Assembly (NCBI RefSeq): GCF_002260525.1
Contig: NZ_MRYI01000003.1
Coordinates: forward strand, 62,001 to 126,000
Origin: Hahella sp. CCB-MM4
GTDB taxonomy: Bacteria; Pseudomonadota; Gammaproteobacteria; Pseudomonadales; Oleiphilaceae
Reading direction: 5' to 3'
Length of the DNA: 64,000 bases
The notes beneath the pieces were generated by a model. It was not told the DNA's origin and made no database searches. It saw nothing but the letters and a program-made list of their open reading frames with translations. Below are positions 1-64,000 of the stretch, piece by piece (position 1 is the first letter of the stretch; the number at the start of each line of letters is the position of its first letter). The translations under genes were made by a program, and so were the position numbers.

Positions 1-1455
1 TGCCATGATGGCTTTTGCTTCTGCCTCAGCTTTCGCCTTTGCCGCAGCCCGGATACTACGCTCTTCCTCGAGCTTCATCTGCAGCGCTTTCCGGTGAGCA
101 ACGTCCGTTGCCACAATTTCCAGGGCAACCTCTGAGCATATTTCCTGTAGTCTTGTTGACTGCGTCAACTCACCTTTTTTCCCCGAGCGCCACTCAGCGT
201 AAAACTCCTTGGCAGGCTCCAAAGCGACTTTCCGGCCGCTAAAATCGCTCCATAAAATTGCCTGCTGCCGTGGCAGTATATGTACCAGCCGGCACATTCG
301 ATCAAATTTACGGAACCACTTACCCTGAAGTTCCTGCAATTCATTAACAATGTCAGAGACACTGCTTTGATCAACATCGATGAATTCACACTCCAGGGCA
401 TTGAACTCTTCTCTGGCTACTTCCTGTTGTTTAATGATCTGTAACACTACATTTTGCAGAACAACCAATTGCCGTTCCTGCTCATCGGGATTCTTGTCGA
501 GACTGTGCAAATGATTTTGCAGCTCATCCACCAACTGCCCGGCGTAGTCATACAAACGCTGCATCTGCCCAGCGCTGTGTTGGCCTTTATAGGTAAACAC
601 AATACGGTCAGTCAGTTTGAACATTAACTGGAACTCGCGGCTTTCCTCACCTTTAGAGAGAATGATCAGTCGCATGGAATCCAGCCAGACGGTCGACAGG
701 AACTGGCTGATATCCGGTGGCAACGTTTTCCCGGCAGCAAACTTATTAATCGTCTGAATCGCCAATTGCTGGGCATACCAGACATTGTCCAGGCCGAGCT
801 CCGACTGTATCAGGCGATCTTCCATCATTTTTCGCCGTTTCTGCTCCTTCTCCCACTCGCCGAACAGAGCATTACGTGCCAGTTCCTGTTCCTCCCTGAT
901 CAAACAATGATCTGCATCCAGCAGCCTCGTCAGAACATTCAGGGATTTCATAACAAATGTTGGAGGTTGCCCTTTTTCCTCTTCCCACCCCAGGAAAAGG
1001 TCCTCAACCAGGCCCAGAATCTCGTTGACCGGATGCTTCGGATCCAACACGAATTCAGGCTGGTCCAGTAGCAATGCCGCCAGAATGTATCTTCTGCGCA
1101 TCAGGGACTTTCGTACAAACGGATCCAGGGGGCTCTGGGCCTGCCACTGCTCAGTGGCTCTGTTCATAAATACCAGACAATTGATGATGGACCTGTCGAG
1201 ACCTCCCATATCGAGGTTCAACTGCTTGATAACATCTCTCAGTTGATGTTTTTTATCGCGACTGATATCCGCCAGTCTGGTCGCCACAACATGACGATCC
1301 TCATCGCTTTCAATCAGCATGGTACCTGCCACACGAAAGATGTTTTCGGTTTCAGGCAGATTCACCCTCAAAAGCGCGCCAGCCAGTTGCTCTACACCGA
1401 CTGAACTGGAGTCGGAAGTTACGTGGTCCTTTTCTGGAATCACTGCAAAATTCAT
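1..1455 (-). CDS. DUF1631-like protein, C-terminus cut by window edge
   Basis: An uninterrupted frame of 485 codons starts with ATG at 1455 and runs off the left edge, so the stop is not seen. The protein is soluble, rich in Leu, Glu, Gln and Arg, with no membrane segment or signal peptide. A stretch around residues 140-165 (LLLDQPEFVLDPKHPVNEIL) resembles the F-x-x-D-x-x-HP-x-x-x-LL pattern I associate with the DUF1631 family of Pseudomonas and relatives. The end of the visible part is an Ala/Lys/Glu-rich helix that could be a coiled coil. Members of that family are about 700 residues or more, so perhaps a third is missing. No biochemical role is established. The start is supported by family-like N-terminal content but lacks a strong ribosome binding site. 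It stands alone, with a gene-poor region upstream. The family name is a moderate-confidence guess; the reading frame itself is certain. Confidence 0.6.
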   Translation of the reverse strand, partial: MNFAVIPEKDHVTSDSSSVGVEQLAGALLRVNLPETENIFRVAGTMLIESDEDRHVVATRLADISRDKKHQLRDVIKQLNLDMGGLDRSIINCLVFMNRATEQWQAQSPLDPFVRKSLMRRRYILAALLLDQPEFVLDPKHPVNEILGLVEDLFLGWEEEKGQPPTFVMKSLNVLTRLLDADHCLIREEQELARNALFGEWEKEQKRRKMMEDRLIQSELGLDNVWYAQQLAIQTINKFAAGKTLPPDISQFLSTVWLDSMRLIILSKGEESREFQLMFKLTDRIVFTYKGQHSAGQMQRLYDYAGQLVDELQNHLHSLDKNPDEQERQLVVLQNVVLQIIKQQEVAREEFNALECEFIDVDQSSVSDIVNELQELQGKWFRKFDRMCRLVHILPRQQAILWSDFSGRKVALEPAKEFYAEWRSGKKGELTQSTRLQEICSEVALEIVATDVAHRKALQMKLEEERSIRAAAKAKAEAEAKAIMA

Positions 1456-1851
1456 CCTGAAGAATTCTATTTAAGTTTTGGTCAGACAGAATCATTATAG
1501 ATCAACATCATGGATGATAAATGTCGTGACCTCGGTCAGGTACAGTATGCAGAGACATTTAACCATGTTTAATACTTGATTTAATACGTGGACTGAATCA
1601 TCAGGTTTAAGACTTAGCTGTGCTCAACACCATACAGTGTTCAACTATTGCTCCCCAGAATACTTAATACAGCGTGATGTTTTTTACACAAGGATGTTTT
1701 TTACACAGGAATGTCTTTTGCACAAGAAAGTGCTTTTTAAAAAACCAATGGTTATTGGCAGCGGTTTGTTATGAAGATTCGGTATCACCGGCATGCTGTA
1801 ACATTGCTATGCTAATACGTGGGTCCATAACAATGACAAGGAGGACTCAGC
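1456..1851. other. Gene-poor gap upstream of the DUF1631-like gene
   Basis: This stretch of about 400 bases holds the promoter side of the minus-strand DUF1631-like gene and of the small plus-strand gene at 1852. It contains the three-unit 17-bp repeat at 1677-1727 and a small inverted repeat CCAAT-GGTT-ATTGG at 1745-1758. The TAATAC at 1813-1818 could be a -10 element for the small gene but has no good -35 partner. Reading frames here are short and overlap the repeat, so I do not call a protein. Confidence 0.5.
1677..1727. repeat. 17-bp degenerate tandem repeat, 3 units
   Basis: Three consecutive 17-bp units at 1677-1693, 1694-1710 and 1711-1727 share the pattern ATGTTTTTTACACAAGG. The second differs at few positions and the third at several. 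The unit has no dyad symmetry and there are no spacers. It lies in non-coding DNA and belongs to the class of short tandem duplications seen throughout the window. Confidence 0.8.
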
Positions 1852-2022
1852 ATGTACGACTTGACCAGAGAACGCCGCAAATTTGACCGCCGCCTGTCAC
1901 CTGTGACCCGGCCAGCACCGTCAGAAAAACCCGAAGCAGTGGTAAACCGGCGACGTACAGATCGGCGTACGGATACGCGGCCTTTATCATCCTTTCCGCA
2001 TCTTCCATTTTGCGATATGTAA
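1852..2022 (+). CDS. Small Arg-rich protein with paired RRxxDRR motifs (56 aa)
   Basis: ATG at 1852 is preceded by an excellent ribosome binding site (AAGGAGGA, eight bases upstream). The frame runs 56 codons to TAA at 2020-2022. The product begins MYDLTRERRKFDRRLS and contains a second copy of the motif, NRRRTDRRTDTR, at residues 32-43, so two RR-x-x-DRR elements flank a Pro/Glu/Lys linker. The C-terminus (FPHLPFCDM) is hydrophobic and carries one Cys. There is no signal peptide or membrane segment. An 11-bp perfect hairpin starts 17 bases after the stop and could end the transcript. I do not recognise the family. The motif recalls the Arg-rich lead-in of PilZ domains, but no PilZ barrel is present. 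The gene is too short for routine ORF cut-offs. The strong Shine-Dalgarno and the internal motif repeat are the case for it being real. Confidence 0.6.
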   Translation: MYDLTRERRKFDRRLSPVTRPAPSEKPEAVVNRRRTDRRTDTRPLSSFPHLPFCDM

Positions 2023-2360
2023 TTACCGCCGGCTACTCATCAGGCATATTCGTGATCCCGGATATGCCTGATTTAGCCACCCAAAAACGAAGCCATACTA
2101 TTTTTTTGTTGAATCAGCAGTTTCTTTGCTGAACCAGCAGTGAGTATTATTGACATATTATTTAAACATACCGCAATGCTCTGTTTTGGAACAATATTTC
2201 CTTTACCGGAACAATCTCCACCCCGGGATCACAATGTAAATGTCATTGTGTGACATCTCTCCTTGATCTTGATTGCATTTACCCCTTGAATAGCGCAGTA
2301 TAACGGCCCAATCGAGCCAGATTGCACCATCCAGAACGCTATAAAAAACACGGAATCATT
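2023..2360. other. Promoter region of the DAHP synthase gene
   Basis: This 338-base gap contains the hairpin at 2039-2072 and two loose 20-bp direct duplications, GAATCAGCAG/GAACCAGCAG near 2110-2142 and GGAACAATATT/GGAACAATCTC near 2190-2220. There is also a compact dyad, ATGTCA-TTGTG-TGACAT, at 2240-2256. TATAAC at 2299-2304 is a plausible -10 element for aroF, with an imperfect -35 region about 17-20 bases upstream. A TyrR-type half site (TGTAAA, 2235-2240) is present, but its second arm is poor. Confidence 0.45.
2039..2072 (+). terminator. 11-bp perfect hairpin after the small gene
   Basis: ATCAGGCATAT at 2039-2049 pairs perfectly with ATATGCCTGAT at 2062-2072 around a 12-base loop. It is followed only by TTTAG, so it lacks a full U-run. 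It could be a weak terminator for the 1852-2022 gene or a protein-binding palindrome. Confidence 0.45.
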
Positions 2361-3431
2361 ATGTCAGTACACCAGATCGATAACGTTAATGTCGCCAGTC
2401 AGGACATTCTCATTACCCCTGATCGCCTTAAAGAAGATATCCCTCTGTCTGAAGCAGCAGAACAAACCGTCTACAAGGGGCGGCAGACTATCCGTGACAT
2501 TCTTGACCGGAAAGACCATCGCCTGTTTGTGGTTATAGGCCCTTGCTCAATTCATGACATAGAAGCAGCGAAAGACTATGCCAAGCGACTGAAAGCGCTG
2601 GCGGATGAACTGGACGATACCCTATACCTGGTGATGCGGGTATATTTTGAAAAGCCCCGCACCACCATTGGCTGGAAAGGCCTCATTAACGACCCCAACA
2701 TTGACGACACTTTTGATCTTGAGAAAGGATTGCATGTTGGTCGTCAGCTGCTGGTTGACCTCGCTGAAATGGGACTGCCAACGGCTACTGAAGCACTGGA
2801 CCCTATCTCCCCTCAGTACCTCCAGGACACAATTGCCTGGTCAGCTATCGGGGCACGCACCACAGAATCCCAGACTCACCGTGAGATGAGCAGTGGACTG
2901 TCCATGCCGATCGGTTTCAAAAACGGTACTGACGGCAGCCTGACAGTCGCCGTGAATGCCATGAAGTCAGTGTCTTACCCTCACTCGTTCCTGGGAATTA
3001 ACCCACAGGGACAGGTGTCCATCATTCGTACCAAAGGAAATGCTTACGGGCATGTTGTATTGCGTGGCGGAGATGGTAAGCCGAACTACGATACCGTCAG
3101 TGTGGCTCACTGCGAACAGGACCTCAAGAAGGCCGGCCTTCGCGAAGCCATTATGGTGGACTGCAGTCACGCAAACTCCAGTAAGGACCCCGCTAACCAG
3201 CCGCTGGTCATGATGGACGTGGCACACCAGATAGTTGAAGGTAACAACTCCATCGTTGGCCTGATGGTTGAGAGCAATATTCATTGGGGCAATCAACCGA
3301 TCCCGGAAGATCTTTCTCAACTGAAGTATGGCGTATCCATTACAGACGCCTGTATCGATTGGGAGACAACTGAAAAGAGTCTTCGGGAAATGTACGCTAA
3401 GCTGAAGGATGCATTGCCCAAGCGCAAATAA
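2361..3431 (+). CDS. aroF: 3-deoxy-7-phosphoheptulonate synthase (class I DAHP synthase)
   Basis: Condenses phosphoenolpyruvate and erythrose-4-phosphate to DAHP, the first step of the shikimate pathway, in the cytosol. The ATG at 2361 gives 356 residues, the length of E. coli AroF, and its N-terminus aligns with AroF (NVxxxxQDILITP). An upstream in-frame TTG at 2322 would add 13 unlike residues. Visible signatures are GPCSIHD at 60-66 with the metal-binding Cys62, KPRTTIGWKG at 98-107, and GARTTESQTHRE at 164-175, all characteristic of the feedback-regulated AroF/G/H type. Which aromatic amino acid inhibits it cannot be read safely. It is monocistronic, with a strong bidirectional terminator 30 bases after the stop shared with convergent cysG. 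aroC at 32.3 kb acts later in the same pathway. Confidence 0.93.
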   Translation: MSVHQIDNVNVASQDILITPDRLKEDIPLSEAAEQTVYKGRQTIRDILDRKDHRLFVVIGPCSIHDIEAAKDYAKRLKALADELDDTLYLVMRVYFEKPRTTIGWKGLINDPNIDDTFDLEKGLHVGRQLLVDLAEMGLPTATEALDPISPQYLQDTIAWSAIGARTTESQTHREMSSGLSMPIGFKNGTDGSLTVAVNAMKSVSYPHSFLGINPQGQVSIIRTKGNAYGHVVLRGGDGKPNYDTVSVAHCEQDLKKAGLREAIMVDCSHANSSKDPANQPLVMMDVAHQIVEGNNSIVGLMVESNIHWGNQPIPEDLSQLKYGVSITDACIDWETTEKSLREMYAKLKDALPKRK

Positions 3432-3460
3432 TCCCTCATAAACGCAAACAGTCTCCAATA

Positions 3461-3490
3461 AAAAAGACGGGCTATACCCGTCTTTTTTTG
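3461..3490. terminator. Bidirectional Rho-independent terminator, aroF/cysG
   Basis: AAAAAGACGGG (3461-3471), a five-base loop and CCCGTCTTTTT (3477-3487) form a perfect stem, with a T-run on the plus strand and an A-run that serves as a T-run on the minus strand. It sits between convergent aroF and cysG and can end both transcripts. Confidence 0.92.
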
Positions 3491-3506
3491 TCCTTCTGAC
3501 TGTAAA

Positions 3507-4922
3507 TCAGGCCATCCAGTCCAGCTTTTCCCTGAGTTTGACCACTTCGCCAATGATGATGATTGTCGGCCCGTGAACCTGTGACTGTCCGACCTTTTCA
3601 GCGATATCAGCAAGCGTCCCCGTCAACACCTCCTGATCAGGCAGTGTTCCCCTGGAAACAAGGGCCACCGGCATATCAGGGCGCATACCATGCGCCATAA
3701 GCTGCTGCGCAATAACCGGTAAGCCAAGGAGGCCCATATAAAACACCAGAGTCTGGTGCTCGTGGACGAATTCCGCCCAAGGCAAATCACAAGTATTGTT
3801 CTTGAGATGCCCGGTAACGAAGCGAACTGACTGGGAGCAATCCCTGTGAGTAAGAGGTATACCCGAATAGGATGCGCAGCCTGCGGCAGCTGTAATCCCT
3901 GGAACAACCTGAAACGGAATACCCGCATCTGCCAACCGATCGATTTCCTCTCCACCTCGACCAAAGATAAAGGGATCACCGCCTTTCAGCCGGAGGACTC
4001 TGTTGCCCTCTTTGGCAAGATCGACCAACAACTGATTAATCTCACCTTGCGGCAGAGTATGGTTGGAACGCGCCTTGCCCACATCAATGCGTTTTGCGTC
4101 GCGGCGAACCAGATCCAGAATTTGCGGAGAAACCAAACGGTCATAAAGAACCACATCCGCCTGCCGCATCAGCCGCAGCGCGCGGAAGGTCAGCAGGTCC
4201 GGATCACCCGGCCCGGCACCCACCAGATATACTTCGCCTTTGGAATCAAAATCAGCATCCTCCAGGGATTCCTGGAAAAGCTCTTCTGCTTTATCCATTC
4301 TTCCGGCATACACCAAATCGGCAATTGTTCCTTCGAGGGTTTGCTCCCAGAACTTACGACGCTGATTGATATGCTTGAATTTGTCCCGGACAATTTCCCG
4401 ATATTTTCCTGCAAGTTCAGCCAGGCGTCCGACACCATGCGGAATCGTCGACTCCAACCGGTTACGAAGCAATCGGGTCAATACCGGTGCGTCCCCACTG
4501 CTGCTGACAGCAACAAGCACCGGATGACGGTTGATGATGGAGGGGAAAATGAAGCTGCTTAAGGCAGGGTTTTCCACCACATTTACAGGGATATGCCGCT
4601 GCTGGCAGGACTTGGCAATATCCGCATTCAAAGCCGCCTTTTCAGATGCAGCCACCACCAATGCCACGCCCTGCAACATTGATTCATCATACGATTTGCC
4701 GACCAGGGTGACTGCTTCATTCTCTGCCAGCTCTCTATCCACCAGCTCGCGGCCCGCAACCGATTCCTCACCAGCCACCAGCTGAATCCGGGCTCCTGCC
4801 CGTAGCAGTAATTCAATCTTCCTGGCCGCTTGCTCCCCTTCTCCCACCACCAGGCAGGGCTTGTTCCTCAGATCAAGGACAACAGGAAGGAAGTCCCATT
4901 GCCCGGAAGATTGTTTTTCCAT
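3507..4922 (-). CDS. cysG: Siroheme synthase (uroporphyrinogen-III methyltransferase / precorrin-2 dehydrogenase / ferrochelatase)
   Basis: Makes siroheme for sulfite and nitrite reductase. The N-terminal half (about residues 1-210) is the dehydrogenase/chelatase domain. The C-terminal half (from about 225) is the SAM-dependent methyltransferase, with [16 protein letters not shown] and [16 protein letters not shown] intact. The start at ATG 4922 gives 471 aa, close to the usual 457-465. It lies 13 bases after serS, and a longer frame from 4961 would overlap serS. Two odd points are visible. The usual nucleotide-binding GGG is GEG at residues 27-29. The catalytic Asp (Asp104 in E. coli, in NVVD) is Glu117 in NVVENP. 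Ser141 (E. coli Ser128) is kept. Last gene of the ftsK-lolA-rarA-crcB-serS-cysG run. Confidence 0.93.
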
Positions 4923-4935
4923 CAATATGAGCCCT

Positions 4936-6234
<1,299 letters not shown>

Positions 6235-6291
6235 TTATATAAACAGAGTGTGAAAATTCCTTGCAAACGCCTGGAACGGTCGTCTACAGCA

Positions 6292-6681
6292 TCACTGAAT
6301 AAGCATCCTGGTCAAGGTAACGGCAAGCCCCGATGCCAAAACGCATAGTATAACGCTCATTAAAACATAGGCCATAGCTGAGAATACATGGCCGCTGTGA
6401 AACAGACTGAATACTTCCAGAGAAAATGTGGAAAATGTGGTGAATGCTCCTAGAAACCCCACCATGATCAGTGATCGCAGCTCTGCATGTCCCTGCAGCT
6501 TTTCCAGGACAATAACAAAGGCAGCCCCTAGAAGAAACGAACCTATCAGATTCACCAACAGCGTTCCCCAGGGAAACCTGTTACCGAAGTAATTCGTTGC
6601 CAATGCCACGACCAAGTAACGCCCGATAGCCCCTACTGCGCCTCCAGCACCAACAATTAACAAATGCAAAACATTATTCAC
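6292..6681 (-). CDS. crcB: Fluoride exporter CrcB/Fluc
   Basis: A 129-residue inner-membrane protein of four hydrophobic segments, the usual size of Fluc channels, which act as dimers to expel fluoride. Family marks are GGAVGAIGRY near residue 14, GTLLVNLIGSFLLG near 40, and GFLGAFTTFSTFSLE near 75. The last holds the Phe/Thr track that lines the pore. It sits between rarA and serS, as in Pseudomonas. The 107-base gap upstream shows none of the conserved sequence of the fluoride riboswitch, so induction by fluoride through that element is not supported. Expression probably follows the ftsK-lolA-rarA transcript. Confidence 0.93.
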   Translation of the reverse strand: MNNVLHLLIVGAGGAVGAIGRYLVVALATNYFGNRFPWGTLLVNLIGSFLLGAAFVIVLEKLQGHAELRSLIMVGFLGAFTTFSTFSLEVFSLFHSGHVFSAMAYVLMSVILCVLASGLAVTLTRMLIQ

Positions 6682-6788
6682 AGTGATTTAATGTCCTGTT
6701 CTCTTTTGAACCTGTTTTCTAATAAGCCTACTTCAAGGAAGTAAAAAAATGTTCTACCTGCTTCCTCGCCTGCTGCTCATTTGTCACT

Positions 6789-8132
6789 CTATTTCTGCTT
6801 TTTTGTTGCCTCTATATCCAGGTTTTTGAGGCGCTGAAGCTTCTCACCAATTTTCAGTTCAAGGCCTCTGGGGACAGGCTCGTAAAGGGTAACAGGCTGA
6901 AGCTGTTCTGGAAAATAATTTTCCCCCGCAGCATAGGCATCCGGCTCATCATGGGCATAACGGTATTCGTGACCGTACCCCAGTTCTTTCATCAAACCTG
7001 TCGGCGCATTTCGCAAGTGCAGGGGTACGGGGTAATCCGGTGTATTTTTCACCAGATCCCTCACCTGATTAAAAGCTTTATAGACAGCATTACTTTTGGG
7101 GGCAGCTGCCAGATAAGCGATTGCCTGAGCGATAGCCAGCTCCCCTTCGGGGCTTCCCAGGCGCTCCTGAACATCCCATGCCGCCAAGGCCAGCGGCAGC
7201 CCTCTTGGATCCGCATTGCCGATATCTTCACTGGCCATACGCACTACCCGGCGGGCGATGTACAAGGGATCGCAGCCTCCATCCAGCATTCTTGCAAACC
7301 AGTACAGGGAGGCATCTGGATTCGATCCCCGCACCGATTTATGTAGAGCTGATATCTGGTCATAGAATACGTCGCCGCCCTTATCAAAGCGCTTTAGCGA
7401 CATTTGAGTGACTTCCGCCAGCATGGCTTCATTCAACTCACCTTTGTTGTCAGACACCTCTGCCAGATCCGACATGGTTTCGATCAGGTTAAGCGCTTGA
7501 CGGGCGTCGCCGTCAGCCACCATCGCCACTTTGTGCAGAAGGTCATCGGCCACCTGCCATTCGACATGCCCAAGCCCCCTCTCAGCATCGGTGAGAGCTT
7601 TACGCAATAAACCAACCAAGTCGTCCTGGGAGAGAGACTTCAACAAATACACCCTGGCCCGTGACAGCAGTGCATTATTCAATTCAAAGGAAGGGTTTTC
7701 TGTGGTCGCCCCGACGAAGACGAAATCGCCATCTTCAACATAGGGTAAAAATGCGTCCTGCTGGGCCTTGTTAAAACGATGAACCTCGTCCACGAATACA
7801 ATGGTCCGCATACCTGCCTGACGATGCTTTTTCGCCAACTCACCAAATTCGCGGATGTCTTTTACGCCATGCAGTACCGCCGACATGGTCAGAAATTCGG
7901 CACCCGTTGTCGCAGCGATCAGTTTGGCAAGGGAGGTTTTTCCGACCCCGGGAGGCCCCCACAGGATCATAGAGTGAATGCTATCCTTCTCCAGCGCCTT
8001 CCTCAACGGACGGTCCGGCCCCAATAAGTGCTCCTGGCCGATATACTCGTTAACCGCTCTTGGCCTGAGCCGGGCTGCGAGAGGTGCGTGGCTCTCGCTT
8101 TTACCTTCAGCCTCAAACAGATTCAGGTTCAA
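6789..8132 (-). CDS. rarA: Replication-associated recombination protein A (AAA+ ATPase)
   Basis: A clamp-loader-like AAA+ ATPase (MgsA/RarA, Mgs1/WRNIP1 family) that acts at stalled replication forks. The 447 aa match the E. coli protein. Walker A GPPGVGKT lies at residues 59-66 and Walker B FVDEVHRF near 112-119, with sensor 1 GATTENPSF near 142. The C-terminal tetramerisation region contains LPLALAAWDVQERLGSPEGE. The start lies four bases after the lolA stop, so translation is coupled. The gene order ftsK-lolA-rarA-serS is conserved in gammaproteobacteria. Confidence 0.96.
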   Translation of the reverse strand: MNLNLFEAEGKSESHAPLAARLRPRAVNEYIGQEHLLGPDRPLRKALEKDSIHSMILWGPPGVGKTSLAKLIAATTGAEFLTMSAVLHGVKDIREFGELAKKHRQAGMRTIVFVDEVHRFNKAQQDAFLPYVEDGDFVFVGATTENPSFELNNALLSRARVYLLKSLSQDDLVGLLRKALTDAERGLGHVEWQVADDLLHKVAMVADGDARQALNLIETMSDLAEVSDNKGELNEAMLAEVTQMSLKRFDKGGDVFYDQISALHKSVRGSNPDASLYWFARMLDGGCDPLYIARRVVRMASEDIGNADPRGLPLALAAWDVQERLGSPEGELAIAQAIAYLAAAPKSNAVYKAFNQVRDLVKNTPDYPVPLHLRNAPTGLMKELGYGHEYRYAHDEPDAYAAGENYFPEQLQPVTLYEPVPRGLELKIGEKLQRLKNLDIEATKKQK

Positions 8133-8136
8133 GGCA

Positions 8137-8763
8137 CTACTCCCGAATGACGTCTACACCGTCGGGTATCTCGAAGTGGAAGGTGTTCTCACTGAACGGT
8201 AGATTCATTTCAGAATCGCTGAAGTACAACGTCGTAACCTGCCCGAGAGAATCCTTCAGTTCCATGGTGGTCAGTACGCCATGGTTAAACCCTAACTGCA
8301 GGGTATCGAATAAAGAGTCGACTCCCTTTGGCGTCAGCTGAAAAATGGAGGTTTCCGCATTGCCGGTCTCTCGACTGACCACATTGTATTCTCTGTCAAT
8401 CGTAGAAACCTCTCCGCTCAGCAACAGTGCAGGAGTATTTGACAGCTGCTGGGACAGCGTTTGAACGGTGACCTGCTCCAGATCCGGATCATATAGCCAA
8501 ACCATTTCGCCATCCGTCACAATGGTCTGCTCCAGAGGAGGCTGAGTGTGCCAGAAAAACAGCCCCGGACGTTGCGCCTTGAGCACTCCTGTTACCTGCT
8601 GGAGTGTCTGCCCTGAAGCTGAAACCAATGTCTGCTCAAACGATGCTGAAAAGGTTTCAATTGGCTTCAATAATTTTGTCAGTTCCTCTGAGGCTGTAGA
8701 TGCCTGAGCAACCTGACTGAAAAAACCGGCACACAATGCCAGTACAAAAAACAGATTTCGCAT
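8137..8763 (-). CDS. lolA: Outer-membrane lipoprotein carrier protein LolA
   Basis: Periplasmic chaperone that takes lipoproteins from the LolCDE-type ABC complex and hands them to LolB at the outer membrane. At 208 aa it has a clear signal peptide (MRNLFFVLALCAGFFSQVAQA, cleaved near residue 21) and the open beta-barrel core with FSASFEQTLVSASGQ near 38-52 and RPGLFFWHTQPP near 67. Start and stop lie within four bases of its neighbours ftsK and rarA, a tight operon. Its partner permease and ATPase are encoded at 55.8-57.8 kb in the same window. Confidence 0.95.
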   Translation of the reverse strand: MRNLFFVLALCAGFFSQVAQASTASEELTKLLKPIETFSASFEQTLVSASGQTLQQVTGVLKAQRPGLFFWHTQPPLEQTIVTDGEMVWLYDPDLEQVTVQTLSQQLSNTPALLLSGEVSTIDREYNVVSRETGNAETSIFQLTPKGVDSLFDTLQLGFNHGVLTTMELKDSLGQVTTLYFSDSEMNLPFSENTFHFEIPDGVDVIRE

Positions 8764-8766
8764 AAA

Positions 8767-11280
8767 TTAATCCCTGGGTGGAGGTGGGGCCAGGACTTCC
8801 CGTGACCCATTATGCCCTGCGGCAGATACCACTCCGGCTGCCTCCATAGCCTCTACCAGGTTGGCAGCACGGTTATAACCAATTTTAAGTCGTCGTTGCA
8901 CCGCAGATATGGAAGCACGACGCGATTCAGTAACGAAAGCAACCGCCTGATCAAAGAGTTCGTCTTTCTCAGTGCCGTTATTGTTTTCGCCACCTCCGCC
9001 ACCATCCATGCTGGCAACATATTCGCTGTCCGTGACCCCTTCCAGAATCTCATCGAGGTAATCAGGCTCACCCCGCTGCTTCCAGTCACTGACCACCGCG
9101 TGCACCTCTTCATCCGCCACAAATGCCCCATGGACACGGATAGGCAGACTGGTCCCCGGCGGCATGTAAAGCATGTCACCATGCCCCAGCAGCTGCTCTG
9201 CACCACCCTGATCGAGGATGGTACGGGAGTCGATTTTTGACGATACCTGGAACGCAATCCGGGTCGGCACGTTTGCCTTGATCAGACCAGTAATAACATC
9301 AACCGACGGTCTCTGTGTTGCCAGGATCAAGTGAATACCTGCGGCACGGGCTTTTTGCGCAATCCGCGCGATCAGCTCTTCCACTTTTTTGCCGACGATC
9401 ATCATCATATCGGCAAACTCGTCCACTACCACCACAATAAATGGTAATGTATCCAACTCGGACGGAACCTCATCATCCAAGGCATGTTCGGAGGCTTTCC
9501 AGAGGGGATCCATAATCGGATCGCCGGCCTCCTGAGCATCCTTCACCTTCTTGTTGTATCCGGCTAAATTCCTGACACCCAGGGCGGCCATCAATCGATA
9601 ACGGCGCTCCATCTCCCCCACACACCAGCGCAGGGCGTTGGCGGCTTCCTTCATATCCGTCACCACCGGTGTCAACAGATGAGGAATACCATCATAGATG
9701 GAAAGCTCCAACATCTTGGGATCAATCATGATCAGCCTGAGTTCTTCCGGTGTCGCCTTGTACAGCATGCTTAGCAGCATGGCGTTCACGCCTACTGATT
9801 TACCGGAACCGGTAGTACCCGCCACTAGCAAGTGAGGCATCTTGGCCAGATTCTCCACCACTGGATTACCAGCAATGTCGTTACCCAACCCAAGTGAGAG
9901 AGGTGAATGGGAATTATCATATTCGGAAGACGACAAAACTTCCCTGAGCCTGACCATTTCACGGTTCTCATTGGGAATCTCTATCCCTACCACAGATTTT
10001 CCTGGAATGACTTCCACCACCCGCACGCTCAGCACCGCCAATGATCGGGCAAGATCCTTCGCCAGGTTACTGATCCGGCTAACTTTTACCCCCGGCGCAG
10101 GCTGTATTTCAAAACGAGTAATGACCGGCCCGGGATTAACCTCCACAACCTCTGCAATCACCCCAAAGTCCGCCAGCTTGGTCTCGAGCAACTCCGACAA
10201 ATTTTCCAGAGCCTCTTTCGAAAAGCCCCCCTTCTTATGGGGATCAGGCGGATCAAGCAACGTCAGAGGAGGCAGAGGACCTTCTTTAAAATTAAACAGT
10301 GAAGGCTGCGAGTCTTTCTTGGCCCGTTTACTTTCCCCGGCGTTTTTCTTTTGAAACGGAGAGATCTTGATCTTCTTGCCCGACTCAGATTCCGGCTCCA
10401 CCGGCACAGAGACCGGCTGATCCAGAACCGGCACCCCGGCATCATCATCGGCACTTTCTCTAGATCTTTCTTTGACGCTTTCTTTTTTACTGAAGCTCAA
10501 CAGCTTGCGCTTAGGCGAGTCGTCAGCTCTTGTATTGGCAAGCTCCGTATCAACCTGCCCAATTTTGGGCTCCTTGCGCTTCTTCTCTTCTTTCTGCGCA
10601 AGCTTTTCTTTCTTTTCTTCAGCCTTTTCCTCTGCACGGCGCTTCATGGACTCAGAGAAGCTACCACTGGTTGACTTCAGCTTATTGGCTGTCAAACCAA
10701 ACATCACCAGAGTTCTCCCGCCGACCCAATCCATGATTTTCAGCCATGACAAACCTGTGGACAGACTGAAACCGATAAGCAGGAAAGCTACGGCTATCAG
10801 CGTGGTCCCTACCATGTTAAACACTGAGACAGACCATTTGGCCACTTCACTGCCAAGAATTCCCCCGGCATGGGGATCTGAGCCCGCCACCGAATACATC
10901 GCCAGCAGAGAACAACCCGCGACCATCAGTAAGATCAGCCCCAGAACTCTGAGCCCGGTAATTGGCCAGTTGATAGGGACTTTTTTGTGTCGATGCCGAA
11001 ATAATTGAATCGTTTTGATTCCAAACAGCAAAGGGAACAAGTAGGAGACGTTGCCGAAGAAATAGCGCAATACATCAGCAATCCAGGCGCCTACTGCGCC
11101 GGCATAGTTAACGACCTGGGAATGCCGCCCGGTATTGGTCCAACCGGGATCATTCGGATCATATGATATGAGGGCGATCACAAGATAAGCAGCTAGAGTG
11201 ACGCACAAAATGAGCAGGCCTTCACGAAGCCCCTGCTCAATATATCGCTTGGTTCTGGTTTGATCTAATTCTGCAGCCAT
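8767..11280 (-). CDS. ftsK: DNA translocase FtsK
   Basis: Septum-located translocase that pumps chromosome ends and activates XerCD at dif. At 837 aa it is of the short-linker Pseudomonas type (E. coli has 1329). Four membrane helices lie within residues 20-175. A charged Lys/Glu-rich linker runs from about 205 to 340. The alpha/beta motor follows, with Walker A GTTGSGKS near 489-496 and Walker [13 protein letters not shown] near 620. The C-terminal gamma winged helix (about 770-837, with [19 protein letters not shown]) reads KOPS sites. The start at ATG 11280 precedes the first helix. Transcription opens the ftsK-to-cysG block from the 196-base gap upstream. Confidence 0.97.
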
Positions 11281-11443
11281 AGGATTTGTAAGGCCTTTTA
11301 CTCCAAGGCCTGAAAATTACTGGCCTCTAGTGTACACAAGGGTAGCGGGTAGTTGAACCAGTAAGAAATATGATGGGAAGTAATTAACAATTAAAATTAA
11401 GTAACTATTGTAGTAGTTTGTTTTATAAGGATTTAATAAATCG

Positions 11444-11470
11444 CCCCAAAGGGAACATTACCCTTTGGGG
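11444..11470 (-). terminator. Hairpin terminator after metZ
   Basis: CCCCAAAGGG (11444-11453) and CCCTTTGGGG (11461-11470) form a perfect 10-bp stem around a seven-base loop just past the metZ stop. Flanking AATCGC and GCGATT extend the pairing. On the minus strand it is followed by CGATTTATT, an imperfect U-tract. Confidence 0.75.
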
Positions 11471-11476
11471 AAGCGA

Positions 11477-12694
11477 TTACCCTATAGCAGCCGCACCTTT
11501 GAGCAGATCCTGCTTGATATCTTCAATATCCTCAAGACCCACACAGATACGAATCAGGTTCTCAGAAATTCCTGCCAGACGCTTCTCCTCATCGGACAAT
11601 CTGCCGTGAGTTGTGGTCGCCGGATGGGTCATCGTAGTCTTGGTATCGCCAAGATTTGCGGTAATTGAGATCCAGTCAGTGTTGTCGATCAGCGTCCACG
11701 CTTCCTTCCGACCACCTTTCACCCTGAATGAAATCACCCCGCCATAACCTTTCTGCTGCTGACTGGCCAGCTCATAGGCTGGATGCTCAGGCAATCCACA
11801 ATAGAAGACCTCGTCCACCCAAGCCTGCTCCTTGAGCCAGGTAGCCAGCTCCAAAGCTTGCTCACAATGGGCTTTCATACGAATAGGGAGTGTCTCCAGT
11901 CCTTTCAGGAACACCCACGCATTGAAGGGGCTCATGGAAAATCCACCCGAACGCATGAATACGAAGACTTCCTCGACCAGTGCGTTAGGCCCGGCGACAG
12001 CACCGCCGACACAACGTCCCTGCCCGTCCAAGAACTTGGTGGCAGAGTGAATGACCAAATCAGCGCCTAAGGCCAGCGGCTTCTGTAAAACCGGAGTACA
12101 AAAACAATTGTCGACGATCAGAAGACTGCCGTTGTCATGAGCCAGATCCGCCAATGCACGTATATCTGCAACCTCATTCAATGGATTGGAAGGGGTTTCC
12201 AGAAACAGAAAACGAGTATTGGGGCGAATGGCCGCCTTCCAGCTTGCAAGATCAGTCAGACTCACAAAGGTGGTCTCTACACCGAATTTTTTCAGGTATT
12301 TCTCGAACACCACGTGAGTGGTACCGAATACATTGCGCGAGCAGACAACATGATCACCGGATTTCAACAGCGCCATTGCCGTGGCAAGAATGGCGGCCAT
12401 GCCAGAGGAAGTCCCCAGGCAACGCTCTGCACCTTCCAGAGCAGCCAGACGCTCTTCAAACATGTGAACCGTAGGATTGGTAAACCGGGAATAGATATTT
12501 CCAGCCTCTTCCCCTCCAAATTTAGCTGCAGCCTCCGCAGCAGAGTTAAAAACAAAGCTTGAGGTAGTATAAATAACCTCGCTATGTTCCTGCTGGTGCG
12601 TTCTCTGCTGCCCCGCCCTGATTGCCTGGGTAGCGTCATTCCACTCCAGATCGGGCGCACTCAGTATTTCACGGCTCTCTGTCTTTCTTGCCAT
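11477..12694 (-). CDS. metZ: O-succinylhomoserine sulfhydrylase
   Basis: PLP enzyme of the Cys/Met-metabolism family that makes homocysteine directly from O-succinylhomoserine and sulfide, in the cytosol. The 405 aa match Pseudomonas MetZ (403). The PLP lysine is Lys220 in HSATKFLDGQGR. Other family marks are GTSSGMAAILA near 95 and VDNCFCTP near 195-201. The gene order metZ-purF-cvpA is the one seen in Pseudomonas, which favours MetZ over MetB or MetY. It starts 41 bases after purF and ends in a strong hairpin. Confidence 0.92.
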   Translation of the reverse strand: MARKTESREILSAPDLEWNDATQAIRAGQQRTHQQEHSEVIYTTSSFVFNSAAEAAAKFGGEEAGNIYSRFTNPTVHMFEERLAALEGAERCLGTSSGMAAILATAMALLKSGDHVVCSRNVFGTTHVVFEKYLKKFGVETTFVSLTDLASWKAAIRPNTRFLFLETPSNPLNEVADIRALADLAHDNGSLLIVDNCFCTPVLQKPLALGADLVIHSATKFLDGQGRCVGGAVAGPNALVEEVFVFMRSGGFSMSPFNAWVFLKGLETLPIRMKAHCEQALELATWLKEQAWVDEVFYCGLPEHPAYELASQQQKGYGGVISFRVKGGRKEAWTLIDNTDWISITANLGDTKTTMTHPATTTHGRLSDEEKRLAGISENLIRICVGLEDIEDIKQDLLKGAAAIG

Positions 12695-12735
12695 ACTCGG
12701 CTATCAGCCTCACGCTAACTGTATTCGGTTAATCT

Positions 12736-14256
12736 TCACTCGTCGTTATGCAAATCGAGAGGGACCTGCGCAGACATCAACTCTTCTTCCTGCTGGGACT
12801 TATTGCTGTCACTACGCAGCAACTCCAGCCGCTGCAAATAGGCTTCCGTGATATCGCCGGTCACATATTTGCCATCAAATACTGAACAGTCAAACTTTTC
12901 AATATTGGCATTACCCTCGCGCGCGCATTCGACCAGGTCTTCAAGATCCTGGTATATCAGCCAGTCAGCGCCAATCAGCGAGCGCACTTCTTCCACCGTA
13001 CGGCCATGTGCTATCAGCTCTTTAGCCGCAGGCATGTCGATGCCGTACACGTTTGGATATCTAACTGCCGGCGCAGCAGATGCGAAATAAACCTTTTTGG
13101 CTCCAGCATCCCGGGCCATCTGTACGATTTCCTTGCAGGTGGTCCCGCGAACAATCGAGTCGTCCACCAGCATGACATTCTTGCCACGAAATTCCAGCTC
13201 AATCGGGTTCAGCTTTTGCCGTACTGATTTTTTGCGCTGATTCTGGCCAGGCATAATAAACGTGCGGCCGATATAGCGGTTCTTCATGAACCCTTCCCGA
13301 TACTTAATTCCGAGATTCAAAGCCATCTGCATGGCTGACGTACGACTGGTATCAGGAATCGGCATCACGACATCGATATCATGATCCGGGCGCTCCCGTC
13401 GAATCTTCTCAGCCAGATGATCCCCCATTCGCAAACGGGCTTTGTATACGGATATACCGTCAATAATCGAGTCCGGACGGGCAAAATAGACCAATTCGAA
13501 AATACAGGGATTCAATACGGGCTCTTCAGCGCATTGCTGAGTATGCAGAGTACCGTCAGTTTCGATATAGATAGCTTCTCCCGGCTGAATATCGCGCACC
13601 ATCTCGAAACCTAGAGAGCTGAGCGCCACGCTTTCGGACGCAATCATATACTCGGTCCCTTTTTCCGATACCCGCTTACCGTAACAGGCCGGCCGAATTC
13701 CATTTGGATCACGGAAGCCGACGATACCATATCCGGTAATCAGGGCGATGGCGGCATAAGCTCCTTTAACACGCTTATGTACCGCATTGACCGCCGCAAA
13801 TACTTCATCTTTGGTCGGCACAAGTTTGCCCTGCTTATGCAGTTCATGGGCAAACACGTTCAACAAGACTTCGGAATCAGAATTTGTGTTGATATGACGC
13901 AGGTCTGTCCGGTATATCTCATTCGCCACTTCTTCGGTGTTGGTCAGATTACCGTTGTGGGCCAGAGTAATTCCGTAAGGTGAATTCACATAAAACGGCT
14001 GCGCCTCTGCTGAGCTGGAACTTCCGGCAGTCGGATAACGGACGTGCCCGATTCCCACGTTCCCGGCAAGCCGCAGCATGTGCCGGGTGCGGAATACGTC
14101 CCGCACCAAGCCGTTATCCTTGCGCAGAAAGAAGCGCTCATCCTGGAATGTCACTATTCCTGCGGCATCCTGCCCCCGGTGTTGGAGCACCGTTAAAGCA
14201 TCGTACAATTCCTGGTTTACATTGGATTTCGCTACGATACCAACAATACCGCACAT
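12736..14256 (-). CDS. purF: Amidophosphoribosyltransferase
   Basis: Transfers glutamine-derived ammonia to PRPP to give phosphoribosylamine, the first committed step of purine synthesis. The 506 aa match E. coli PurF (505). Cys2 (MCGIVGIV) is the exposed N-terminal nucleophile of the glutaminase domain. The PRPP-binding loop [18 protein letters not shown] lies near residue 365. It follows cvpA at 67 bases in the classical cvpA-purF pair. No clear PurR operator is visible upstream of cvpA. Confidence 0.97.
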
Positions 14257-14323
14257 GATTAATACCTCACCCTTTTGCCTGAGCGCACAAGCCGTTTACT
14301 CCCAAGAAGTATATCACCTGGGC

Positions 14324-14833
14324 CTATCCGGCTGTTGATTTAAGCATAGACTTGATTGGATCCCCGAACACTGAACGTGACCAGGCTTCAATCTTCTCGA
14401 AATGTGAAATTAAAGATGATTCAGACCACCAGGCATCCTGGGTGACCGGCGTCAGTCGCAGCAATGCAACAACCACAACGACCAGGATCACGCCACGCAC
14501 CAACCCAAATACCATTCCCAGCACCCGATCGGTACCGGAAAGACCGGTGGTCTTTACCAACGCAGAAATAAGATGATTTAGTAGCGCCCCGACGATCAAA
14601 GTCGCTACAAAAAGAAGAGCAAATGCCACCAGCAGCCTAACGGAGGGAGCGGCAATCAATCCTTCCAAAAGCGTTGCCAGATTAATGTAGAACATACGGG
14701 CAACAATAAATGCCAGAATCCAGCTGACCAGAGACAAAGCCTCTTTGACAAACCCGCGCACAATGCTGACCACGGTCGACAGGGCAATAATTCCAAGAAT
14801 CACCCAATCAGCCCAATTCAATATGCTCATCAT
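14324..14833 (-). CDS. cvpA: Colicin V production protein CvpA family
   Basis: Small inner-membrane protein with four hydrophobic segments, in its usual place before purF. Its molecular role is not settled; E. coli mutants affect colicin V export and envelope stress. The core IVRGFVKEALSLVSW lies in the first 40 residues and matches the family. Two adjacent ATGs at 14833 and 14830 give 168-169 aa, the usual size. A longer frame from 14872 would add residues (RPSNDGKVV) unlike the family. No strong ribosome binding site decides between them. Confidence 0.88.
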   Translation of the reverse strand: MMSILNWADWVILGIIALSTVVSIVRGFVKEALSLVSWILAFIVARMFYINLATLLEGLIAAPSVRLLVAFALLFVATLIVGALLNHLISALVKTTGLSGTDRVLGMVFGLVRGVILVVVVVALLRLTPVTQDAWWSESSLISHFEKIEAWSRSVFGDPIKSMLKSTAG

Positions 14834-14945
14834 ATAGCCGACAACAACCTTCCCATCATTTGAAGGGCGCACATTCTATCAAAAACGTCCCCACAGCAAA
14901 ACTAAAGCTGAATGAAATTCCGTAGTGAGAGCACAAAGCGACAAT

Positions 14946-14978
14946 CACTCTCTAAGAGACTGAATTTAATAGAGAGTG
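14946..14978 (-). terminator. Hairpin after dedD
   Basis: CACTCTCT (14946-14953) pairs with AGAGAGTG (14971-14978) around a 17-base loop, eight bases past the dedD stop on the minus strand. No T-run follows, so it may be an attenuator or mRNA end-stabilising hairpin between dedD and cvpA. Confidence 0.4.
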
Positions 14979-14985
14979 GGAGCAT

Positions 14986-15708
14986 TTAGTTGGCGGGTTT
15001 ATATCTGACGACCAACGAAGATACCTGATACCGCTTATCCATTTTGTCTTTTAGCCGATCGGCCTGCTCGCGTTTCAGGGTTGGCCCTGCAAAGACCCTT
15101 ATCAGATTGTCGGCACCTGATTGGATTTCCTGGGTGAAAGCCGGAACTTTTTCTTTATTCAGCTCGTCGCGTATTTTGAGGGCGCTGTCGCGATTCTTGA
15201 ATGTACCTATCTGCACTGCCCAGGCTACCGGCTCTCCATTTTCATCAAGAGACAGGTCTTTTACCTGGCTATCAAGCTCTGCAATCTCTTTTGAAGCCGA
15301 CGATTCAGGCTTTAGTACCGGCTCTTTATTTTGGACAACTTCCTTTTCTTCCGGCTTTGGCAATTCAACCTTCTGCGGCGCGACACTCTGGGCTGCGACC
15401 TCCTGCTTTTGCTCTTTGGGCTCTTTAGCCTCTAGAACCGAACCACCGGCGCTATTTTCAGTAACATCGACTATTTCATTTACATCGACTGCTTCTGTTA
15501 CATCGACTGTCGAGGGAGTCTCAGAACGCCTTAATGTGGGAGGCTTCGGGTCCTCAATCGTGAACTTGGGAACCTCGGGCTCCGGCGGGATGCTGATGAC
15601 ATGAGAGGTACGAGCCTGATGAGATTGCTCAAATACCATGGGAATAAAAATGATTGCCAGCGACACCAGGACGACCGCCCCGACTATTCTCTGCTTCAAT
15701 CCATCCAT
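14986..15708 (-). CDS. dedD: DedD-like SPOR-domain cell division protein
   Basis: A bitopic inner-membrane protein of 240 aa. It has a short cytoplasmic start (MDGLKQR), one membrane helix at about 8-26, and a Glu/Pro/Val-rich periplasmic linker. The C-terminal SPOR domain (about 165-240, AWAVQIGTFKNRDSALKIRDEL) binds denuded septal peptidoglycan. Its place between folC and cvpA is the conserved accD-folC-dedD-cvpA-purF order. The linker contains a threefold VDV-x-E repeat encoded by an 18-bp tandem duplication (15464-15510), so its length may vary between strains. Confidence 0.9.
   Translation of the reverse strand: MDGLKQRIVGAVVLVSLAIIFIPMVFEQSHQARTSHVISIPPEPEVPKFTIEDPKPPTLRRSETPSTVDVTEAVDVNEIVDVTENSAGGSVLEAKEPKEQKQEVAAQSVAPQKVELPKPEEKEVVQNKEPVLKPESSASKEIAELDSQVKDLSLDENGEPVAWAVQIGTFKNRDSALKIRDELNKEKVPAFTQEIQSGADNLIRVFAGPTLKREQADRLKDKMDKRYQVSSLVVRYKPAN
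15464..15514. repeat. 18-bp in-frame tandem repeat within dedD
   Basis: Units ACATCGACTATTTCATTT (15464-15481), ACATCGACTGCTTCTGTT (15482-15499) and a partial third unit from 15500 encode the VDV repeats of the DedD linker. The period is a multiple of three, so the reading frame is kept. Confidence 0.75.
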
Positions 15709-15744
15709 TTATTGCACTCTGACCGTTAAATAACCAAATATATC

Positions 15745-15779
15745 ATCAGGTTAGAAGCACTAACACAAACCAACCTGAT
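15745..15779 (-). terminator. Hairpin after folC
   Basis: ATCAGGTT (15745-15752) and AACCTGAT (15772-15779) form a perfect 8-bp stem with a 19-base loop, three bases beyond the folC stop on the minus strand. There is no U-tract, so it may attenuate rather than terminate before dedD. Confidence 0.4.
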
Positions 15780-15782
15780 AAA

Positions 15783-17042
15783 TCAGAGTGATATGATACC
15801 TGTTTCGAGAATCGCTGCCACTGTGAAGAACGATCCGAATACAACCACCCTGCCCAACTCACCGGCTTCCAGCCTTGCACTGGAAAGCGCATCCGCGGCC
15901 CCATCGTGTCGACTGACGTTGGCGCGCTGAGACCGACAGAACTCCTCCAATGAATCCAACTGGCATGCCCTGACGTCTTCCAGCTCAAAAATATGCCATC
16001 GCTTGAATGAGCCGGATAATGCGCTTACAACCCCATCAATATCTTTATCCTTCAAGGCAGAAAATACCGCCACGGTAGGACCTTCGACCGGATGCTCCTT
16101 CAACCACCCGGCCAAATATCGAGCAGCATGGGGATTATGCGCAACATCCAGAACAATCTCAGGATGACTACCCGCTTTCTGGAATCGCCCCATGAGATTA
16201 AGCAATGGAAACGGCTTGCCTCCGGCAAAGACATCCAGCGGGATACCAATCATCACCGCCGACTGAATTGCCGTAGCAATATTGGCTGCCGGTATATCAG
16301 GCAGAGCAGCCAGAACTGCTTCCAGGGGCTTCCCCTCGGGACTGGCTCCTTTCCAGACATCATGTTCCAGTGAGTAGTCACGCTGCCACTGAAGCACCTC
16401 ACATGATTGCTTGTCTGCATAATCAAATACGGAGACAGGCATGTCAGCGTCGCCAAGTAACACGGGTATACCGGGCCTGAATATACCGGCCTTCTCCCGT
16501 CCGATCATTTCCCGGTTATCGCCCAGCCATTCCTGATGATCAACATCAATAGTGGTAATGACCGCCAGATCAGGATCCACAATATTAACTGCGTCCAGAC
16601 GTCCGCCGAGCCCGACCTCAAGAATCCAAAGGTCTAGACCGGCCTCGACAAAGGCCGCAAACGCAACCAGCGTAGTGAACTCGAAATAGGTTAACGCCAC
16701 ACCTTCGCGGACAGACTCAGCCTTTTCGAAAGCGCGCACAATGGAGTCGTCATCAAGATCTTCGCCCTGGATTCTGACACGTTCGTTAAAGAGTCGAATA
16801 TGGGGCGAAGTATATGCCCCGACCTTCCAGCCAGCCTGAAGGGCCAAACCTTCCAAAGCCGCCACAGTTGACCCTTTACCATTGGTACCGGCAACCGTGA
16901 CGATTTTACATCCGGCCTGGGGGAAATGCTTGGGGAGCAGTCTGGACGCGACATCAGCGACCCGGTCCAGACCCATTTCGATTACCTGATCATGCAGTTT
17001 CGTTACATCATCAAGCCATTGATCGAGAGATTTATCAGACAT
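15783..17042 (-). CDS. folC: Bifunctional folylpolyglutamate synthase / dihydrofolate synthase
   Basis: Adds glutamate to dihydropteroate and then to folates (Mur ligase superfamily). The P-loop [12 protein letters not shown] lies near residue 50. The C-terminal ligase domain has [18 protein letters not shown] near 315. The start at ATG 17042 overlaps the accD stop as ATGTCTGA, an 8-base overlap typical of translational coupling. The frame is open further up to 17123 but would run deep into accD. At 419 aa it matches E. coli FolC (422). Part of the accD-folC-dedD-cvpA-purF unit. Confidence 0.95.
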
Positions 17043-17985
17043 TAGTACCCGGGCTCGGAGAGACATCTTCCGGCAGTGCATGCTGACCGGCCGTTTCGTC
17101 GAACTCAGGTTCTGATTCAGCATCCGGTGCCGGCAGGTTTTGCAGCTTGGAAATAATCGCCGCCAAGCGATTACGCATCTGCCCCCTGGATATGATCATA
17201 TCAATTGCCCCGTGCTCGAGCAGGAATTCGCTACGCTGAAAACCTTCGGGAAGCTTCTCTCTCACCGTCTGCTCGATTACTCGCGGACCAGCAAAGCCGA
17301 TCAATGCGTTAGGTTCAGCCACATTCAGATCACCAAGCATAGCCAGACTCGCAGAGACACCGCCAAAGACTGGATCCGTCATGACCGAAATATAGGGCAA
17401 TCCCTGCATTTTCATCACTTCCAATGCTGCGGAGGTTTTAGCCATCTGCATCAGAGATATCAGTGCCTCCTGCATCCGGGCACCACCACTGGCTGAAAAG
17501 CAGATCAAAGCACACTTATGCTCAAGACAGGTATTTACCGCGCGTAGGAATTTTTCACCCACAACTGCGCCCATGGAGCCGCCGAGGAAGTTGAATTCGA
17601 ATGCTACGGCCACCACAGGTATGGCCTCGACGGTACCCTTGAATACGACCAAGGCGTCTTTTTCGCCGGTGGATTTCTGGTTACTGACCAGCCGATCACG
17701 ATAACGCTTGGTGTCTTTGAATTTCAAACGGTCACTGGGCTCCAGATCCGGAGAAATCTCCTGCCGATGATCTTTATCCAGAAACAGATCAATACGCTTT
17801 CTGGCCGTCACCCTCATGTGGTGCTGGCACTTGGGGCAAACATCAAGGTTCTTTTCCAGCTCTGGCCGATAAAGCACAGCACTACATTTGGGGCACTTTT
17901 TCCAGAGCCCTTCCGGTACGTTGCTCTTGTGCTTTGACTGTGCTCCGCCCATTCCAGGAATGATCTTTTCTAGCCAGCTACTCAT
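17035..17985 (-). CDS. accD: Acetyl-CoA carboxylase carboxyltransferase, beta subunit
   Basis: With AccA forms the carboxyltransferase that makes malonyl-CoA for fatty-acid synthesis. At 316 aa (E. coli 304) it has the N-terminal zinc ribbon CPKC-x15-CPKC at about residues 31-57. The crotonase-like core includes the acyl-CoA oxyanion region [11 protein letters not shown] near 164-174 and [19 protein letters not shown] near 222-240. It is 46 bases downstream of trpA and translationally coupled to folC. The C-terminal 30 residues are acidic and Pro-rich, as in other gammaproteobacteria. Confidence 0.97.
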
Positions 17986-18031
17986 AGTTACCTACTTATT
18001 TGCGGTTTATTCCATTCAGCTTCTTACCCGA

Positions 18032-18835
18032 CTACTGATCCATTGCAGATCGCATGGAGCCAATCAAACTTTTGACTTTCTCATGCATGCTCTCGGAAGA
18101 GTCGGCATTTTCTGCAATTGTATTGACCAGAGCGCTACCGACAATTACACCATCGGCTACTTTCGAAACGGCAGCTGCGGATTCCGCATCCTTAATACCG
18201 AATCCGACACCTACCGGCATGTCAGTTAAACTGCGTATACGGGTTAACTGCTGGCTGACATCCTCAATATTCAGGGCGCTGGATCCGGTCACCCCTTTAA
18301 GAGATACATAGTAGATGTATCCCGATCCATGTGCCACCGCAGATTTAATACGCTCGTTTGTGGTAGTTGGCGCTAACAGGAAAATGGCATCCAAACCTGC
18401 CTCCCTGAACACCGGCACCACTTCATCAGCCTCTTCCGGGGGCAGATCAACGGTTAACACACCATCAACCCCGGCTTGCTTGGCTTTTTCGATGAAATGA
18501 TCCATCCCCATGGCCTCGACCGGATTCAGGTAGCCCATAAGAACCACCGGTGTTTTCTGATCTTTTTCACGAAACTCCGCGACCATATTCAACACATCGC
18601 GTAACGAAGTGCCGTGCTCCAGAGCTCTTTCGCAGGCCAGCTGGATCACAGGACCGTCAGCCATAGGGTCAGAAAACGGAACACCCAGCTCAATAATGTC
18701 CGCGCCGGCTTCCACCAGAGTATGCATGATGCCAACGGTTGCGGATGGATTTGGGTCACCGGCAGTTACATAGGGTATCAACGCAGCTTTACCAGCGTCT
18801 TTCAGTGCACTCAAACAGGAGGTTATACGGCTCAT
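18032..18835 (-). CDS. trpA: Tryptophan synthase alpha subunit
   Basis: Cleaves indole-3-glycerol phosphate to indole, which is channelled to TrpB. At 267 aa it has the catalytic Glu49 and Asp60 at exactly the positions of the Salmonella enzyme ([15 protein letters not shown]). It follows trpB by 79 bases. The trio trpF-trpB-trpA upstream of accD is the arrangement of many marine gammaproteobacteria. Pseudomonas keeps trpBA elsewhere under TrpI, and no trpI is present here. Confidence 0.97.
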
Positions 18836-18914
18836 ATTTTACCTTGTCCAAAGAAGCCGGCGGTTCCCGGCCCCCTTTATCCAATGGGTTTAAACAATCA
18901 GGTATCGACTGACT

Positions 18915-20138
18915 TCAGAACAAATCGATTCCGTCGAGATTCGCTACGGTATGAATATCCTTGTCGCCGCGACCAGACAGATTAACCACAATAACCTGAT
19001 CCCGATCCATTTCCCCGGCCAGCTTCATGGCGTAGGCAATGGCGTGACTGGACTCCAGCGCCGGCATAATGCCCTCAACGCGAGTCAAAGTATGGAATGC
19101 GCTCAATGCCTCTTCATCTGTTGCAGACACATAATTGGCGCGACCGATATCCTTAAGCCACGAATGCTCAGGACCTACACCGGGGTAATCCAAGCCCGCA
19201 GATATGGAATGAGTTGCCATAATCTGGCCATTATCATCTTCCATTAGATAGGTTCTGTTGCCATGCAACACCCCCGGACGACCAGCACACAAAGGAGCCG
19301 CATGCTGTCCGGTAGACAAACCATGCCCACCCGCTTCAACGCCATACATTTTGACGTTAGCGTCTTCTATAAACGGATAAAACAATCCCATTGCATTGGA
19401 TCCACCGCCCACACAGGCGACAAGTGCATCCGGCAAACGCCCTTCTTTCTCCAGACACTGCAGACGCGCTTCACGTCCAATGACAGACTGGAAGTCCCGC
19501 ACCAGCTTAGGATATGGATGAGGCCCGGCCACGGTTCCTATGATATAGAAAGTATCATCAACATTAGTGACCCAGTCCCTCAGCGCTTCGTTCATGGCGT
19601 CCTTCAGGGTACGGGTGCCGCTCGTTACCGGCTTGACCGTCGCGCCCAACAATTTCATGCGGTATACATTCAACGCCTGACGCTGAACATCTTCCGCGCC
19701 CATATACACAACACATTCCAGCCCCAGACGAGCCGCAACGGTTGCGGAAGCCACGCCATGCTGACCCGCTCCGGTTTCCGCAATAATGCGGGGCTTGCCC
19801 AGATACTTAGCCAGAAGCGCCTGACCAATGGTGTTGTTCACCTTATGAGCGCCGGTGTGATTGAGATCTTCCCGCTTGAGGTAGATTTTAGCCCCGCCCA
19901 CTTTCCGGGTGAGATGCTCAGCAAAATACAAAGGTGAAGGTCGACCCACATAATCCGCCAGGTCTTGATCGAACTCTTCCTGAAAACGCGGATCATTTTT
20001 TAGCTTTTCGTACTGGGCTTCCAACTCCAACAGAGATGACATCAGCGTTTCTGAGACAAATCGACCACCGTAGGGTCCGAAATGTCCTCGCTCATCGGGA
20101 ATATTGGCCAAGGTTTCGGCATCAAGCCTTACTGTCAC
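18915..20138 (-). CDS. trpB: Tryptophan synthase beta subunit
   Basis: PLP enzyme joining indole and serine into tryptophan; forms the alpha2-beta2 complex with TrpA. The PLP lysine is Lys99 in HTGAHKVNN, and the phosphate-binding loop GGGSNAMG is near residue 240. The 407 aa match the family. Its start overlaps the 3' end of trpF by 17 bases, so the two are coupled. The N-terminal [16 protein letters not shown] supports ATG 20138. Confidence 0.97.
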
Positions 20139-20763
20139 GATACACCTCTCTTAAGAAATCTTTCATCAGCTGCGCGTCCTTTATCCCTTTCGATGCCTCT
20201 ACTCCACCACTGACATCAACGGCATAAGGATGGGTCAAATTAATCGCTTCACGCACATTTTCGGGGTTCAGGCCTCCGGCCAATATGATTGGTTTGGGCC
20301 TCTCGGCTCCAACCAGGCGCCAGTCAAAACTTCTACCGGTTCCGCCTTTTAACACGGGATCATGGGTATCCAGCAACAATGCTGACGCACCTGGATATTC
20401 TCTCATCTTCTGCTGCAGAGCTTCAGCGCTTTCAACACCAATGGCTTTGTAATAGACCTTATTAAACGAACGGCAGAAAGCATCATCTTCATCACCATGG
20501 AACTGAAGAACATCGAGCCGAACGGTTTTAAGAATGCTCTCAACCTGGTCGCGCCCATGATTAACAAACAAGCCGACCGAAGAAACAAAGGGGGGAAGCT
20601 GTCGAACAATTTCGTCAGCTTTTACAGGGTCAATGTACCTCGGGCTTGGCTCGTAAAAAACAAACCCTAAAGCATCTACGCCCGACTCTACGGCCTGAAG
20701 CGCATCTTCCAGCCGAGTAATTCCACATATTTTGCAGCGAGTACGCAATTTTGCAGTGCCCAT
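20122..20763 (-). CDS. trpF: Phosphoribosylanthranilate isomerase
   Basis: Isomerises phosphoribosylanthranilate in tryptophan synthesis (TIM barrel). It is a monofunctional 213-residue protein. The catalytic Cys is in KICGIT near the N-terminus and the catalytic Asp in LLDTHDP near residue 136. The C-terminal phosphate-binding loops AGGLNPENV and VDVSGGVE are intact. Opens the trpF-trpB-trpA run 132 bases downstream of truA. Confidence 0.95.
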
Positions 20764-20863
20764 TCCAGTTAAGGGGATTTGGATTATAACGGGATCGTTC
20801 GGAGGGAGGAAATGTGCCTCACAAAAATCATTCTCCTGTCACACTACCAGCTCATCATTACCG

Positions 20864-20911
20864 CACCGCCCTAGTCTTCCAGAAAGCACACCGCTCTAGT
20901 CTTCCAAAAAG
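20864..20911. repeat. 25-bp tandem duplication of the truA 3' end
   Basis: Two 23-base near-identical copies with a 25-bp period, CACCGCYCTAGTCTTCCARA plus AAG, lie at 20864-20886 and 20889-20911. The upper copy contains the last codons and TAG stop of truA (minus strand, ending LED-stop). The lower copy repeats those codons and the stop beyond the gene. Confidence 0.85.
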
Positions 20912-21759
20912 AAAGGTCCGTAGGGAATTTCCGGCAGGCCGAATTGCTCAGGATAATGAACTTTTACCAGATATAACCCATTTGCGGGAGCCGTAACCCC
21001 CGCCTTACTCCGTTTTTTGGCAGCAAGAACATCGGCCACCCATTCCGGCGACTGCTTTCCTGTCCCTACCTGCAACAAAGTGCCAACTATATTTCGCACC
21101 ATATGATGCAAAAAAGCGTTAGCCTCAATCTCCACTATCACCAACTCCCCTCTCCTGGTCACACTGATCCGGCTGACATTCCTGAAGGGGGTATGAGACT
21201 GGCAATCCGAACCTCGAAACGAGGTAAAGTCATTTTCACCCAGTAGCGCCTGAGCCGCCACATGCATTCGATGCTCTTCAAGGCGAGAGTGTATCCAGGT
21301 AATACTGCCGTGCGCCCAGGCCGGCTTAACGGGATGATTGTAAATGACGTAGCGATAAACTCTGGAGGTAGCCGAATATCTGGCGTGGAAATCATCACAG
21401 ACACTGCCCGCCCATTGTATGGCGATATCATCCGGCAAAAAGTGATTTGCCCCCATCACCCATGAATGAGGACTTCTCGATGGTGCACTCTCAAAATGAA
21501 CCACCTGCTGTGTCGCATTAACACCTGCATCAGTGCGACCGGCGCATACAACTTGCAGGGATGTGTCAGCTACTCGTGACAGGGCCGTCTCAAGCGTTTG
21601 TTGAACAGAGCTCACTCCAGAATTCTGGGCCTGCCAGCCGTGATATCGCGCCCCTTCATATCCCAGTACAAGCGCGACTCGTCCAGACGGAGGCAGTGGC
21701 GAATTGGACAATGGATAAATGGATGAAAGCGATTCGGGATGTGTGGAATTTTGTGGCAT
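20896..21759 (-). CDS. truA: tRNA pseudouridine(38-40) synthase TruA
   Basis: Modifies U38-U40 in tRNA anticodon arms. The catalytic Asp is Asp77 in GRTDAGVNA (Asp60 in E. coli), so the protein carries about 17 extra N-terminal residues, a low-complexity Ser/Pro stretch. ATG 21759 is the upstream candidate, and a shorter product cannot be excluded. The total length is 287 aa. It lies between fimV and trpF, as in Pseudomonas. The last codons and stop are duplicated in tandem downstream. Confidence 0.95.
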   Translation of the reverse strand: MPQNSTHPESLSSIYPLSNSPLPPSGRVALVLGYEGARYHGWQAQNSGVSSVQQTLETALSRVADTSLQVVCAGRTDAGVNATQQVVHFESAPSRSPHSWVMGANHFLPDDIAIQWAGSVCDDFHARYSATSRVYRYVIYNHPVKPAWAHGSITWIHSRLEEHRMHVAAQALLGENDFTSFRGSDCQSHTPFRNVSRISVTRRGELVIVEIEANAFLHHMVRNIVGTLLQVGTGKQSPEWVADVLAAKKRSKAGVTAPANGLYLVKVHYPEQFGLPEIPYGPFFLED

Positions 21760-21766
21760 TAGTGAC

Positions 21767-21793
21767 TGCGACCCCCTTGATCAGAGGGTCGCA
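21767..21793 (-). terminator. Hairpin between fimV and truA
   Basis: TGCGACCC (21767-21774) pairs with GGGTCGCA (21786-21793) around an 11-base loop, 20 bases past the fimV stop and just before truA. It lacks a T-run and may reduce rather than stop read-through. Confidence 0.5.
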
Positions 21794-21812
21794 TTATTCG
21801 CAAGGATCGTAA

Positions 21813-24800
21813 TTAATCAAGTCCTTTCAGCAATTCAGCAGCTTCCTGCTTCTGGACATCATTACCCTCGTCCGCAACCTCTTCCAGGATATCACGGGCA
21901 CCTTCCCTATCTCCCATGTCGATATATGCCCGGGCCAAGTCCAACTTGGTTGCTGATTCATCTGTATCGGACAGGAAATCAAAATCTTCTTCCATTTCTG
22001 TTACGAACTCGTCCTGTGGTTTTGCAATTGCACCTTCTCCTGTTGACCCAGTGTCCACTGCTGGCTGAATCATCGTATCCTCACCGGCACCAAGATCGGG
22101 AATATCCAAATCCAGGCCTTCCGGCTCTTCCTCAAGCATGTCCATTTCCTGAACAAATTCTTCTGCGATATCTTCTGAGAGATCTTCTGCTTTTTCTTCC
22201 TGCAGATCTTCAGACACATCACCTAAATCCAGATCAAGATCGGTATCTTCGTCCAGAGTATCCAATGAGAACTCTTCTACCCCTTCATCCTGCAGTGCTT
22301 TCTCTTCTTCATCACTTAGACCCTGTACTCCCTGTTCGTCCAGAGAGAAATCCAGGTCACCGTCATCCAAGTCCAGACTCAGCTCTTCTTCAGGCTCTAT
22401 CACAAGCTCTTCGACAGGCTCCACCGGAGACTCTTCATCCGAATCCAGATCTATCATTTCTTCACTGAAATCAAGATCCAGATCGTCGCTCTCAGCATCT
22501 CCCAGATCCGTAGAACCAAAGGCAATCGTTTCTTCCGGCTCTTCGGTCAAATCCAGATTAAACTCATCGTCTGTCGCTACCGGCGGCTGATTGACCGTAT
22601 CTTCCAGATCATCAATAACCCCCTCATCGAGATCGAAGTCCAATCCGGCCATCTCACTCTCTTCGTCAGCTGCTTCAGCCGTTCCGCCTGTCGTAGTATC
22701 GTCAAGATCTATGTCGCTGAGATCAAATTCAATATCCAGATCATCTTCACTTTCAACTGAACCTTCCTGCGCCAGATCGATATTCTCTTCCTGAACGAAA
22801 TCCGCCTGGGCTTCGCTCTGGATAACCGTATCTTCGACATCATCCAGGTTATCTACATCCAGCTCGAAGTCTTCACTTAAATCTGAAACCTCGAGCTCCT
22901 CTTCAGTTGCAAAATCCTCCCCTCCACCCATCAACTGACTTTCAAGATCATCCAGAGAAACCTCTGGCTCATCAGTCAAATCGGGGAATCGAGATCTGAT
23001 TTCAGCAGCTCGCTCAAGTACATCGGCATCACCACTGGACTCAAGCGCTGCATAAGTAGCGGCGAACTTACCACCATCTTTAGCCTCGCCCTGCACTTCC
23101 AACAGCTTCAGACGATATTCCTGATTCTCAGGCTCGTCATGCAACGCAGACTCCAACACCTGCTCAGCCTGACCGTATTTCTGGTAGGCAATATAGACGT
23201 CTGCCTCAGCAATCGGATCAGAAGCACCAATCTCGCCAGCCTCTGCCTCGGCTGCCGCAGGGCCCTGCACATCCTCATCTTCAAAGGTAATAACAGTGTC
23301 GTTGTCGTCTTCGCCATAGTGCTCCTCTTTGTTGGCACTACGCCGTGACAACAACCAGAGAATCAAAAGAACGATGACGCCGCCCGCAGCAATCGCAATC
23401 TGATAGACCACGTTGTTCATGATCATATCGATGAACGATTCTTCTTCCGCTACCGGAGGAATTGGCTTGGGCTTGGTGACCGGCTTCTCTTCGACCACCG
23501 GAGTTGGTACTGGCTGCTCAGCTGTTTCAGACTCGCCAATATCATTGGCAGTCCCTTCAGTCATGGCCGGCTGAGTCATTTCCGTTTCGCCAGTCATTGA
23601 CTCATCAGAGGACTTTCCCTCAGTGGGCACAGGTTCCTCTGACATAGGCTGCATTTCTGCCGTCTCGCCAGGCGTCATTTCACTAACGGTCGTTTCCGGC
23701 ACTGCGGTCTCAGCTTCCTCAACAGAAGCTTCGCCCTGCAATGCAGCAAGTTGGTCATCCTTCAGCTCAATCAATCGCTGCAGAGTCTCCAGCTGCCCCT
23801 GGAGATCTTCCAATCGGCTCTTAAGCTCTACATTTTCACGACTTGTCTGATCCAATTGCTCTTTAGCAAGAGTCAGATCCGCAAGACTGCCGTCTCCAGA
23901 GTCTGCACCTCCGGAAACTTTTGCATCACCCGTCGCTTTCTCGGCGCCATCACCAACAATCACGCGCAACTCGTCACGCGATGCCTGAGTGCTAGGTGTG
24001 GAGACCTCAGTCTCTGCCGCGGCATCCACAGTTCTTGGCTTGCTTCCCTCAGCAAATTCACGATTTTGTACACTAACGGCAGATATCGCCTCCCTTGATG
24101 TGCGGGAATCAATTTCCTCACGTGTCGGAAGGCGCAATACCTGACCAGACTTCAGCCGGTTAATGTTGCTATCAAAAAATGCGTTAGGGTTTAAATCCTG
24201 AATAGCCAGCATCATTTTCTGTGGTGAAACATCAGAACCCGGGCGGGTCTGCAGGGCAATTGACCACAGCGTGTCATCACCGCCTGTCGGGCCATAAGTG
24301 CTACTGCTGGTCGAAACAGTTGCCGTGGAAGGAGAAGGCGCTGTTTTCGGTGCAGTTGTCTGGCTCGGCGTTGCCTGTGAAGTGCTCTGGGATACCTGTG
24401 AAGTGCTCTGAGATACCTGAGTTTGCGGCGTCTGAACAGGAGCAACAGGTTCTGAACTATAGGTTGGCGGATCAATCAGTACCGCGTATTCCCTCAGCAA
24501 ACGCCCTGTTGGCCAGTTGACCTCGACAAGGAAGTTGAGGAAAGGCTCACGCACCGCCTTGGAGCTTGAGACCCTGATAATTGTTGATCCGTCCGGTTTC
24601 TTGTCGACTTTGAAGCGCAAGTCGGAGAGGAAATAAATTCTGTCCACCCCGGCTTTGAGAAACTCCTCTCTAGACGCAAGATTGGTAAGTATCTCGTTCT
24701 GCTCCAGATCCCGGACATTCACCAACTGTATTTCTGCGCTCAACGGCTGATTAAGATAACTGTTAACAGTCACTTCACCCAGCCCGAGCGCTTTTGCCAC

Positions 24801-24854
24801 TCCAGCACTAAGCGCTGATACTGTAAATGCTGCAATCGCGAGCTTGCGAACCAT
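21813..24854 (-). CDS. fimV: FimV, peptidoglycan-binding pilotin-type assembly protein of type IV pili
   Basis: Inner-membrane hub for polar type IV pilus, secretion and motility functions. Start ATG 24854 has GGAAGGA eight bases upstream; a TTG further up overlaps that site. The 1013 residues show a signal peptide (1-22) and the conserved N-terminal domain (LGLGEVTVNSYLNQPLSAEI). A Ser/Thr linker with a VSQSTSQ duplication follows, then a LysM domain (about 191-245), a coiled coil (about 325-375) and one membrane helix (482-503). A very acidic Asp/Glu/Leu cytoplasmic region of about 450 residues leads to the C-terminal FimV/TPR cap (TKLDLARAYIDMGDREGARD). It lies in the conserved asd-fimV-truA order. 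PilZ at 38.7 kb belongs to the same pilus system. Confidence 0.95.
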   Translation of the reverse strand: MVRKLAIAAFTVSALSAGVAKALGLGEVTVNSYLNQPLSAEIQLVNVRDLEQNEILTNLASREEFLKAGVDRIYFLSDLRFKVDKKPDGSTIIRVSSSKAVREPFLNFLVEVNWPTGRLLREYAVLIDPPTYSSEPVAPVQTPQTQVSQSTSQVSQSTSQATPSQTTAPKTAPSPSTATVSTSSSTYGPTGGDDTLWSIALQTRPGSDVSPQKMMLAIQDLNPNAFFDSNINRLKSGQVLRLPTREEIDSRTSREAISAVSVQNREFAEGSKPRTVDAAAETEVSTPSTQASRDELRVIVGDGAEKATGDAKVSGGADSGDGSLADLTLAKEQLDQTSRENVELKSRLEDLQGQLETLQRLIELKDDQLAALQGEASVEEAETAVPETTVSEMTPGETAEMQPMSEEPVPTEGKSSDESMTGETEMTQPAMTEGTANDIGESETAEQPVPTPVVEEKPVTKPKPIPPVAEEESFIDMIMNNVVYQIAIAAGGVIVLLILWLLSRRSANKEEHYGEDDNDTVITFEDEDVQGPAAAEAEAGEIGASDPIAEADVYIAYQKYGQAEQVLESALHDEPENQEYRLKLLEVQGEAKDGGKFAATYAALESSGDADVLERAAEIRSRFPDLTDEPEVSLDDLESQLMGGGEDFATEEELEVSDLSEDFELDVDNLDDVEDTVIQSEAQADFVQEENIDLAQEGSVESEDDLDIEFDLSDIDLDDTTTGGTAEAADEESEMAGLDFDLDEGVIDDLEDTVNQPPVATDDEFNLDLTEEPEETIAFGSTDLGDAESDDLDLDFSEEMIDLDSDEESPVEPVEELVIEPEEELSLDLDDGDLDFSLDEQGVQGLSDEEEKALQDEGVEEFSLDTLDEDTDLDLDLGDVSEDLQEEKAEDLSEDIAEEFVQEMDMLEEEPEGLDLDIPDLGAGEDTMIQPAVDTGSTGEGAIAKPQDEFVTEMEEDFDFLSDTDESATKLDLARAYIDMGDREGARDILEEVADEGNDVQKQEAAELLKGLD
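24373..24421. repeat. 21-bp in-frame tandem repeat within fimV
   Basis: Two 21-bp units, 24373-24393 and 24394-24414, plus a partial third to 24421, share CCTGTGAAGTGCTCTG and encode the repeated VSQSTSQ of the FimV linker. The period equals seven codons. Confidence 0.8.
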
Positions 24855-25407
24855 AGCGTCTATCCTTCCCAAATTTTCTAACCACCTATCATCTCATCGC
24901 GACATGTCAGTAGATGGCTGACGGCGTAAAATTTCGTTTAAAAACTTCAGTTAATTAAGATTATTTAGAATAAACTTTGAATAATGCTACTAAGTATTAA
25001 TGACGTCCTGTATTTTTACAAGAAAATACCCCGTCAAAAGCACTCAAAGTGTGCATCGTATTCAGATCTGGTAAATCATGGAGTATGTCACCTATACAAA
25101 AGGGACAAAATTCAGACAGCTTATTAGCCAGACTCTGTGTCTAATCAATAACTTTAGACCACTGTAGACAAGAGGCCAAAGACACTCTTGTTAAAATCTG
25201 AAACGCAATATTGCCGACGGCAACCAACCTTAATACACGATGCACATTTTCTAATCCCAGGCCGACACAACTAACCGCTTTTGCCTCACACCTGACAAAA
25301 CAAATCCTCAGTTAACTCTTTCTTCAAAAAGAAAAACCTCTTCACATGGAAGAGGTTTTATAAATTATAGCTTCAATTAAAGACGATTATTAAAAAACCG
25401 GCAAAAA
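24855..25407. other. Gap upstream of fimV
   Basis: This 553-base region holds the fimV promoter side and, at its right end, the asd terminator. An AT-rich segment lies around 24945-25020. I see no tRNA, no small gene with a credible ribosome binding site and no clear operator. Confidence 0.5.
25321..25359 (-). terminator. Rho-independent terminator after asd
   Basis: AAAACCTCTTC (25333-25343), a five-base loop and GAAGAGGTTTT (25349-25359) make an 11-bp stem. Read on the minus strand it runs into TTTTTCTTTTT. It lies about 50 bases beyond the asd stop. Confidence 0.9.
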
Positions 25408-26523
25408 TCAGATAGCACCAAGCAAAATACCCAGAGTTCTTCGAAGTGGCTCCGCAGCCCCCCAAAGCAACTGATCACCTACAGTGAAGGCTCCCAGATA
25501 CTCAGATCCCATGCTCAATTTACGCAAACGCCCAACCGGAATTTCCAGACTACCGTTGACCTTCGTTGGCGAAAGCTCGCGCATGGTGACATCACGGTCA
25601 TTAGGAATCAAGCGAACCCAGTCATTTGCTGTTGCGATAATACGCTCCACCTCATCCAGGGGCACATCTTTTGTGAGCTTGATCGTCATCGCCTGGCTGT
25701 GACACCGCATAGCCCCTATACGAACACATAGCCCGTCGATAGGAACAGGACTTTCCTCAAGCCCCAGGATCTTATTCGCCTCTGCCTGCGCCTTCCATTC
25801 TTCACGGCTCTGACCGGAAGACATAGCTTTATCGATCCAGGGAATCAGGCTGCCGGCCAACGGAACACCGAACTGATCCGTTGGGAAGCCTTCAGAACGC
25901 ATGGCTTCCGCCACCTTACGGTCGATCTCAATAATAGAACTCGCAGGGTTCGCCAGTGGATCAAGAACAGCGTCGTGAATCGCCCCCATCTGGGAAATCA
26001 ATTCGCGCATATTTTGCGCTCCCGCACCTGACGCGGCCTGATAAGTCATCGGACTAACCCACTCCACCAGATTCTCACGGAACAGGCCACCCAATGCCAT
26101 CAACATCAAGCTGACCGTGCAGTTTCCTCCGATAAAGTCTTTACGCCCTTCTTCAATCGCACGATCCATGACATTACGGTTAACAGGATCGAGGACGATG
26201 ACCGATTGATCAGCCATACGCAGCGCTGAAGCCGCATCGATCCAATAACCCTGCCAGCCGCTTTCCCGCAGCTTAGGATAGACACTATTGGTATAGTCTC
26301 CACCCTGACAGGTGATAATAATGTCCAGATCGGACAGTTCTTCAATACTGTTGGCGTCCTTCAACGGCGGTGCCGCCTTACCAACATCAGGAGCCGGCTG
26401 ACCAAGCTGAGAGGTGGTGAAGAAAATAGGCTCGATACGCGTGAAATCGCCTTCTTCGATCATACGCTGCATCAATACAGAGCCCACCATGCCCCGCCAA
26501 CCTACAAAACCTACTTTCTTCAT
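25408..26523 (-). CDS. asd: Aspartate-semialdehyde dehydrogenase
   Basis: Reduces aspartyl phosphate to the semialdehyde for lysine, diaminopimelate, methionine and threonine synthesis. At 371 aa it has the NADP-binding start [16 protein letters not shown] and the catalytic Cys135 in GGNCTVSLM, the same position as in E. coli. It is of the E. coli/Pseudomonas long type. Its place between leuB and fimV is the Pseudomonas order. The 155-base gap to leuB and its own terminator suggest it is transcribed alone or with leu genes. Confidence 0.96.
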
Positions 26524-26678
26524 TCCTCTATTACCTCATTTATTTGGTATGACTTAATTTCCGGATTCGATCCGGTATTTGTATGACTTATCCTATTCGT
26601 CTTCATTGCACACAGGGCGAACACTCAGGTTCGCCCCTACATGATCAATCAGAACCAGTGCGCGTCTTGGATGAACAC

Positions 26679-27779
26679 TCAGATTTTCAATGCAGCTACG
26701 ACTGCATCGCCCATTTCGGCTGTTGAAACCACCTTCACGTCACCCGAGCCAGCGATGTCCGGCGTCCTTAATCCCTGATCAAGAACCTTACCGACAGCCG
26801 CCTCGATAGCAGCAGCACTCTGCTCAGACCCAACTGAGTAGCGTAACATCATCGCTACGGAAAGAATAGTTGCCAGCGGATTGGCCTTGCCCTGCCCGGC
26901 GATATCCGGCGCTGAGCCATGGCATGGTTCATACATACCGAAACCGGATGAATTCAGGGAAGCGGAAGGCAGCATACCGATGGACCCAGTCAGCATGGCG
27001 GCTTCATCTGAAAGGATGTCTCCAAACATGTTGCCGGTTACCATGACATCAAATTGCTTTGGAGCCTTCACCAATTGCATGGCAGCGTTATCCACATACA
27101 TGTGGGTCAATTCCACATCAGGATAATCCTTTGCCAATTCCTCCATGATTTCCCGCCACAACACGGTCACTTCAAGCACATTGGCCTTATCTATCGAACA
27201 TACTTTCTTGCTACGCTTGCGAGCAGATTCAAAAGCCACACGCCCTATCCGGCGTATTTCACTTTCGCTATACACATAGGTGTTGTAGCCCTGGCGCTCT
27301 CCTTCAGGATAATCTGAGGATGCTTCCAGAGTTCTCACACCTCTGGGCTGCCCAAAGTAAATACCGCCGGTCAACTCCCGCACGATAAGAATATCAAGAC
27401 CAGCCACAATTTCAGGCTTGAGGCTGGAAGCTTCTGCCAGTTGAGGATACAAAATTGCAGGACGCAAATTAGCGAACAGCTCCAGATTACTCCGCAGCCC
27501 CAACAGCCCTTTCTCTGGCCTGATGGCCATATCCAGCTTGTCCCACTTGGGACCACCGACAGCGCCCAGCAGTATTGCGACGGATTCCCTGGCGGTTGCC
27601 AGAGTTTCTTCGGTCAGGGGCACTCCATTGGCATCGATGGAAGCGCCGCCCACCAGTCCTTCGACAAGATTTAGCCCAAGCTCATACTGCTCGTTGACCA
27701 GCTCAAGAACCTTTTTTGCTTCAGTGACGATTTCCGGCCCGATACCATCGCCGGGCAGAACCAATATTTGTTTTGACAT
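26679..27779 (-). CDS. leuB: 3-isopropylmalate dehydrogenase
   Basis: Oxidatively decarboxylates 3-isopropylmalate in leucine synthesis (NAD, Mg). Start ATG 27779 has GAGGA five bases upstream and gives the family beginning [17 protein letters not shown]; a longer frame to 27791 adds MRMN. At 366 aa it carries [14 protein letters not shown] near 140 and the C-terminal [18 protein letters not shown] near 285. It is third in leuC-leuD-leuB, separated from leuD by a 221-base gap that contains a 16-bp repeat array. Confidence 0.96.
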
Positions 27780-27880
27780 GTTCATCCTCATTGACTCGCC
27801 AACCTAAAGTCTACGACTCTCCCGGTTGGCGACTAAATCTAATTAAGCCCATCTTTCAGGCTTTTCTCTATGTTCCAATA

Positions 27881-27959
27881 CAGCCAGACTCTAGTACAGC
27901 AATGCTCTATTACAGCCATGCTCTAGTACAGCCATGCTCCAGTGCAGTCACGTTTCGTG
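27881..27959. repeat. 16-bp degenerate tandem repeat, about 5 units, between leuD and leuB
   Basis: Units start at 27881, 27897, 27913 and 27929 with a decayed fifth at 27945. The consensus is CAGCCATGCTCTAGTA. The period is exactly 16 for the first four. They are contiguous, with no spacers, so this is not a CRISPR array. It lies inside the leucine operon, between the leuD stop and leuB start. Confidence 0.88.
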
Positions 27960-28000
27960 CAGTCAAAGTCGTACGGAGCAGCCACTAAAAAACTGACTGG

Positions 28001-28648
28001 TTACTGGACACCTAAAAACAACCAGGGTGCATCATCCCGTCTTTGTTCTTCATACTGCTTGATCGCGTCTGCGTCTTCCAGGGTTACCCCTATCTCATCC
28101 AGGCCATTCAGCAGACAATGCTGACGGAAATCGTCAACCTCAAAGCCGTATTCAGTACCGTCTGGCTTGACCACCACTTTCTTTTCGAGGTCAACGGTTA
28201 ACTTATACCCCTCGTTTGCAAAGGTTTCGGCAAACAATTCCTCGACAATTTCCTCAATTAAAACAATAGGTAGCAAGCCATTCTTAAAGCAATTATTGAA
28301 GAATATATCCGCAAAACTCGGGGCGATAACCGCACGAAAACCATAATCGTCCAAGGCCCAGGGAGCGTGCTCACGACTAGAACCGCACCCAAAATTACGG
28401 CGCGCCAGCAGGATACTGGCCCCCTGATACCTTGAATGGTTCAAGATGAAGTCAGGATTCAATGGGCGCTGACTGCAATCCTGATCAGGCTTCCCCTCAT
28501 CCAGATAACGCAATTCATCAAAAAGATTCGGACCGAACCCCGAACGCTTGATGGACTTCAGAAATTGCTTTGGAATGATCATATCGGTATCCACATTGGC
28601 ACGATCTATAGGTGCCACAACACCGGTTTCCTTTACGAACTTTTTCAT
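28001..28648 (-). CDS. leuD: 3-isopropylmalate dehydratase, small subunit
   Basis: Swivelling-domain subunit of the isopropylmalate isomerase heterodimer with LeuC. At 215 aa it has the family signatures [20 protein letters not shown] and [15 protein letters not shown] near residue 70-90. It follows leuC by 21 bases in the same operon. Confidence 0.96.
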
Positions 28649-28669
28649 GATAATTCTTCCCCCGGGCGG

Positions 28670-30085
28670 TTATACCAACTCACGCACATCAACAAAATGT
28701 CCAAATACCGCAGCAGCTGCAGCCATTGCCGGACTCACCAGATGAGTACGACCACCAAACCCCTGACGCCCCTCAAAGTTACGGTTAGAAGTGGAGGCAC
28801 AGTGCTCACCCTGCCCCAGTTTGTCGGCATTCATCGCCAGACACATGGAACATCCAGGCTCCCGCCACTCCAGTCCGGCCTCGATAAAGATTTTGTCCAG
28901 ACCTTCCTTTTCAGCCTGCTCTTTCACCAATCCGGAGCCTGGAACCACCAGGGCCTGCTTAATGGTGGATGCAACTTTACGGCCTTTGACGATGGTGGCC
29001 GCTTCACGCAGATCCTCAATCCGGGAGTTGGTACAGGAACCAATAAACACCCGATCAAGCTGAACTTTGCTGATCGGCATATCGGCGCTTAATCCCATAT
29101 ATTTAAGAGCGCGCTCTATCCCATCAGCACTGGTAGCGTCTGCCGCTTTTTCCGGATTGGGTACATTGCCTTCAATGCTGACCACCATTTCGGGAGAGGT
29201 TCCCCAGGTGATCTGAGGGGCAATCGCAGAGCCGTCGAGCTCCACCACCTTATCGAACACAGCATCAGCATCACTCTTGAGATCTTTCCAGGCTTCGACA
29301 GCTCGATCCCAGATTTCACCTTCCGGCGAATAGGGACGCCCTTTGACGTACTCAATGGTTTTATCGTCTACAGCCACAAGCCCGGCTCTTGCACCGGCTT
29401 CAATGGCCATGTTGCAGATGGTCATGCGGCCTTCCATCGACAGCGACTCTATCGCCGTTCCGGCAAACTCCATGGCATATCCTGTCCCGCCGGCGGTACC
29501 GATTTCGCCGATCACCGCGAGAATGATGTCTTTGGCATATACTCCCGGCTGCAGAGTCCCATTAACCTTTATCAACAGGTTCTTCATTTTTTTCTGCACC
29601 AGGCACTGCGTCGCCAGCACATGCTCGACTTCGGAAGTTCCAATACCGTGTGCCAGGGCTGCAAACGCGCCGTGGGTACTGGTATGGGAGTCACCGCAGA
29701 CAATGGTCATACCCGGCAGTGTGGCCCCCTGCTCAGGACCAATGACGTGGACGATCCCCTGACGCTTATCCAGCATCTTGAATTCCACAATGCCAAACTC
29801 TTCGCAGTTTTCGTCCAATGTCTGCACTTGTATTCTTGATACAGGGTCTTCGATCCCGGCAACCCCCGAGGATCGCTCTGTTGTCGGTACATTGTGATCA
29901 GGGGTGGCCAGATTGGCATCAATACGCCACGGCTTCCGCCCTGCAAGGCGAAGCCCTTCAAACGCCTGCGGAGAAGTGACTTCATGCAGTAGCTGGCGGT
30001 CGATATAAATCAACGCACTACCGTCATCGCGCTGCTTCACCAAGTGCGCGTCCCAGAGTTTGTCATACAGGGTTCTGCCTGCCAT
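28670..30085 (-). CDS. leuC: 3-isopropylmalate dehydratase, large subunit
   Basis: Aconitase-type [4Fe-4S] subunit that isomerises 2- to 3-isopropylmalate. Start ATG 30085 has GAGG eight bases upstream and gives [16 protein letters not shown] like E. coli. The frame is open to 30163, but those residues are low-complexity. At 471 aa it shows [11 protein letters not shown] near 130, and the cluster cysteines in [10 protein letters not shown] and in [10 protein letters not shown]. First gene of leuCDB, divergent from the LysR gene at 30241. Confidence 0.96.
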
Positions 30086-30240
30086 CTTCATCACCTCATC
30101 AGAGTTTTTTTCTTTATCGTCGGATTCACTTCCGCTCGCTTCCGGGAATTTCTTTCCAGTCACTGGTATCTATTCTATTTTCCCGCTTACAATAAAACCA
30201 ATTCATTCTTTTCATGTTTTCTATAAATATTTGGAATACC

Positions 30241-31101
30241 ATGGATCTTATAGACCTTAAGACCTTTATCAAAATTGCTGAAACCGGCTCATTTTCCGCG
30301 GCCGCCGAGCAACTTCACGTCACCCAGCCGGCAGTGTCGAAACGGCTTGCCAACCTGGAGCAAACTTTCGCCACGCCGTTGATTGAACGACTCCCCCGTA
30401 ATGCCAGACTGACAGAAGCCGGCAAACTTCTAAAAACGAGGGCTGAACATATCATTCGTGAAGTGGAGAACACCCAGGCACTGATCCAGAACCTACATGA
30501 GAATGTCGGCGGAACACTCAGTATCGCGACCAGCCACCATATTGGGTTACACAGACTTCCGGAGCAAATTCGCCGCTTTGTGAAGGACTATCCGGAAGTG
30601 GATTTCGATCTTCGGTTTCTCGCCTCCGAGGATGCAGAACAAGCTGTCTTGAATGGCGACGTGGAGCTGGCACTGATGACCCTCCCCGAAACTCAAAACC
30701 CTCTGATGGAATATCACACTCTTTGGCATGATGATCTGATCTTTGTCGCATCCAAAGAGCACCCATTAAGCACTCTTGATACACCGGAGCTGAAAGACCT
30801 GACCAAATACCGGGCCATCCTGCCTGCCGCCAACACCATTACATTCCAGAAGATTTCAACAATATTTCAACGACATCAGTTGCAATTACGCCCATCCATT
30901 CCAACAAACTATCTGGAAACGATCAAAATGATGGTATCAGTGGGACTTGGCTGGAGCGTACTACCCGAATCGATGCTGGATAGCAGCCTTCAGCTACTGA
31001 AAATCGGGCAACCGCTACGACGGGAGCTGGGTGTTATTCATGACACCCGCCGGATGCTCAGTCGGGCAGCCAATGCTTTCTTAAAACAGCTGGAACATTA
31101 G
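30241..31101 (+). CDS. LysR-type transcriptional regulator beside leuCDB
   Basis: 286 aa from ATG 30241 (GGA five bases upstream). The N-terminal winged helix-turn-helix is typical (TGSFSAAAEQLHVTQPAVSKRLANLEQ cut here to its core AAAEQLHVTQPAVSKRL, about residues 17-34). The co-inducer domain follows. It is divergent from leuC across a 155-base shared region, the usual position for a LysR regulator of the opposite operon, and the same neighbour is found in Pseudomonas. Control of leuCDB is therefore likely, but the effector is unknown. It ends 23 bases from the convergent MFS gene without a visible terminator. Confidence 0.9.
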   Translation: MDLIDLKTFIKIAETGSFSAAAEQLHVTQPAVSKRLANLEQTFATPLIERLPRNARLTEAGKLLKTRAEHIIREVENTQALIQNLHENVGGTLSIATSHHIGLHRLPEQIRRFVKDYPEVDFDLRFLASEDAEQAVLNGDVELALMTLPETQNPLMEYHTLWHDDLIFVASKEHPLSTLDTPELKDLTKYRAILPAANTITFQKISTIFQRHQLQLRPSIPTNYLETIKMMVSVGLGWSVLPESMLDSSLQLLKIGQPLRRELGVIHDTRRMLSRAANAFLKQLEH

Positions 31102-31124
31102 CCGCCGGAGCAGATTCGACAACC

Positions 31125-32345
31125 TTAATCCCAAAACCGGTTCAATTGTGGCCAGACGATGAGCAGCAACAAGGCAGATAAAGCCGAAACAACACCAGCC
31201 AGAACAAAAGCGGTGGAGATACTATACTGCTCAACCAGCATCCCGCTCGCAAATGCCCCCAGCGAACCTCCTGCCCCAAAGCTTACGGCGCTATACATCG
31301 CCTGCGCCTGACCCGCATGCTCAGGCTTGAAGCTACGGTGTACCATCTCGATGGACGACGCATGCAGCCCCCCGAAACTCGCAGCATGCAAGAGCTGCAA
31401 CATCACAAGCAGCAGGACATTTGACGCCAAGTAAGCAATCCCCAGCCATCGAAGTGCAGTTAATGACAAGCATAGTAAGATGATCATCCGTAATGGGAAT
31501 CGCTCAATAAACTTGTGCATCCGGATAAACAGCAGAACCTCGGCAAGCACACCCAACCCCCATAGAGCACCTATGGTGACCATGTCATAACCCAGGTTAC
31601 TCAGATAAATACTGAGAAAGGTGTAATAAGGCCCAAAAGAGAGCTGAACCAGAAAAGCCGTTACAAAGAACACCAGCACATCAACACTTTTAACCGTGCG
31701 GATAAACTCCATAAACGACCCGTGCCCCTGCTTCCCCGGCTGATGATGCACCAACCAGGAAGTGAGGAAGATTCCACAGAGGAACGCTAACAACCAGAAC
31801 GGAAGCCAATGTATGCTGAAATAGTCGAAAAACAGACCCAAGCCTGATACTACGACGATGAACCCAACGGAACCCCATAACCGAATGCGACTGTACTGAC
31901 TACGACCATCCCCGAGATTAAACAAAGTAATAACTTCCCACTGGGGAAGCACCGCATTCCAGAAACAGCTGAATAATACAAGAAAGAGCGCATGCCACCA
32001 GAAGCCATGCAGCAACAGAAATCCCAGAAAGAAGACTGACGCAGAGAAACTGCCCACACGCACCAATAACAACTGACGACCGGTGCGGTCAGCAATCCAA
32101 CCCCAGAAGTTGGGCGCCAGCAGCTTGGTCAGCATGATGATGGACATTAATTGCCCGACTTCGGCAGCCCCGTAGCCGGTATTCTGAAGATACACCGGCA
32201 GGAACGGAGCAATTCCGCCCACCAGTGCAAAATAGAAGAAATAGAATGTGGACAGCTTCCAGGAAGCGTCCCGCCTGTCGACGTCTTTCAGGCTATCCTC
32301 GCTTACCAGCCTCAATATCGGGAGTACTGACCACAACATCGGCAT
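31125..32345 (-). CDS. MFS transporter, phenylpropionate-permease (HcaT-like) type
   Basis: An integral membrane protein of up to 406 aa with about 12 hydrophobic segments. The N-terminal [20 protein letters not shown] with [19 protein letters not shown] and the loop motif [17 protein letters not shown] match the HcaT/YcaD-like family of the major facilitator superfamily. The substrate cannot be inferred. The only ATG starts (32345 or 32339) overlap aroC by about 50 bases; a TTG at 32315 is the other option. The aroC-MFS pairing also occurs in Pseudomonas, so co-transcription is expected. Confidence 0.85.
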
Positions 32346-33393
32346 TCTGCGCCCGATGCCGCAGGTAATGATCCATTAGCACCAGCGCCATCATCGCTTC
32401 AGCGATCGGCGTGGCCCGTATCCCCACACAGGGATCATGGCGCCCTTTGGTGACTACCTCTACTGACTCACCATTTACATCAATGGATTGTCCTGGCAAG
32501 TGCAAACTGGAGGTGGGCTTTAGCGCCATGTGGGCAATGATTTCCTGGCCACTGGAAATCCCTCCCAATATACCGCCAGCATTATTGGAGAGAAATCCCT
32601 GGGGGGTTAGCGAATCCCGATGCAAAGTTCCTTTTTGCTCAATACTGTCAAAGCCTGCACCGATCTCAACTCCCTTAACCGCATTGATACTCATCAGCGC
32701 GTGCGCCAGCTCCGCGTCCAGGCGATCGAAGATCGGCTCACCCAGCCCAGGTGGCACTCCTTGCGCCACAACTGTAATCTTAGCCCCGATAGAATCACCC
32801 TCCTTTCTCAAGGCGTCCATATAGGCTGACATTTCCTCAATTTTATCCGCATCCGGACAGAAGAAGGGATTGTTATTAACAATCGACCAGTCCACTTTTT
32901 CAATTTTGATAGGGCCTAACTGGGAAAGGTAGCCTCGCACCTGGATCCCCTTGGCAGCAAGGAACTTCTTGGCAATCGCCCCGGCAGCAACACGCATTGC
33001 CGTCTCTCTTGCAGAGCTCCGGCCACCACCGCGGTAGTCCCGAATGCCGTATTTATGCCAGTATGTATAGTCGGCATGGGCCGGGCGAAATTGGTCTTTG
33101 ATATTGCCATAGTCTTTGGATTTCTGATCGGTATTTTCGATCAAAAGACCTATCGGAGTACCTGTAGTTTTACCTTCGAACACACCGGACAGAATTCTGA
33201 CCTGATCAGGCTCCTTTCGCTGAGTGGTATGTCTGGAGGTGCCGGGCTTGCGTCGGTCCAGATCATATTGAAGATCCGCTTCCGTCAACTCTATCCCGGG
33301 AGGACAGCCATCAACGATACATCCCAGAGCGATGCCATGGCTTTCGCCGAAGGTCGTGACGGTAAAGAGCTTTCCAAAACTGTTTCCTGACAT
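32293..33393 (-). CDS. aroC: Chorismate synthase
   Basis: FMN-dependent last enzyme of the shikimate pathway (EPSP to chorismate). At 366 aa the start [20 protein letters not shown] carries the first signature. [20 protein letters not shown] near 124-143 and [17 protein letters not shown] near 330 are the others. The 3' end overlaps the MFS gene. Upstream lie the two repeat arrays at 33414-33479 and 33520-33592, so its promoter region is largely repeat-derived. Confidence 0.97.
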
Positions 33394-33413
33394 AGACTTA
33401 TATCACTTTTTAG

Positions 33414-33479
33414 AAGTAGTTTCTTAACAGGTTAAAAGTAGTTTCTTAACAGGTCAAAAGTAGTTTTTTAACAGGGCGG
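33414..33479. repeat. 22-bp tandem repeat, 3 units, upstream of aroC
   Basis: Units at 33414-33435, 33436-33457 and 33458-33479 share AAGTAGTTTCTTAACAGGT plus three variable bases. The first two are nearly identical. The array is directly in front of aroC on the minus strand. Confidence 0.9.
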
Positions 33480-33519
33480 ACACTGCTCATCGTCGACAGA
33501 ATACCGTAGTCGACACCGT

Positions 33520-33592
33520 TTAAATTGTACCTACAACCTTAAATTGTCCCTGCAGCTTAATTTGTATCAACAGCTTAAATTGTACCAGCAGC
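33520..33592. repeat. 18-bp repeat array duplicating the prmB stop region
   Basis: Units at 33575-33592, 33557-33574 and 33539-33556, and a 19-base unit at 33520-33538, share TTAAATTGTACCWGCAGC. On the minus strand the first unit is the last five codons plus TAA of prmB (GCT GCT GGT ACA ATT TAA). The next two units repeat the same six-codon pattern, each ending in TAA. Confidence 0.9.
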
Positions 33593-34504
33593 CGCTTTGA
33601 ACTGGTCCTGATGTGCAACAAGCTGCTCTTTGGTCAACACAAACACACCATGGCCGCCATGCTCAAATTCAGGGCAGATAAACATGACATCGGGAAACTG
33701 CTCAAACAAGGCATCTATACTGTTTCCGACTTCACACACCAGAATTCCGCCCTCGTTGAGATAATTGGCCGCATCTGCCAGGATTTTTTTGGTCGCATCC
33801 AGGCCATCTTCCCCTGACTCCAGACCAAGCCTGGGCTCATGCAGAAACTCAGGTGGAAGTGACGTCATATCCGGCTGATCGACATAGGGTGGATTGGTCA
33901 GAATTACATCAAAAGTACCTTCGACATCACCCAGAAGATCAGATTTCACAACCGTGACACGATCAGACACGGCATGACGATCGATATTTTCCCTGGCGAT
34001 ATCAATGGCGGGATCTGAAATATCAGTCATAACGACTTCGGTATCTTCGAATACATAGGCTGCGGCAATACCAATACAACCGCTTCCGCAGCATAAATCC
34101 AGGATACGCTCAGGATACAAGCCTTCCAACCAGGGCTGGAGTTCATCGGTCAGCATTTCAGCCAGTGGCGACCTTGGAATCAGCACATCAGGAGTCACCT
34201 TGAAGGGCAGGCCCATAAACCAGGATTCTCCGAGAATGTATGCCACCGGTTCACGATCAACAACCCGCCGCTTAAGCGCAATGGCAAGCGCCTCTTTTTC
34301 CATATCCGTCAACCTGCCGGCAAGCAATGACGGACTCACATCCCAGGGCAAATGTAACACACCGGCAACCAGGTGAACGGCTTCGTCCCAGGCATTATCA
34401 GTACCATGCCCATAGAAGAGATCAGCCTCCCTGAATTTTGAATAGGCATATCTCAAATAGTCCTGGATGGTTTGCAGAGGGGCAAGAGTATTGGCGTCAA
34501 ACAC
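33575..34504 (-). CDS. prmB: Ribosomal protein uL3 N5-glutamine methyltransferase
   Basis: SAM-dependent methyltransferase of the HemK/PrmC family that methylates a glutamine of ribosomal protein L3. At 309 aa (E. coli PrmB 310) the SAM site LDLCCGSGCIGIAAAY is near residue 135 and the catalytic NPPYVDQPDM near 200. The gene lies upstream of aroC, as in Pseudomonas, which favours PrmB over PrmC. Its last five codons and stop form the first unit of a tandem array. Confidence 0.93.
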   Translation of the reverse strand: MFDANTLAPLQTIQDYLRYAYSKFREADLFYGHGTDNAWDEAVHLVAGVLHLPWDVSPSLLAGRLTDMEKEALAIALKRRVVDREPVAYILGESWFMGLPFKVTPDVLIPRSPLAEMLTDELQPWLEGLYPERILDLCCGSGCIGIAAAYVFEDTEVVMTDISDPAIDIARENIDRHAVSDRVTVVKSDLLGDVEGTFDVILTNPPYVDQPDMTSLPPEFLHEPRLGLESGEDGLDATKKILADAANYLNEGGILVCEVGNSIDALFEQFPDVMFICPEFEHGGHGVFVLTKEQLVAHQDQFKAAAGTI

Positions 34505-34621
34505 GGAGTGGGCTCCAGCGAAAAGGCGGTATTATAGGAGGTTTACTGACTATTTTCTAACTCTCCGGAGTTTTCAGGAAGCTCCCCGGAAACAAAAAAC
34601 ACTTCCCCTATAACCCATCCC

Positions 34622-35752
34622 CTACAGACTAAAAGGAGCATCCTTCCCGTTTTCAAAATCGTCCAGAGTCTTTGTCGCAATTTCACGACCAATCTGAATG
34701 AGTTCAGGTGCCTTGTGATAATCAAAACTCAGGCATACGTGTTTGGGGATATTGATTAAAACGTCTGGTGGATAGCCTGCCAGCTTATATTGAGTCAAAG
34801 AGCTTTGCATGGCTTCAAATGCCATATTCATCGCGTCAAATTTTCCCAACGACAGTACACGCTCTTTACGAGCGCTCCCTTTATTGCCTCCTTTATTGCC
34901 GCTCCCATCCGGTTCATCCTGCTCATTGTTTGAGGGCTGGATAGCATTTTTTGCCTCAGGATCGTTCTCGGTAGAATCCTTTAGATCCAGATCCAGCACT
35001 TCTGAAATTTTTTCTTTCGCATCCCGATCAAACAACTGGGCGGCTTTTTGCCATACCTGCCCCATCCAATCTTCAAAACTCCGATCACTGGCAACTTCCA
35101 TCGTGTCGTAGTATCGATCTTCCATTTTTCCATCAAAAAAGCTGAGGTTGACCGCGACAATCAGATCCGCATGGGAAGCAATCGTGGGAATAATTGGCAA
35201 AGGATTAAGCAATCCGCCATCAACAAGCACCCGCCCCTTTACTACCTCTGGCGTGAGAAGACTGGGAATCGCCACAGACGCTCGAATCGCCTGTCTTAGG
35301 AGCCCTTCCTGAAACCAGATTTCCTTGTGATGCAACAAATCGGTGGCCACAGCAGTGTAATCTATCGGCAAGTCCTCAATGCGAGTATCGCCGATAAGAT
35401 CCCTCACCACAGAAAAGACCTTTTCCCCTCGAATAGCCCCAGGAGAACTAAATGACACGTCCAACAGCCTCAGAATATCGAAACGGTCCAGACCCGTCGC
35501 CCAATCCTTGAATTCACTGAGTTTACCCGCGGCATATATACCTCCCACCAGGGCTCCCATCGAGCAACCTGATAAAGCGACAATATCGTATCCGCGCTCT
35601 TCCAGAACCTCGATAACCCCCACATGGGCATACCCTCTGGCACCACCACTCCCCAAAACGAGAGCCACAGTTTTACCATTCTTCTTTGAGTGACTGGGAG
35701 AGCCCGAGTTTGGCTGCCCGGCCTGGTTTCCTGATTGCGATTTGTCACTCAT
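34622..35752 (-). CDS. Patatin-like phospholipase (RssA-like)
   Basis: Predicted cytoplasmic serine lipid hydrolase with the patatin Ser-Asp dyad. The oxyanion loop GSGGARG is at 34-40, the nucleophile Ser64 in GCSMGALVGG, and the Asp178 in VDGGLLNPLP. At 376 aa it is longer than the RssA core (about 300). The extra part is an acidic, Asn/Gly/Lys-rich insert near 265-300 containing a duplicated GGNK encoded by a 12-bp repeat. There is no signal peptide. It lies 21 bases downstream of the DUF4892 gene and 117 bases before prmB. The substrate is unknown. Confidence 0.9.
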   Translation of the reverse strand: MSDKSQSGNQAGQPNSGSPSHSKKNGKTVALVLGSGGARGYAHVGVIEVLEERGYDIVALSGCSMGALVGGIYAAGKLSEFKDWATGLDRFDILRLLDVSFSSPGAIRGEKVFSVVRDLIGDTRIEDLPIDYTAVATDLLHHKEIWFQEGLLRQAIRASVAIPSLLTPEVVKGRVLVDGGLLNPLPIIPTIASHADLIVAVNLSFFDGKMEDRYYDTMEVASDRSFEDWMGQVWQKAAQLFDRDAKEKISEVLDLDLKDSTENDPEAKNAIQPSNNEQDEPDGSGNKGGNKGSARKERVLSLGKFDAMNMAFEAMQSSLTQYKLAGYPPDVLINIPKHVCLSFDYHKAPELIQIGREIATKTLDDFENGKDAPFSL

Positions 35753-35773
35753 CTATCAAGCCCCTCCCTTCTG

Positions 35774-36661
35774 CTATTTCGCTTCTACGGCATATATCCT
35801 GACAAACACCTTGTGTTCGCTAAATACCGATTCTGACGCAAACGGGCCGACCGCAATCACTTCTATTGACGACTCAGGGACCGCCTGTCGCGCCAGATAC
35901 AGCTGCATAATTCTCCCCTGATTCTTGGCCTCTTCCAGATTTTCAAGCTCTGATGCACTTGCCTGCTTACTGTAAGTGACGATAACAATTTGAGGCTTTT
36001 TAAACTCCGCTTTCACCTTTTCAAGCCAGGGATTCAGCTTTTCATTCAGTGTTCGGGTTTCCGATATTTCACTGGCTGGAATCATCAAATAACGATCACT
36101 GTCACTTTTCTTCGCTCCATAGGGCTCGCTCAGCTCTATAAACTCCGTATGGGCATAGATTCTCTGGTTGCCGCGACGAATCGTATAAATCACACCAACA
36201 TAAGGAACACCGCCTTTGGTAAAACTGGCAACGGTGTAGTATTGATAGCGATCGTGACCATAGAGAATTCTCTCTTCAAAGATTTCATTGGCCCAATCAT
36301 TACTTCTGCCACAATCCCTTCCTTCACAGCGGAACAGGATTCGAGCATTGTTTTCCGCGATTTGAGAAAGGTAATGCTCCATTACCTCTCTTGGAGTGTG
36401 CACCCGGGGTACTTCATAGGTGACAACAGAGACCTTGCCTTTGACTATTTCCTCCTGCTCCGCTCGCACAATGGCACCTATGCTGGATAAAGGGCCGGTA
36501 ATCAACCGATACTCAGGAATGTCCTGCTGACGACTCTCAACCACCTTCGACAATGGAAAAGGCTGCAGTGGCACCTGTACGGCTTCCACCGCATTTGCGG
36601 CCATTGATAGTAATCCTACCAACACCAACATCAATGTCTTCATACCCATGGTTGCCGCCAT
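35774..36661 (-). CDS. DUF4892 domain periplasmic protein
   Basis: 295 aa from ATG 36661, which has AAGGA nine bases upstream; the frame is open to 36691. A signal peptide (about 1-27, with MLVLVGLLSMAANA) precedes a domain I recognise as DUF4892. It has LFRCEGRDCGRS near residue 117 with two cysteines likely to form a disulfide, and TYEVPRVHTPREVMEHYL. The C-terminal part (about 200-295, ending with VGPFASESVFSEHKVFVRIY) recalls an OmpA-like fold. No function is established. It is likely co-transcribed with the patatin gene downstream. Confidence 0.8.
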   Translation of the reverse strand: MAATMGMKTLMLVLVGLLSMAANAVEAVQVPLQPFPLSKVVESRQQDIPEYRLITGPLSSIGAIVRAEQEEIVKGKVSVVTYEVPRVHTPREVMEHYLSQIAENNARILFRCEGRDCGRSNDWANEIFEERILYGHDRYQYYTVASFTKGGVPYVGVIYTIRRGNQRIYAHTEFIELSEPYGAKKSDSDRYLMIPASEISETRTLNEKLNPWLEKVKAEFKKPQIVIVTYSKQASASELENLEEAKNQGRIMQLYLARQAVPESSIEVIAVGPFASESVFSEHKVFVRIYAVEAK

Positions 36662-36745
36662 TACGCTTTTTCCTTTACGCCGTCCAATCATTAATCTGAA
36701 ATACCAGATACCCGAGCCAACCGACTGTCACCAATTATCTGAAAA

Positions 36746-37594
36746 TCATTCCCGGATAAACGATATGATTTCCTCAGCGAGAGTGACCACATCACCATCC
36801 ATGTGCATGTGATGCCCACCTTCCACCAGCACCTTTTTGACGTTGGAGAGAAAACTCAGCCGAGAATTTTTTTCCGGATCCAATGAAATAATACCGTTGG
36901 ATGCTGCTACTAATAATGTTGGCAAATTAATAGAACTCAAGTAGTTTTCAACCTGAGGCTCAGTGAAACGAACAAATGAAGGCCACCGCAATCTGGAATC
37001 TGTTTTCCAAACCCAACCCTGCTTATCAACGGTCAAATTCCTCTGCACAAGGGCTTCCGAGGCTAGAAGGCTGAGTCCGCCAAATCCTCTCGATCGGTCT
37101 TCCACAGCTTTTTCAATAGTATAGTAGGGACGCTTTTGTGAGGAAGGCTTCATTGCCCGTTGCAGGGCCCTCTTCAGATTTTCACTGGTTTTCTCCGGCG
37201 GATCAGCCATTGGACCAAGCGCCTCCATAAGAATCAGCCGGGATATCGTCTCCCCGGCCGCAGAAGCATAAAGTGAAGAAATAACCGCGCCGAGCGAATG
37301 CCCCAGCAGTATAGGGCGCTTCCACTCTAACGCCTCAATCGCCTGACCAACTTCCTTGATGTAGTCTACCAGATGATAGAATCCCCCTGCCGCCCGATGC
37401 TGGGAGTTACCATGTCCGGCAAGGTCCACAGCAACAAGGTCCAGTCCGGCTTCAACCAACAACGGCGCGAGAAATGTATAGGTCGCCGCATTATCCAGCC
37501 AACCATGCAACGCCAGAACTTTGGTTGGATTCCCCTCACCCCAGCGAATCCCGCCCAATTTGATATCCGGCAACTGTAAAGTCACTTCTTTCAC
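36746..37594 (-). CDS. Alpha/beta hydrolase
   Basis: A 282-residue alpha/beta-hydrolase-fold enzyme, cytoplasmic. Visible marks are the oxyanion strand LALHGWLDNAATY near 28-40, VDLAGHGNS near 57-65, the nucleophile elbow GHSLGAV near 99-105, and the catalytic His region VEGGHHMHMDGD near 258-269. HGWLDN resembles the serine-hydrolase-like (SERHL/MEST) group. The substrate cannot be inferred. It lies 91 bases after tatD and 84 bases before the DUF4892 gene in a same-strand series. Confidence 0.88.
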   Translation of the reverse strand: MKEVTLQLPDIKLGGIRWGEGNPTKVLALHGWLDNAATYTFLAPLLVEAGLDLVAVDLAGHGNSQHRAAGGFYHLVDYIKEVGQAIEALEWKRPILLGHSLGAVISSLYASAAGETISRLILMEALGPMADPPEKTSENLKRALQRAMKPSSQKRPYYTIEKAVEDRSRGFGGLSLLASEALVQRNLTVDKQGWVWKTDSRLRWPSFVRFTEPQVENYLSSINLPTLLVAASNGIISLDPEKNSRLSFLSNVKKVLVEGGHHMHMDGDVVTLAEEIISFIRE

Positions 37595-37642
37595 TCGGCC
37601 TGTCCTCTTCTCATCCAGCCCACCCTCTTTTCAACCGGTCTA

Positions 37643-37693
37643 TTGTGTGCTTATTCAGATATTCCGCTTATTCAGGTATTTCATTTACTCAGG
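37643..37693. repeat. 17-bp degenerate repeat covering the tatD stop
   Basis: Units at 37677-37693, 37660-37676 and 37643-37659 share the minus-strand pattern CCTGAATAAGCGGAATA. The first contains the last two sense codons and TAA stop of the TatD gene (CCT GAG TAA). Confidence 0.8.
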
Positions 37694-38470
37694 AAGCTTA
37701 AACAGTGATCTGAAATTTTCGGTTGTCGCCTGCCCCAGCTGCTCAAATCCAATCCCTTTCAGGTCAGCAACCCACTGAGCCACTTCGACGACCCACTTGG
37801 GCTGATTACTTTTCCCACGATAGGGAACCGGTGCCAGATATGGGCTGTCTGTCTCGACTAAAATCTTATCCATCGGCACTCGCCTGACGACCTCTCGCAA
37901 AGGCTCTGCATTCCGGAATGTTATGATCCCCGAGAATGAAATATAGAAACCAAGGTCAACCGCCGCTTCCGCCATTTCAAGTGACTCAGTAAAACAGTGG
38001 AGCACACCCGTAAGCCCTTGCGGTACATATTTTCGCAATAATGCCAAGGTGTCTTCGCGAGCCTCTCTGGTGTGAACAATGACCGGCTTTCCAATCTCAC
38101 AGGCGACTTTTAGCTGCTTTTCAAATATCTGTCTCTGATTATCGGCAGTATCTGCGTCGTAGTAATAATCCAGACCGCATTCACCGACCGCGATAACTTT
38201 ATCACTGGACAAAGCCAGTCTCTTTAACTCATCAGAGTCCAACTGATCCGCAGCTATTTTTGCTAATGGGTGGACTCCGGCGGAACACCATACATCGGGA
38301 TACTTTTCAGCAATGGTCAGCACATCCTGAAAATTATCCAGATCAATATCCACACACAGAAATCCGGTCACACCTTTTTCCCGCGCTTCTTTCAGAGCCT
38401 CATCAAGGCTCCCTCCCACTTCTGACAGGTCAATTCTATCCAGATGACAATGTGAATCGACTAACGGCAT
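37685..38470 (-). CDS. TatD-family metal-dependent hydrolase (YcfH-like)
   Basis: TIM-barrel metal hydrolase of 261 aa, closest in pattern to E. coli YcfH. Ligands are all visible: DSHCHLD (5-11), GECGLDYYYD near 93, VIVHTREA near 128, VLHCFTE near 152, and VETDSPYLAPVPYRG near 202. TatD enzymes are 3'-5' deoxyribonucleases; YcfH substrates are less clear. It follows pilZ, as in Pseudomonas where holB-pilZ-tatD are adjacent, but the gap here is 231 bases and holB is absent. Confidence 0.93.
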   Translation of the reverse strand: MPLVDSHCHLDRIDLSEVGGSLDEALKEAREKGVTGFLCVDIDLDNFQDVLTIAEKYPDVWCSAGVHPLAKIAADQLDSDELKRLALSSDKVIAVGECGLDYYYDADTADNQRQIFEKQLKVACEIGKPVIVHTREAREDTLALLRKYVPQGLTGVLHCFTESLEMAEAAVDLGFYISFSGIITFRNAEPLREVVRRVPMDKILVETDSPYLAPVPYRGKSNQPKWVVEVAQWVADLKGIGFEQLGQATTENFRSLFKLPE

Positions 38471-38571
38471 GCGTAATCCAAACTATTTATGAAACATACA
38501 ACTATATAAAGAAAAGAGCCGTCTCAGACAACCAGTCTGATCGGCTCTACAGACATTAGGACCTTCTGCCG

Positions 38572-38610
38572 TCCCGGCTTCCATTCTTCCCGGCTTTCAT
38601 CTTTCCCGGT
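38572..38610. repeat. 16-bp degenerate repeat between pilZ and tatD
   Basis: Units TCCCGGCTTCCATTCT (38572-38587) and TCCCGGCTTTCATCTT (38588-38603), with a partial third, TCCCGGTT, from 38604. Confidence 0.75.
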
Positions 38611-38701
38611 TACGATATCATCCATGTGATGATAGCAACGCAGAATAGCTGCCATGGCAATTCAAAAGGATCGACACAGAGTCGCTTAGGACTTGCAACA
38701 A

Positions 38702-39052
38702 TTACATCGTATGGGTGGGGCGATCTGAAGTAAGAGCACCCGCCAGATAAGTCTCAATCTTATTCCTGGCGGTTTCATCTTCACCATTAAACTGAACACC
38801 GATTCCAGCCGCTCTATTTCCTTGTGCGCCTTTAGGAGTGACCCAAACGACTTTGCCGGCAACAGGAATCTTCTCCGGTTCATCCATCAGGTTCAGCAAC
38901 AGAAAAACTTCATCCCCCAGCTGATATGACTTGGCAGTCGGTATAAATAAACCGCCGTTTCTAACAAACGGCATATAAGCGGCGTAAAGTACCGCCTTGT
39001 CCTTGATTGTGAGGGTTAATATTCCACTACGGGCTCCGAATTTTGGAGGCAT
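38702..39052 (-). CDS. pilZ: Type IV pilus assembly protein PilZ
   Basis: 116 aa from ATG 39052 (AAGGA ten bases upstream), the length of Pseudomonas PilZ (118), with which the core is near-identical (SILTLTIKDK-type start, VLYAAYMPFVRNGGLFIPT, LGDEVFLLLNLMDEPEKIPV, VVWVTPKGAQGNRAAGIGVQ). This founding PilZ lacks the RxxxR c-di-GMP motif and acts by binding FimX/PilB in pilus extension. The frame is open upstream to 39148, but that part is not family-like. holB, usually just upstream, is missing; instead the next gene is the divergent zinc-binding protein. Confidence 0.95.
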   Translation of the reverse strand: MPPKFGARSGILTLTIKDKAVLYAAYMPFVRNGGLFIPTAKSYQLGDEVFLLLNLMDEPEKIPVAGKVVWVTPKGAQGNRAAGIGVQFNGEDETARNKIETYLAGALTSDRPTHTM

Positions 39053-39230
39053 GGGTCCGGTTTCCTTAGAGTTACTTCTGCCAACAGCCAGTGTTGCATT
39101 GCCAAACACGGAAAGCTGCACAGCTGTTTTTGCTTTAAATAGACACACTTAGTGTAGTGTATTCTGACGAGGATAAAAGTCTAGTGCTTACCAATTGTAG
39201 CGACAGGCTTTTCAAAAGCTGACTTCTATG

Positions 39231-39251
39231 TATAATTTGTTATGTTATAAC
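39231..39251 (+). promoter_or_regulatory. Probable promoter -10 and Zur operator of the zinc-binding protein gene
   Basis: TATAAT at 39231-39236 is a consensus -10, with TTTTCA about 16 bases upstream. GTTATGTTATAAC at 39239-39251 matches the gammaproteobacterial Zur core GTTATAWTATAAC at 12 of 13 positions. Lying just after the -10, it would block initiation when Zur is zinc-loaded. It is 23 bases before the start codon. Confidence 0.7.
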
Positions 39252-39274
39252 CTTTCACCAACTGCAGTCTATTT

Positions 39275-40183
39275 ATGCCCCATACTAAACCACTGTTTTT
39301 CCGATACCTTGGAAGCCTATTCGCCATCTTTTTATCTGTTGTGTCATGGCAAACCAGGGCAGAAACACCCACCTTCATCCTGACCTCAATCAAGCCTTTG
39401 GCTTTGATTCTCCAGGAGGCATACGGCGACTTGATAACTGTTGACTATCTGCTCCCTCCTCAGGCAAGTCCACATCATTACTCCTTAAAACCAAGTGATC
39501 TTCGAAAACTGAGTAAGGCAGATCTGTTCGTATGGGCCGGTCCAGGTCTCGAAAACTTTCTCCTGACCGTACTAAAAAACAATCCGGCGGACTTCCAGAT
39601 CGCACTGATTGAAGAGATGGAGAAGTCACATCCCGAATTGCTGATCCACTTAAATGCTTTGACTGAGCATACAGACTCGGATCATTCCCATGAAGATCAA
39701 CTTGTTGACCCCCACATCTGGCTCAACCGGGAAAATGCTGCCGCGATTGCACAATTGACCGGAATGCGGCTTGAGGAAGCAGGCGCAGATCCAGGTCGTA
39801 TCTCTATGGCATTCAACACCTTCGAACAGAAGCTGACAAACCTTACTGGCACACAGACCACAAATTTAAACGAACTCCAATTGATCACTTATCACAACGC
39901 ATATGCTTATTTAGCAAGGGACCTTAACCTCACAATCACCGACATAGTCACACCACAGACAGATGTAAACCCCGGCGCTAAACACTTGGTTCAACTCAAA
40001 CAAAAAGCGATCGATCACCCCACCTGCGTGATTGTAGAACCTCAATTCAGCAGCAAGTTGGTTGACAAGATATTTGATCAGGAAGGTACAAAAATCATCG
40101 AAATTGATCCAATGGCGGGACAGTCTGCCACCTACACAGACTTCTTCAGCGACACTCTCAGAAAGCTGGAAAACTGCAAATAG
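39275..40183 (+). CDS. znuA: Zinc ABC-transporter substrate-binding protein (ZnuA-like)
   Basis: Periplasmic metal-binding protein of the cluster A-I (TroA/ZnuA) type, 302 aa with a signal peptide ending near TRA-E (residue 29). Zinc ligands are His in PPQASPHHYSLKP near 66, DPHIWLN near 149, and the strand with TYHNAYAYLA near 207, plus a late Asp/Glu. The His/Asp loop (HTDSDHSHEDQ, near 132-142) is shorter than in E. coli ZnuA. The gene has its own Zur-like operator and terminator. No znuB/znuC is nearby, so it must work with a permease encoded elsewhere. Confidence 0.9.
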   Translation: MPHTKPLFFRYLGSLFAIFLSVVSWQTRAETPTFILTSIKPLALILQEAYGDLITVDYLLPPQASPHHYSLKPSDLRKLSKADLFVWAGPGLENFLLTVLKNNPADFQIALIEEMEKSHPELLIHLNALTEHTDSDHSHEDQLVDPHIWLNRENAAAIAQLTGMRLEEAGADPGRISMAFNTFEQKLTNLTGTQTTNLNELQLITYHNAYAYLARDLNLTITDIVTPQTDVNPGAKHLVQLKQKAIDHPTCVIVEPQFSSKLVDKIFDQEGTKIIEIDPMAGQSATYTDFFSDTLRKLENCK

Positions 40184-40195
40184 GAAAACTCAAAT

Positions 40196-40230
40196 AAAAA
40201 AGCAGTAGCCCGAAGACTACTGCTTTTTTT
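40196..40230. terminator. Bidirectional terminator znuA/manC
   Basis: AAAAAAGCAGTAG (40196-40208), an eight-base loop and CTACTGCTTTTTTT (40217-40230) form a perfect stem with T-runs on both strands between the two convergent genes. Confidence 0.93.
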
Positions 40231-40251
40231 CATGCGAGAGGGAAAACTCGC

Positions 40252-41664
40252 CTATGCCCGACCGTAGGTATCATCAAATCGAACAATGTCGTCCTCACCC
40301 AGATAACTCCCTGTCTGCACCTCTATCAGCTCAACAGGAATAACGCCGGGATTTTCCAGGCGATGCACGACGCCTAACGGTATATAGGTAGACTGATCTT
40401 CTGTGAGAATCATTTCTTCCTCACCACGCGTCACCTTGGCAGTCCCGGACACGATCACCCAATGCTCAGCACGATGGTGGTGTTTCTGTAAAGACAAGCG
40501 CCCACCAGGCTTCACTGTAATGCGCTTCACTTGAAAACGCTCGGATCTGGCGATCCCTTCATAGGTTCCCCAAGGACGGTGCACTCTCTTGTGAAAGCGA
40601 TACTCTTCCCGGTCCTGGGCTTTCACCTGGGCAACCAGTTTTTTAACATCCTGGACCCGGTCTTTATCCGCCACCATGACCACGTCATCGGTTTCCACAA
40701 TAACGTGATTTTTCAGACCAATAGCAGCAATCAGACGCCCCTCAGAATGAATATAGGAACCTTCCACATCTTCGGTAATGACGTCACCGACTTTTACATT
40801 ACCAGAGCCGTCTTTTTCCTGTATTTCCCACAAGGTGGACCAGGAACCGACATCACTCCAGCCAGCATCCAACGGAATAACCACAGCATCCTGGGTCTTT
40901 TCCATCACAGCATAGTCAATAGAATCATCAGGGCACGCCTCAAATGCTGCCTTGTCCACCCTCATGAAATCCAGATCCGCCTGACGGCCGGCATAGGCCT
41001 TCTCACAAGCCTCATAAATATCCGCTCTGAATTTCTTTAATTCTTGCAGATACCGATCTGCCCGGAACATAAACATGCCACTGTTCCAGTAGTATTTCCC
41101 GGAATCAAGATAGGTTTGGGCGGTCGCCTGATCAGGTTTCTCAACAAACTCTTCCACTGGCGCGGAATCAGAACCTGCGATATTTGCTTTGATGTATCCG
41201 TAGCCGGTATGAGGACTATCAGGAACAATACCGAAAGTTACCAGTTTCCCTTCAGAAGCTGCAGCCTTAGCCTTATCTACAGCCTCTACAAACACATCGG
41301 ACTTACCAATGACATGGTCAGCTGGCAGTACTAACAAAATGCTGTCGGGGTCGTTCTCAATTGCCTGCATCGCCGCAACCGAAATTGCCGGAGCAGTATT
41401 TCGCCCCACAGGCTCCAGGATGATTGGCAGTCTGTCCAAGTCTTTGCGAACCTCAAGGGATTGCGCCACCAGAAACCGATGCTCTTCATTGGATACAACC
41501 GAGATTTTCCCTGCTCCCCCCAACTGCGAAACTCGCGCAATAGTCTCCTCCAGGAGACTTTGACCACAGGTAAGGTTTAGGAATTGCTTGGGGTATGCTT
41601 CACGAGAGAGAGGCCAAAGACGAGAACCTGAGCCTCCGCACAAGATTACGGTCGCAAGCGACAT
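40252..41664 (-). CDS. manC: Mannose-1-phosphate guanylyltransferase / mannose-6-phosphate isomerase
   Basis: Bifunctional type II PMI/GMP that supplies GDP-mannose for surface polysaccharides. Start ATG 41664 (AAGGA upstream); a TTG at 41670 is the alternative. Of 470 aa, the N-terminal nucleotidyltransferase has GGSGSRLWPLSREAYPKQFL (9-28) and VEKPDQA near 172. The C-terminal cupin isomerase has RPWGTYEG, QKHHHRAEHW and the final RFDDTYGR. Last gene of the polysaccharide cluster, 190 bases after wzz, with a 17-bp repeat in the gap, and closed by a strong terminator. Orthologue names vary (algA, cpsB, xanB). Confidence 0.95.
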   Translation of the reverse strand: MSLATVILCGGSGSRLWPLSREAYPKQFLNLTCGQSLLEETIARVSQLGGAGKISVVSNEEHRFLVAQSLEVRKDLDRLPIILEPVGRNTAPAISVAAMQAIENDPDSILLVLPADHVIGKSDVFVEAVDKAKAAASEGKLVTFGIVPDSPHTGYGYIKANIAGSDSAPVEEFVEKPDQATAQTYLDSGKYYWNSGMFMFRADRYLQELKKFRADIYEACEKAYAGRQADLDFMRVDKAAFEACPDDSIDYAVMEKTQDAVVIPLDAGWSDVGSWSTLWEIQEKDGSGNVKVGDVITEDVEGSYIHSEGRLIAAIGLKNHVIVETDDVVMVADKDRVQDVKKLVAQVKAQDREEYRFHKRVHRPWGTYEGIARSERFQVKRITVKPGGRLSLQKHHHRAEHWVIVSGTAKVTRGEEEMILTEDQSTYIPLGVVHRLENPGVIPVELIEVQTGSYLGEDDIVRFDDTYGRA

Positions 41665-41811
41665 GATCAATTTATCCTTGATATCGAATGGTCTATTAAG
41701 GTAACCCAGTTACCTGCTTTATGTTATGGGTTTCATATTTACTTAGCCGGGCGACTTTGACAAATTTAAATATAGTTATCGCCACAGCTCATTTCAGAAG
41801 TAGATAGTATT

Positions 41812-41845
41812 CAGGATAGCGAACTCTGCAGGATAGCGAAATTAC
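41812..41845. repeat. 17-bp direct repeat upstream of manC
   Basis: CAGGATAGCGAACTCTG (41812-41828) and CAGGATAGCGAAATTAC (41829-41845) are adjacent copies differing at the 3' part. They lie just beyond the wzz stop. Confidence 0.7.
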
Positions 41846-41854
41846 AAATACCTT

Positions 41855-43168
41855 TCAGGAGCCCCCTCTTATCTTTAGCACAACTCCAGAGTGTGAACCA
41901 TTTCCATGCGCTTTTACCTTACGTCGTCGGTTTCCCTCAACAAACACAGCCACAAACAACGCAACAATCGCTGCCAATGACACCCCAAAAACCGCTATGG
42001 ATAGTCTGTCAGGCTTTATGGCTTCACCCGTGATGCTTGCAGGCTTACTGATTTGATAAAGCATAATCCCTTCAAAACTTGGATCTTTCACCTTTAAATC
42101 ATCCGCTTCTTCCATCAACTCCGGAAGCTCATCGATGTAGGGATCATCTGACGCTCTATTTTTCAACTGCGTTAGCTCTGGATCATTTATTATCGCCTCG
42201 ATACGGCTATCAATCTCATTTACCTCCTTAAGAAAAATGACATCTCCCTTCCTCTTGGAGAGAATTTCTTGCAGAGCTTTTAGATATCTAACTCCCATCA
42301 AATACAGAGGGGCACTCTGACTTCCTGAAGTATTTGTCTCGCCGCCATCAGTTATTAAGTTAGCCTGAGGATGGGGATCTTCTATATTGAGACTTTCAGC
42401 GATAACCAAAGATTCCCTCACTCTTTCCAGAGTCGCCTTTTGATTTCGACTTGCGAGATCAATCAAAGCTCTCTTATTATTTTTCAGCTGACTAATTTCC
42501 AGTGAGCGCTTTGCTTCTAGCCGCTTTATTTTCTGCTCTCTTTTAAAAGCAGCAGTCTTACGAAGTGTAGAAATCCTAGTATTTATTTGATCCAATCGTT
42601 GATGCGTTATCCTAAATAATTGATGCTTCAGATCCATTAGTAAAGATTTGTTGGTATACACCACATATTCGTTTAGCAACTTGACGGCTACAGCTTCGTC
42701 TGAACTCCGAAATCCCAATTCAATCAGCGAGGGATACTCAATATATGCATCTCGGCCACCATAAGGTTCAAGCATTACAACCTCAAGCGAACTGATAAAA
42801 CTATTTATTGAGAGATCCTCTGCGACCTTCGCATCAATCCTCTCCCCCTCATTTATGGAAGGCATATATTCTGATAGATAGAGCCTGAAATTCACTTCTG
42901 AGCGAAGTGCTTGATAAAATCTGCGAAACAATTCCCGACCTTCCATTTTAACCACACTTTCCTGATTAAAATGTTCCACATGGGCATCATTGGGTAAAGA
43001 GATATGAATAACAGGCTTATATATTTGCGGAGAGCCGAGAGCTATTCCCAAAGCGATTGCAGCGCCGATCAGAGTAATAGTAAAAACCATTTTCCAGCGC
43101 TTTATGACATCCCAAAATAGCTGCCCCAAGTCTACTTCATTACCTTGAGGAACTTGATATTGGTTCAT
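41855..43168 (-). CDS. wzz: Wzz-type polysaccharide chain-length regulator (second copy)
   Basis: Inner-membrane co-polymerase that sets O-antigen or capsule chain length. At 437 aa it has membrane helices at about 28-48 and 398-418 flanking a long periplasmic domain with a Lys/Arg/Glu-rich coiled coil near 195-245. Before the second helix is the Pro-containing segment KPASITGEAIKPDRL typical of PCP-1 proteins. The C-terminus extends about 25 basic, Gly/Ser residues beyond the membrane. Starts at ATG 43168 or GTG 43177 are both possible, without a strong ribosome binding site. It lies 118 bases downstream of the ketoacyl-synthase gene. A second, shorter wzz is at 46.6 kb. Confidence 0.85.
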   Translation of the reverse strand: MNQYQVPQGNEVDLGQLFWDVIKRWKMVFTITLIGAAIALGIALGSPQIYKPVIHISLPNDAHVEHFNQESVVKMEGRELFRRFYQALRSEVNFRLYLSEYMPSINEGERIDAKVAEDLSINSFISSLEVVMLEPYGGRDAYIEYPSLIELGFRSSDEAVAVKLLNEYVVYTNKSLLMDLKHQLFRITHQRLDQINTRISTLRKTAAFKREQKIKRLEAKRSLEISQLKNNKRALIDLASRNQKATLERVRESLVIAESLNIEDPHPQANLITDGGETNTSGSQSAPLYLMGVRYLKALQEILSKRKGDVIFLKEVNEIDSRIEAIINDPELTQLKNRASDDPYIDELPELMEEADDLKVKDPSFEGIMLYQISKPASITGEAIKPDRLSIAVFGVSLAAIVALFVAVFVEGNRRRKVKAHGNGSHSGVVLKIRGGS

Positions 43169-43286
43169 ATTGATCACTTTCTACAGCATGGATTAGAGCT
43201 GCCCCATTCTATCTGAATGGCTCTAGTCTTCCAATGATGTAGAAACCTGAAGTGTTAGTTAGCAGCGGGAAAAATGAAAAATTTTG

Positions 43287-44207
43287 TCAATCCCTCATTA
43301 ATACAACGCTTCCCCAGCTCACTCCAACACCAAAGCCTGACAACAAAATACTCTGCGCATCATTTTCATTTGCGAGAATCATAGGGATAGATGAGGACAC
43401 TGTATTACCATAAGAAGATGCTTCAAAAGGAACTTTGGCAGGATCAAGTTCCATTCGCTTGATAATCATGTTGACAATAAATTTACTCCCCTGATGCAGA
43501 ATAAACTTATCGATATCTGCCAACTGAAAATTGTTGACTGAGAGGGTTTCCCGAATATTGTCCGGAACAATATTTGCGCAAAAATCCAAAACTGCTCGAC
43601 CAGCCATTTCGAACTTACGATCAGATGCACGTACTTGAATAGCCTCATTCCTGGAACCATCCGTGCCGAATATACTCTTTCCGATTTGCCATTTAGGCTG
43701 ATCGCTCATCAGAGTTACGGTTGCCGCATCTCCAAAAAGCAAGGACGTATTCTTGTCGTTCATATCGATAACTTTCGAGTAAGGATCCGCTGTAATCAAC
43801 AATCCTTTTTTGTATCCGTTAGCCTCCATGAACGACTTGATAATGGACAAACTATAGACATATCCAGAACATCCCAAAGATACGTCAAAGCATGCACAGT
43901 TACTGGGGAGATCTAATTTTCCATGCACAATTGCAGAAGTGTGAGGCAAGCCATAGTTATCAGGATTCTGGGTACAAACGATAAGACACTCAATTTCAGA
44001 CAGTATCTCACCTTTCTCAATCAGTAACTGATTAACAGCCTTTACGCACAGATCAGAAGTATCATCACCTTTGTCTTTTACAGCCAACTCAACCATTCCG
44101 ATTTTATCGGAAATAAAGGAGTCGTTTATTTCAAATTGCTCCAATCTGGACAGGTTTTCTATCCGACTCATTGGAAGATAGGTGCTAATGTGTTCTATTC
44201 CGATCAT
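43287..44207 (-). CDS. 3-oxoacyl-ACP synthase III-like condensing enzyme in the polysaccharide cluster
   Basis: 306 aa from ATG 44207 (the frame is open to 44255 but the extra residues are Cys/Thr-rich and unlike the family). The KAS III fold is complete. The active Cys lies in DVSLGCSGYVYSL near 110, His in FILHQGSKFI near 236, and Asn in SSYGNTVSSSIPM near 266. The HQAN motif of FabH is HQGS here. No ACP, malonyltransferase or ketoreductase is adjacent, so it is unlikely to be the housekeeping FabH. By context it may build an acyl substituent (for example hydroxybutyryl) for a sugar. That role is inference. Confidence 0.8.
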   Translation of the reverse strand: MIGIEHISTYLPMSRIENLSRLEQFEINDSFISDKIGMVELAVKDKGDDTSDLCVKAVNQLLIEKGEILSEIECLIVCTQNPDNYGLPHTSAIVHGKLDLPSNCACFDVSLGCSGYVYSLSIIKSFMEANGYKKGLLITADPYSKVIDMNDKNTSLLFGDAATVTLMSDQPKWQIGKSIFGTDGSRNEAIQVRASDRKFEMAGRAVLDFCANIVPDNIRETLSVNNFQLADIDKFILHQGSKFIVNMIIKRMELDPAKVPFEASSYGNTVSSSIPMILANENDAQSILLSGFGVGVSWGSVVLMRD

Positions 44208-44655
44208 TTTGAATCCGGTTTCTGTGCACGTGTACTGCGTGTGCTTACGCCTCACTGTTGACTCATAGTTTAAGTATTTATAGCGACAAGGAAATTCGAC
44301 CTTAATCTATAAATCAATTTGCCAAATACATCTTCCTCAAGACACCAGATCACTGGAGCCGTTAGACTCGACAAACTACCGACTTGGCTTTGCAACCTTC
44401 CACATGTAAAACAGAGAGACTAATTAAACTCTCAAGGATTTGGACTGTCTCATATATCTATGTGACGGTGATTCTGAATAGCCCGGCTACTCCTTGCGAG
44501 CCTACTCAACAGACTTATTACCGTGATATGAAGCTGCGATTAGACTCGAGTATGGCATCCTGAAATACCTATCTCTGCTGGCACAACTCTAATTGCAACC
44601 AAGAGGGTCAAGTAGACAAAATGCAGCCAACACTGACAAGAAAAACGTAAAGCTA
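44208..44655. other. Gene-free gap within the polysaccharide cluster
   Basis: A 448-base AT-rich region between the GT2 stop and the ketoacyl-synthase start holds no open frame of useful length on either strand. The only structure seen is a small dyad, GAGAG-ACTAATTAAA-CTCTC, at about 44415-44434. It may contain a promoter for the downstream genes or be the remains of a lost gene. No JUMPstart/ops element was found. Confidence 0.5.
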
Positions 44656-45402
44656 CTATCGATTAATGAACTGCGGAATTTTAGAGATATTCTTCCATAT
44701 CAATGGAAATAAAGGCGATATACCATTAGCTTTCAAAGCCTGAAAATCCTCTTTGGATTTTATAAGAATATTCTTCAGGCTTCTATTACTGGCACCACCT
44801 GTCTTCATTCTCACCAACACATCAGGGATGTATTTCGCGTCCAAACTATTTTTCCACAAGTATCGAAGTATAGAATCGTAGTCAGCAGCAATCTTATACC
44901 CCAGACTAAATCCACCGTACTTTTGATAATGCTTCCTCTTCATGTAAAACGTAGGGTGAGGCGGCATCCAACCAAAGCCTATCTTTCGCCTATTAAACTT
45001 CCCACTTACCCACTTCCTAATGACCTTACTTTCATCTATACCTGACACATATTCAAGATCACCATATACAGCATCAACTCCAGTATGCTCAAAGGCCTGA
45101 GAAATTTTAGTTAAAACGCTGTTAGAAGCATAGACGTCATCCGAGTGCAGAAATCCAATTACATCCCCGGTAGCCAGCGCAATACCTTTATTCAGAGCAT
45201 CATATATTCCACCGTCCTTCTCTGAAACGAGTATATCCACCTTAACGCCAGAGTCTCTTATAATTTTTAAAGTATTATCTCTGGAGCCACCATCAATAAC
45301 TATGTACTCAATATTTTCATAATCTTGAGCGGACATAGAATCCAGAGTTTCCTTTATTGTATCCTCACTATTCCATGTCGCTGTAATAACACTAATTTTC
45401 AT
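44656..45402 (-). CDS. Family 2 glycosyltransferase
   Basis: Cytoplasmic GT-A enzyme of 248 aa. It starts with ISVITATWNSEDTIKETLDS and has IVIDGGSRDNT near 35-45, EKDGGIYDALNKGI near 61-74 and the metal-binding HSDD near 86-89. FGWMPPHPTFYMKR near 140 is shared with WcaA/WcaE-like enzymes. It is the only sugar transferase in the cluster besides the initiating enzyme. Donor and linkage cannot be read. The start at ATG 45402 has no strong ribosome binding site. Confidence 0.9.
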   Translation of the reverse strand: MKISVITATWNSEDTIKETLDSMSAQDYENIEYIVIDGGSRDNTLKIIRDSGVKVDILVSEKDGGIYDALNKGIALATGDVIGFLHSDDVYASNSVLTKISQAFEHTGVDAVYGDLEYVSGIDESKVIRKWVSGKFNRRKIGFGWMPPHPTFYMKRKHYQKYGGFSLGYKIAADYDSILRYLWKNSLDAKYIPDVLVRMKTGGASNRSLKNILIKSKEDFQALKANGISPLFPLIWKNISKIPQFINR

Positions 45403-45477
45403 AATTTAAAGCCGAAGCACAACAGAGTAATTTAAACCTTACTTATACAATACTACATCAATATTCAGTACTGGTAG

Positions 45478-46551
45478 CTAGCGTGCGCCCTGGACACCAG
45501 TCCTACTTAACAAACGACGTATCCTACTTACAGCCCTCCATATATACTGTAGCTGCCAACAATACAATGCAAATACCGATAAAAATAGAGACAATGAAAC
45601 CCACTCTTTAACTTCCAGTAGTTGCATGGCAACACCAAACATCGCAAGCAAAGATGCGGTCAATGTTATTACTAGAAGAGCCTGCCTTGAAGTAAAACCC
45701 GCTCGAATAAATATATGATGGAGATGATTTCTATCAGGCTTAAACGGCGATTCGCCTTTTAGCATTCGGCGACACATTATTGCAGCCATATCCATTAATG
45801 GCACAGCTATGATCCATAGTGCTGTCACTGAGTGAAATGCAACTTCCTCTTCTTGAGTACCCACAACAAGTAGCCATACGACAGTGAAACCAATAAGCAT
45901 ACTCCCTGCATCGCCCATAAAAATCTTCTTTGCTTTTTTGCTTGGCCACCCCAGATTAAACATCAAATAGGCCAATATCGCTCCCATAAAAAATACCGGA
46001 AGGAACAACCAATAACTGTCCACAAGCGCCAATAAAAATGCCAATGACGAGAAGCTTACCAAACTTAAACAACCTACTAAGCCATCAATCCCATCAACCA
46101 TATTGAAAGCATTTATCCCTCCCATTACAGCAACTATTGTAAAAAGAACACCTCCATATCCCAACTCAACTATGCCGAATCCCAAAAGATCTCCAAGATC
46201 ATCAATGTATAGCCCCGCCCCAATGATCATTATTAAAGCAGCTAGAGTCTGCGCCAATAAACGATATGAGACCTTCAAATCATAACGGTCATCCAACGCA
46301 CCAATAGTTACTACCAAAGTGGAAGCCAATAAATAAAGATCAACTTGCCAACCGCTATCCACATAGAATACGATTTCGAATATCACCGCAAAAAATATAG
46401 CAATTCCACCGACTAAAGGAACATTGCCTGAGTGTCGCTTCCTTGCGTTTGGCACATCAACTAACCCCACCTTTACTGCAATAGGGTTTACCGCACTAAC
46501 AGCTATAAAGCTCAATATGAATGCAATCAATATTGCAACAAAGATATCCAT
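45478..46551 (-). CDS. wecA: Undecaprenyl-phosphate GlcNAc-1-phosphate transferase (WecA-like)
   Basis: Polytopic membrane enzyme that starts polysaccharide repeat units by moving a HexNAc-1-phosphate to undecaprenyl phosphate. The 357 aa have about 11 hydrophobic segments. Cytosolic motifs are VPNARKRHSGNVPLVGG near 34-50, LGALDDRYDLK near 85, NMVDGIDGLVG near 147-158, MGDAGSM near 210 and the HxH loop DRNHLHHIF near 270. GGGAG-type ribosome binding site (GGGAG, six bases upstream) supports ATG 46551. It lies 18 bases after the first wzz and is likely co-transcribed. Confidence 0.9.
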   Translation of the reverse strand: MDIFVAILIAFILSFIAVSAVNPIAVKVGLVDVPNARKRHSGNVPLVGGIAIFFAVIFEIVFYVDSGWQVDLYLLASTLVVTIGALDDRYDLKVSYRLLAQTLAALIMIIGAGLYIDDLGDLLGFGIVELGYGGVLFTIVAVMGGINAFNMVDGIDGLVGCLSLVSFSSLAFLLALVDSYWLFLPVFFMGAILAYLMFNLGWPSKKAKKIFMGDAGSMLIGFTVVWLLVVGTQEEEVAFHSVTALWIIAVPLMDMAAIMCRRMLKGESPFKPDRNHLHHIFIRAGFTSRQALLVITLTASLLAMFGVAMQLLEVKEWVSLSLFLSVFALYCWQLQYIWRAVSRIRRLLSRTGVQGAR

Positions 46552-46569
46552 ATTTGCTCCCGAGGAAGA

Positions 46570-47586
46570 TTATTTTTTATTAAAATATCGAACTAGTACA
46601 GCCAGAACAGCGATCATCATCCCAGCAAAACCACCAACAAAAACAATCAAAAACCTCTTGGGTCTACTCCTTTCTTCAGGAACAATGGCTGGATCAACGA
46701 TTTTAAAAACATATTCATCTCTTATTTCAGCAAACATCACTTTTTTCGTTTGCTCTTCTATTAATTGATATAGCATCGCTTTTGCATCAGCAACAACAGT
46801 TTTCTCAACTTGAGCCTCAAGGTAGGAAATGCTCTTCTTTGCATCCAGCAAATCTCTATTCTTCATTTCCTTGTTAATATCTTCTACTAATGCCATAACC
46901 CATTGCTGAGCAAGATCGGGAGAAAAATATTCAACGGCAAGGTATACCATTCCAGTCTGCTTATCTTGCGTTACAGCCATAATTGCCTGGAATGCTCTCG
47001 TTGCTTCCAACAGAGTAGGCTGAGCCACAGCGGGAGGCTTAACCTTCCTAATCCATTGCTGTGTATTTACATCAAATACTTTTTCATTAATAACAAGGCT
47101 ATTAGAGGAAGCATCCCACCCCTTTGCAGCCAGCAAAGGTACCATGAGATCATGCGCTTGTATAAATTTTCCTATGAACTCTCTCGACTTCAAGACTTCT
47201 AACGAGAGCACCAGCTTATCCGAACCACTACCACCAAAGCTAATACCAGCCAAGCCAGTAAGTCCGCCAAACTGCCCTGCCAGGGACCCAAAAGCACTTT
47301 TCTGCTCCACTGCTGGGGCCAAAGTTACCTCAGACTCATACTTGTCTGGAAGACTAAGAGAATAGAAAACAGCACCGCCGGCAAACACAGCTGCAAACAG
47401 AATTATTACCCACTTGCCAGCCCACAAGACTGAAATTAACTCAAATAAGTCCAGCTCTCTCTTATTTTCACTAGCTCTCTCCCAAATAGAAGGAATTATT
47501 TCTCCTTTTTCTGGCAATAGCCCCCGCTTTGCATGATTAGAACTCATCTCTGCCCATTGTCTCATTTTTTTAATCGATAATATCAT
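46570..47586 (-). CDS. wzz: Wzz-type polysaccharide chain-length regulator (first copy)
   Basis: PCP-family membrane protein of up to 338 aa. Helices lie at about 51-72 and 312-333 around the periplasmic domain. It has the Gly-rich stretch GGLTGLAGISFGGSG near 106-120 and EVLKSREFIGKFI near 128, and ends with FKIVDPAIVPEERSRPKRF before the second helix, all typical of Wzz. Possible starts are ATGs at 47586, 47565 and 47547. The first has GAGG very close and the last has GGGCAG upstream, so the start is not settled. It sits between the SLBB export gene and wecA. Confidence 0.87.
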   Translation of the reverse strand: MILSIKKMRQWAEMSSNHAKRGLLPEKGEIIPSIWERASENKRELDLFELISVLWAGKWVIILFAAVFAGGAVFYSLSLPDKYESEVTLAPAVEQKSAFGSLAGQFGGLTGLAGISFGGSGSDKLVLSLEVLKSREFIGKFIQAHDLMVPLLAAKGWDASSNSLVINEKVFDVNTQQWIRKVKPPAVAQPTLLEATRAFQAIMAVTQDKQTGMVYLAVEYFSPDLAQQWVMALVEDINKEMKNRDLLDAKKSISYLEAQVEKTVVADAKAMLYQLIEEQTKKVMFAEIRDEYVFKIVDPAIVPEERSRPKRFLIVFVGGFAGMMIAVLAVLVRYFNKK

Positions 47587-47630
47587 CGCCTCACTACTAC
47601 ACTTGTAGCAGTTATTACGTTAACCCCTAC

Positions 47631-50126
47631 CTATAAACTTCCTACGGCAGCAGCACCAAGAGCAATTTGATAGAATATTTGACTAACATTGGTCCAAAGC
47701 TGAAGGCTATTCAGTCGATCTGTGTCAATAGGCACGACAATTGTGTCTCCATTACTAAGATCTATCTGCTGAGAAGAAAACCACCCGCTGTTACTAGGAA
47801 GCCATATCGAACCATTTGCCCTTACCACATAAACTCTGCTTCCATCAGCCTCAGAAGTTTCCCCCCCACTCAACTTTATATAATCGTCAACGGTCAATCC
47901 ATGCTTATATAAATGACTGGTGGAAAACTGAACTTCTCCGATCACCGTAATAGACTGAGATATCTGAGGAACATACAGGGTATCCCCATCCTGCAGCACT
48001 ACGTCTTGAGCTTTATTGCCTTCAACTATCTGCTTTAGATCAACAACCAGCCTACCAAGGGGCTTTGAGGATTTTACTTGCTCCAGAATTCCTTGCAATG
48101 TAGAGACATCTTCTGAACGGACTTCTCCACTGGCATTTGCCGCTTCAATTTGCAATGAGGCTAAATCTCTTTGAAGGCGATCCTGGGCGTCTTTCAATCT
48201 CTCCGCCTCCAGATCCGCAAGATTTTTTCTGGTAAAGACCGCTCCCTCTGGAAATGCAATATCGGTCAACCCACCTGCTCGACTCAGAAGATCAGAAAGA
48301 GCTTGCCCTCTGGTTAAGGTATACTCTCCAGGAAACAAAACCTCCCCCTCTATACGAATGGTCATCCGTAATGCGTAATCCGGGATTCGCTTAATAAATA
48401 TTCTGTCGCGACCCTCAAATTTAAAATAGTCTTCTTTATTTAATAAGTCAGTAATATTTACAGGAATTATCTGGGTTTTTACCTGCCCATCTTCCGACTT
48501 CGTAATTCTTGAAACTTCAGCATTTGCTGTGAAGGCACTATCTAACAACCCTCCCGCAGCCATTATGAGATTTTCGACACTCTGATTTTGCGGCAGTGGA
48601 TACTCACCAGGAAACCGCACCTCTCCTGCGATACTTACTATTTTTTGAGGCTCTCCCGGCCTCGCTTGCTGCTCAAGCTTTAAATTAACTGGCGTTAATA
48701 GCTCAAGGCGAGCTTCTCCCGCTTTAAATACAATTAAAGAATCTAATTCATCCAACTGGAGATCATATTGAGAGCCTGGCTGACTAATAGCCTGAGCGAG
48801 ACTAACTGCCGTTGTTGACACTTCTCTCTTTTCGTTTATTTCTCGAACCAACAAGGCATAGTTCAAATCAGCGGAATCATTCAAATCCAATCTTAAAGAT
48901 GGGAGAAGATCGGATATACGCAATCCTTTATGCCAGGCATAATTACCAGGGCGCACAACATCACCACTGATAGAAACATACCCCTCAGCCAATTCATTTA
49001 CAGAGCCAACATATATAGAATCACCATTTTCCAAACCCAGATTTTTAGGGGCTGCACTTGTCAAATCTACATCTAGAATTTCTGTATTCCGCCCCCGCTT
49101 CACCCGACTCATCTTGACGGCAGACAGATTTGCGCGAGGCATCAATCCGCCGGCTAAATCAATAGCCTGAGAGATATTTCTTTCTGACTTAATTTCGTAC
49201 ATTGCAGGTCTTCTGACCTCTCCATCAACAGAGACGGTTTTACCTACGGAAGGTATAAACACCACATCCCCAGGAAGAAGCCTTAAATCTTTACTGGTAT
49301 CCCCAGCCAAGAGAAGCTCATATAAATCAAGAGTACTAATTAGTTTTCCATTTCGTTTTAACTGAACATTCCTTAATGATCCACTTTCCAATATTCCGCC
49401 ACTAACGTACAAAGCATTTGTAATAGTAGAAAGTGAACTCACTGTGTAAGAACCCGGGACCCTTGCCTCTCCAAGGACAAACACTCGCATGCTTCGCAAT
49501 TCACCTAATGAAATAGAACTTTCCACTCCAATATAGCGCTCTTTAACGAGCTGACTGAGTTCGCGCTTAACTTCTATAAAACTGAGACCGGCAACACTGA
49601 CAGGACCAACATCAGGCATTTGAATAGTCCCATCTCGAGTTACCGTCATATCTACAATGCGATTTTCTTTTCCGTACAACTGGAGTTTTATGACGTCTCC
49701 AGGTCCGACAATATATTCGGCCGGCACTGGAATTTCTGTAACCGGCGCAAAAGTGGTAGGCACTCCTGCAAATAAGTCATAACCAAATGGCTTCAAATCT
49801 TTGTCAAAAAGCCCCTTCTTAGAGAAGCCTTCTGATTCCTCTTCACTAAAAAGACTATCCGAGACTTCATTAGCAGTATTGGAGAGATCAACACTCTCCG
49901 TTAGGGGCTTCACAACTTCAACGTTTTCAAACTTGCTTCGCTCATATGATTGCATATGATTCTGCATAGAACCTATATCGATCCCCATTTTTTTTGCCAG
50001 CTGCTCCCTTTGAGCTGCCGGCAACTCCATAAATATTTGAATTTGCTCTTTGGTGAGATTCTGAGGCACTGCTGCCTGTATGGATGTCGTAAGGATGAAT
50101 AATAAGCAGACAACGAATCTTAACAT
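47631..50126 (-). CDS. Large SLBB-domain polysaccharide export protein (Wza-related)
   Basis: 831 aa from ATG 50126, five bases after the wzi stop; the frame is open to 50213 but the signal peptide fixes the start. The signal peptide (MLRFVVCLLFILTTSIQA) is followed by AVPQ, so there is no lipobox Cys at the cleavage site, unlike Wza. A Poly_export domain (YIVGPGDVIKLQLYG, near 138) is followed by six SLBB-like units near residues 215, 300, 385, 500, 595 and 730, each with a G-E-V-x-x-P-G-x-Y type core (the last is degenerate). A helical stretch near 655-690 is predicted. It probably forms or lines the export path for the polymer across the periplasm and outer membrane. Confidence 0.88.
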   Translation of the reverse strand: MLRFVVCLLFILTTSIQAAVPQNLTKEQIQIFMELPAAQREQLAKKMGIDIGSMQNHMQSYERSKFENVEVVKPLTESVDLSNTANEVSDSLFSEEESEGFSKKGLFDKDLKPFGYDLFAGVPTTFAPVTEIPVPAEYIVGPGDVIKLQLYGKENRIVDMTVTRDGTIQMPDVGPVSVAGLSFIEVKRELSQLVKERYIGVESSISLGELRSMRVFVLGEARVPGSYTVSSLSTITNALYVSGGILESGSLRNVQLKRNGKLISTLDLYELLLAGDTSKDLRLLPGDVVFIPSVGKTVSVDGEVRRPAMYEIKSERNISQAIDLAGGLMPRANLSAVKMSRVKRGRNTEILDVDLTSAAPKNLGLENGDSIYVGSVNELAEGYVSISGDVVRPGNYAWHKGLRISDLLPSLRLDLNDSADLNYALLVREINEKREVSTTAVSLAQAISQPGSQYDLQLDELDSLIVFKAGEARLELLTPVNLKLEQQARPGEPQKIVSIAGEVRFPGEYPLPQNQSVENLIMAAGGLLDSAFTANAEVSRITKSEDGQVKTQIIPVNITDLLNKEDYFKFEGRDRIFIKRIPDYALRMTIRIEGEVLFPGEYTLTRGQALSDLLSRAGGLTDIAFPEGAVFTRKNLADLEAERLKDAQDRLQRDLASLQIEAANASGEVRSEDVSTLQGILEQVKSSKPLGRLVVDLKQIVEGNKAQDVVLQDGDTLYVPQISQSITVIGEVQFSTSHLYKHGLTVDDYIKLSGGETSEADGSRVYVVRANGSIWLPSNSGWFSSQQIDLSNGDTIVVPIDTDRLNSLQLWTNVSQIFYQIALGAAAVGSL

Positions 50127-50130
50127 GAAA

Positions 50131-51615
50131 TTAAAACCTGTATGTTCCTTCGGCTGACAGAGCAAAATGACCACTATTTGTATAGTCGTTTGCCATTTCT
50201 TCACTATAGACATTCATACCCACGCGATAGCGTAAAGCATTCCATTCATCTTGGTACTCTAACCTATATGCCATCAATTTTTTCTGATTAAAGCTTACAT
50301 GCGGAAGAGCCCCACTGCTGGAAGCATCATCATTCAATTCAATATAGCTAGTAGAAAATGTGAGCAGGCTGTCATCCTGCTGTATTAATGACACTCCCAA
50401 CGTAACCATTTTAGAATCATTATCAATTGAGGCCCCCAAAGTTCGCCCCTTATATCGATATCCATTTTGATAGATAGAGTGACTGTAAAATGTATTTACA
50501 TAGTCTTTTCCAGTAAAAAGCCTTCCAGCTCTGGTATCCACATACTCCACATATGTATTGATGCTCGAGCTATTTAACCGAAAATTACTTTCCAAACCTA
50601 CAAGACCCGCAGTCTTTGAGGGTAAACCACCTGCTTCATCCTCTCCTATTGCCTGAATATATCCTGCACTAGGCAATCCATTAACACGAAATGAATAACG
50701 AACATCTATACCGCCTAGTTGATTACCTGGCTCATTTTCTTCGGTAACCCCCCCATCATCCCGGTTATCCTTACCAATCATCAAATTATATAGCGAAGAA
50801 AGCGTTTCTGGTCTTCCCTCTCCACCCCATTGAGCCACCCTTGTGATTCCTACCTCCAGTGGCTGAACCGGCCGAAACGAGAACCTTGCACCAAGAAACT
50901 TTGCATCGGAAATGTACCGATCCCTCTCAAGCTGCCCTAAAAAAAGATCCAGACTCCAGGGCCCCACCCACTTGAGCCAGTTACTGTCTGGCGTAGAATC
51001 ATTGTTTCGCTTGATATAGATACCAGGCACAGGTCGTGCATTTGTCGAAAGTACAAGGCTGGATTGCCAACCCGCCCCCCACCACCGATCTACAGCGCCA
51101 ATACCTATAATCCAATTCCCCCACAACCCGGCTATGTATGAACCATCCAAACGGCCTATAGGACTATCACTGTAGTCTCCTTCTACCATACTAGCCTTTA
51201 TACCTAACGCCCAACTATTTCCTATGGCATCAAGCTTGCCCCAAAGCTCGTTATTTTCACCATAGGCATCACCATATTTTTTCAAAAGCGGAGCCTCTGA
51301 TGATGCTCTTGCTCCTGCTTCTACTTTAACAGCCCTGGATCTGTCTCTGGATAATTCATATGAAATATAGTCATAGGCCACCCTCGCTGAGGGTGAGAAA
51401 ATATGATTTCGAGAAATTCTAGATAGCTCCCGCTGAATACTGGCCCAATTGACCGGCCAAGCAGTAACGTTCAGACTGATGTACCCTGAATCTACAAGCA
51501 ATTGAAGACTTTGGCGCAGCCTGACGTCATCAATAGACGTCCATGGAGCGGCAATAACAGCGGAACTTCCCGATAACACCATGGCTATCAGGTAAGTTAT
51601 AAGTAGGCCCTTCAC
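50131..51615 (-). CDS. wzi: Capsule assembly protein Wzi family (outer-membrane barrel)
   Basis: 494-residue outer-membrane protein that in E. coli anchors and organises capsule at the cell surface. It has a signal peptide (about 1-22, ending VIAA) and an N-terminal helical part (WTSIDDVRLRQSLQLLVDSG) typical of Wzi. Many amphipathic strands follow with aromatic belts (LWGNWIIGIGAVDRWWG), and the C-terminal residue is Phe (GTYRF), the barrel-assembly signal. First gene of the polysaccharide cluster, 243 bases from the mvaT-like gene. Confidence 0.88.
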   Translation of the reverse strand: MKGLLITYLIAMVLSGSSAVIAAPWTSIDDVRLRQSLQLLVDSGYISLNVTAWPVNWASIQRELSRISRNHIFSPSARVAYDYISYELSRDRSRAVKVEAGARASSEAPLLKKYGDAYGENNELWGKLDAIGNSWALGIKASMVEGDYSDSPIGRLDGSYIAGLWGNWIIGIGAVDRWWGAGWQSSLVLSTNARPVPGIYIKRNNDSTPDSNWLKWVGPWSLDLFLGQLERDRYISDAKFLGARFSFRPVQPLEVGITRVAQWGGEGRPETLSSLYNLMIGKDNRDDGGVTEENEPGNQLGGIDVRYSFRVNGLPSAGYIQAIGEDEAGGLPSKTAGLVGLESNFRLNSSSINTYVEYVDTRAGRLFTGKDYVNTFYSHSIYQNGYRYKGRTLGASIDNDSKMVTLGVSLIQQDDSLLTFSTSYIELNDDASSSGALPHVSFNQKKLMAYRLEYQDEWNALRYRVGMNVYSEEMANDYTNSGHFALSAEGTYRF

Positions 51616-51760
51616 AGAACTTTCATTCCTTCAGCAACCGACATCCAGTCAGTTTCATTTATTATGGTTTGAAATGATTATAGGGAAGAGAACTTTCAAA
51701 TGACAATGACAAATCAAGGATTTGGATTAGACCAAATGGCAATCTGAGCTACAGATACAG

Positions 51761-51798
51761 AAAGGCCGCATGAATTGCTCGAAATTCATACGGCCTTT
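51761..51798 (-). terminator. Terminator after the mvaT-like gene
   Basis: AAAGGCCG plus ATGAATT (51761-51776) pairs with AATTCAT plus CGGCCTTT (51783-51798) with one mismatch, a 15-bp stem. A second hairpin, GGTTGA/TCAACC with flanking CTAG on both sides (51813-51838), lies between it and the stop at 51858. Confidence 0.75.
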
Positions 51799-51857
51799 AA
51801 AATTATTTAATCTAGAAGGTTGAAAGGAAAACTCAACCTAGAAAGTGACATCTATGA

Positions 51858-52214
51858 CTATTTAACCAGCCAGCTATCTACCGCGTCTTTACCATATTCT
51901 TCACGCCAAGCGTTAAGAGTTTTATGATTTCCACCGCGAGTCTTAACTGTTTCACCGGTTTTAGGGTTTTTATATGTCTTTAATGGACGAGTTCCGCGAC
52001 GCTTATCAGCGGCACCCTTTGCATCAGCCTTGGCTTTGCCCCACATTTTCAATACATCATCCTGGGACACGCCAAACTTATCCATTAACTTATCAAGTTC
52101 ATTCTGGAATTTAAGCGTTTGCTTTAAAGACTCATCACTCTCCAAAGCTTCGAGACGCTTCTTCAAGTTTTCCATTTCGGACTTGGCTTCTATATATGCA
52201 GCAAGTTTATTCAT
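51858..52214 (-). CDS. mvaT: MvaT/MvaU-type H-NS-like nucleoid protein
   Basis: 118 aa, start supported by GGAG eight bases upstream. The N-terminal coiled coil for oligomerisation spans about 5-60. The C-terminal DNA-binding domain LKTYKNPKTGETVKTRGGNH with KTLNAWREEYG and a final W-L matches Pseudomonas MvaT closely. MvaT has KGGNHK where this protein has RGGNHK. Such proteins silence AT-rich, horizontally acquired DNA and are known to control surface and virulence genes. It lies beside the AT-rich polysaccharide cluster, so silencing of that cluster is a reasonable inference. The AT-rich leader (52215-52461) has perfect dyads. Confidence 0.9.
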   Translation of the reverse strand: MNKLAAYIEAKSEMENLKKRLEALESDESLKQTLKFQNELDKLMDKFGVSQDDVLKMWGKAKADAKGAADKRRGTRPLKTYKNPKTGETVKTRGGNHKTLNAWREEYGKDAVDSWLVK

Positions 52215-52461
52215 TCAGACTGACTCCACCTCTAAAAGAGTTCATCAAAGTTGATTGTTAGATACAACAAACTTATCACAAATAAGTTGAATATCAATTT
52301 ATACGATAAACAAAAATTATCAAGACATATCTACAATTTCTTACAATTGTACGCTAGCGCCTACATCAGATTCAGTGATTTCTAATATTCAAAAAAAATA
52401 ATGACAATTAATATTGTTTTCGCAGTTTCGATTGCAAGGAAAATATTCAAAGGAGTGAACC
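52215..52461. promoter_or_regulatory. AT-rich divergent promoter region mvaT/comEA-like
   Basis: A 247-base shared upstream region. It contains AACTTAT-CACAA-ATAAGTT (52270-52288), a perfect 7-bp dyad in the mvaT leader, and ACAAT-TAAT-ATTGT (52404-52417) about 45 bases before the comEA-like start. The strong AT bias would suit autoregulation by the MvaT-type protein. Confidence 0.5.
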
Positions 52462-52764
52462 ATGGAAAAAATCTTTTCTGCTATAGTATTTGTTTTGGCA
52501 ATGACATTTATTAACAGCGCCTACGCTGAAACTTCCGAACCCCCCATCCAGAAAATTGCATCCATCGAGAAAGTCAATATTAACACCGCCGATGCGAATA
52601 CCATTGCAACAACTCTAAAAGGTATTGGGCTAAAAAAAGCAGAGGCCATTGTAGAATTTCGAAATACAAATGGAGCTTTTATGACAATAGACGAACTTGC
52701 ATTGGTAAAGGGAATCGGAAATAAAACTGTCGATGCCAACCGCAGCTTGATCGCTATTAAATAG
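52462..52764 (+). CDS. ComEA-like secreted helix-hairpin-helix protein
   Basis: 100 aa from ATG 52462 (AAAGGAG upstream). A signal peptide (about 1-22, NSAYA cleavage) is followed by two HhH motifs, VNINTADANTIATTLKGIGL (38-57) and IDELALVKGIGNKTVDAN (75-92). This is the ComEA-type DNA-binding unit. In gammaproteobacteria such small periplasmic proteins bind incoming DNA during type IV pilus-driven uptake. The pilus proteins FimV and PilZ in this window make that plausible. It is monocistronic and divergent from mvaT. Confidence 0.92.
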   Translation: MEKIFSAIVFVLAMTFINSAYAETSEPPIQKIASIEKVNINTADANTIATTLKGIGLKKAEAIVEFRNTNGAFMTIDELALVKGIGNKTVDANRSLIAIK

Positions 52765-52780
52765 CGCTATTTACCCCGCA

Positions 52781-52840
52781 GGGAACCCGGACCTCTATCA
52801 GATTGCAATGGAAACTGCCTCTATTTCACTCCGGGCTCCC
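52781..52840 (+). other. Long inverted repeat after the comEA-like gene
   Basis: GGGAACCCGGA (52781-52791) pairs with TCCGGGCTCCC (52830-52840) with one mismatch across a 38-base loop. There is no T-run. It could be an mRNA 3' structure, a weak terminator or part of a small RNA. Confidence 0.4.
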
Positions 52841-52967
52841 TCAACCTCGAACTAACTACTATTTCCCCCATCAGCAGTCTAAGACTACAAGGCTTAAATG
52901 AGTTAGAATATGGTGGTTTACACCATTGCAAACCATACCCACTTTAATACGTAGTCTGGAATTATCT

Positions 52968-53972
52968 GTGCCAACCAAAGTGACCACCCCATTCAGCCGA
53001 AAGTTTTCTATTGCTCCAATGATGGACTGGACTGATCGCCACTATCGTTATCTGGCGAGACTTATTAGTCGCCACTCATTGTTATATACCGAGATGATAA
53101 CAACTGGAGCTATTCTATTTGGGGATAAATCAAGATTTTTGGACTTTAACCCGGAAGAACACCCAATCGCTGTACAATTAGGTGGCAGTGACCCAAAACA
53201 GTTAGCTGAATGTTCCAAGTTATGTGAGCAATGGGGTTATGATGAAATTAATTTAAATGTTGGCTGCCCAAGCGATCGCGTTCAGAACAATATGATTGGC
53301 GCCTGCCTGATGGCAGAAAAAGAACTTGTATCGGATTGCCTTAAAGCTATGCGTGATACCGTCGATATCCCGGTTACAATAAAACATCGGATCGGTATCG
53401 ACCATCTTGAAAGTGAAGAATTTCTTATTGATTTTGTTGACACGCTCCAGCAGGCAGGTACAACCACTTTCATTATTCATGCGCGTAAAGCCATTCTAAA
53501 AGGCCTTAGTCCAAAGCAAAATCGTGAGGTCCCTCCATTAATATATGAGCGCGTGTATAAAATAAAACAACTATTTCCAACACTGGAAATTATCATCAAT
53601 GGGGGCATTAAGAGTCTCGACGAAACAAAAATCCATCTCCAGCATGTTGATGGAGTTATGGTTGGAAGAGAGGCTTATCAGCGCCCCTGGGTGTTGGCTG
53701 ATATCGACCATCATCTGTTCGACGGCCCGGTTCTGGAGGACTCCGCCCTGGATATTGGCTATCAATACCTAAATTATATCGAGAACCAATACGCTAATGG
53801 CTTGCCAATATGGCATATGGTCCGGCATAGTCTGGGACTATTTCACGGACAGAAAGGCGGCAAGGTATTTCGGCGCCATTTAAGTCAGAATGCAGTAAAG
53901 AAAGATGCCACACCGGCTGTTTTTGAAGAAGCATTAAAAATCATGTCATCTTTCAGCAATACTGTGGCTTAA
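52968..53972 (+). CDS. dusA: tRNA-dihydrouridine(20/20a) synthase
   Basis: FMN-dependent reductase of U20/U20a in tRNA D-loops. The frame has no ATG before the conserved start region. GTG 52968, with GGA seven bases upstream, gives 334 aa; TTG 52926 is an alternative. Signatures are FSIAPMMDWTDRHYRYLARL at the start, NVGCPSDRVQNNMIGACLM near 100 with the catalytic Cys, and HARKAILKGLSPKQNREVPP near 185. FMN-binding GGIKS and GVMVGREAYQRPW lie near 240. dusA-tal adjacency is the Pseudomonas order. Confidence 0.93.
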   Translation: MPTKVTTPFSRKFSIAPMMDWTDRHYRYLARLISRHSLLYTEMITTGAILFGDKSRFLDFNPEEHPIAVQLGGSDPKQLAECSKLCEQWGYDEINLNVGCPSDRVQNNMIGACLMAEKELVSDCLKAMRDTVDIPVTIKHRIGIDHLESEEFLIDFVDTLQQAGTTTFIIHARKAILKGLSPKQNREVPPLIYERVYKIKQLFPTLEIIINGGIKSLDETKIHLQHVDGVMVGREAYQRPWVLADIDHHLFDGPVLEDSALDIGYQYLNYIENQYANGLPIWHMVRHSLGLFHGQKGGKVFRRHLSQNAVKKDATPAVFEEALKIMSSFSNTVA

Positions 53973-54016
53973 GTTCTGACCCATAGATTAAGACCAATGA
54001 CCAAGGAGCAGTGTTA

Positions 54017-54973
54017 ATGAGTTCCAAGCTACAGCAGCTACGCACTATGACATCCGTCGTAGCAGATACCGGCGATATTAAAGCAATAAAATTGCATAAA
54101 CCGGACGACGCGACAACCAACCCAAGCTTATTACTTAAGGCGGCCTCTCTGCCGGAATATACTTCATATATAGATGAAGCCATTTCCCATGGAGCTTCCT
54201 GTCCGGGTACCGCCCAACAAAAAGCCGTAGCTGCTTGCGACTATCTTGCCGTAAGAATTGGTAAAGAGATCTCCATGGTCGTACCAGGATATGTATCCAC
54301 TGAAGTAGATGCGCGACTATCTTTCAGCACTCAAGACACAATCGACAAAGCTCATCACTTGATTGATCTATATAAATCCGTTGGGGTTCCCAAAGAAAGG
54401 ATACTGATCAAGATCGCTTCTACTTGGGAAGGCATTCGAGCCGCTGAAGTTTTGCAAAAAGAAGGGATTAACTGCAATTTGACGCTTTTATTCTCATTCT
54501 GCCAGGCAGTAGCCTGCGCTGAAGCCGGTGCATTTTTGATATCCCCCTTTGTCGGCCGTATATATGACTGGTATAAAAAGGCATGGGGCAAGGACCACAT
54601 TGAACCCCAGGAAGACCCAGGTGTTCAGTCCGTATCGAACATATACCGGTATTACAAGCAGCATGGCTACAACACAATAGTGATGGGCGCGAGCTTCAGG
54701 ACTACTGGTCAAATTATTGCTTTGGCAGGGTGTGACAAACTCACCATCAGCCCAGACCTCCTGGCCGAATTGGATGACGATCAGTCGGCCTTGGATCGCG
54801 CACTGGACTATACCGGTGAATCCAGCCCCCCACCTGCCCCCATAACAGAGGCACAATTCAGATGGGAGCTGAATGAAGACGCCATGGCAACAGAGAAGTT
54901 GGCAGAAGGAATTCGCAAGTTTGCCGAAGACCAGGTAAAGCTGGAAAACATGATGCTATCCAGACTTGGCTAA
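54017..54973 (+). CDS. tal: Transaldolase (TalB type)
   Basis: Pentose-phosphate enzyme moving dihydroxyacetone between sugar phosphates through a Schiff base. Start ATG 54017 has AAGGAG eight bases upstream; a GTG at 54011 is too close to that site. At 318 aa (E. coli 317) it has [12 protein letters not shown] near 35, the Schiff-base lysine in [17 protein letters not shown] near 130, and [13 protein letters not shown] near 178. Just past the stop lies a four-unit 15-bp repeat. Confidence 0.96.
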
Positions 54974-54976
54974 GAA

Positions 54977-55036
54977 TTTTACGACCTAGCTATTTACAAC
55001 ATAGCTTTTTACAACACGGCAATTTACAACATAGTT
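54977..55036. repeat. 15-bp tandem repeat, 4 units, between tal and cysC
   Basis: Four contiguous units at 54977, 54992, 55007 and 55022 share ATTTACAACATAGCT. Units 2 and 4 are nearly identical. The array begins three bases after the tal stop. Confidence 0.9.
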
Positions 55037-55093
55037 AGCAGAGGTATGCGCCTACCCCGCTAAGCTTTTTCAATAGATGCAGGAAACCAATTG

Positions 55094-55729
55094 ATGACAG
55101 ATACCAATATTGTCTGGCACAACTACAAACTCAACAAGAATCACCGAGCTGCCATCAAAAACCAGAAGCCTTGTGCCATCTGGTTGACAGGCCTGAGTGG
55201 CGCCGGCAAATCCACTTTGGCAGAAGCTCTCGACCGAGTTCTCCACGGTAATGGGTATCACACCTACGGTTTGGACGGCGACAATGTGCGGCACGGATTA
55301 AACAAAGACCTGGGCTTTTCCGATAGGGATAGGGTAGAAAATATTCGTCGGGTGGGCGAAGCGGCCAAACTGATGGTCGATGCGGGATTGATCGTGGTCA
55401 CGGCGTTTATATCTCCATTTCGCAAGGACCGTGAAATGGTACGTTCGCTATTTGCCCCTACGGAATTTATCGAGGTCTACATCAGCACTCCTATTGAGGA
55501 TTGCGAAAAAAGAGATCCCAAAGGTCTATACAAAAAAGCGCGTGCCGGATTAATCAAGAACTTCACTGGTATCGATTCCCCCTATGAAGCTCCTGAAGAT
55601 CCGGAAATCGACGTGGATACCAGCAAATTGAGCATTGATGAAGCAGTAAAGGCTGTCATCGATTATCTGGAAAAGGGCGGTTTCCTTTGTGCTCCTGAAA
55701 ATGTAGAAGCACCTTCCGAAACATCCTAA
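55094..55729 (+). CDS. cysC: Adenylylsulfate (APS) kinase
   Basis: Phosphorylates APS to PAPS. Start ATG 55094 (AGGA nine bases upstream; an adjacent TTG is the other option) gives 211 aa. The P-loop GLSGAGKST lies near 35-43, with [19 protein letters not shown] near 62 and [10 protein letters not shown] near 104-113. It stands alone; cysD/cysN are not in the window. Pseudomonas often has a CysNC fusion. A stand-alone kinase may serve assimilation or sulfation of polymers. A strong convergent hairpin follows. Confidence 0.95.
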
Positions 55730-55741
55730 TCTTTGTCTATA

Positions 55742-55776
55742 GCGGCAGGTGGTTCATAGATCACACCACCTGTCGC
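55742..55776. terminator. Hairpin terminator between cysC and lolD
   Basis: GCGGCAGGTGG (55742-55752) pairs with CCACCTGTCGC (55766-55776) with one G-T wobble around a 13-base loop between the convergent genes. The T-tract is short (TTTC). Confidence 0.75.
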
Positions 55777-55818
55777 TTTCAATCAAACGGGCAAACGACA
55801 GAACATCAATTCGGATTC

Positions 55819-56523
55819 CTAACCTAAGGACTCCATTTCATGCTCCCGCACCAAGTGACCATCCTTCAGGCGATAGGTCTTACTCATTTTCGCAGCTAAC
55901 GCCGGGTCATGAGTTACCAACACAAATGCCGTCTGGTTATCTTTGACCAACTCCCACAGCAGCTGCTGAACCGAATCCGCCGAGTCTGGATCGAGATTTC
56001 CCGTAGGCTCATCCATCAATACGCAGGAGGGCCTGGGCGCGATAGCACGAGCAATCGCCACCCGTTGACGCTCACCACCAGAGAGCTGGCCAGGCTTATG
56101 GGCAAGTCGATGCCCCAACCCCACTCTCTCCAGCCATTCTGCCGCTTCCTTTTGAGCCTTTGATGGCGACTCACCTTTAATAAGCAAAGGCATGGCGACA
56201 TTTTCAAGAGCACTAAACTCCGGCAAGAGATGATGAAACTGATAAACAAAACCAACATGATGGTTCCGGAGCCTGGCCTTTGCCTTTTCTTTTAAGGCAG
56301 CCGCTTTTTTCCCCGCAATATATACATCACCACTGGATGGAGCATCCAAAGCCCCAAGAATATTCAGAAGTGTTGACTTACCGGATCCCGACGCCCCGAC
56401 AATAGCCAGCGTTTCCCCAGGGGTGACATCAAGATCGATCCCTCTCAGGATCTCGATAGTTTCTTTCCCCTGCACGTAGGATTTGTGCACAGCCTGGCAA
56501 CTCAATACGAGTTCATTATTCAT
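55819..56523 (-). CDS. lolD: Lipoprotein-releasing ABC transporter ATPase LolD
   Basis: ATPase that powers extraction of outer-membrane lipoproteins to LolA. Start ATG 56523 overlaps the permease stop as ATGAATAA, an 8-base overlap, and gives 234 aa like E. coli LolD (233). Walker A GASGSGKST near 43-51, signature LSGGERQRVAIARA near 145, and Walker B CVLMDEPTGNLD near 165 are all intact. It is the last gene of its unit. No lolE follows; the next gene is convergent cysC. Confidence 0.95.
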   Translation of the reverse strand: MNNELVLSCQAVHKSYVQGKETIEILRGIDLDVTPGETLAIVGASGSGKSTLLNILGALDAPSSGDVYIAGKKAAALKEKAKARLRNHHVGFVYQFHHLLPEFSALENVAMPLLIKGESPSKAQKEAAEWLERVGLGHRLAHKPGQLSGGERQRVAIARAIAPRPSCVLMDEPTGNLDPDSADSVQQLLWELVKDNQTAFVLVTHDPALAAKMSKTYRLKDGHLVREHEMESLG

Positions 56524-57757
56524 AGCGCAGAGCCTCCGCAGGTTCAATTTTGGACGCCCGGTAAGCGGGATAAATCGTAGCCAGGAAGCTTATCGCCAAA
56601 GTGCAGGCACTAATCACACCCACGTCGCTCCATTGCAGCTCTGATGGCAAATAGCTGATGAAGTAGACGTCTGAACTAAGGAATTGCGTGCCCAGCAGAT
56701 CCTCCAGCCCGGCAATAATAGAACTGATATTAGTTGCAAGCAGCACTCCAAATAGCACACCTAGCCCTGTTCCGATGACGCCGATCAGAGTTCCCTGAAC
56801 CATAAATACCCGTAAAATCGAACCCGGTGTTGCGCCCATCGTACGCAAAATAGCGATATCCGCCTTTTTATCGGTGACCACCATGACCAAAGTGGAAACT
56901 ATATTGAATGCAGCCACCGCGATAATCATCATCAGCAACAGGCCCACCATGGTTTTTTCCATCCTGATGGCCTGAAACAGATTACCGTGTGTTCGAGTCC
57001 AGTCACTTGCGTAATAACCACTCCCCAACTGGCTGGCAATTCCCCAAGCGATCTTCTGGGAAGCAAAGAGATTCTCCATACGCAACCGCAGCCCTTCAAT
57101 GGCATTCCCCAGACGTTTGAGCTTTGCTGCATCGTCTATGTGCACCATGGCCAGCGTCCCGTCGAGTTCAGCACCTACACTGAAGATCCCGACGACCGTC
57201 AACCTTTTCATACGGGGAAACACTCCGGCAGGGGTGACTGAAGCTTCCGGCAGAATGATCGTAATTTTATCCCCTATCCTTGCCCGCAATGACCGCGCCA
57301 GGAGGTCACCAATGACAATGCCGAAGTCACCCGATTTCAGATCCGTCAGACTTCCCTGCACCATATGATTTTGGACGATCGAAACATTTTGCTCTGCAAC
57401 AGGATCGATACCATTTATCAATATCCCATGCACATTCCCTTCCGCCGTCGCCATTCCCTGAGCCTGAATAAATGGAGCCACCCCCTCTACACCAGGAGTA
57501 TTCTCGATTTTTTTCTGCAGGTCCTGCCAGTCGGTCATCGGGGAGTAACTCTTGACCACCGCATGAGGAACCATCCCCAGAATTCTCTGACGAAGCTCCC
57601 GATCGAATCCATTCATGACAGACATCACGGTGATCAACACCAATACACCCAGTATCAGTCCAATCATCGAAGTAAGGGAGATAAACGAGATAAAATGGTT
57701 ATCCCGCTTTGCCGCGGTATAGCGCAAGCCAACAAACAGGCTTAAAGGTTTATACAT
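56516..57757 (-). CDS. lolC: Lipoprotein-releasing ABC permease, LolC/LolF type
   Basis: Inner-membrane permease of 413 aa with the MacB/LolCE plan: one helix near 25-50, a large periplasmic domain, and three helices from about 270 to the end. The segment SVTPAGVFPRMKRLTVVG near 185 corresponds to the LolC hook (TPMGRIPSQ in E. coli) that docks LolA. It is paired with lolD alone. In E. coli and Pseudomonas lolC-lolD is followed by lolE, which is absent here. It may therefore be a LolF-type permease working as a homodimer with LolD. Confidence 0.87.
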   Translation of the reverse strand: MYKPLSLFVGLRYTAAKRDNHFISFISLTSMIGLILGVLVLITVMSVMNGFDRELRQRILGMVPHAVVKSYSPMTDWQDLQKKIENTPGVEGVAPFIQAQGMATAEGNVHGILINGIDPVAEQNVSIVQNHMVQGSLTDLKSGDFGIVIGDLLARSLRARIGDKITIILPEASVTPAGVFPRMKRLTVVGIFSVGAELDGTLAMVHIDDAAKLKRLGNAIEGLRLRMENLFASQKIAWGIASQLGSGYYASDWTRTHGNLFQAIRMEKTMVGLLLMMIIAVAAFNIVSTLVMVVTDKKADIAILRTMGATPGSILRVFMVQGTLIGVIGTGLGVLFGVLLATNISSIIAGLEDLLGTQFLSSDVYFISYLPSELQWSDVGVISACTLAISFLATIYPAYRASKIEPAEALRYE

Positions 57758-57814
57758 TCAATACCAACTTTTCTATTTGAACAGGTATTCGTTTACAGAA
57801 ACCGGATGTGGAAG

Positions 57815-57848
57815 CACATTACCGGACACCACACATTACCAGATACCA
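57815..57848. repeat. 17-bp direct repeat in the lolC / PilZ-protein divergent region
   Basis: CACATTACCGGACACCA (57815-57831) and CACATTACCAGATACCA (57832-57848) are adjacent copies with two differences, placed between the divergent lolC-type gene and the PilZ-domain gene. Confidence 0.8.
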
Positions 57849-57966
57849 TGTAAGTCTTAAAAATGGCGTAAAACTATAATCGATTGAAATACTGAGGACT
57901 ACTACGGTTAGTTAATTTCGTCCTACACTAATAAAAGAATTGATTTTTAACCCCGAAGGATGGTTC

Positions 57967-58566
57967 ATGAGGCAACGAGGCAAACCCGATAATCGCAGAG
58001 ATTTCTTTCGAATCAAGGACAGAGGACTGATCGAATATGTCCTCTATGACAACATAGCGCCAGGGTTTGAGCAGTTTTTCCGCCATCCAGTCTATTTCGA
58101 GCTGATCAATGAACTGCAAGCCCTCGATGTAGAATTTCAGCATATGCTGAGCCACATTCCCGATAGTGAAAGGACTGCGGCTGCACTAATTAAAATCCTC
58201 AACAAGAAAATCGACCTGATCGCCAGAACCGTGACCATGGTGGAGACCAATATTTCGGACGACAGCATTCAAGAGATGGACATCAGTGAAGGCGGAATGG
58301 CATTTTGCACCTCTACTGAGCTGAAGGTGGGGCAAAAGATGGCGATCAAATTTACTGCGGTACCTGCTTATCTGTCTATTGCCTCGCTGGCGGAAGTCAT
58401 CTCCTGCGATTCCATTGCCTATGAAGATGAAGACAGCGGTCATTCGAGCAGATTTCAAGTCAGAGTCAACTTCGTTGACATGGACGAACACCAACGCCAA
58501 CTGATCGCCCGCTATATCCTGAAAATCCAACAACAGGCGCGACGCAGGGAATTAGCCAAAAACTGA
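57967..58566 (+). CDS. PilZ-domain protein with separated c-di-GMP motifs
   Basis: 199 aa from ATG 57967 (AAGGA six bases upstream). The N-terminus has the c-di-GMP RxxxR motif (RRDFFRI, Arg11-Arg15). The partner motif DISEGG is at 105-110, followed by the PilZ barrel. In a usual PilZ domain these are about 30 residues apart. Here about 90 residues of predicted helix (FEQFFRHPVYFELINELQAL and onward) separate them. Similar proteins occur next to lolC in Pseudomonas. It is probably a c-di-GMP receptor, target unknown. There is no membrane segment or signal peptide. Confidence 0.82.
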   Translation: MRQRGKPDNRRDFFRIKDRGLIEYVLYDNIAPGFEQFFRHPVYFELINELQALDVEFQHMLSHIPDSERTAAALIKILNKKIDLIARTVTMVETNISDDSIQEMDISEGGMAFCTSTELKVGQKMAIKFTAVPAYLSIASLAEVISCDSIAYEDEDSGHSSRFQVRVNFVDMDEHQRQLIARYILKIQQQARRRELAKN

Positions 58567-58700
58567 TACCAAATGTTAGGCAAACATGCGACAGTTCAAA
58601 AGTTTAAGGCTACACTCTAATAAAGTTATTAAGATATCCATTATAGTATGCATATTAGGATCTCTTATTTGGTAACAAACTGTTTTGATAGGAAATATCG

Positions 58701-59003
58701 ATGCAACGTCAACTAAAATCCAATCTGGGACGGGTACTTGCATGCAGCATTCTGCTGGCAGCTTCTTTAACTTCACATGCTGAGGAGCTCAAAACTCCTG
58801 TTATGAACCAGGGAGACCGGCAAACTGTCAACTTGCCCAGAAGTGGCCAGGATATGAGTTCCGTTGAGTCCCAGTTCGGGCAACCCATCTCCACCAAAGG
58901 TCCTGTGGGCACTCCCCCTATTACAGTTTGGGATTACCCTGGCTACACCGTTTACTTTGAGGGACAAACCGTCATTCATGCGGTTCTTAAGCCCAAAAAC
59001 TAA
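58701..59003 (+). CDS. Small secreted protein of unknown function (100 aa)
   Basis: ATG 58701 has AGGA seven bases upstream. A signal peptide (about 1-26, SLTSHA cleavage) leads to a 74-residue mature domain. The region DMSSVESQFGQPISTKGPVG with ITVWDYPGYTVYFEGQTVIHAV has the pattern of small periplasmic domains such as SmpA/BamE, in which a helix MxxVxxxFGxP is followed by W-x-Y and a beta hairpin. There is no lipobox Cys. Similar unnamed proteins occur in Pseudomonas. It lies 47 bases before aguA. No function is assigned. Confidence 0.8.
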   Translation: MQRQLKSNLGRVLACSILLAASLTSHAEELKTPVMNQGDRQTVNLPRSGQDMSSVESQFGQPISTKGPVGTPPITVWDYPGYTVYFEGQTVIHAVLKPKN

Positions 59004-59049
59004 TTGACAACAATTTTAGAATTTCATCAACATCATTTCGGAAACCTGA

Positions 59050-60084
59050 GTGAGCAATATTGTCCTACCCGCCGAATGGGCTCCCCAATGCGCTGTTCTG
59101 TTAACCTGGCCGCATGAGCAAACCGACTGGGCTGAAAATTTACCCCAAGTCGAAACCACCTTTCTTGAAATTGCCAAGGCTGTATGCAAATACCAAAACC
59201 TGATCATCAGTTGTCAGTCTTTCGACAGGTTGGAAAAGATCGCAGACGCGCTGCATGCAGCTGGCATACCACCTGAAAAGGTAGGTCTCTATTGTGTCCC
59301 ATCTAATGATAGCTGGTGTCGAGACCATGGCCCAATCACCGTCTATGATGGTCACACCCCGGTACTGTTGGATTTCCGCTTCAACGCCTGGGGCGGCAAA
59401 TTCGACTATGAAAAAGATGACCAGATTACCACCAGCCTTCTTGAGCTCGGGGCGTTCGATGGAGCAGCTATCCGTCACATCCCCTATATTCTCGAGGGTG
59501 GCTCAATTGAATCAGATGGCCAGGGAACCGTTATGACCACTTCTGAGTGCGTCTTAACGGCAACAAGAAATCCAGATGCCACAAAGGAATCCGTCGAAGC
59601 CAGCTTTAAAGAATATTTTGGCGCCAGTCGGGTACTCTGGCTAGATCACGGCTATCTGGCCGGAGACGACACCGACAGCCACATTGATACTCTGGCCCGG
59701 TTCTGTGACGAAGAAACTATCTGCTATGTTCAGTGCAATGATCCTTCAGATGAACATTATGACGCTCTGAAGAAAATGGAAGGTCAGCTGCAAGCCGCTC
59801 GCAAAGCAGACGGCAGCCCTTACAAGCTGATTCCTCTACCGATGGCTGACGCCTGCTTTGACGATGAAGGACACAGACTTCCCGCCACTTACGCCAACTT
59901 TCTGATCATCAATGGCGCTGTGCTAGCACCTGTTTATGGCGTCCCACAAGACCAGGAAGCCATCAGCCAACTGAAGTTCTGCTTCCCTGACCGGACAATT
60001 GAGGCTATCGATTGCCGCAGCCTGATAGAACAACACGGAAGTCTGCATTGCGTTACCATGCAACTTCCAGACGGCGTTATCTGA
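59050..60084 (+). CDS. aguA: Agmatine deiminase
   Basis: Converts agmatine to N-carbamoylputrescine in the arginine decarboxylase route to putrescine. At 344 aa starting at GTG 59050 (GGAAA upstream), it is a little shorter than typical AguA (about 365). Family marks are MPAEW-like LPAEWAPQCAVLLTWP at the start, WCRDHGPITV near 94, EGGSIESDGQGT near 152, HGYLAGDDTDSHIDTLARF near 201-219, and the catalytic Cys334 in GSLHCVTMQ. aguB is not adjacent. It is followed by a 17-bp repeat and a strong terminator. Confidence 0.92.
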   Translation: MSNIVLPAEWAPQCAVLLTWPHEQTDWAENLPQVETTFLEIAKAVCKYQNLIISCQSFDRLEKIADALHAAGIPPEKVGLYCVPSNDSWCRDHGPITVYDGHTPVLLDFRFNAWGGKFDYEKDDQITTSLLELGAFDGAAIRHIPYILEGGSIESDGQGTVMTTSECVLTATRNPDATKESVEASFKEYFGASRVLWLDHGYLAGDDTDSHIDTLARFCDEETICYVQCNDPSDEHYDALKKMEGQLQAARKADGSPYKLIPLPMADACFDDEGHRLPATYANFLIINGAVLAPVYGVPQDQEAISQLKFCFPDRTIEAIDCRSLIEQHGSLHCVTMQLPDGVI

Positions 60085-60095
60085 AGGCATCAACA

Positions 60096-60139
60096 CTTGT
60101 TTCGAGCTAGCGCTTGTTTCGAGCCAATACTTGTTCTGA
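60096..60139. repeat. 17-bp tandem repeat after aguA
   Basis: CTTGTTTCGAGCTAGCG (60096-60112), CTTGTTTCGAGCCAATA (60113-60129) and a partial CTTGTTCTGA (60130-60139) lie between the aguA stop and its terminator. Confidence 0.85.
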
Positions 60140-60140
60140 A

Positions 60141-60166
60141 ATGGAAGGCAACGCCTTCCATTTTTA
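60141..60166 (+). terminator. Rho-independent terminator of aguA
   Basis: ATGGAAGGC (60141-60149), loop AAC, and GCCTTCCAT (60153-60161) form a perfect 9-bp stem followed by TTTTA. Confidence 0.92.
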
Positions 60167-60204
60167 TCTGGACCAACAGGCAAACAGGACCCCGATAAGC
60201 ATAC

Positions 60205-61113
60205 ATGACTACTTTAATCCAACGGACAATCGATCAGATCGGCACCGTCGTTCTGGGTAAGCAAAGACAGATCAAGCTTGCACTGACCTGCCTGCTATGC
60301 GAAGGACACCTGCTCATAGAGGATTTGCCCGGCATGGGAAAAACCACTCTGTCCCATGCGATTGCTCAAAGTCTTGGTCTGTCTTACAACCGAATTCAAT
60401 TCACCAGTGACCTTTTGCCTTCAGACCTTATTGGCATCAACCTTTTTGATCGCAACAAATCAGAGTTCACCTTTCACAAGGGGCCTCTTTTTGCGCAAAT
60501 TGTACTGGCGGACGAAATCAACCGCTCTACACCTAAGGCACAAAGTGCTTTGCTGGAAGCCATGGAAGAGCGCCAGATCAGCGTGGAGGGTACAACCTAC
60601 CCTCTTCCCCGGCCCTTTTTTGTTATTGCCACTCAAAACCCGACAGAGCAATCCGGCACCTTTCTCTTGCCGGAGTCTCAAATGGACCGATTTTTTATGC
60701 GCATTCACCTCGGCTACCCAACGCCCGAGGCAGAGAGAGAACTCCTTCTGGGGCACGACAGAACAGCGCTACTTCAGTCCATAAAACCTTGCATGTCACA
60801 GGAAGAGTTGAGCTCTCTCCAGAAACTGGTACCTCAAGTGAAGTGCACAGGCCCACTCTTGGACTACGTCCAGCGTATTATCAGCTTTACGCGTCAAAAT
60901 GCAGAATTCAAAGATGGACTCTCCCCCCGCGGAGGCATCGCACTACTTCGGGCGGCCAAGTCCTGGGCGTTAGTCGAAGGCAGAGAGCATGTGCTACCGG
61001 ATGATATTCAGGCAGTGCTTCCTTCTGTGGTTGAGCACCGGCTTGGAGGATCAAGCAAGTCCGATCACTACCCCCTAAGCACCAAAATAATCAGAGAAGT
61101 AGAAGTCATCTAG
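60205..61113 (+). CDS. MoxR-family AAA+ ATPase without a partner gene
   Basis: 302 aa chaperone-type ATPase. Walker A DLPGMGKT near 40-47, FTSDLLPSDLIGINLFD near 72, Walker B VLADEINRSTPKAQSALLEA near 104-123, sensor 1 FFVIATQNPTEQSGTF near 142, and arginine finger LPESQMDRFFMRI near 160. The family normally acts with a DUF58/vWA protein (and often a transglutaminase gene) encoded next door. Here the next gene is trxB, 182 bases on, so no partner is present. Whether it serves a distant partner is unknown. Confidence 0.92.
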   Translation: MTTLIQRTIDQIGTVVLGKQRQIKLALTCLLCEGHLLIEDLPGMGKTTLSHAIAQSLGLSYNRIQFTSDLLPSDLIGINLFDRNKSEFTFHKGPLFAQIVLADEINRSTPKAQSALLEAMEERQISVEGTTYPLPRPFFVIATQNPTEQSGTFLLPESQMDRFFMRIHLGYPTPEAERELLLGHDRTALLQSIKPCMSQEELSSLQKLVPQVKCTGPLLDYVQRIISFTRQNAEFKDGLSPRGGIALLRAAKSWALVEGREHVLPDDIQAVLPSVVEHRLGGSSKSDHYPLSTKIIREVEVI

Positions 61114-61205
61114 ATCACGAGAAGATCGACGACTCACTACAACCTTGGGTTGAAAAAAACTTTGGATACATTGCCGCTGCCAATCTGGATCATTGGTTAA
61201 ATTAA

Positions 61206-62243
<1,038 letters not shown>

Positions 62244-62310
62244 GCTGTCCTGCTGACCCTAGGTGAATGCTAACCTGGACAGGTCAGCCACCTTCCACCT
62301 ATCCTTCTCG

Positions 62311-62345
62311 ACCGGAGGTGTATTATGCATCTCCGGTTTCTTTTT
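62311..62345 (+). terminator. Rho-independent terminator after trxB
   Basis: ACCGGAGGTG (62311-62320) pairs with CATCTCCGGT (62328-62337), 10 bp with one G-T wobble around a seven-base loop, followed by TTCTTTTT. Confidence 0.9.
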
Positions 62346-62420
62346 ATAATGGATACACCATATTGCTAGCCTAAGGGCTTGTTGATATTCCATCACCCAT
62401 GACTAACTAGCTGTGCCTCA

Positions 62421-63122
62421 ATGACAGAACTCTCCTGGCTTGATCGCGAAATCATGTTCCCCCACCCCAGTACCGCGCTGGAGGAACCCAATGGACTGCT
62501 CTGCATGGGAGGCGACCTGAGCCCGGAACGACTGCTGCGGGCCTACCGAATGGGGATATTCCCCTGGTTTAGCGAAGACCAGCCCATTCTCTGGTGGTCT
62601 CCGGATCCACGCTGCATTATGGAACTCAGTGAAATACACATCTCCCGAAGCATGAGAAGGGTCTTTAACAGCCAAAAGTTTCAGTATTCTTTTGATACAT
62701 CCTTTGAAGCCGTAATCAAGTCCTGTGCCGCTCCCCGCGCCTATTGTTCGGAAACCTGGATAACGCAGGATATGCAGCTCGCCTACATATATCTCGCAAG
62801 GCTTGGCTTCGCCCACAGCATAGAAATATGGGAAGGCAGCGAACTGGTTGGGGGGCTCTACGGAATTGCGATGGGCCGATGTTTTTTTGGTGAATCCATG
62901 TTCTCCAAACGCACCAACGCTTCCAAAGCAGCCTTTATCGTATTGGCCAAACACCTACACTCATGGGGTTACCAGCTTTTCGACTGCCAGGTTCCCAACC
63001 CCCATCTTTTATCTCTTGGCGCTTCTTCTATTCCAAGAGAGCAGTTTTTGACTATACTTGCAGAAAATATTGATCAAAACCTGAGCCACGAATGGCTGAT
63101 TGACCAGAGTCTCATTGGATAG
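62421..63122 (+). CDS. aat: Leucyl/phenylalanyl-tRNA-protein transferase
   Basis: N-end-rule enzyme that adds Leu or Phe to proteins starting with Arg or Lys, marking them for ClpAP. At 233 aa (E. coli 234) it has GLLCMGGDLSPERLLRAYRM near 28, GIFPWFSEDQPILWWSPDPR near 50-69, and VGGLYGIAMGRCFFGESMFS near 141. It precedes bpt in the Pseudomonas order trxB-aat-bpt-infA-clpA. Confidence 0.97.
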   Translation: MTELSWLDREIMFPHPSTALEEPNGLLCMGGDLSPERLLRAYRMGIFPWFSEDQPILWWSPDPRCIMELSEIHISRSMRRVFNSQKFQYSFDTSFEAVIKSCAAPRAYCSETWITQDMQLAYIYLARLGFAHSIEIWEGSELVGGLYGIAMGRCFFGESMFSKRTNASKAAFIVLAKHLHSWGYQLFDCQVPNPHLLSLGASSIPREQFLTILAENIDQNLSHEWLIDQSLIG

Positions 63123-63240
63123 TTCGAGGCTCTGCAATACAAGAAAGTAGCGCAGTGCCCATCCCCAGGAGCGTTCCGCTCCGGCGAACTCCCAATAAGA
63201 ATCTAACTCCGGCTACCGCGGAACAGCGAGAGTATTGTCC

Positions 63241-63945
63241 ATGTCAAACATGCGTACGTTGGTGTTTTACGCCACCCCAGAACATCCTTGCAGCTATTTG
63301 AATGATCGGCTGGCAACCACTATGTTTGTCGACCCCAAAGCGGATGTTGATCAATCTCTTTATACCCGACTTTCACAGCTGGGCTTTCGGCGCAGCGGTC
63401 ACCATTACTATAAGCCCCGATGTAACGGATGCAATGCCTGCATTCCTGTCCGGATTCCGGTGGCCAGATTCGAACCCAGTCGAAGCCAGCAACGGACCTG
63501 GACAAAAAACAAGGATTTGCAGGTCATAAAATGCGAACCTCGCTTTCGGCAGGATCATTTTGCCCTTTATCAACGATATATCAATGAACGTCACCGGGAT
63601 GGCGACATGTTTCCGCCAACTCTGGACCAGTATGAGTCTTTTCTACTGGAATCCAGAGAAGACACTCAGTTTGTAGAGTTTCGCCACCAGTCACGGCTTC
63701 TCGGAGTCGCAGTGACTGATACCACTCAAGACGGGTTATCTTCGATATATACGTTTTTTGATCCTTCCGAATCCAGAAGAGCGCTCGGTGTATTTGGTAT
63801 TCTATGGCAGATCGAGGAGGCGAAATGCAGACAACTCCCCTACCTCTACCTTGGCTACTGGATTCGGAACTGCAATAAGATGTCTTATAAAACCAATTAT
63901 CGCCCCATAGAAGTGTTAGTCAGAGACAACTGGGTCAGTATTTAA
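63241..63945 (+). CDS. bpt: Aspartate/glutamate leucyltransferase (Bpt)
   Basis: Second N-end-rule aminoacyl transferase, related to eukaryotic ATE1, transferring Leu to N-terminal Asp/Glu. The start at ATG 63241 gives 234 aa; ATG 63250 (MRTLVFYATPEH) is also possible. The cysteine-rich region YYKPRCNGCNACIPVRIP near 60-77 and the C-terminal YLYLGYWIRNCNKMSYKTNY match the family. It is 118 bases after aat. infA is expected next, beyond the window. Confidence 0.95.
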   Translation: MSNMRTLVFYATPEHPCSYLNDRLATTMFVDPKADVDQSLYTRLSQLGFRRSGHHYYKPRCNGCNACIPVRIPVARFEPSRSQQRTWTKNKDLQVIKCEPRFRQDHFALYQRYINERHRDGDMFPPTLDQYESFLLESREDTQFVEFRHQSRLLGVAVTDTTQDGLSSIYTFFDPSESRRALGVFGILWQIEEAKCRQLPYLYLGYWIRNCNKMSYKTNYRPIEVLVRDNWVSI

Positions 63946-63978
63946 CAGTTCTTTCCCGATTGCGCTTTGCACTTTGGT

Positions 63979-63984
63979 TATAAT
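63979..63984 (+). promoter_or_regulatory. Possible -10 element of the next gene
   Basis: TATAAT at 63979-63984 follows the bpt stop. No convincing -35 is seen at the correct spacing. By the known gene order the downstream gene would be infA, which is outside the window. Confidence 0.3.
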
Positions 63985-64000
63985 TAAGGCAAAATTCGCA

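What the first reader, a model, noticed from the sequence alone, without database searches (positions are those of the whole stretch)
1677..60139. Unrelated 15-25 bp tandem duplications recur in the gaps between genes
At least eleven non-coding loci carry short contiguous repeats: 1677 (17 bp x3), 20864 (25 x2), 27881 (16 x5), 33414 (22 x3), 33520 (18 x4), 37643 (17 x3), 38572 (16 x2.4), 41812 (17 x2), 54977 (15 x4), 57815 (17 x2) and 60096 (17 x2.6). The unit sequence differs at every site, so this is not one dispersed element. Three coding examples (fimV 21 bp, dedD 18 bp, patatin gene 12 bp) all have periods divisible by three, whereas non-coding periods do not. The pattern suggests an ongoing, sequence-independent duplication process with selection against frame-breaking copies, and perhaps a function for spacing at gene ends.
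Basis: partly seen in the sequence, partly recalled or inferred. Interest (0 to 1): 0.72.

Follow-up and report, generated by a model that had tools for sequence, protein, structure and literature searches.

The report
Genome-wide short tandem duplications at gene ends
One marine bacterium carries many unrelated, mostly 14-24 base head-to-tail duplications, concentrated just after genes end and far denser than in its sampled close relatives, which points to an unusual lineage-specific mutation process rather than a mobile element.

Summary
The window lies in a 6.66-Mb Hahella genome. In the window, 10 non-coding arrays reach TRF score 50; dinucleotide shuffles give 0.035 on average. In 1.415 Mb of the same genome there are 121, against 1.0 per shuffle. 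The next species, G002, has 7 in 475 kb (6.4-fold lower density in non-coding DNA); five other Hahella have 5 in 674 kb (11.5-fold lower). Periods cluster at 14-24 bp. Units are unrelated between sites and not dispersed. Arrays are 2.4 to 4 times denser within 100 bp after stop codons than in other non-coding zones; 34 overlap a stop codon. Best reading: a lineage-elevated mutational process makes short tandem duplications, later slippage extends them, and selection prunes them in coding and 5' regions. The enzyme is unknown: Ku is absent from all seven Hahella genomes, and six repair genes tested are present, unbroken, in all seven. Archaeal Borg repeats are the closest known parallel found.

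The parts
1676..1726 (.). non-coding array, 17 bp x3.0
20864..20911 (-). 25 bp x1.9; the last 16 bp of the truA-like gene (stop codon included) recur downstream
27879..27947 (.). 16 bp x4.3 between the Aconitase_C-domain gene (leuD-like) and leuB-like gene; anchored gap 209 bp here, 72 bp in G002
33410..33475 (.). 22 bp x3.0, 16 bp upstream of the called start of the chorismate synthase gene; anchored gap (with the next array) 233 bp here, 109 bp in G002
33520..33586 (-). 18 bp x3.7; gene tail with its stop codon recurs three times downstream of the methyltransferase-domain gene
37649..37693 (.). 17 bp x2.6, weak, not listed by TRF at score 30
38572..38609 (.). 16 bp x2.4
41812..41840 (.). 12-bp exact match at lag 17, weak
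54977..55034 (+). 15 bp x3.8 (TRF also reads it as 30 bp x1.9), starting 3 bp after the stop of the transaldolase gene
57815..57848 (.). 17 bp x2.0 between two divergent genes
60091..60135 (+). 17 bp x2.6, starting 6 bp after the stop of the PAD_porph-domain gene
40168..40196 (+). 15 bp x2.0 across the stop codon of the ZnuA-domain gene
15457..15509 (-). coding array, 18 bp x2.9, SPOR-domain gene
22159..22211 (-). coding array, 24 bp x2.2, FimV-domain gene; G002 aligns across this site with a similar stretch
24363..24419 (-). coding array, 21 bp x2.7, FimV-domain gene
34878..34900 (-). coding repeat, 12 bp x1.9, patatin-domain gene (score 46, below the cut of 50 used in the tallies)

Best explanation
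A sequence-independent mutational process, raised in this Hahella lineage, makes short head-to-tail duplications over the whole genome, mostly of 14-24 bp. Once two copies exist, ordinary slippage or unequal exchange can take an array to 3-8 copies, and point mutations then erode it. Selection removes frame-breaking copies from genes and most copies from the DNA just before start codons. That leaves them mainly in the first hundred bases after stop codons, where a copy spanning the stop leaves the protein unchanged. Shown here: the excess over shuffle and over congeners, the size range, the lack of shared sequence, the coding frame constraint, the 3' preference, and at two sites that the in-gene copy is the one homologous to G002. 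Inferred: that each first event is a local re-synthesis with little junction homology (for example fill-in between offset nicks on the two strands), that later growth is by slippage, and that the rate rather than the tolerance differs between species.
For: 121 non-coding arrays in 1.415 Mb against 1.0 per shuffle. Density 6.4 times that of G002 (p = 4e-10) and 11.5 times that of five other Hahella (p = 6e-15). Unit sequences no more alike to off-site DNA than shuffled units up to the 95th percentile (top bit score 32.2 against 30.2), and 0 of 121 best off-site hits in another array. Coding periods divisible by three in 34 of 41; non-coding 45 of 121. Arrays with such periods are also more frequent in genes than in G002 (2.9 against 0.78 per 100 kb, p = 0.02), as expected of a process not confined to gaps. 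Identities from 64% to 100%, and about 18 perfect non-coding doublets of 15-22 bp with none in five shuffles. Of nine isolated perfect non-coding doublets, junction homology is 0-2 bp in six. Gene tails with stop codons recur downstream, and the in-gene copy is homologous to G002 in both cases examined.
Against: Three of those nine doublets have 6-12 bp of junction homology, which fits slippage instead; the set is small. Tandem duplications of 9-12 bp are also in excess, so the lower size limit is partly one of detection. No cause was found: Ku is absent from 7 of 7 genomes, and PolA, MutS, ExoI, RecJ, XseA and RNase HI are present, unbroken, in 7 of 7. DNA more than 100 bp from any stop or start is not denser than 5' DNA, which selection alone does not obviously predict. 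No strain pairs or reads were available, so no event was seen happening. One period-23 array lies inside a called 418-residue gene.
Confidence: 0.6

Rival explanations
1. Plain replication slippage between short direct repeats, only more frequent here, makes both the first duplication and the later growth.
For: Arrays of up to 8 copies. Three of nine isolated perfect doublets have 6-12 bp of junction homology. Excess of 9-12 bp duplications too. Slippage is a described cause of repeat-number change in bacteria (discussion passages of PMC9879509).
Against: Six of the nine have 0-2 bp, as for a blunt duplication. MutS and three single-strand exonucleases, whose loss is recalled to favour such events, are present.
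Confidence: 0.22
2. The arrays are kept for a function after genes, such as spacing between stop codon and terminator or RNA stability.
For: 12.5 arrays per 10 kb within 100 bp after stops only, against 3.2 before starts only and 3.0 in neither zone; the ratio is 2.4-4.0 under all masks tried. Where a terminator-like hairpin is found with an array it lies after the array in 12 cases, before in 5, inside in 2.
Against: Absent from G002 at the eight anchored window sites. Carried by only 111 of 763 gaps of 50 bp or more. No common sequence; folding z-score mean -0.57, 12 of 121 below -2. No in-frame preference at stops (12 of 34). Arrays with periods divisible by three are also raised in genes.
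Confidence: 0.1
3. Footprints of a mobile element: target-site duplications left after precise excision.
For: Unrelated units, little junction homology in six of nine doublets, limited size range.
Against: Lengths vary over 14-24 bp, unlike the fixed length recalled for most transposases. No element was seen between copies in the loci printed. No reverse transcriptase excess: one RVT_1 match here, 1-9 in the other six. Elements between widely spaced copies were not searched for, and Cas1 was not searched.
Confidence: 0.05
4. Assembly artefact or chance.
For: The assembly is in 161 contigs, so it probably rests on short reads (inference).
Against: Copies are imperfect in most arrays (median 85% identity). 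Arrays occur in every 100-kb stretch of both large contigs, 1-13 each. Shuffles give about 1 against 121. G002, also in about 140 contigs, has a much lower density.
Confidence: 0.01

Closest known systems
Tandem repeats of archaeal Borg elements (PMC9879509; abstract, section 2.1 part 1 of 2, section 2.1.3 and search passages read)
   Same: Unrelated repeats scattered over the genome, units around 18-36 nt in the examples read, formed after divergence of close relatives, in genes with amino-acid repeats and in gaps, often starting within a gene end; intergenic periods mostly not divisible by three (23% are).
   Different: Borg repeats are described as perfect, counted from three units and 50 nt up, strongly A-rich and on extrachromosomal elements. 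Here copies are mostly imperfect and often two, arrays are AT-richer than matched DNA but not A-biased (A 0.296, T 0.300 on the sense strand), and they lie on a bacterial chromosome.
Bacterial minisatellites / VNTR loci
   Same: Tandem units of tens of bases, in gaps and genes.
   Different: Density: this genome has 6 to 11 times that of its congeners. In E. coli alignments minisatellites (20 bp or more, 90% identity) outside palindromic units made up 18 of 1,037 variable loci (PMC2884548, passages read); the criteria differ, so only the order of size is comparable.
Small tandem duplications at staggered breaks in animal cells (PMC8355091, passages read)
   Same: Fill-in of both overhangs followed by joining gives tandem duplications mostly without microhomology.
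   Different: That route needs Ku80 and CST/Pol alpha-primase; no Ku match in any of seven Hahella genomes. Only the logic is borrowed.

Membership tests
Borg-type tandem repeats | Pervasive, unrelated units absent from close relatives | tested here: met
   arrays missing at eight anchored G002 sites
Borg-type tandem repeats | Perfect copies without substitutions | tested here: not met
   median identity 85%, range 64-100%
Borg-type tandem repeats | A-rich units | tested here: not met
   A 0.296, T 0.300 on the sense strand of 83 oriented arrays; background 0.266 and 0.264
Borg-type tandem repeats | Periods in genes divisible by three | tested here: met
   34 of 41; six of the seven others lie at gene ends, over no called gene or in a low-scoring call
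Bacterial minisatellite / VNTR | Tandem units beyond chance | tested here: met
Bacterial minisatellite / VNTR | Copy number varies between strains | not testable with these tools
   one genome per species held; no reads
Dispersed repeat or mobile repeat family | Same unit at many sites | tested here: not met
   0 of 121 best off-site hits in another array; match scores like shuffled units
Ku-dependent end-joining duplications | Ku present | tested here: not met
   0 of 7 genomes; the control rang in Bacillus subtilis
Ku-dependent end-joining duplications | Junctions without microhomology | tested here: inconclusive
   6 of 9 isolated doublets 0-2 bp, 3 of 9 with 6-12 bp

The most novel reading that the evidence does not exclude
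Duplication is coupled to the end of translation: the DNA between stop codon and terminator, where RNA polymerase runs without ribosomes, is locally copied again in steps of about 14-24 bp by an unidentified Ku-independent activity raised in this lineage. That would be a gene-end-targeted duplication process in a bacterial chromosome, parallel to Borg repeats.
Probability: 0.17. Interest if true: 0.78.

Novelty: new variant of a known kind. Interest (0 to 1): 0.52.

Why it matters
Short insertions in bacteria are usually put down to slippage at existing repeats (general knowledge). A genome with roughly 570 independent short tandem arrays (extrapolated), several still perfect and with little junction homology, beside congeners with a sixth to a tenth of the density, is a natural mutator contrast for finding what makes and limits such duplications. 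It also gives a bacterial comparison for Borg repeats and shows how sequence after genes, and repeat stretches within them, can grow.

Tried and rejected
Dispersed element: rejected, units not shared. End joining with Ku: no Ku in 7 of 7. Argonaute small DNAs: no Piwi match in 7 of 7. Lineage-specific reverse transcriptase: one RVT_1 match here, 1-9 in the other six. Loss of repair genes: PolA, MutS, ExoI, RecJ, XseA and RNase HI matched above their cut-offs, without internal stops, in 7 of 7; SbcCD, RecG, TopA, MutL and Cas1 were not searched. Shared motif: weak enrichment of CTAG in the first sample (7 of 48 against 1.3) and of TATT, AGCT and ATTTA in 83 oriented arrays (lowest p 2e-5 among many k-mers); not taken as a signal. 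Tandem in-frame stop codons as a selected trait: 12 of 34, no excess. Terminator replacement: no difference. Sharp peak exactly at the stop codon: in the first, 633-kb sample 18 arrays lay within 20 bp of a stop against 7.5 expected; the larger sample shows instead a broad zone, flat over about 0-100 bp after the stop. Known RNA families in the window: none at the gathering score.

Papers: the listings showed no report of this in Hahella; one search found no paper, and five papers with both terms, of which I saw only listings. Subscription journals are largely outside the library.

Limits: genes were called with a home-made hexamer model, so start sites and short genes are uncertain; stops are safer. 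In one search groups under 55 kb (Marinomonas, Endozoicomonas, G006) were called with this genome's model. Tallies keep periods 10-60 and TRF score 50 or more. In one search arrays were kept if they fell in a gap between called genes (130 of 162, coding class included). In one search the other-genera groups used 65 of the 80 loci, and own-genome pieces under 4 kb were left out.
Full report
Where it is. The window is G000:C85:62001-126000 of a 6.66-Mb genome in 161 contigs. The genus search returned seven genomes, this one included, and the best named relative of its LeuB-like protein is Hahella ganghwensis at 92%. G002 also matches at 92%, on a contig of the same length as the named one (115,097 bases), so G002 is probably that species (inference). 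Aligned stretches of the window and G002 are 71-79% identical in DNA above 500 bp, and the alignment ends at window position 41714.

Is it real? Each of the eleven loci shows its repeat; copy numbers are slightly overstated in places, and two loci are weak (37643, 41812). One search adds 2101-2141. With TRF score 50 or more and period 10-60, the window has 10 non-coding arrays against a shuffle mean of 0.035 and a maximum of 1 in 200 shuffles. In 1.415 Mb of the genome there are 121 in 241 kb of non-coding DNA, against 1.0 per shuffle. Extrapolated, that is about 570 arrays in the genome. Each 100-kb stretch of the two large contigs holds 1-13.

Is it special to this genome? G002 has 7 arrays in 475 kb. 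The five other Hahella species have 1, 1, 1, 2 and 0 in 120-140 kb each, 5 in 674 kb together. Density ratios in non-coding DNA are 6.4 (p = 4e-10) and 11.5 (p = 6e-15). Other genera around the same locus show 0 to 3.5 per 10 kb of non-coding DNA; the highest figure rests on three arrays in one Halieaceae locus, and periods in these genera are 12-22 bp. Six further genomes of the family, 20 kb each, gave 3 arrays in 29.8 kb of non-coding DNA, two of them in G015; more of G015 could not be fetched. The process is therefore not unique to this genome, but strongly raised in it among the Hahella sampled.

Anatomy. Periods cluster at 14-24 bp; median 2.5 copies, median identity 85%, range 64-100%. 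Perfect non-coding doublets of 15-22 bp number 18, none in five shuffles; there are also 10 of 9-12 bp against 1.0, so the lower limit is partly one of detection. Units are not related to each other: off-site matches score like those of shuffled units up to the 95th percentile (top score 32.2 against 30.2 bits), and 0 of 121 best hits fall in another array. Of nine isolated perfect non-coding doublets of 13 bp or more, junction homology is 0, 0, 1, 2, 2, 2, 6, 7 and 12 bp (two of the nine have periods of 34 and 44 bp, and the one with 6 bp is an 8-bp unit repeated). Six are as expected for a blunt duplication and three would fit slippage. In two window cases the unit contains the end of the gene. 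The truA-like tail GPFFLED-stop corresponds to GPFFLQD-stop in G002, and the 33575 gene's tail FKAAAGTI-stop to FKEAAGLN-stop. So the in-gene copy is the older and the downstream copies are the additions.

Gap lengths. Distances between anchors, here against G002, are 336/408 (1676), 349/309 (2101), 166/150 (20864), 209/72 (27879), 233/109 (33410), 238/114 (33520, largely the same gap), 174/146 (37643) and 230/233 (38572). Six are longer here, one is equal and one is shorter, so arrays do not always lengthen the gap. The only non-coding array on G002's contig C129 lies outside the part aligned to the window.

Frame and position. Of 41 coding arrays, 34 have a period divisible by three (p = 9e-11). 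Of the other seven, five run over the end of a called gene (one of them a low-scoring call), one lies over no single called gene, and one with period 23 lies inside a called 418-residue gene (C85:379686). Coding arrays with periods divisible by three are more frequent here than in G002 (2.9 against 0.78 per 100 kb, p = 0.02), which fits a genome-wide process. Arrays are concentrated after genes: 12.5 per 10 kb within 100 bp after stops only, 7.4 where both a stop and a start are within 100 bp, 3.2 within 100 bp of starts only, 3.0 in neither. The ratio stays between 2.4 and 4.0 across the six combinations of open-reading-frame mask and length limit tried. Convergent gaps are densest (10.1 per 10 kb), then codirectional (5.7), then divergent (3.9). 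Base coverage by arrays is 5.6-6.9% over the first 100 bp after stops, against 0.8-2.8% over the first 60 bp before starts. Stop-overlapping arrays number 34, of which 12 have periods divisible by three.

Mechanism. I commit to a raised mutational process plus selection, at 0.6. The frame-keeping survivors in genes, the random frames outside, the arbitrary units and the range of ages all follow from it. What makes the duplication is not settled. Fill-in of offset nicks explains blunt junctions and limited size, but no Ku was found, so another joining route would be needed. Replication slippage explains growth to many copies and some junctions. Loss of the six repair genes tested is excluded. 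The 3' preference could be selection, since the stretch after a gene is the least constrained. But DNA far from both starts and stops is no denser than 5' DNA, which leaves room for a mutational bias toward gene ends; missed genes and regulatory sites in long gaps could also cause this, and masking reduces but does not remove the bias. A function is the weaker reading: arrays are missing at the anchored G002 sites, are carried by 111 of 763 gaps of 50 bp or more, do not replace terminators (17 of 70 against 71 of 410) and have no common sequence.

Comparison. The closest description found is the tandem repeats of Borg elements (PMC9879509; abstract, part of section 2.1 and passages read): scattered, unrelated, lineage-specific, in frame inside genes, often beginning within a gene end. 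Features described there that fail here are perfect copies and A-richness. The arrays belong to the broad class of bacterial minisatellites, but at a density that the sampled congeners lack.

Noticed in passing
G001 and G006 genomes: Several reverse-transcriptase (RVT_1) copies with equal scores (six in G001, five in G006), as for an active intron-like family, against one RVT_1 match in the window's genome.
   Followed up: no
L244:1224 and L244:14987 (G015:C1:100001-120000): Two non-coding arrays (16 bp x2.0 perfect, 19 bp x2.9) in only 6 kb of non-coding DNA of another genus of the family; it may share the high density, but more sequence could not be fetched.
   Followed up: partly
L056:3103, 12461, 12637: Three non-coding arrays (12-15 bp) in one 21-kb Halieaceae locus, another candidate for a high-density genome.
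   Followed up: no
C85:193074 of the own genome: A perfect 44-bp tandem doublet in non-coding DNA, larger than the usual class.
   Followed up: no
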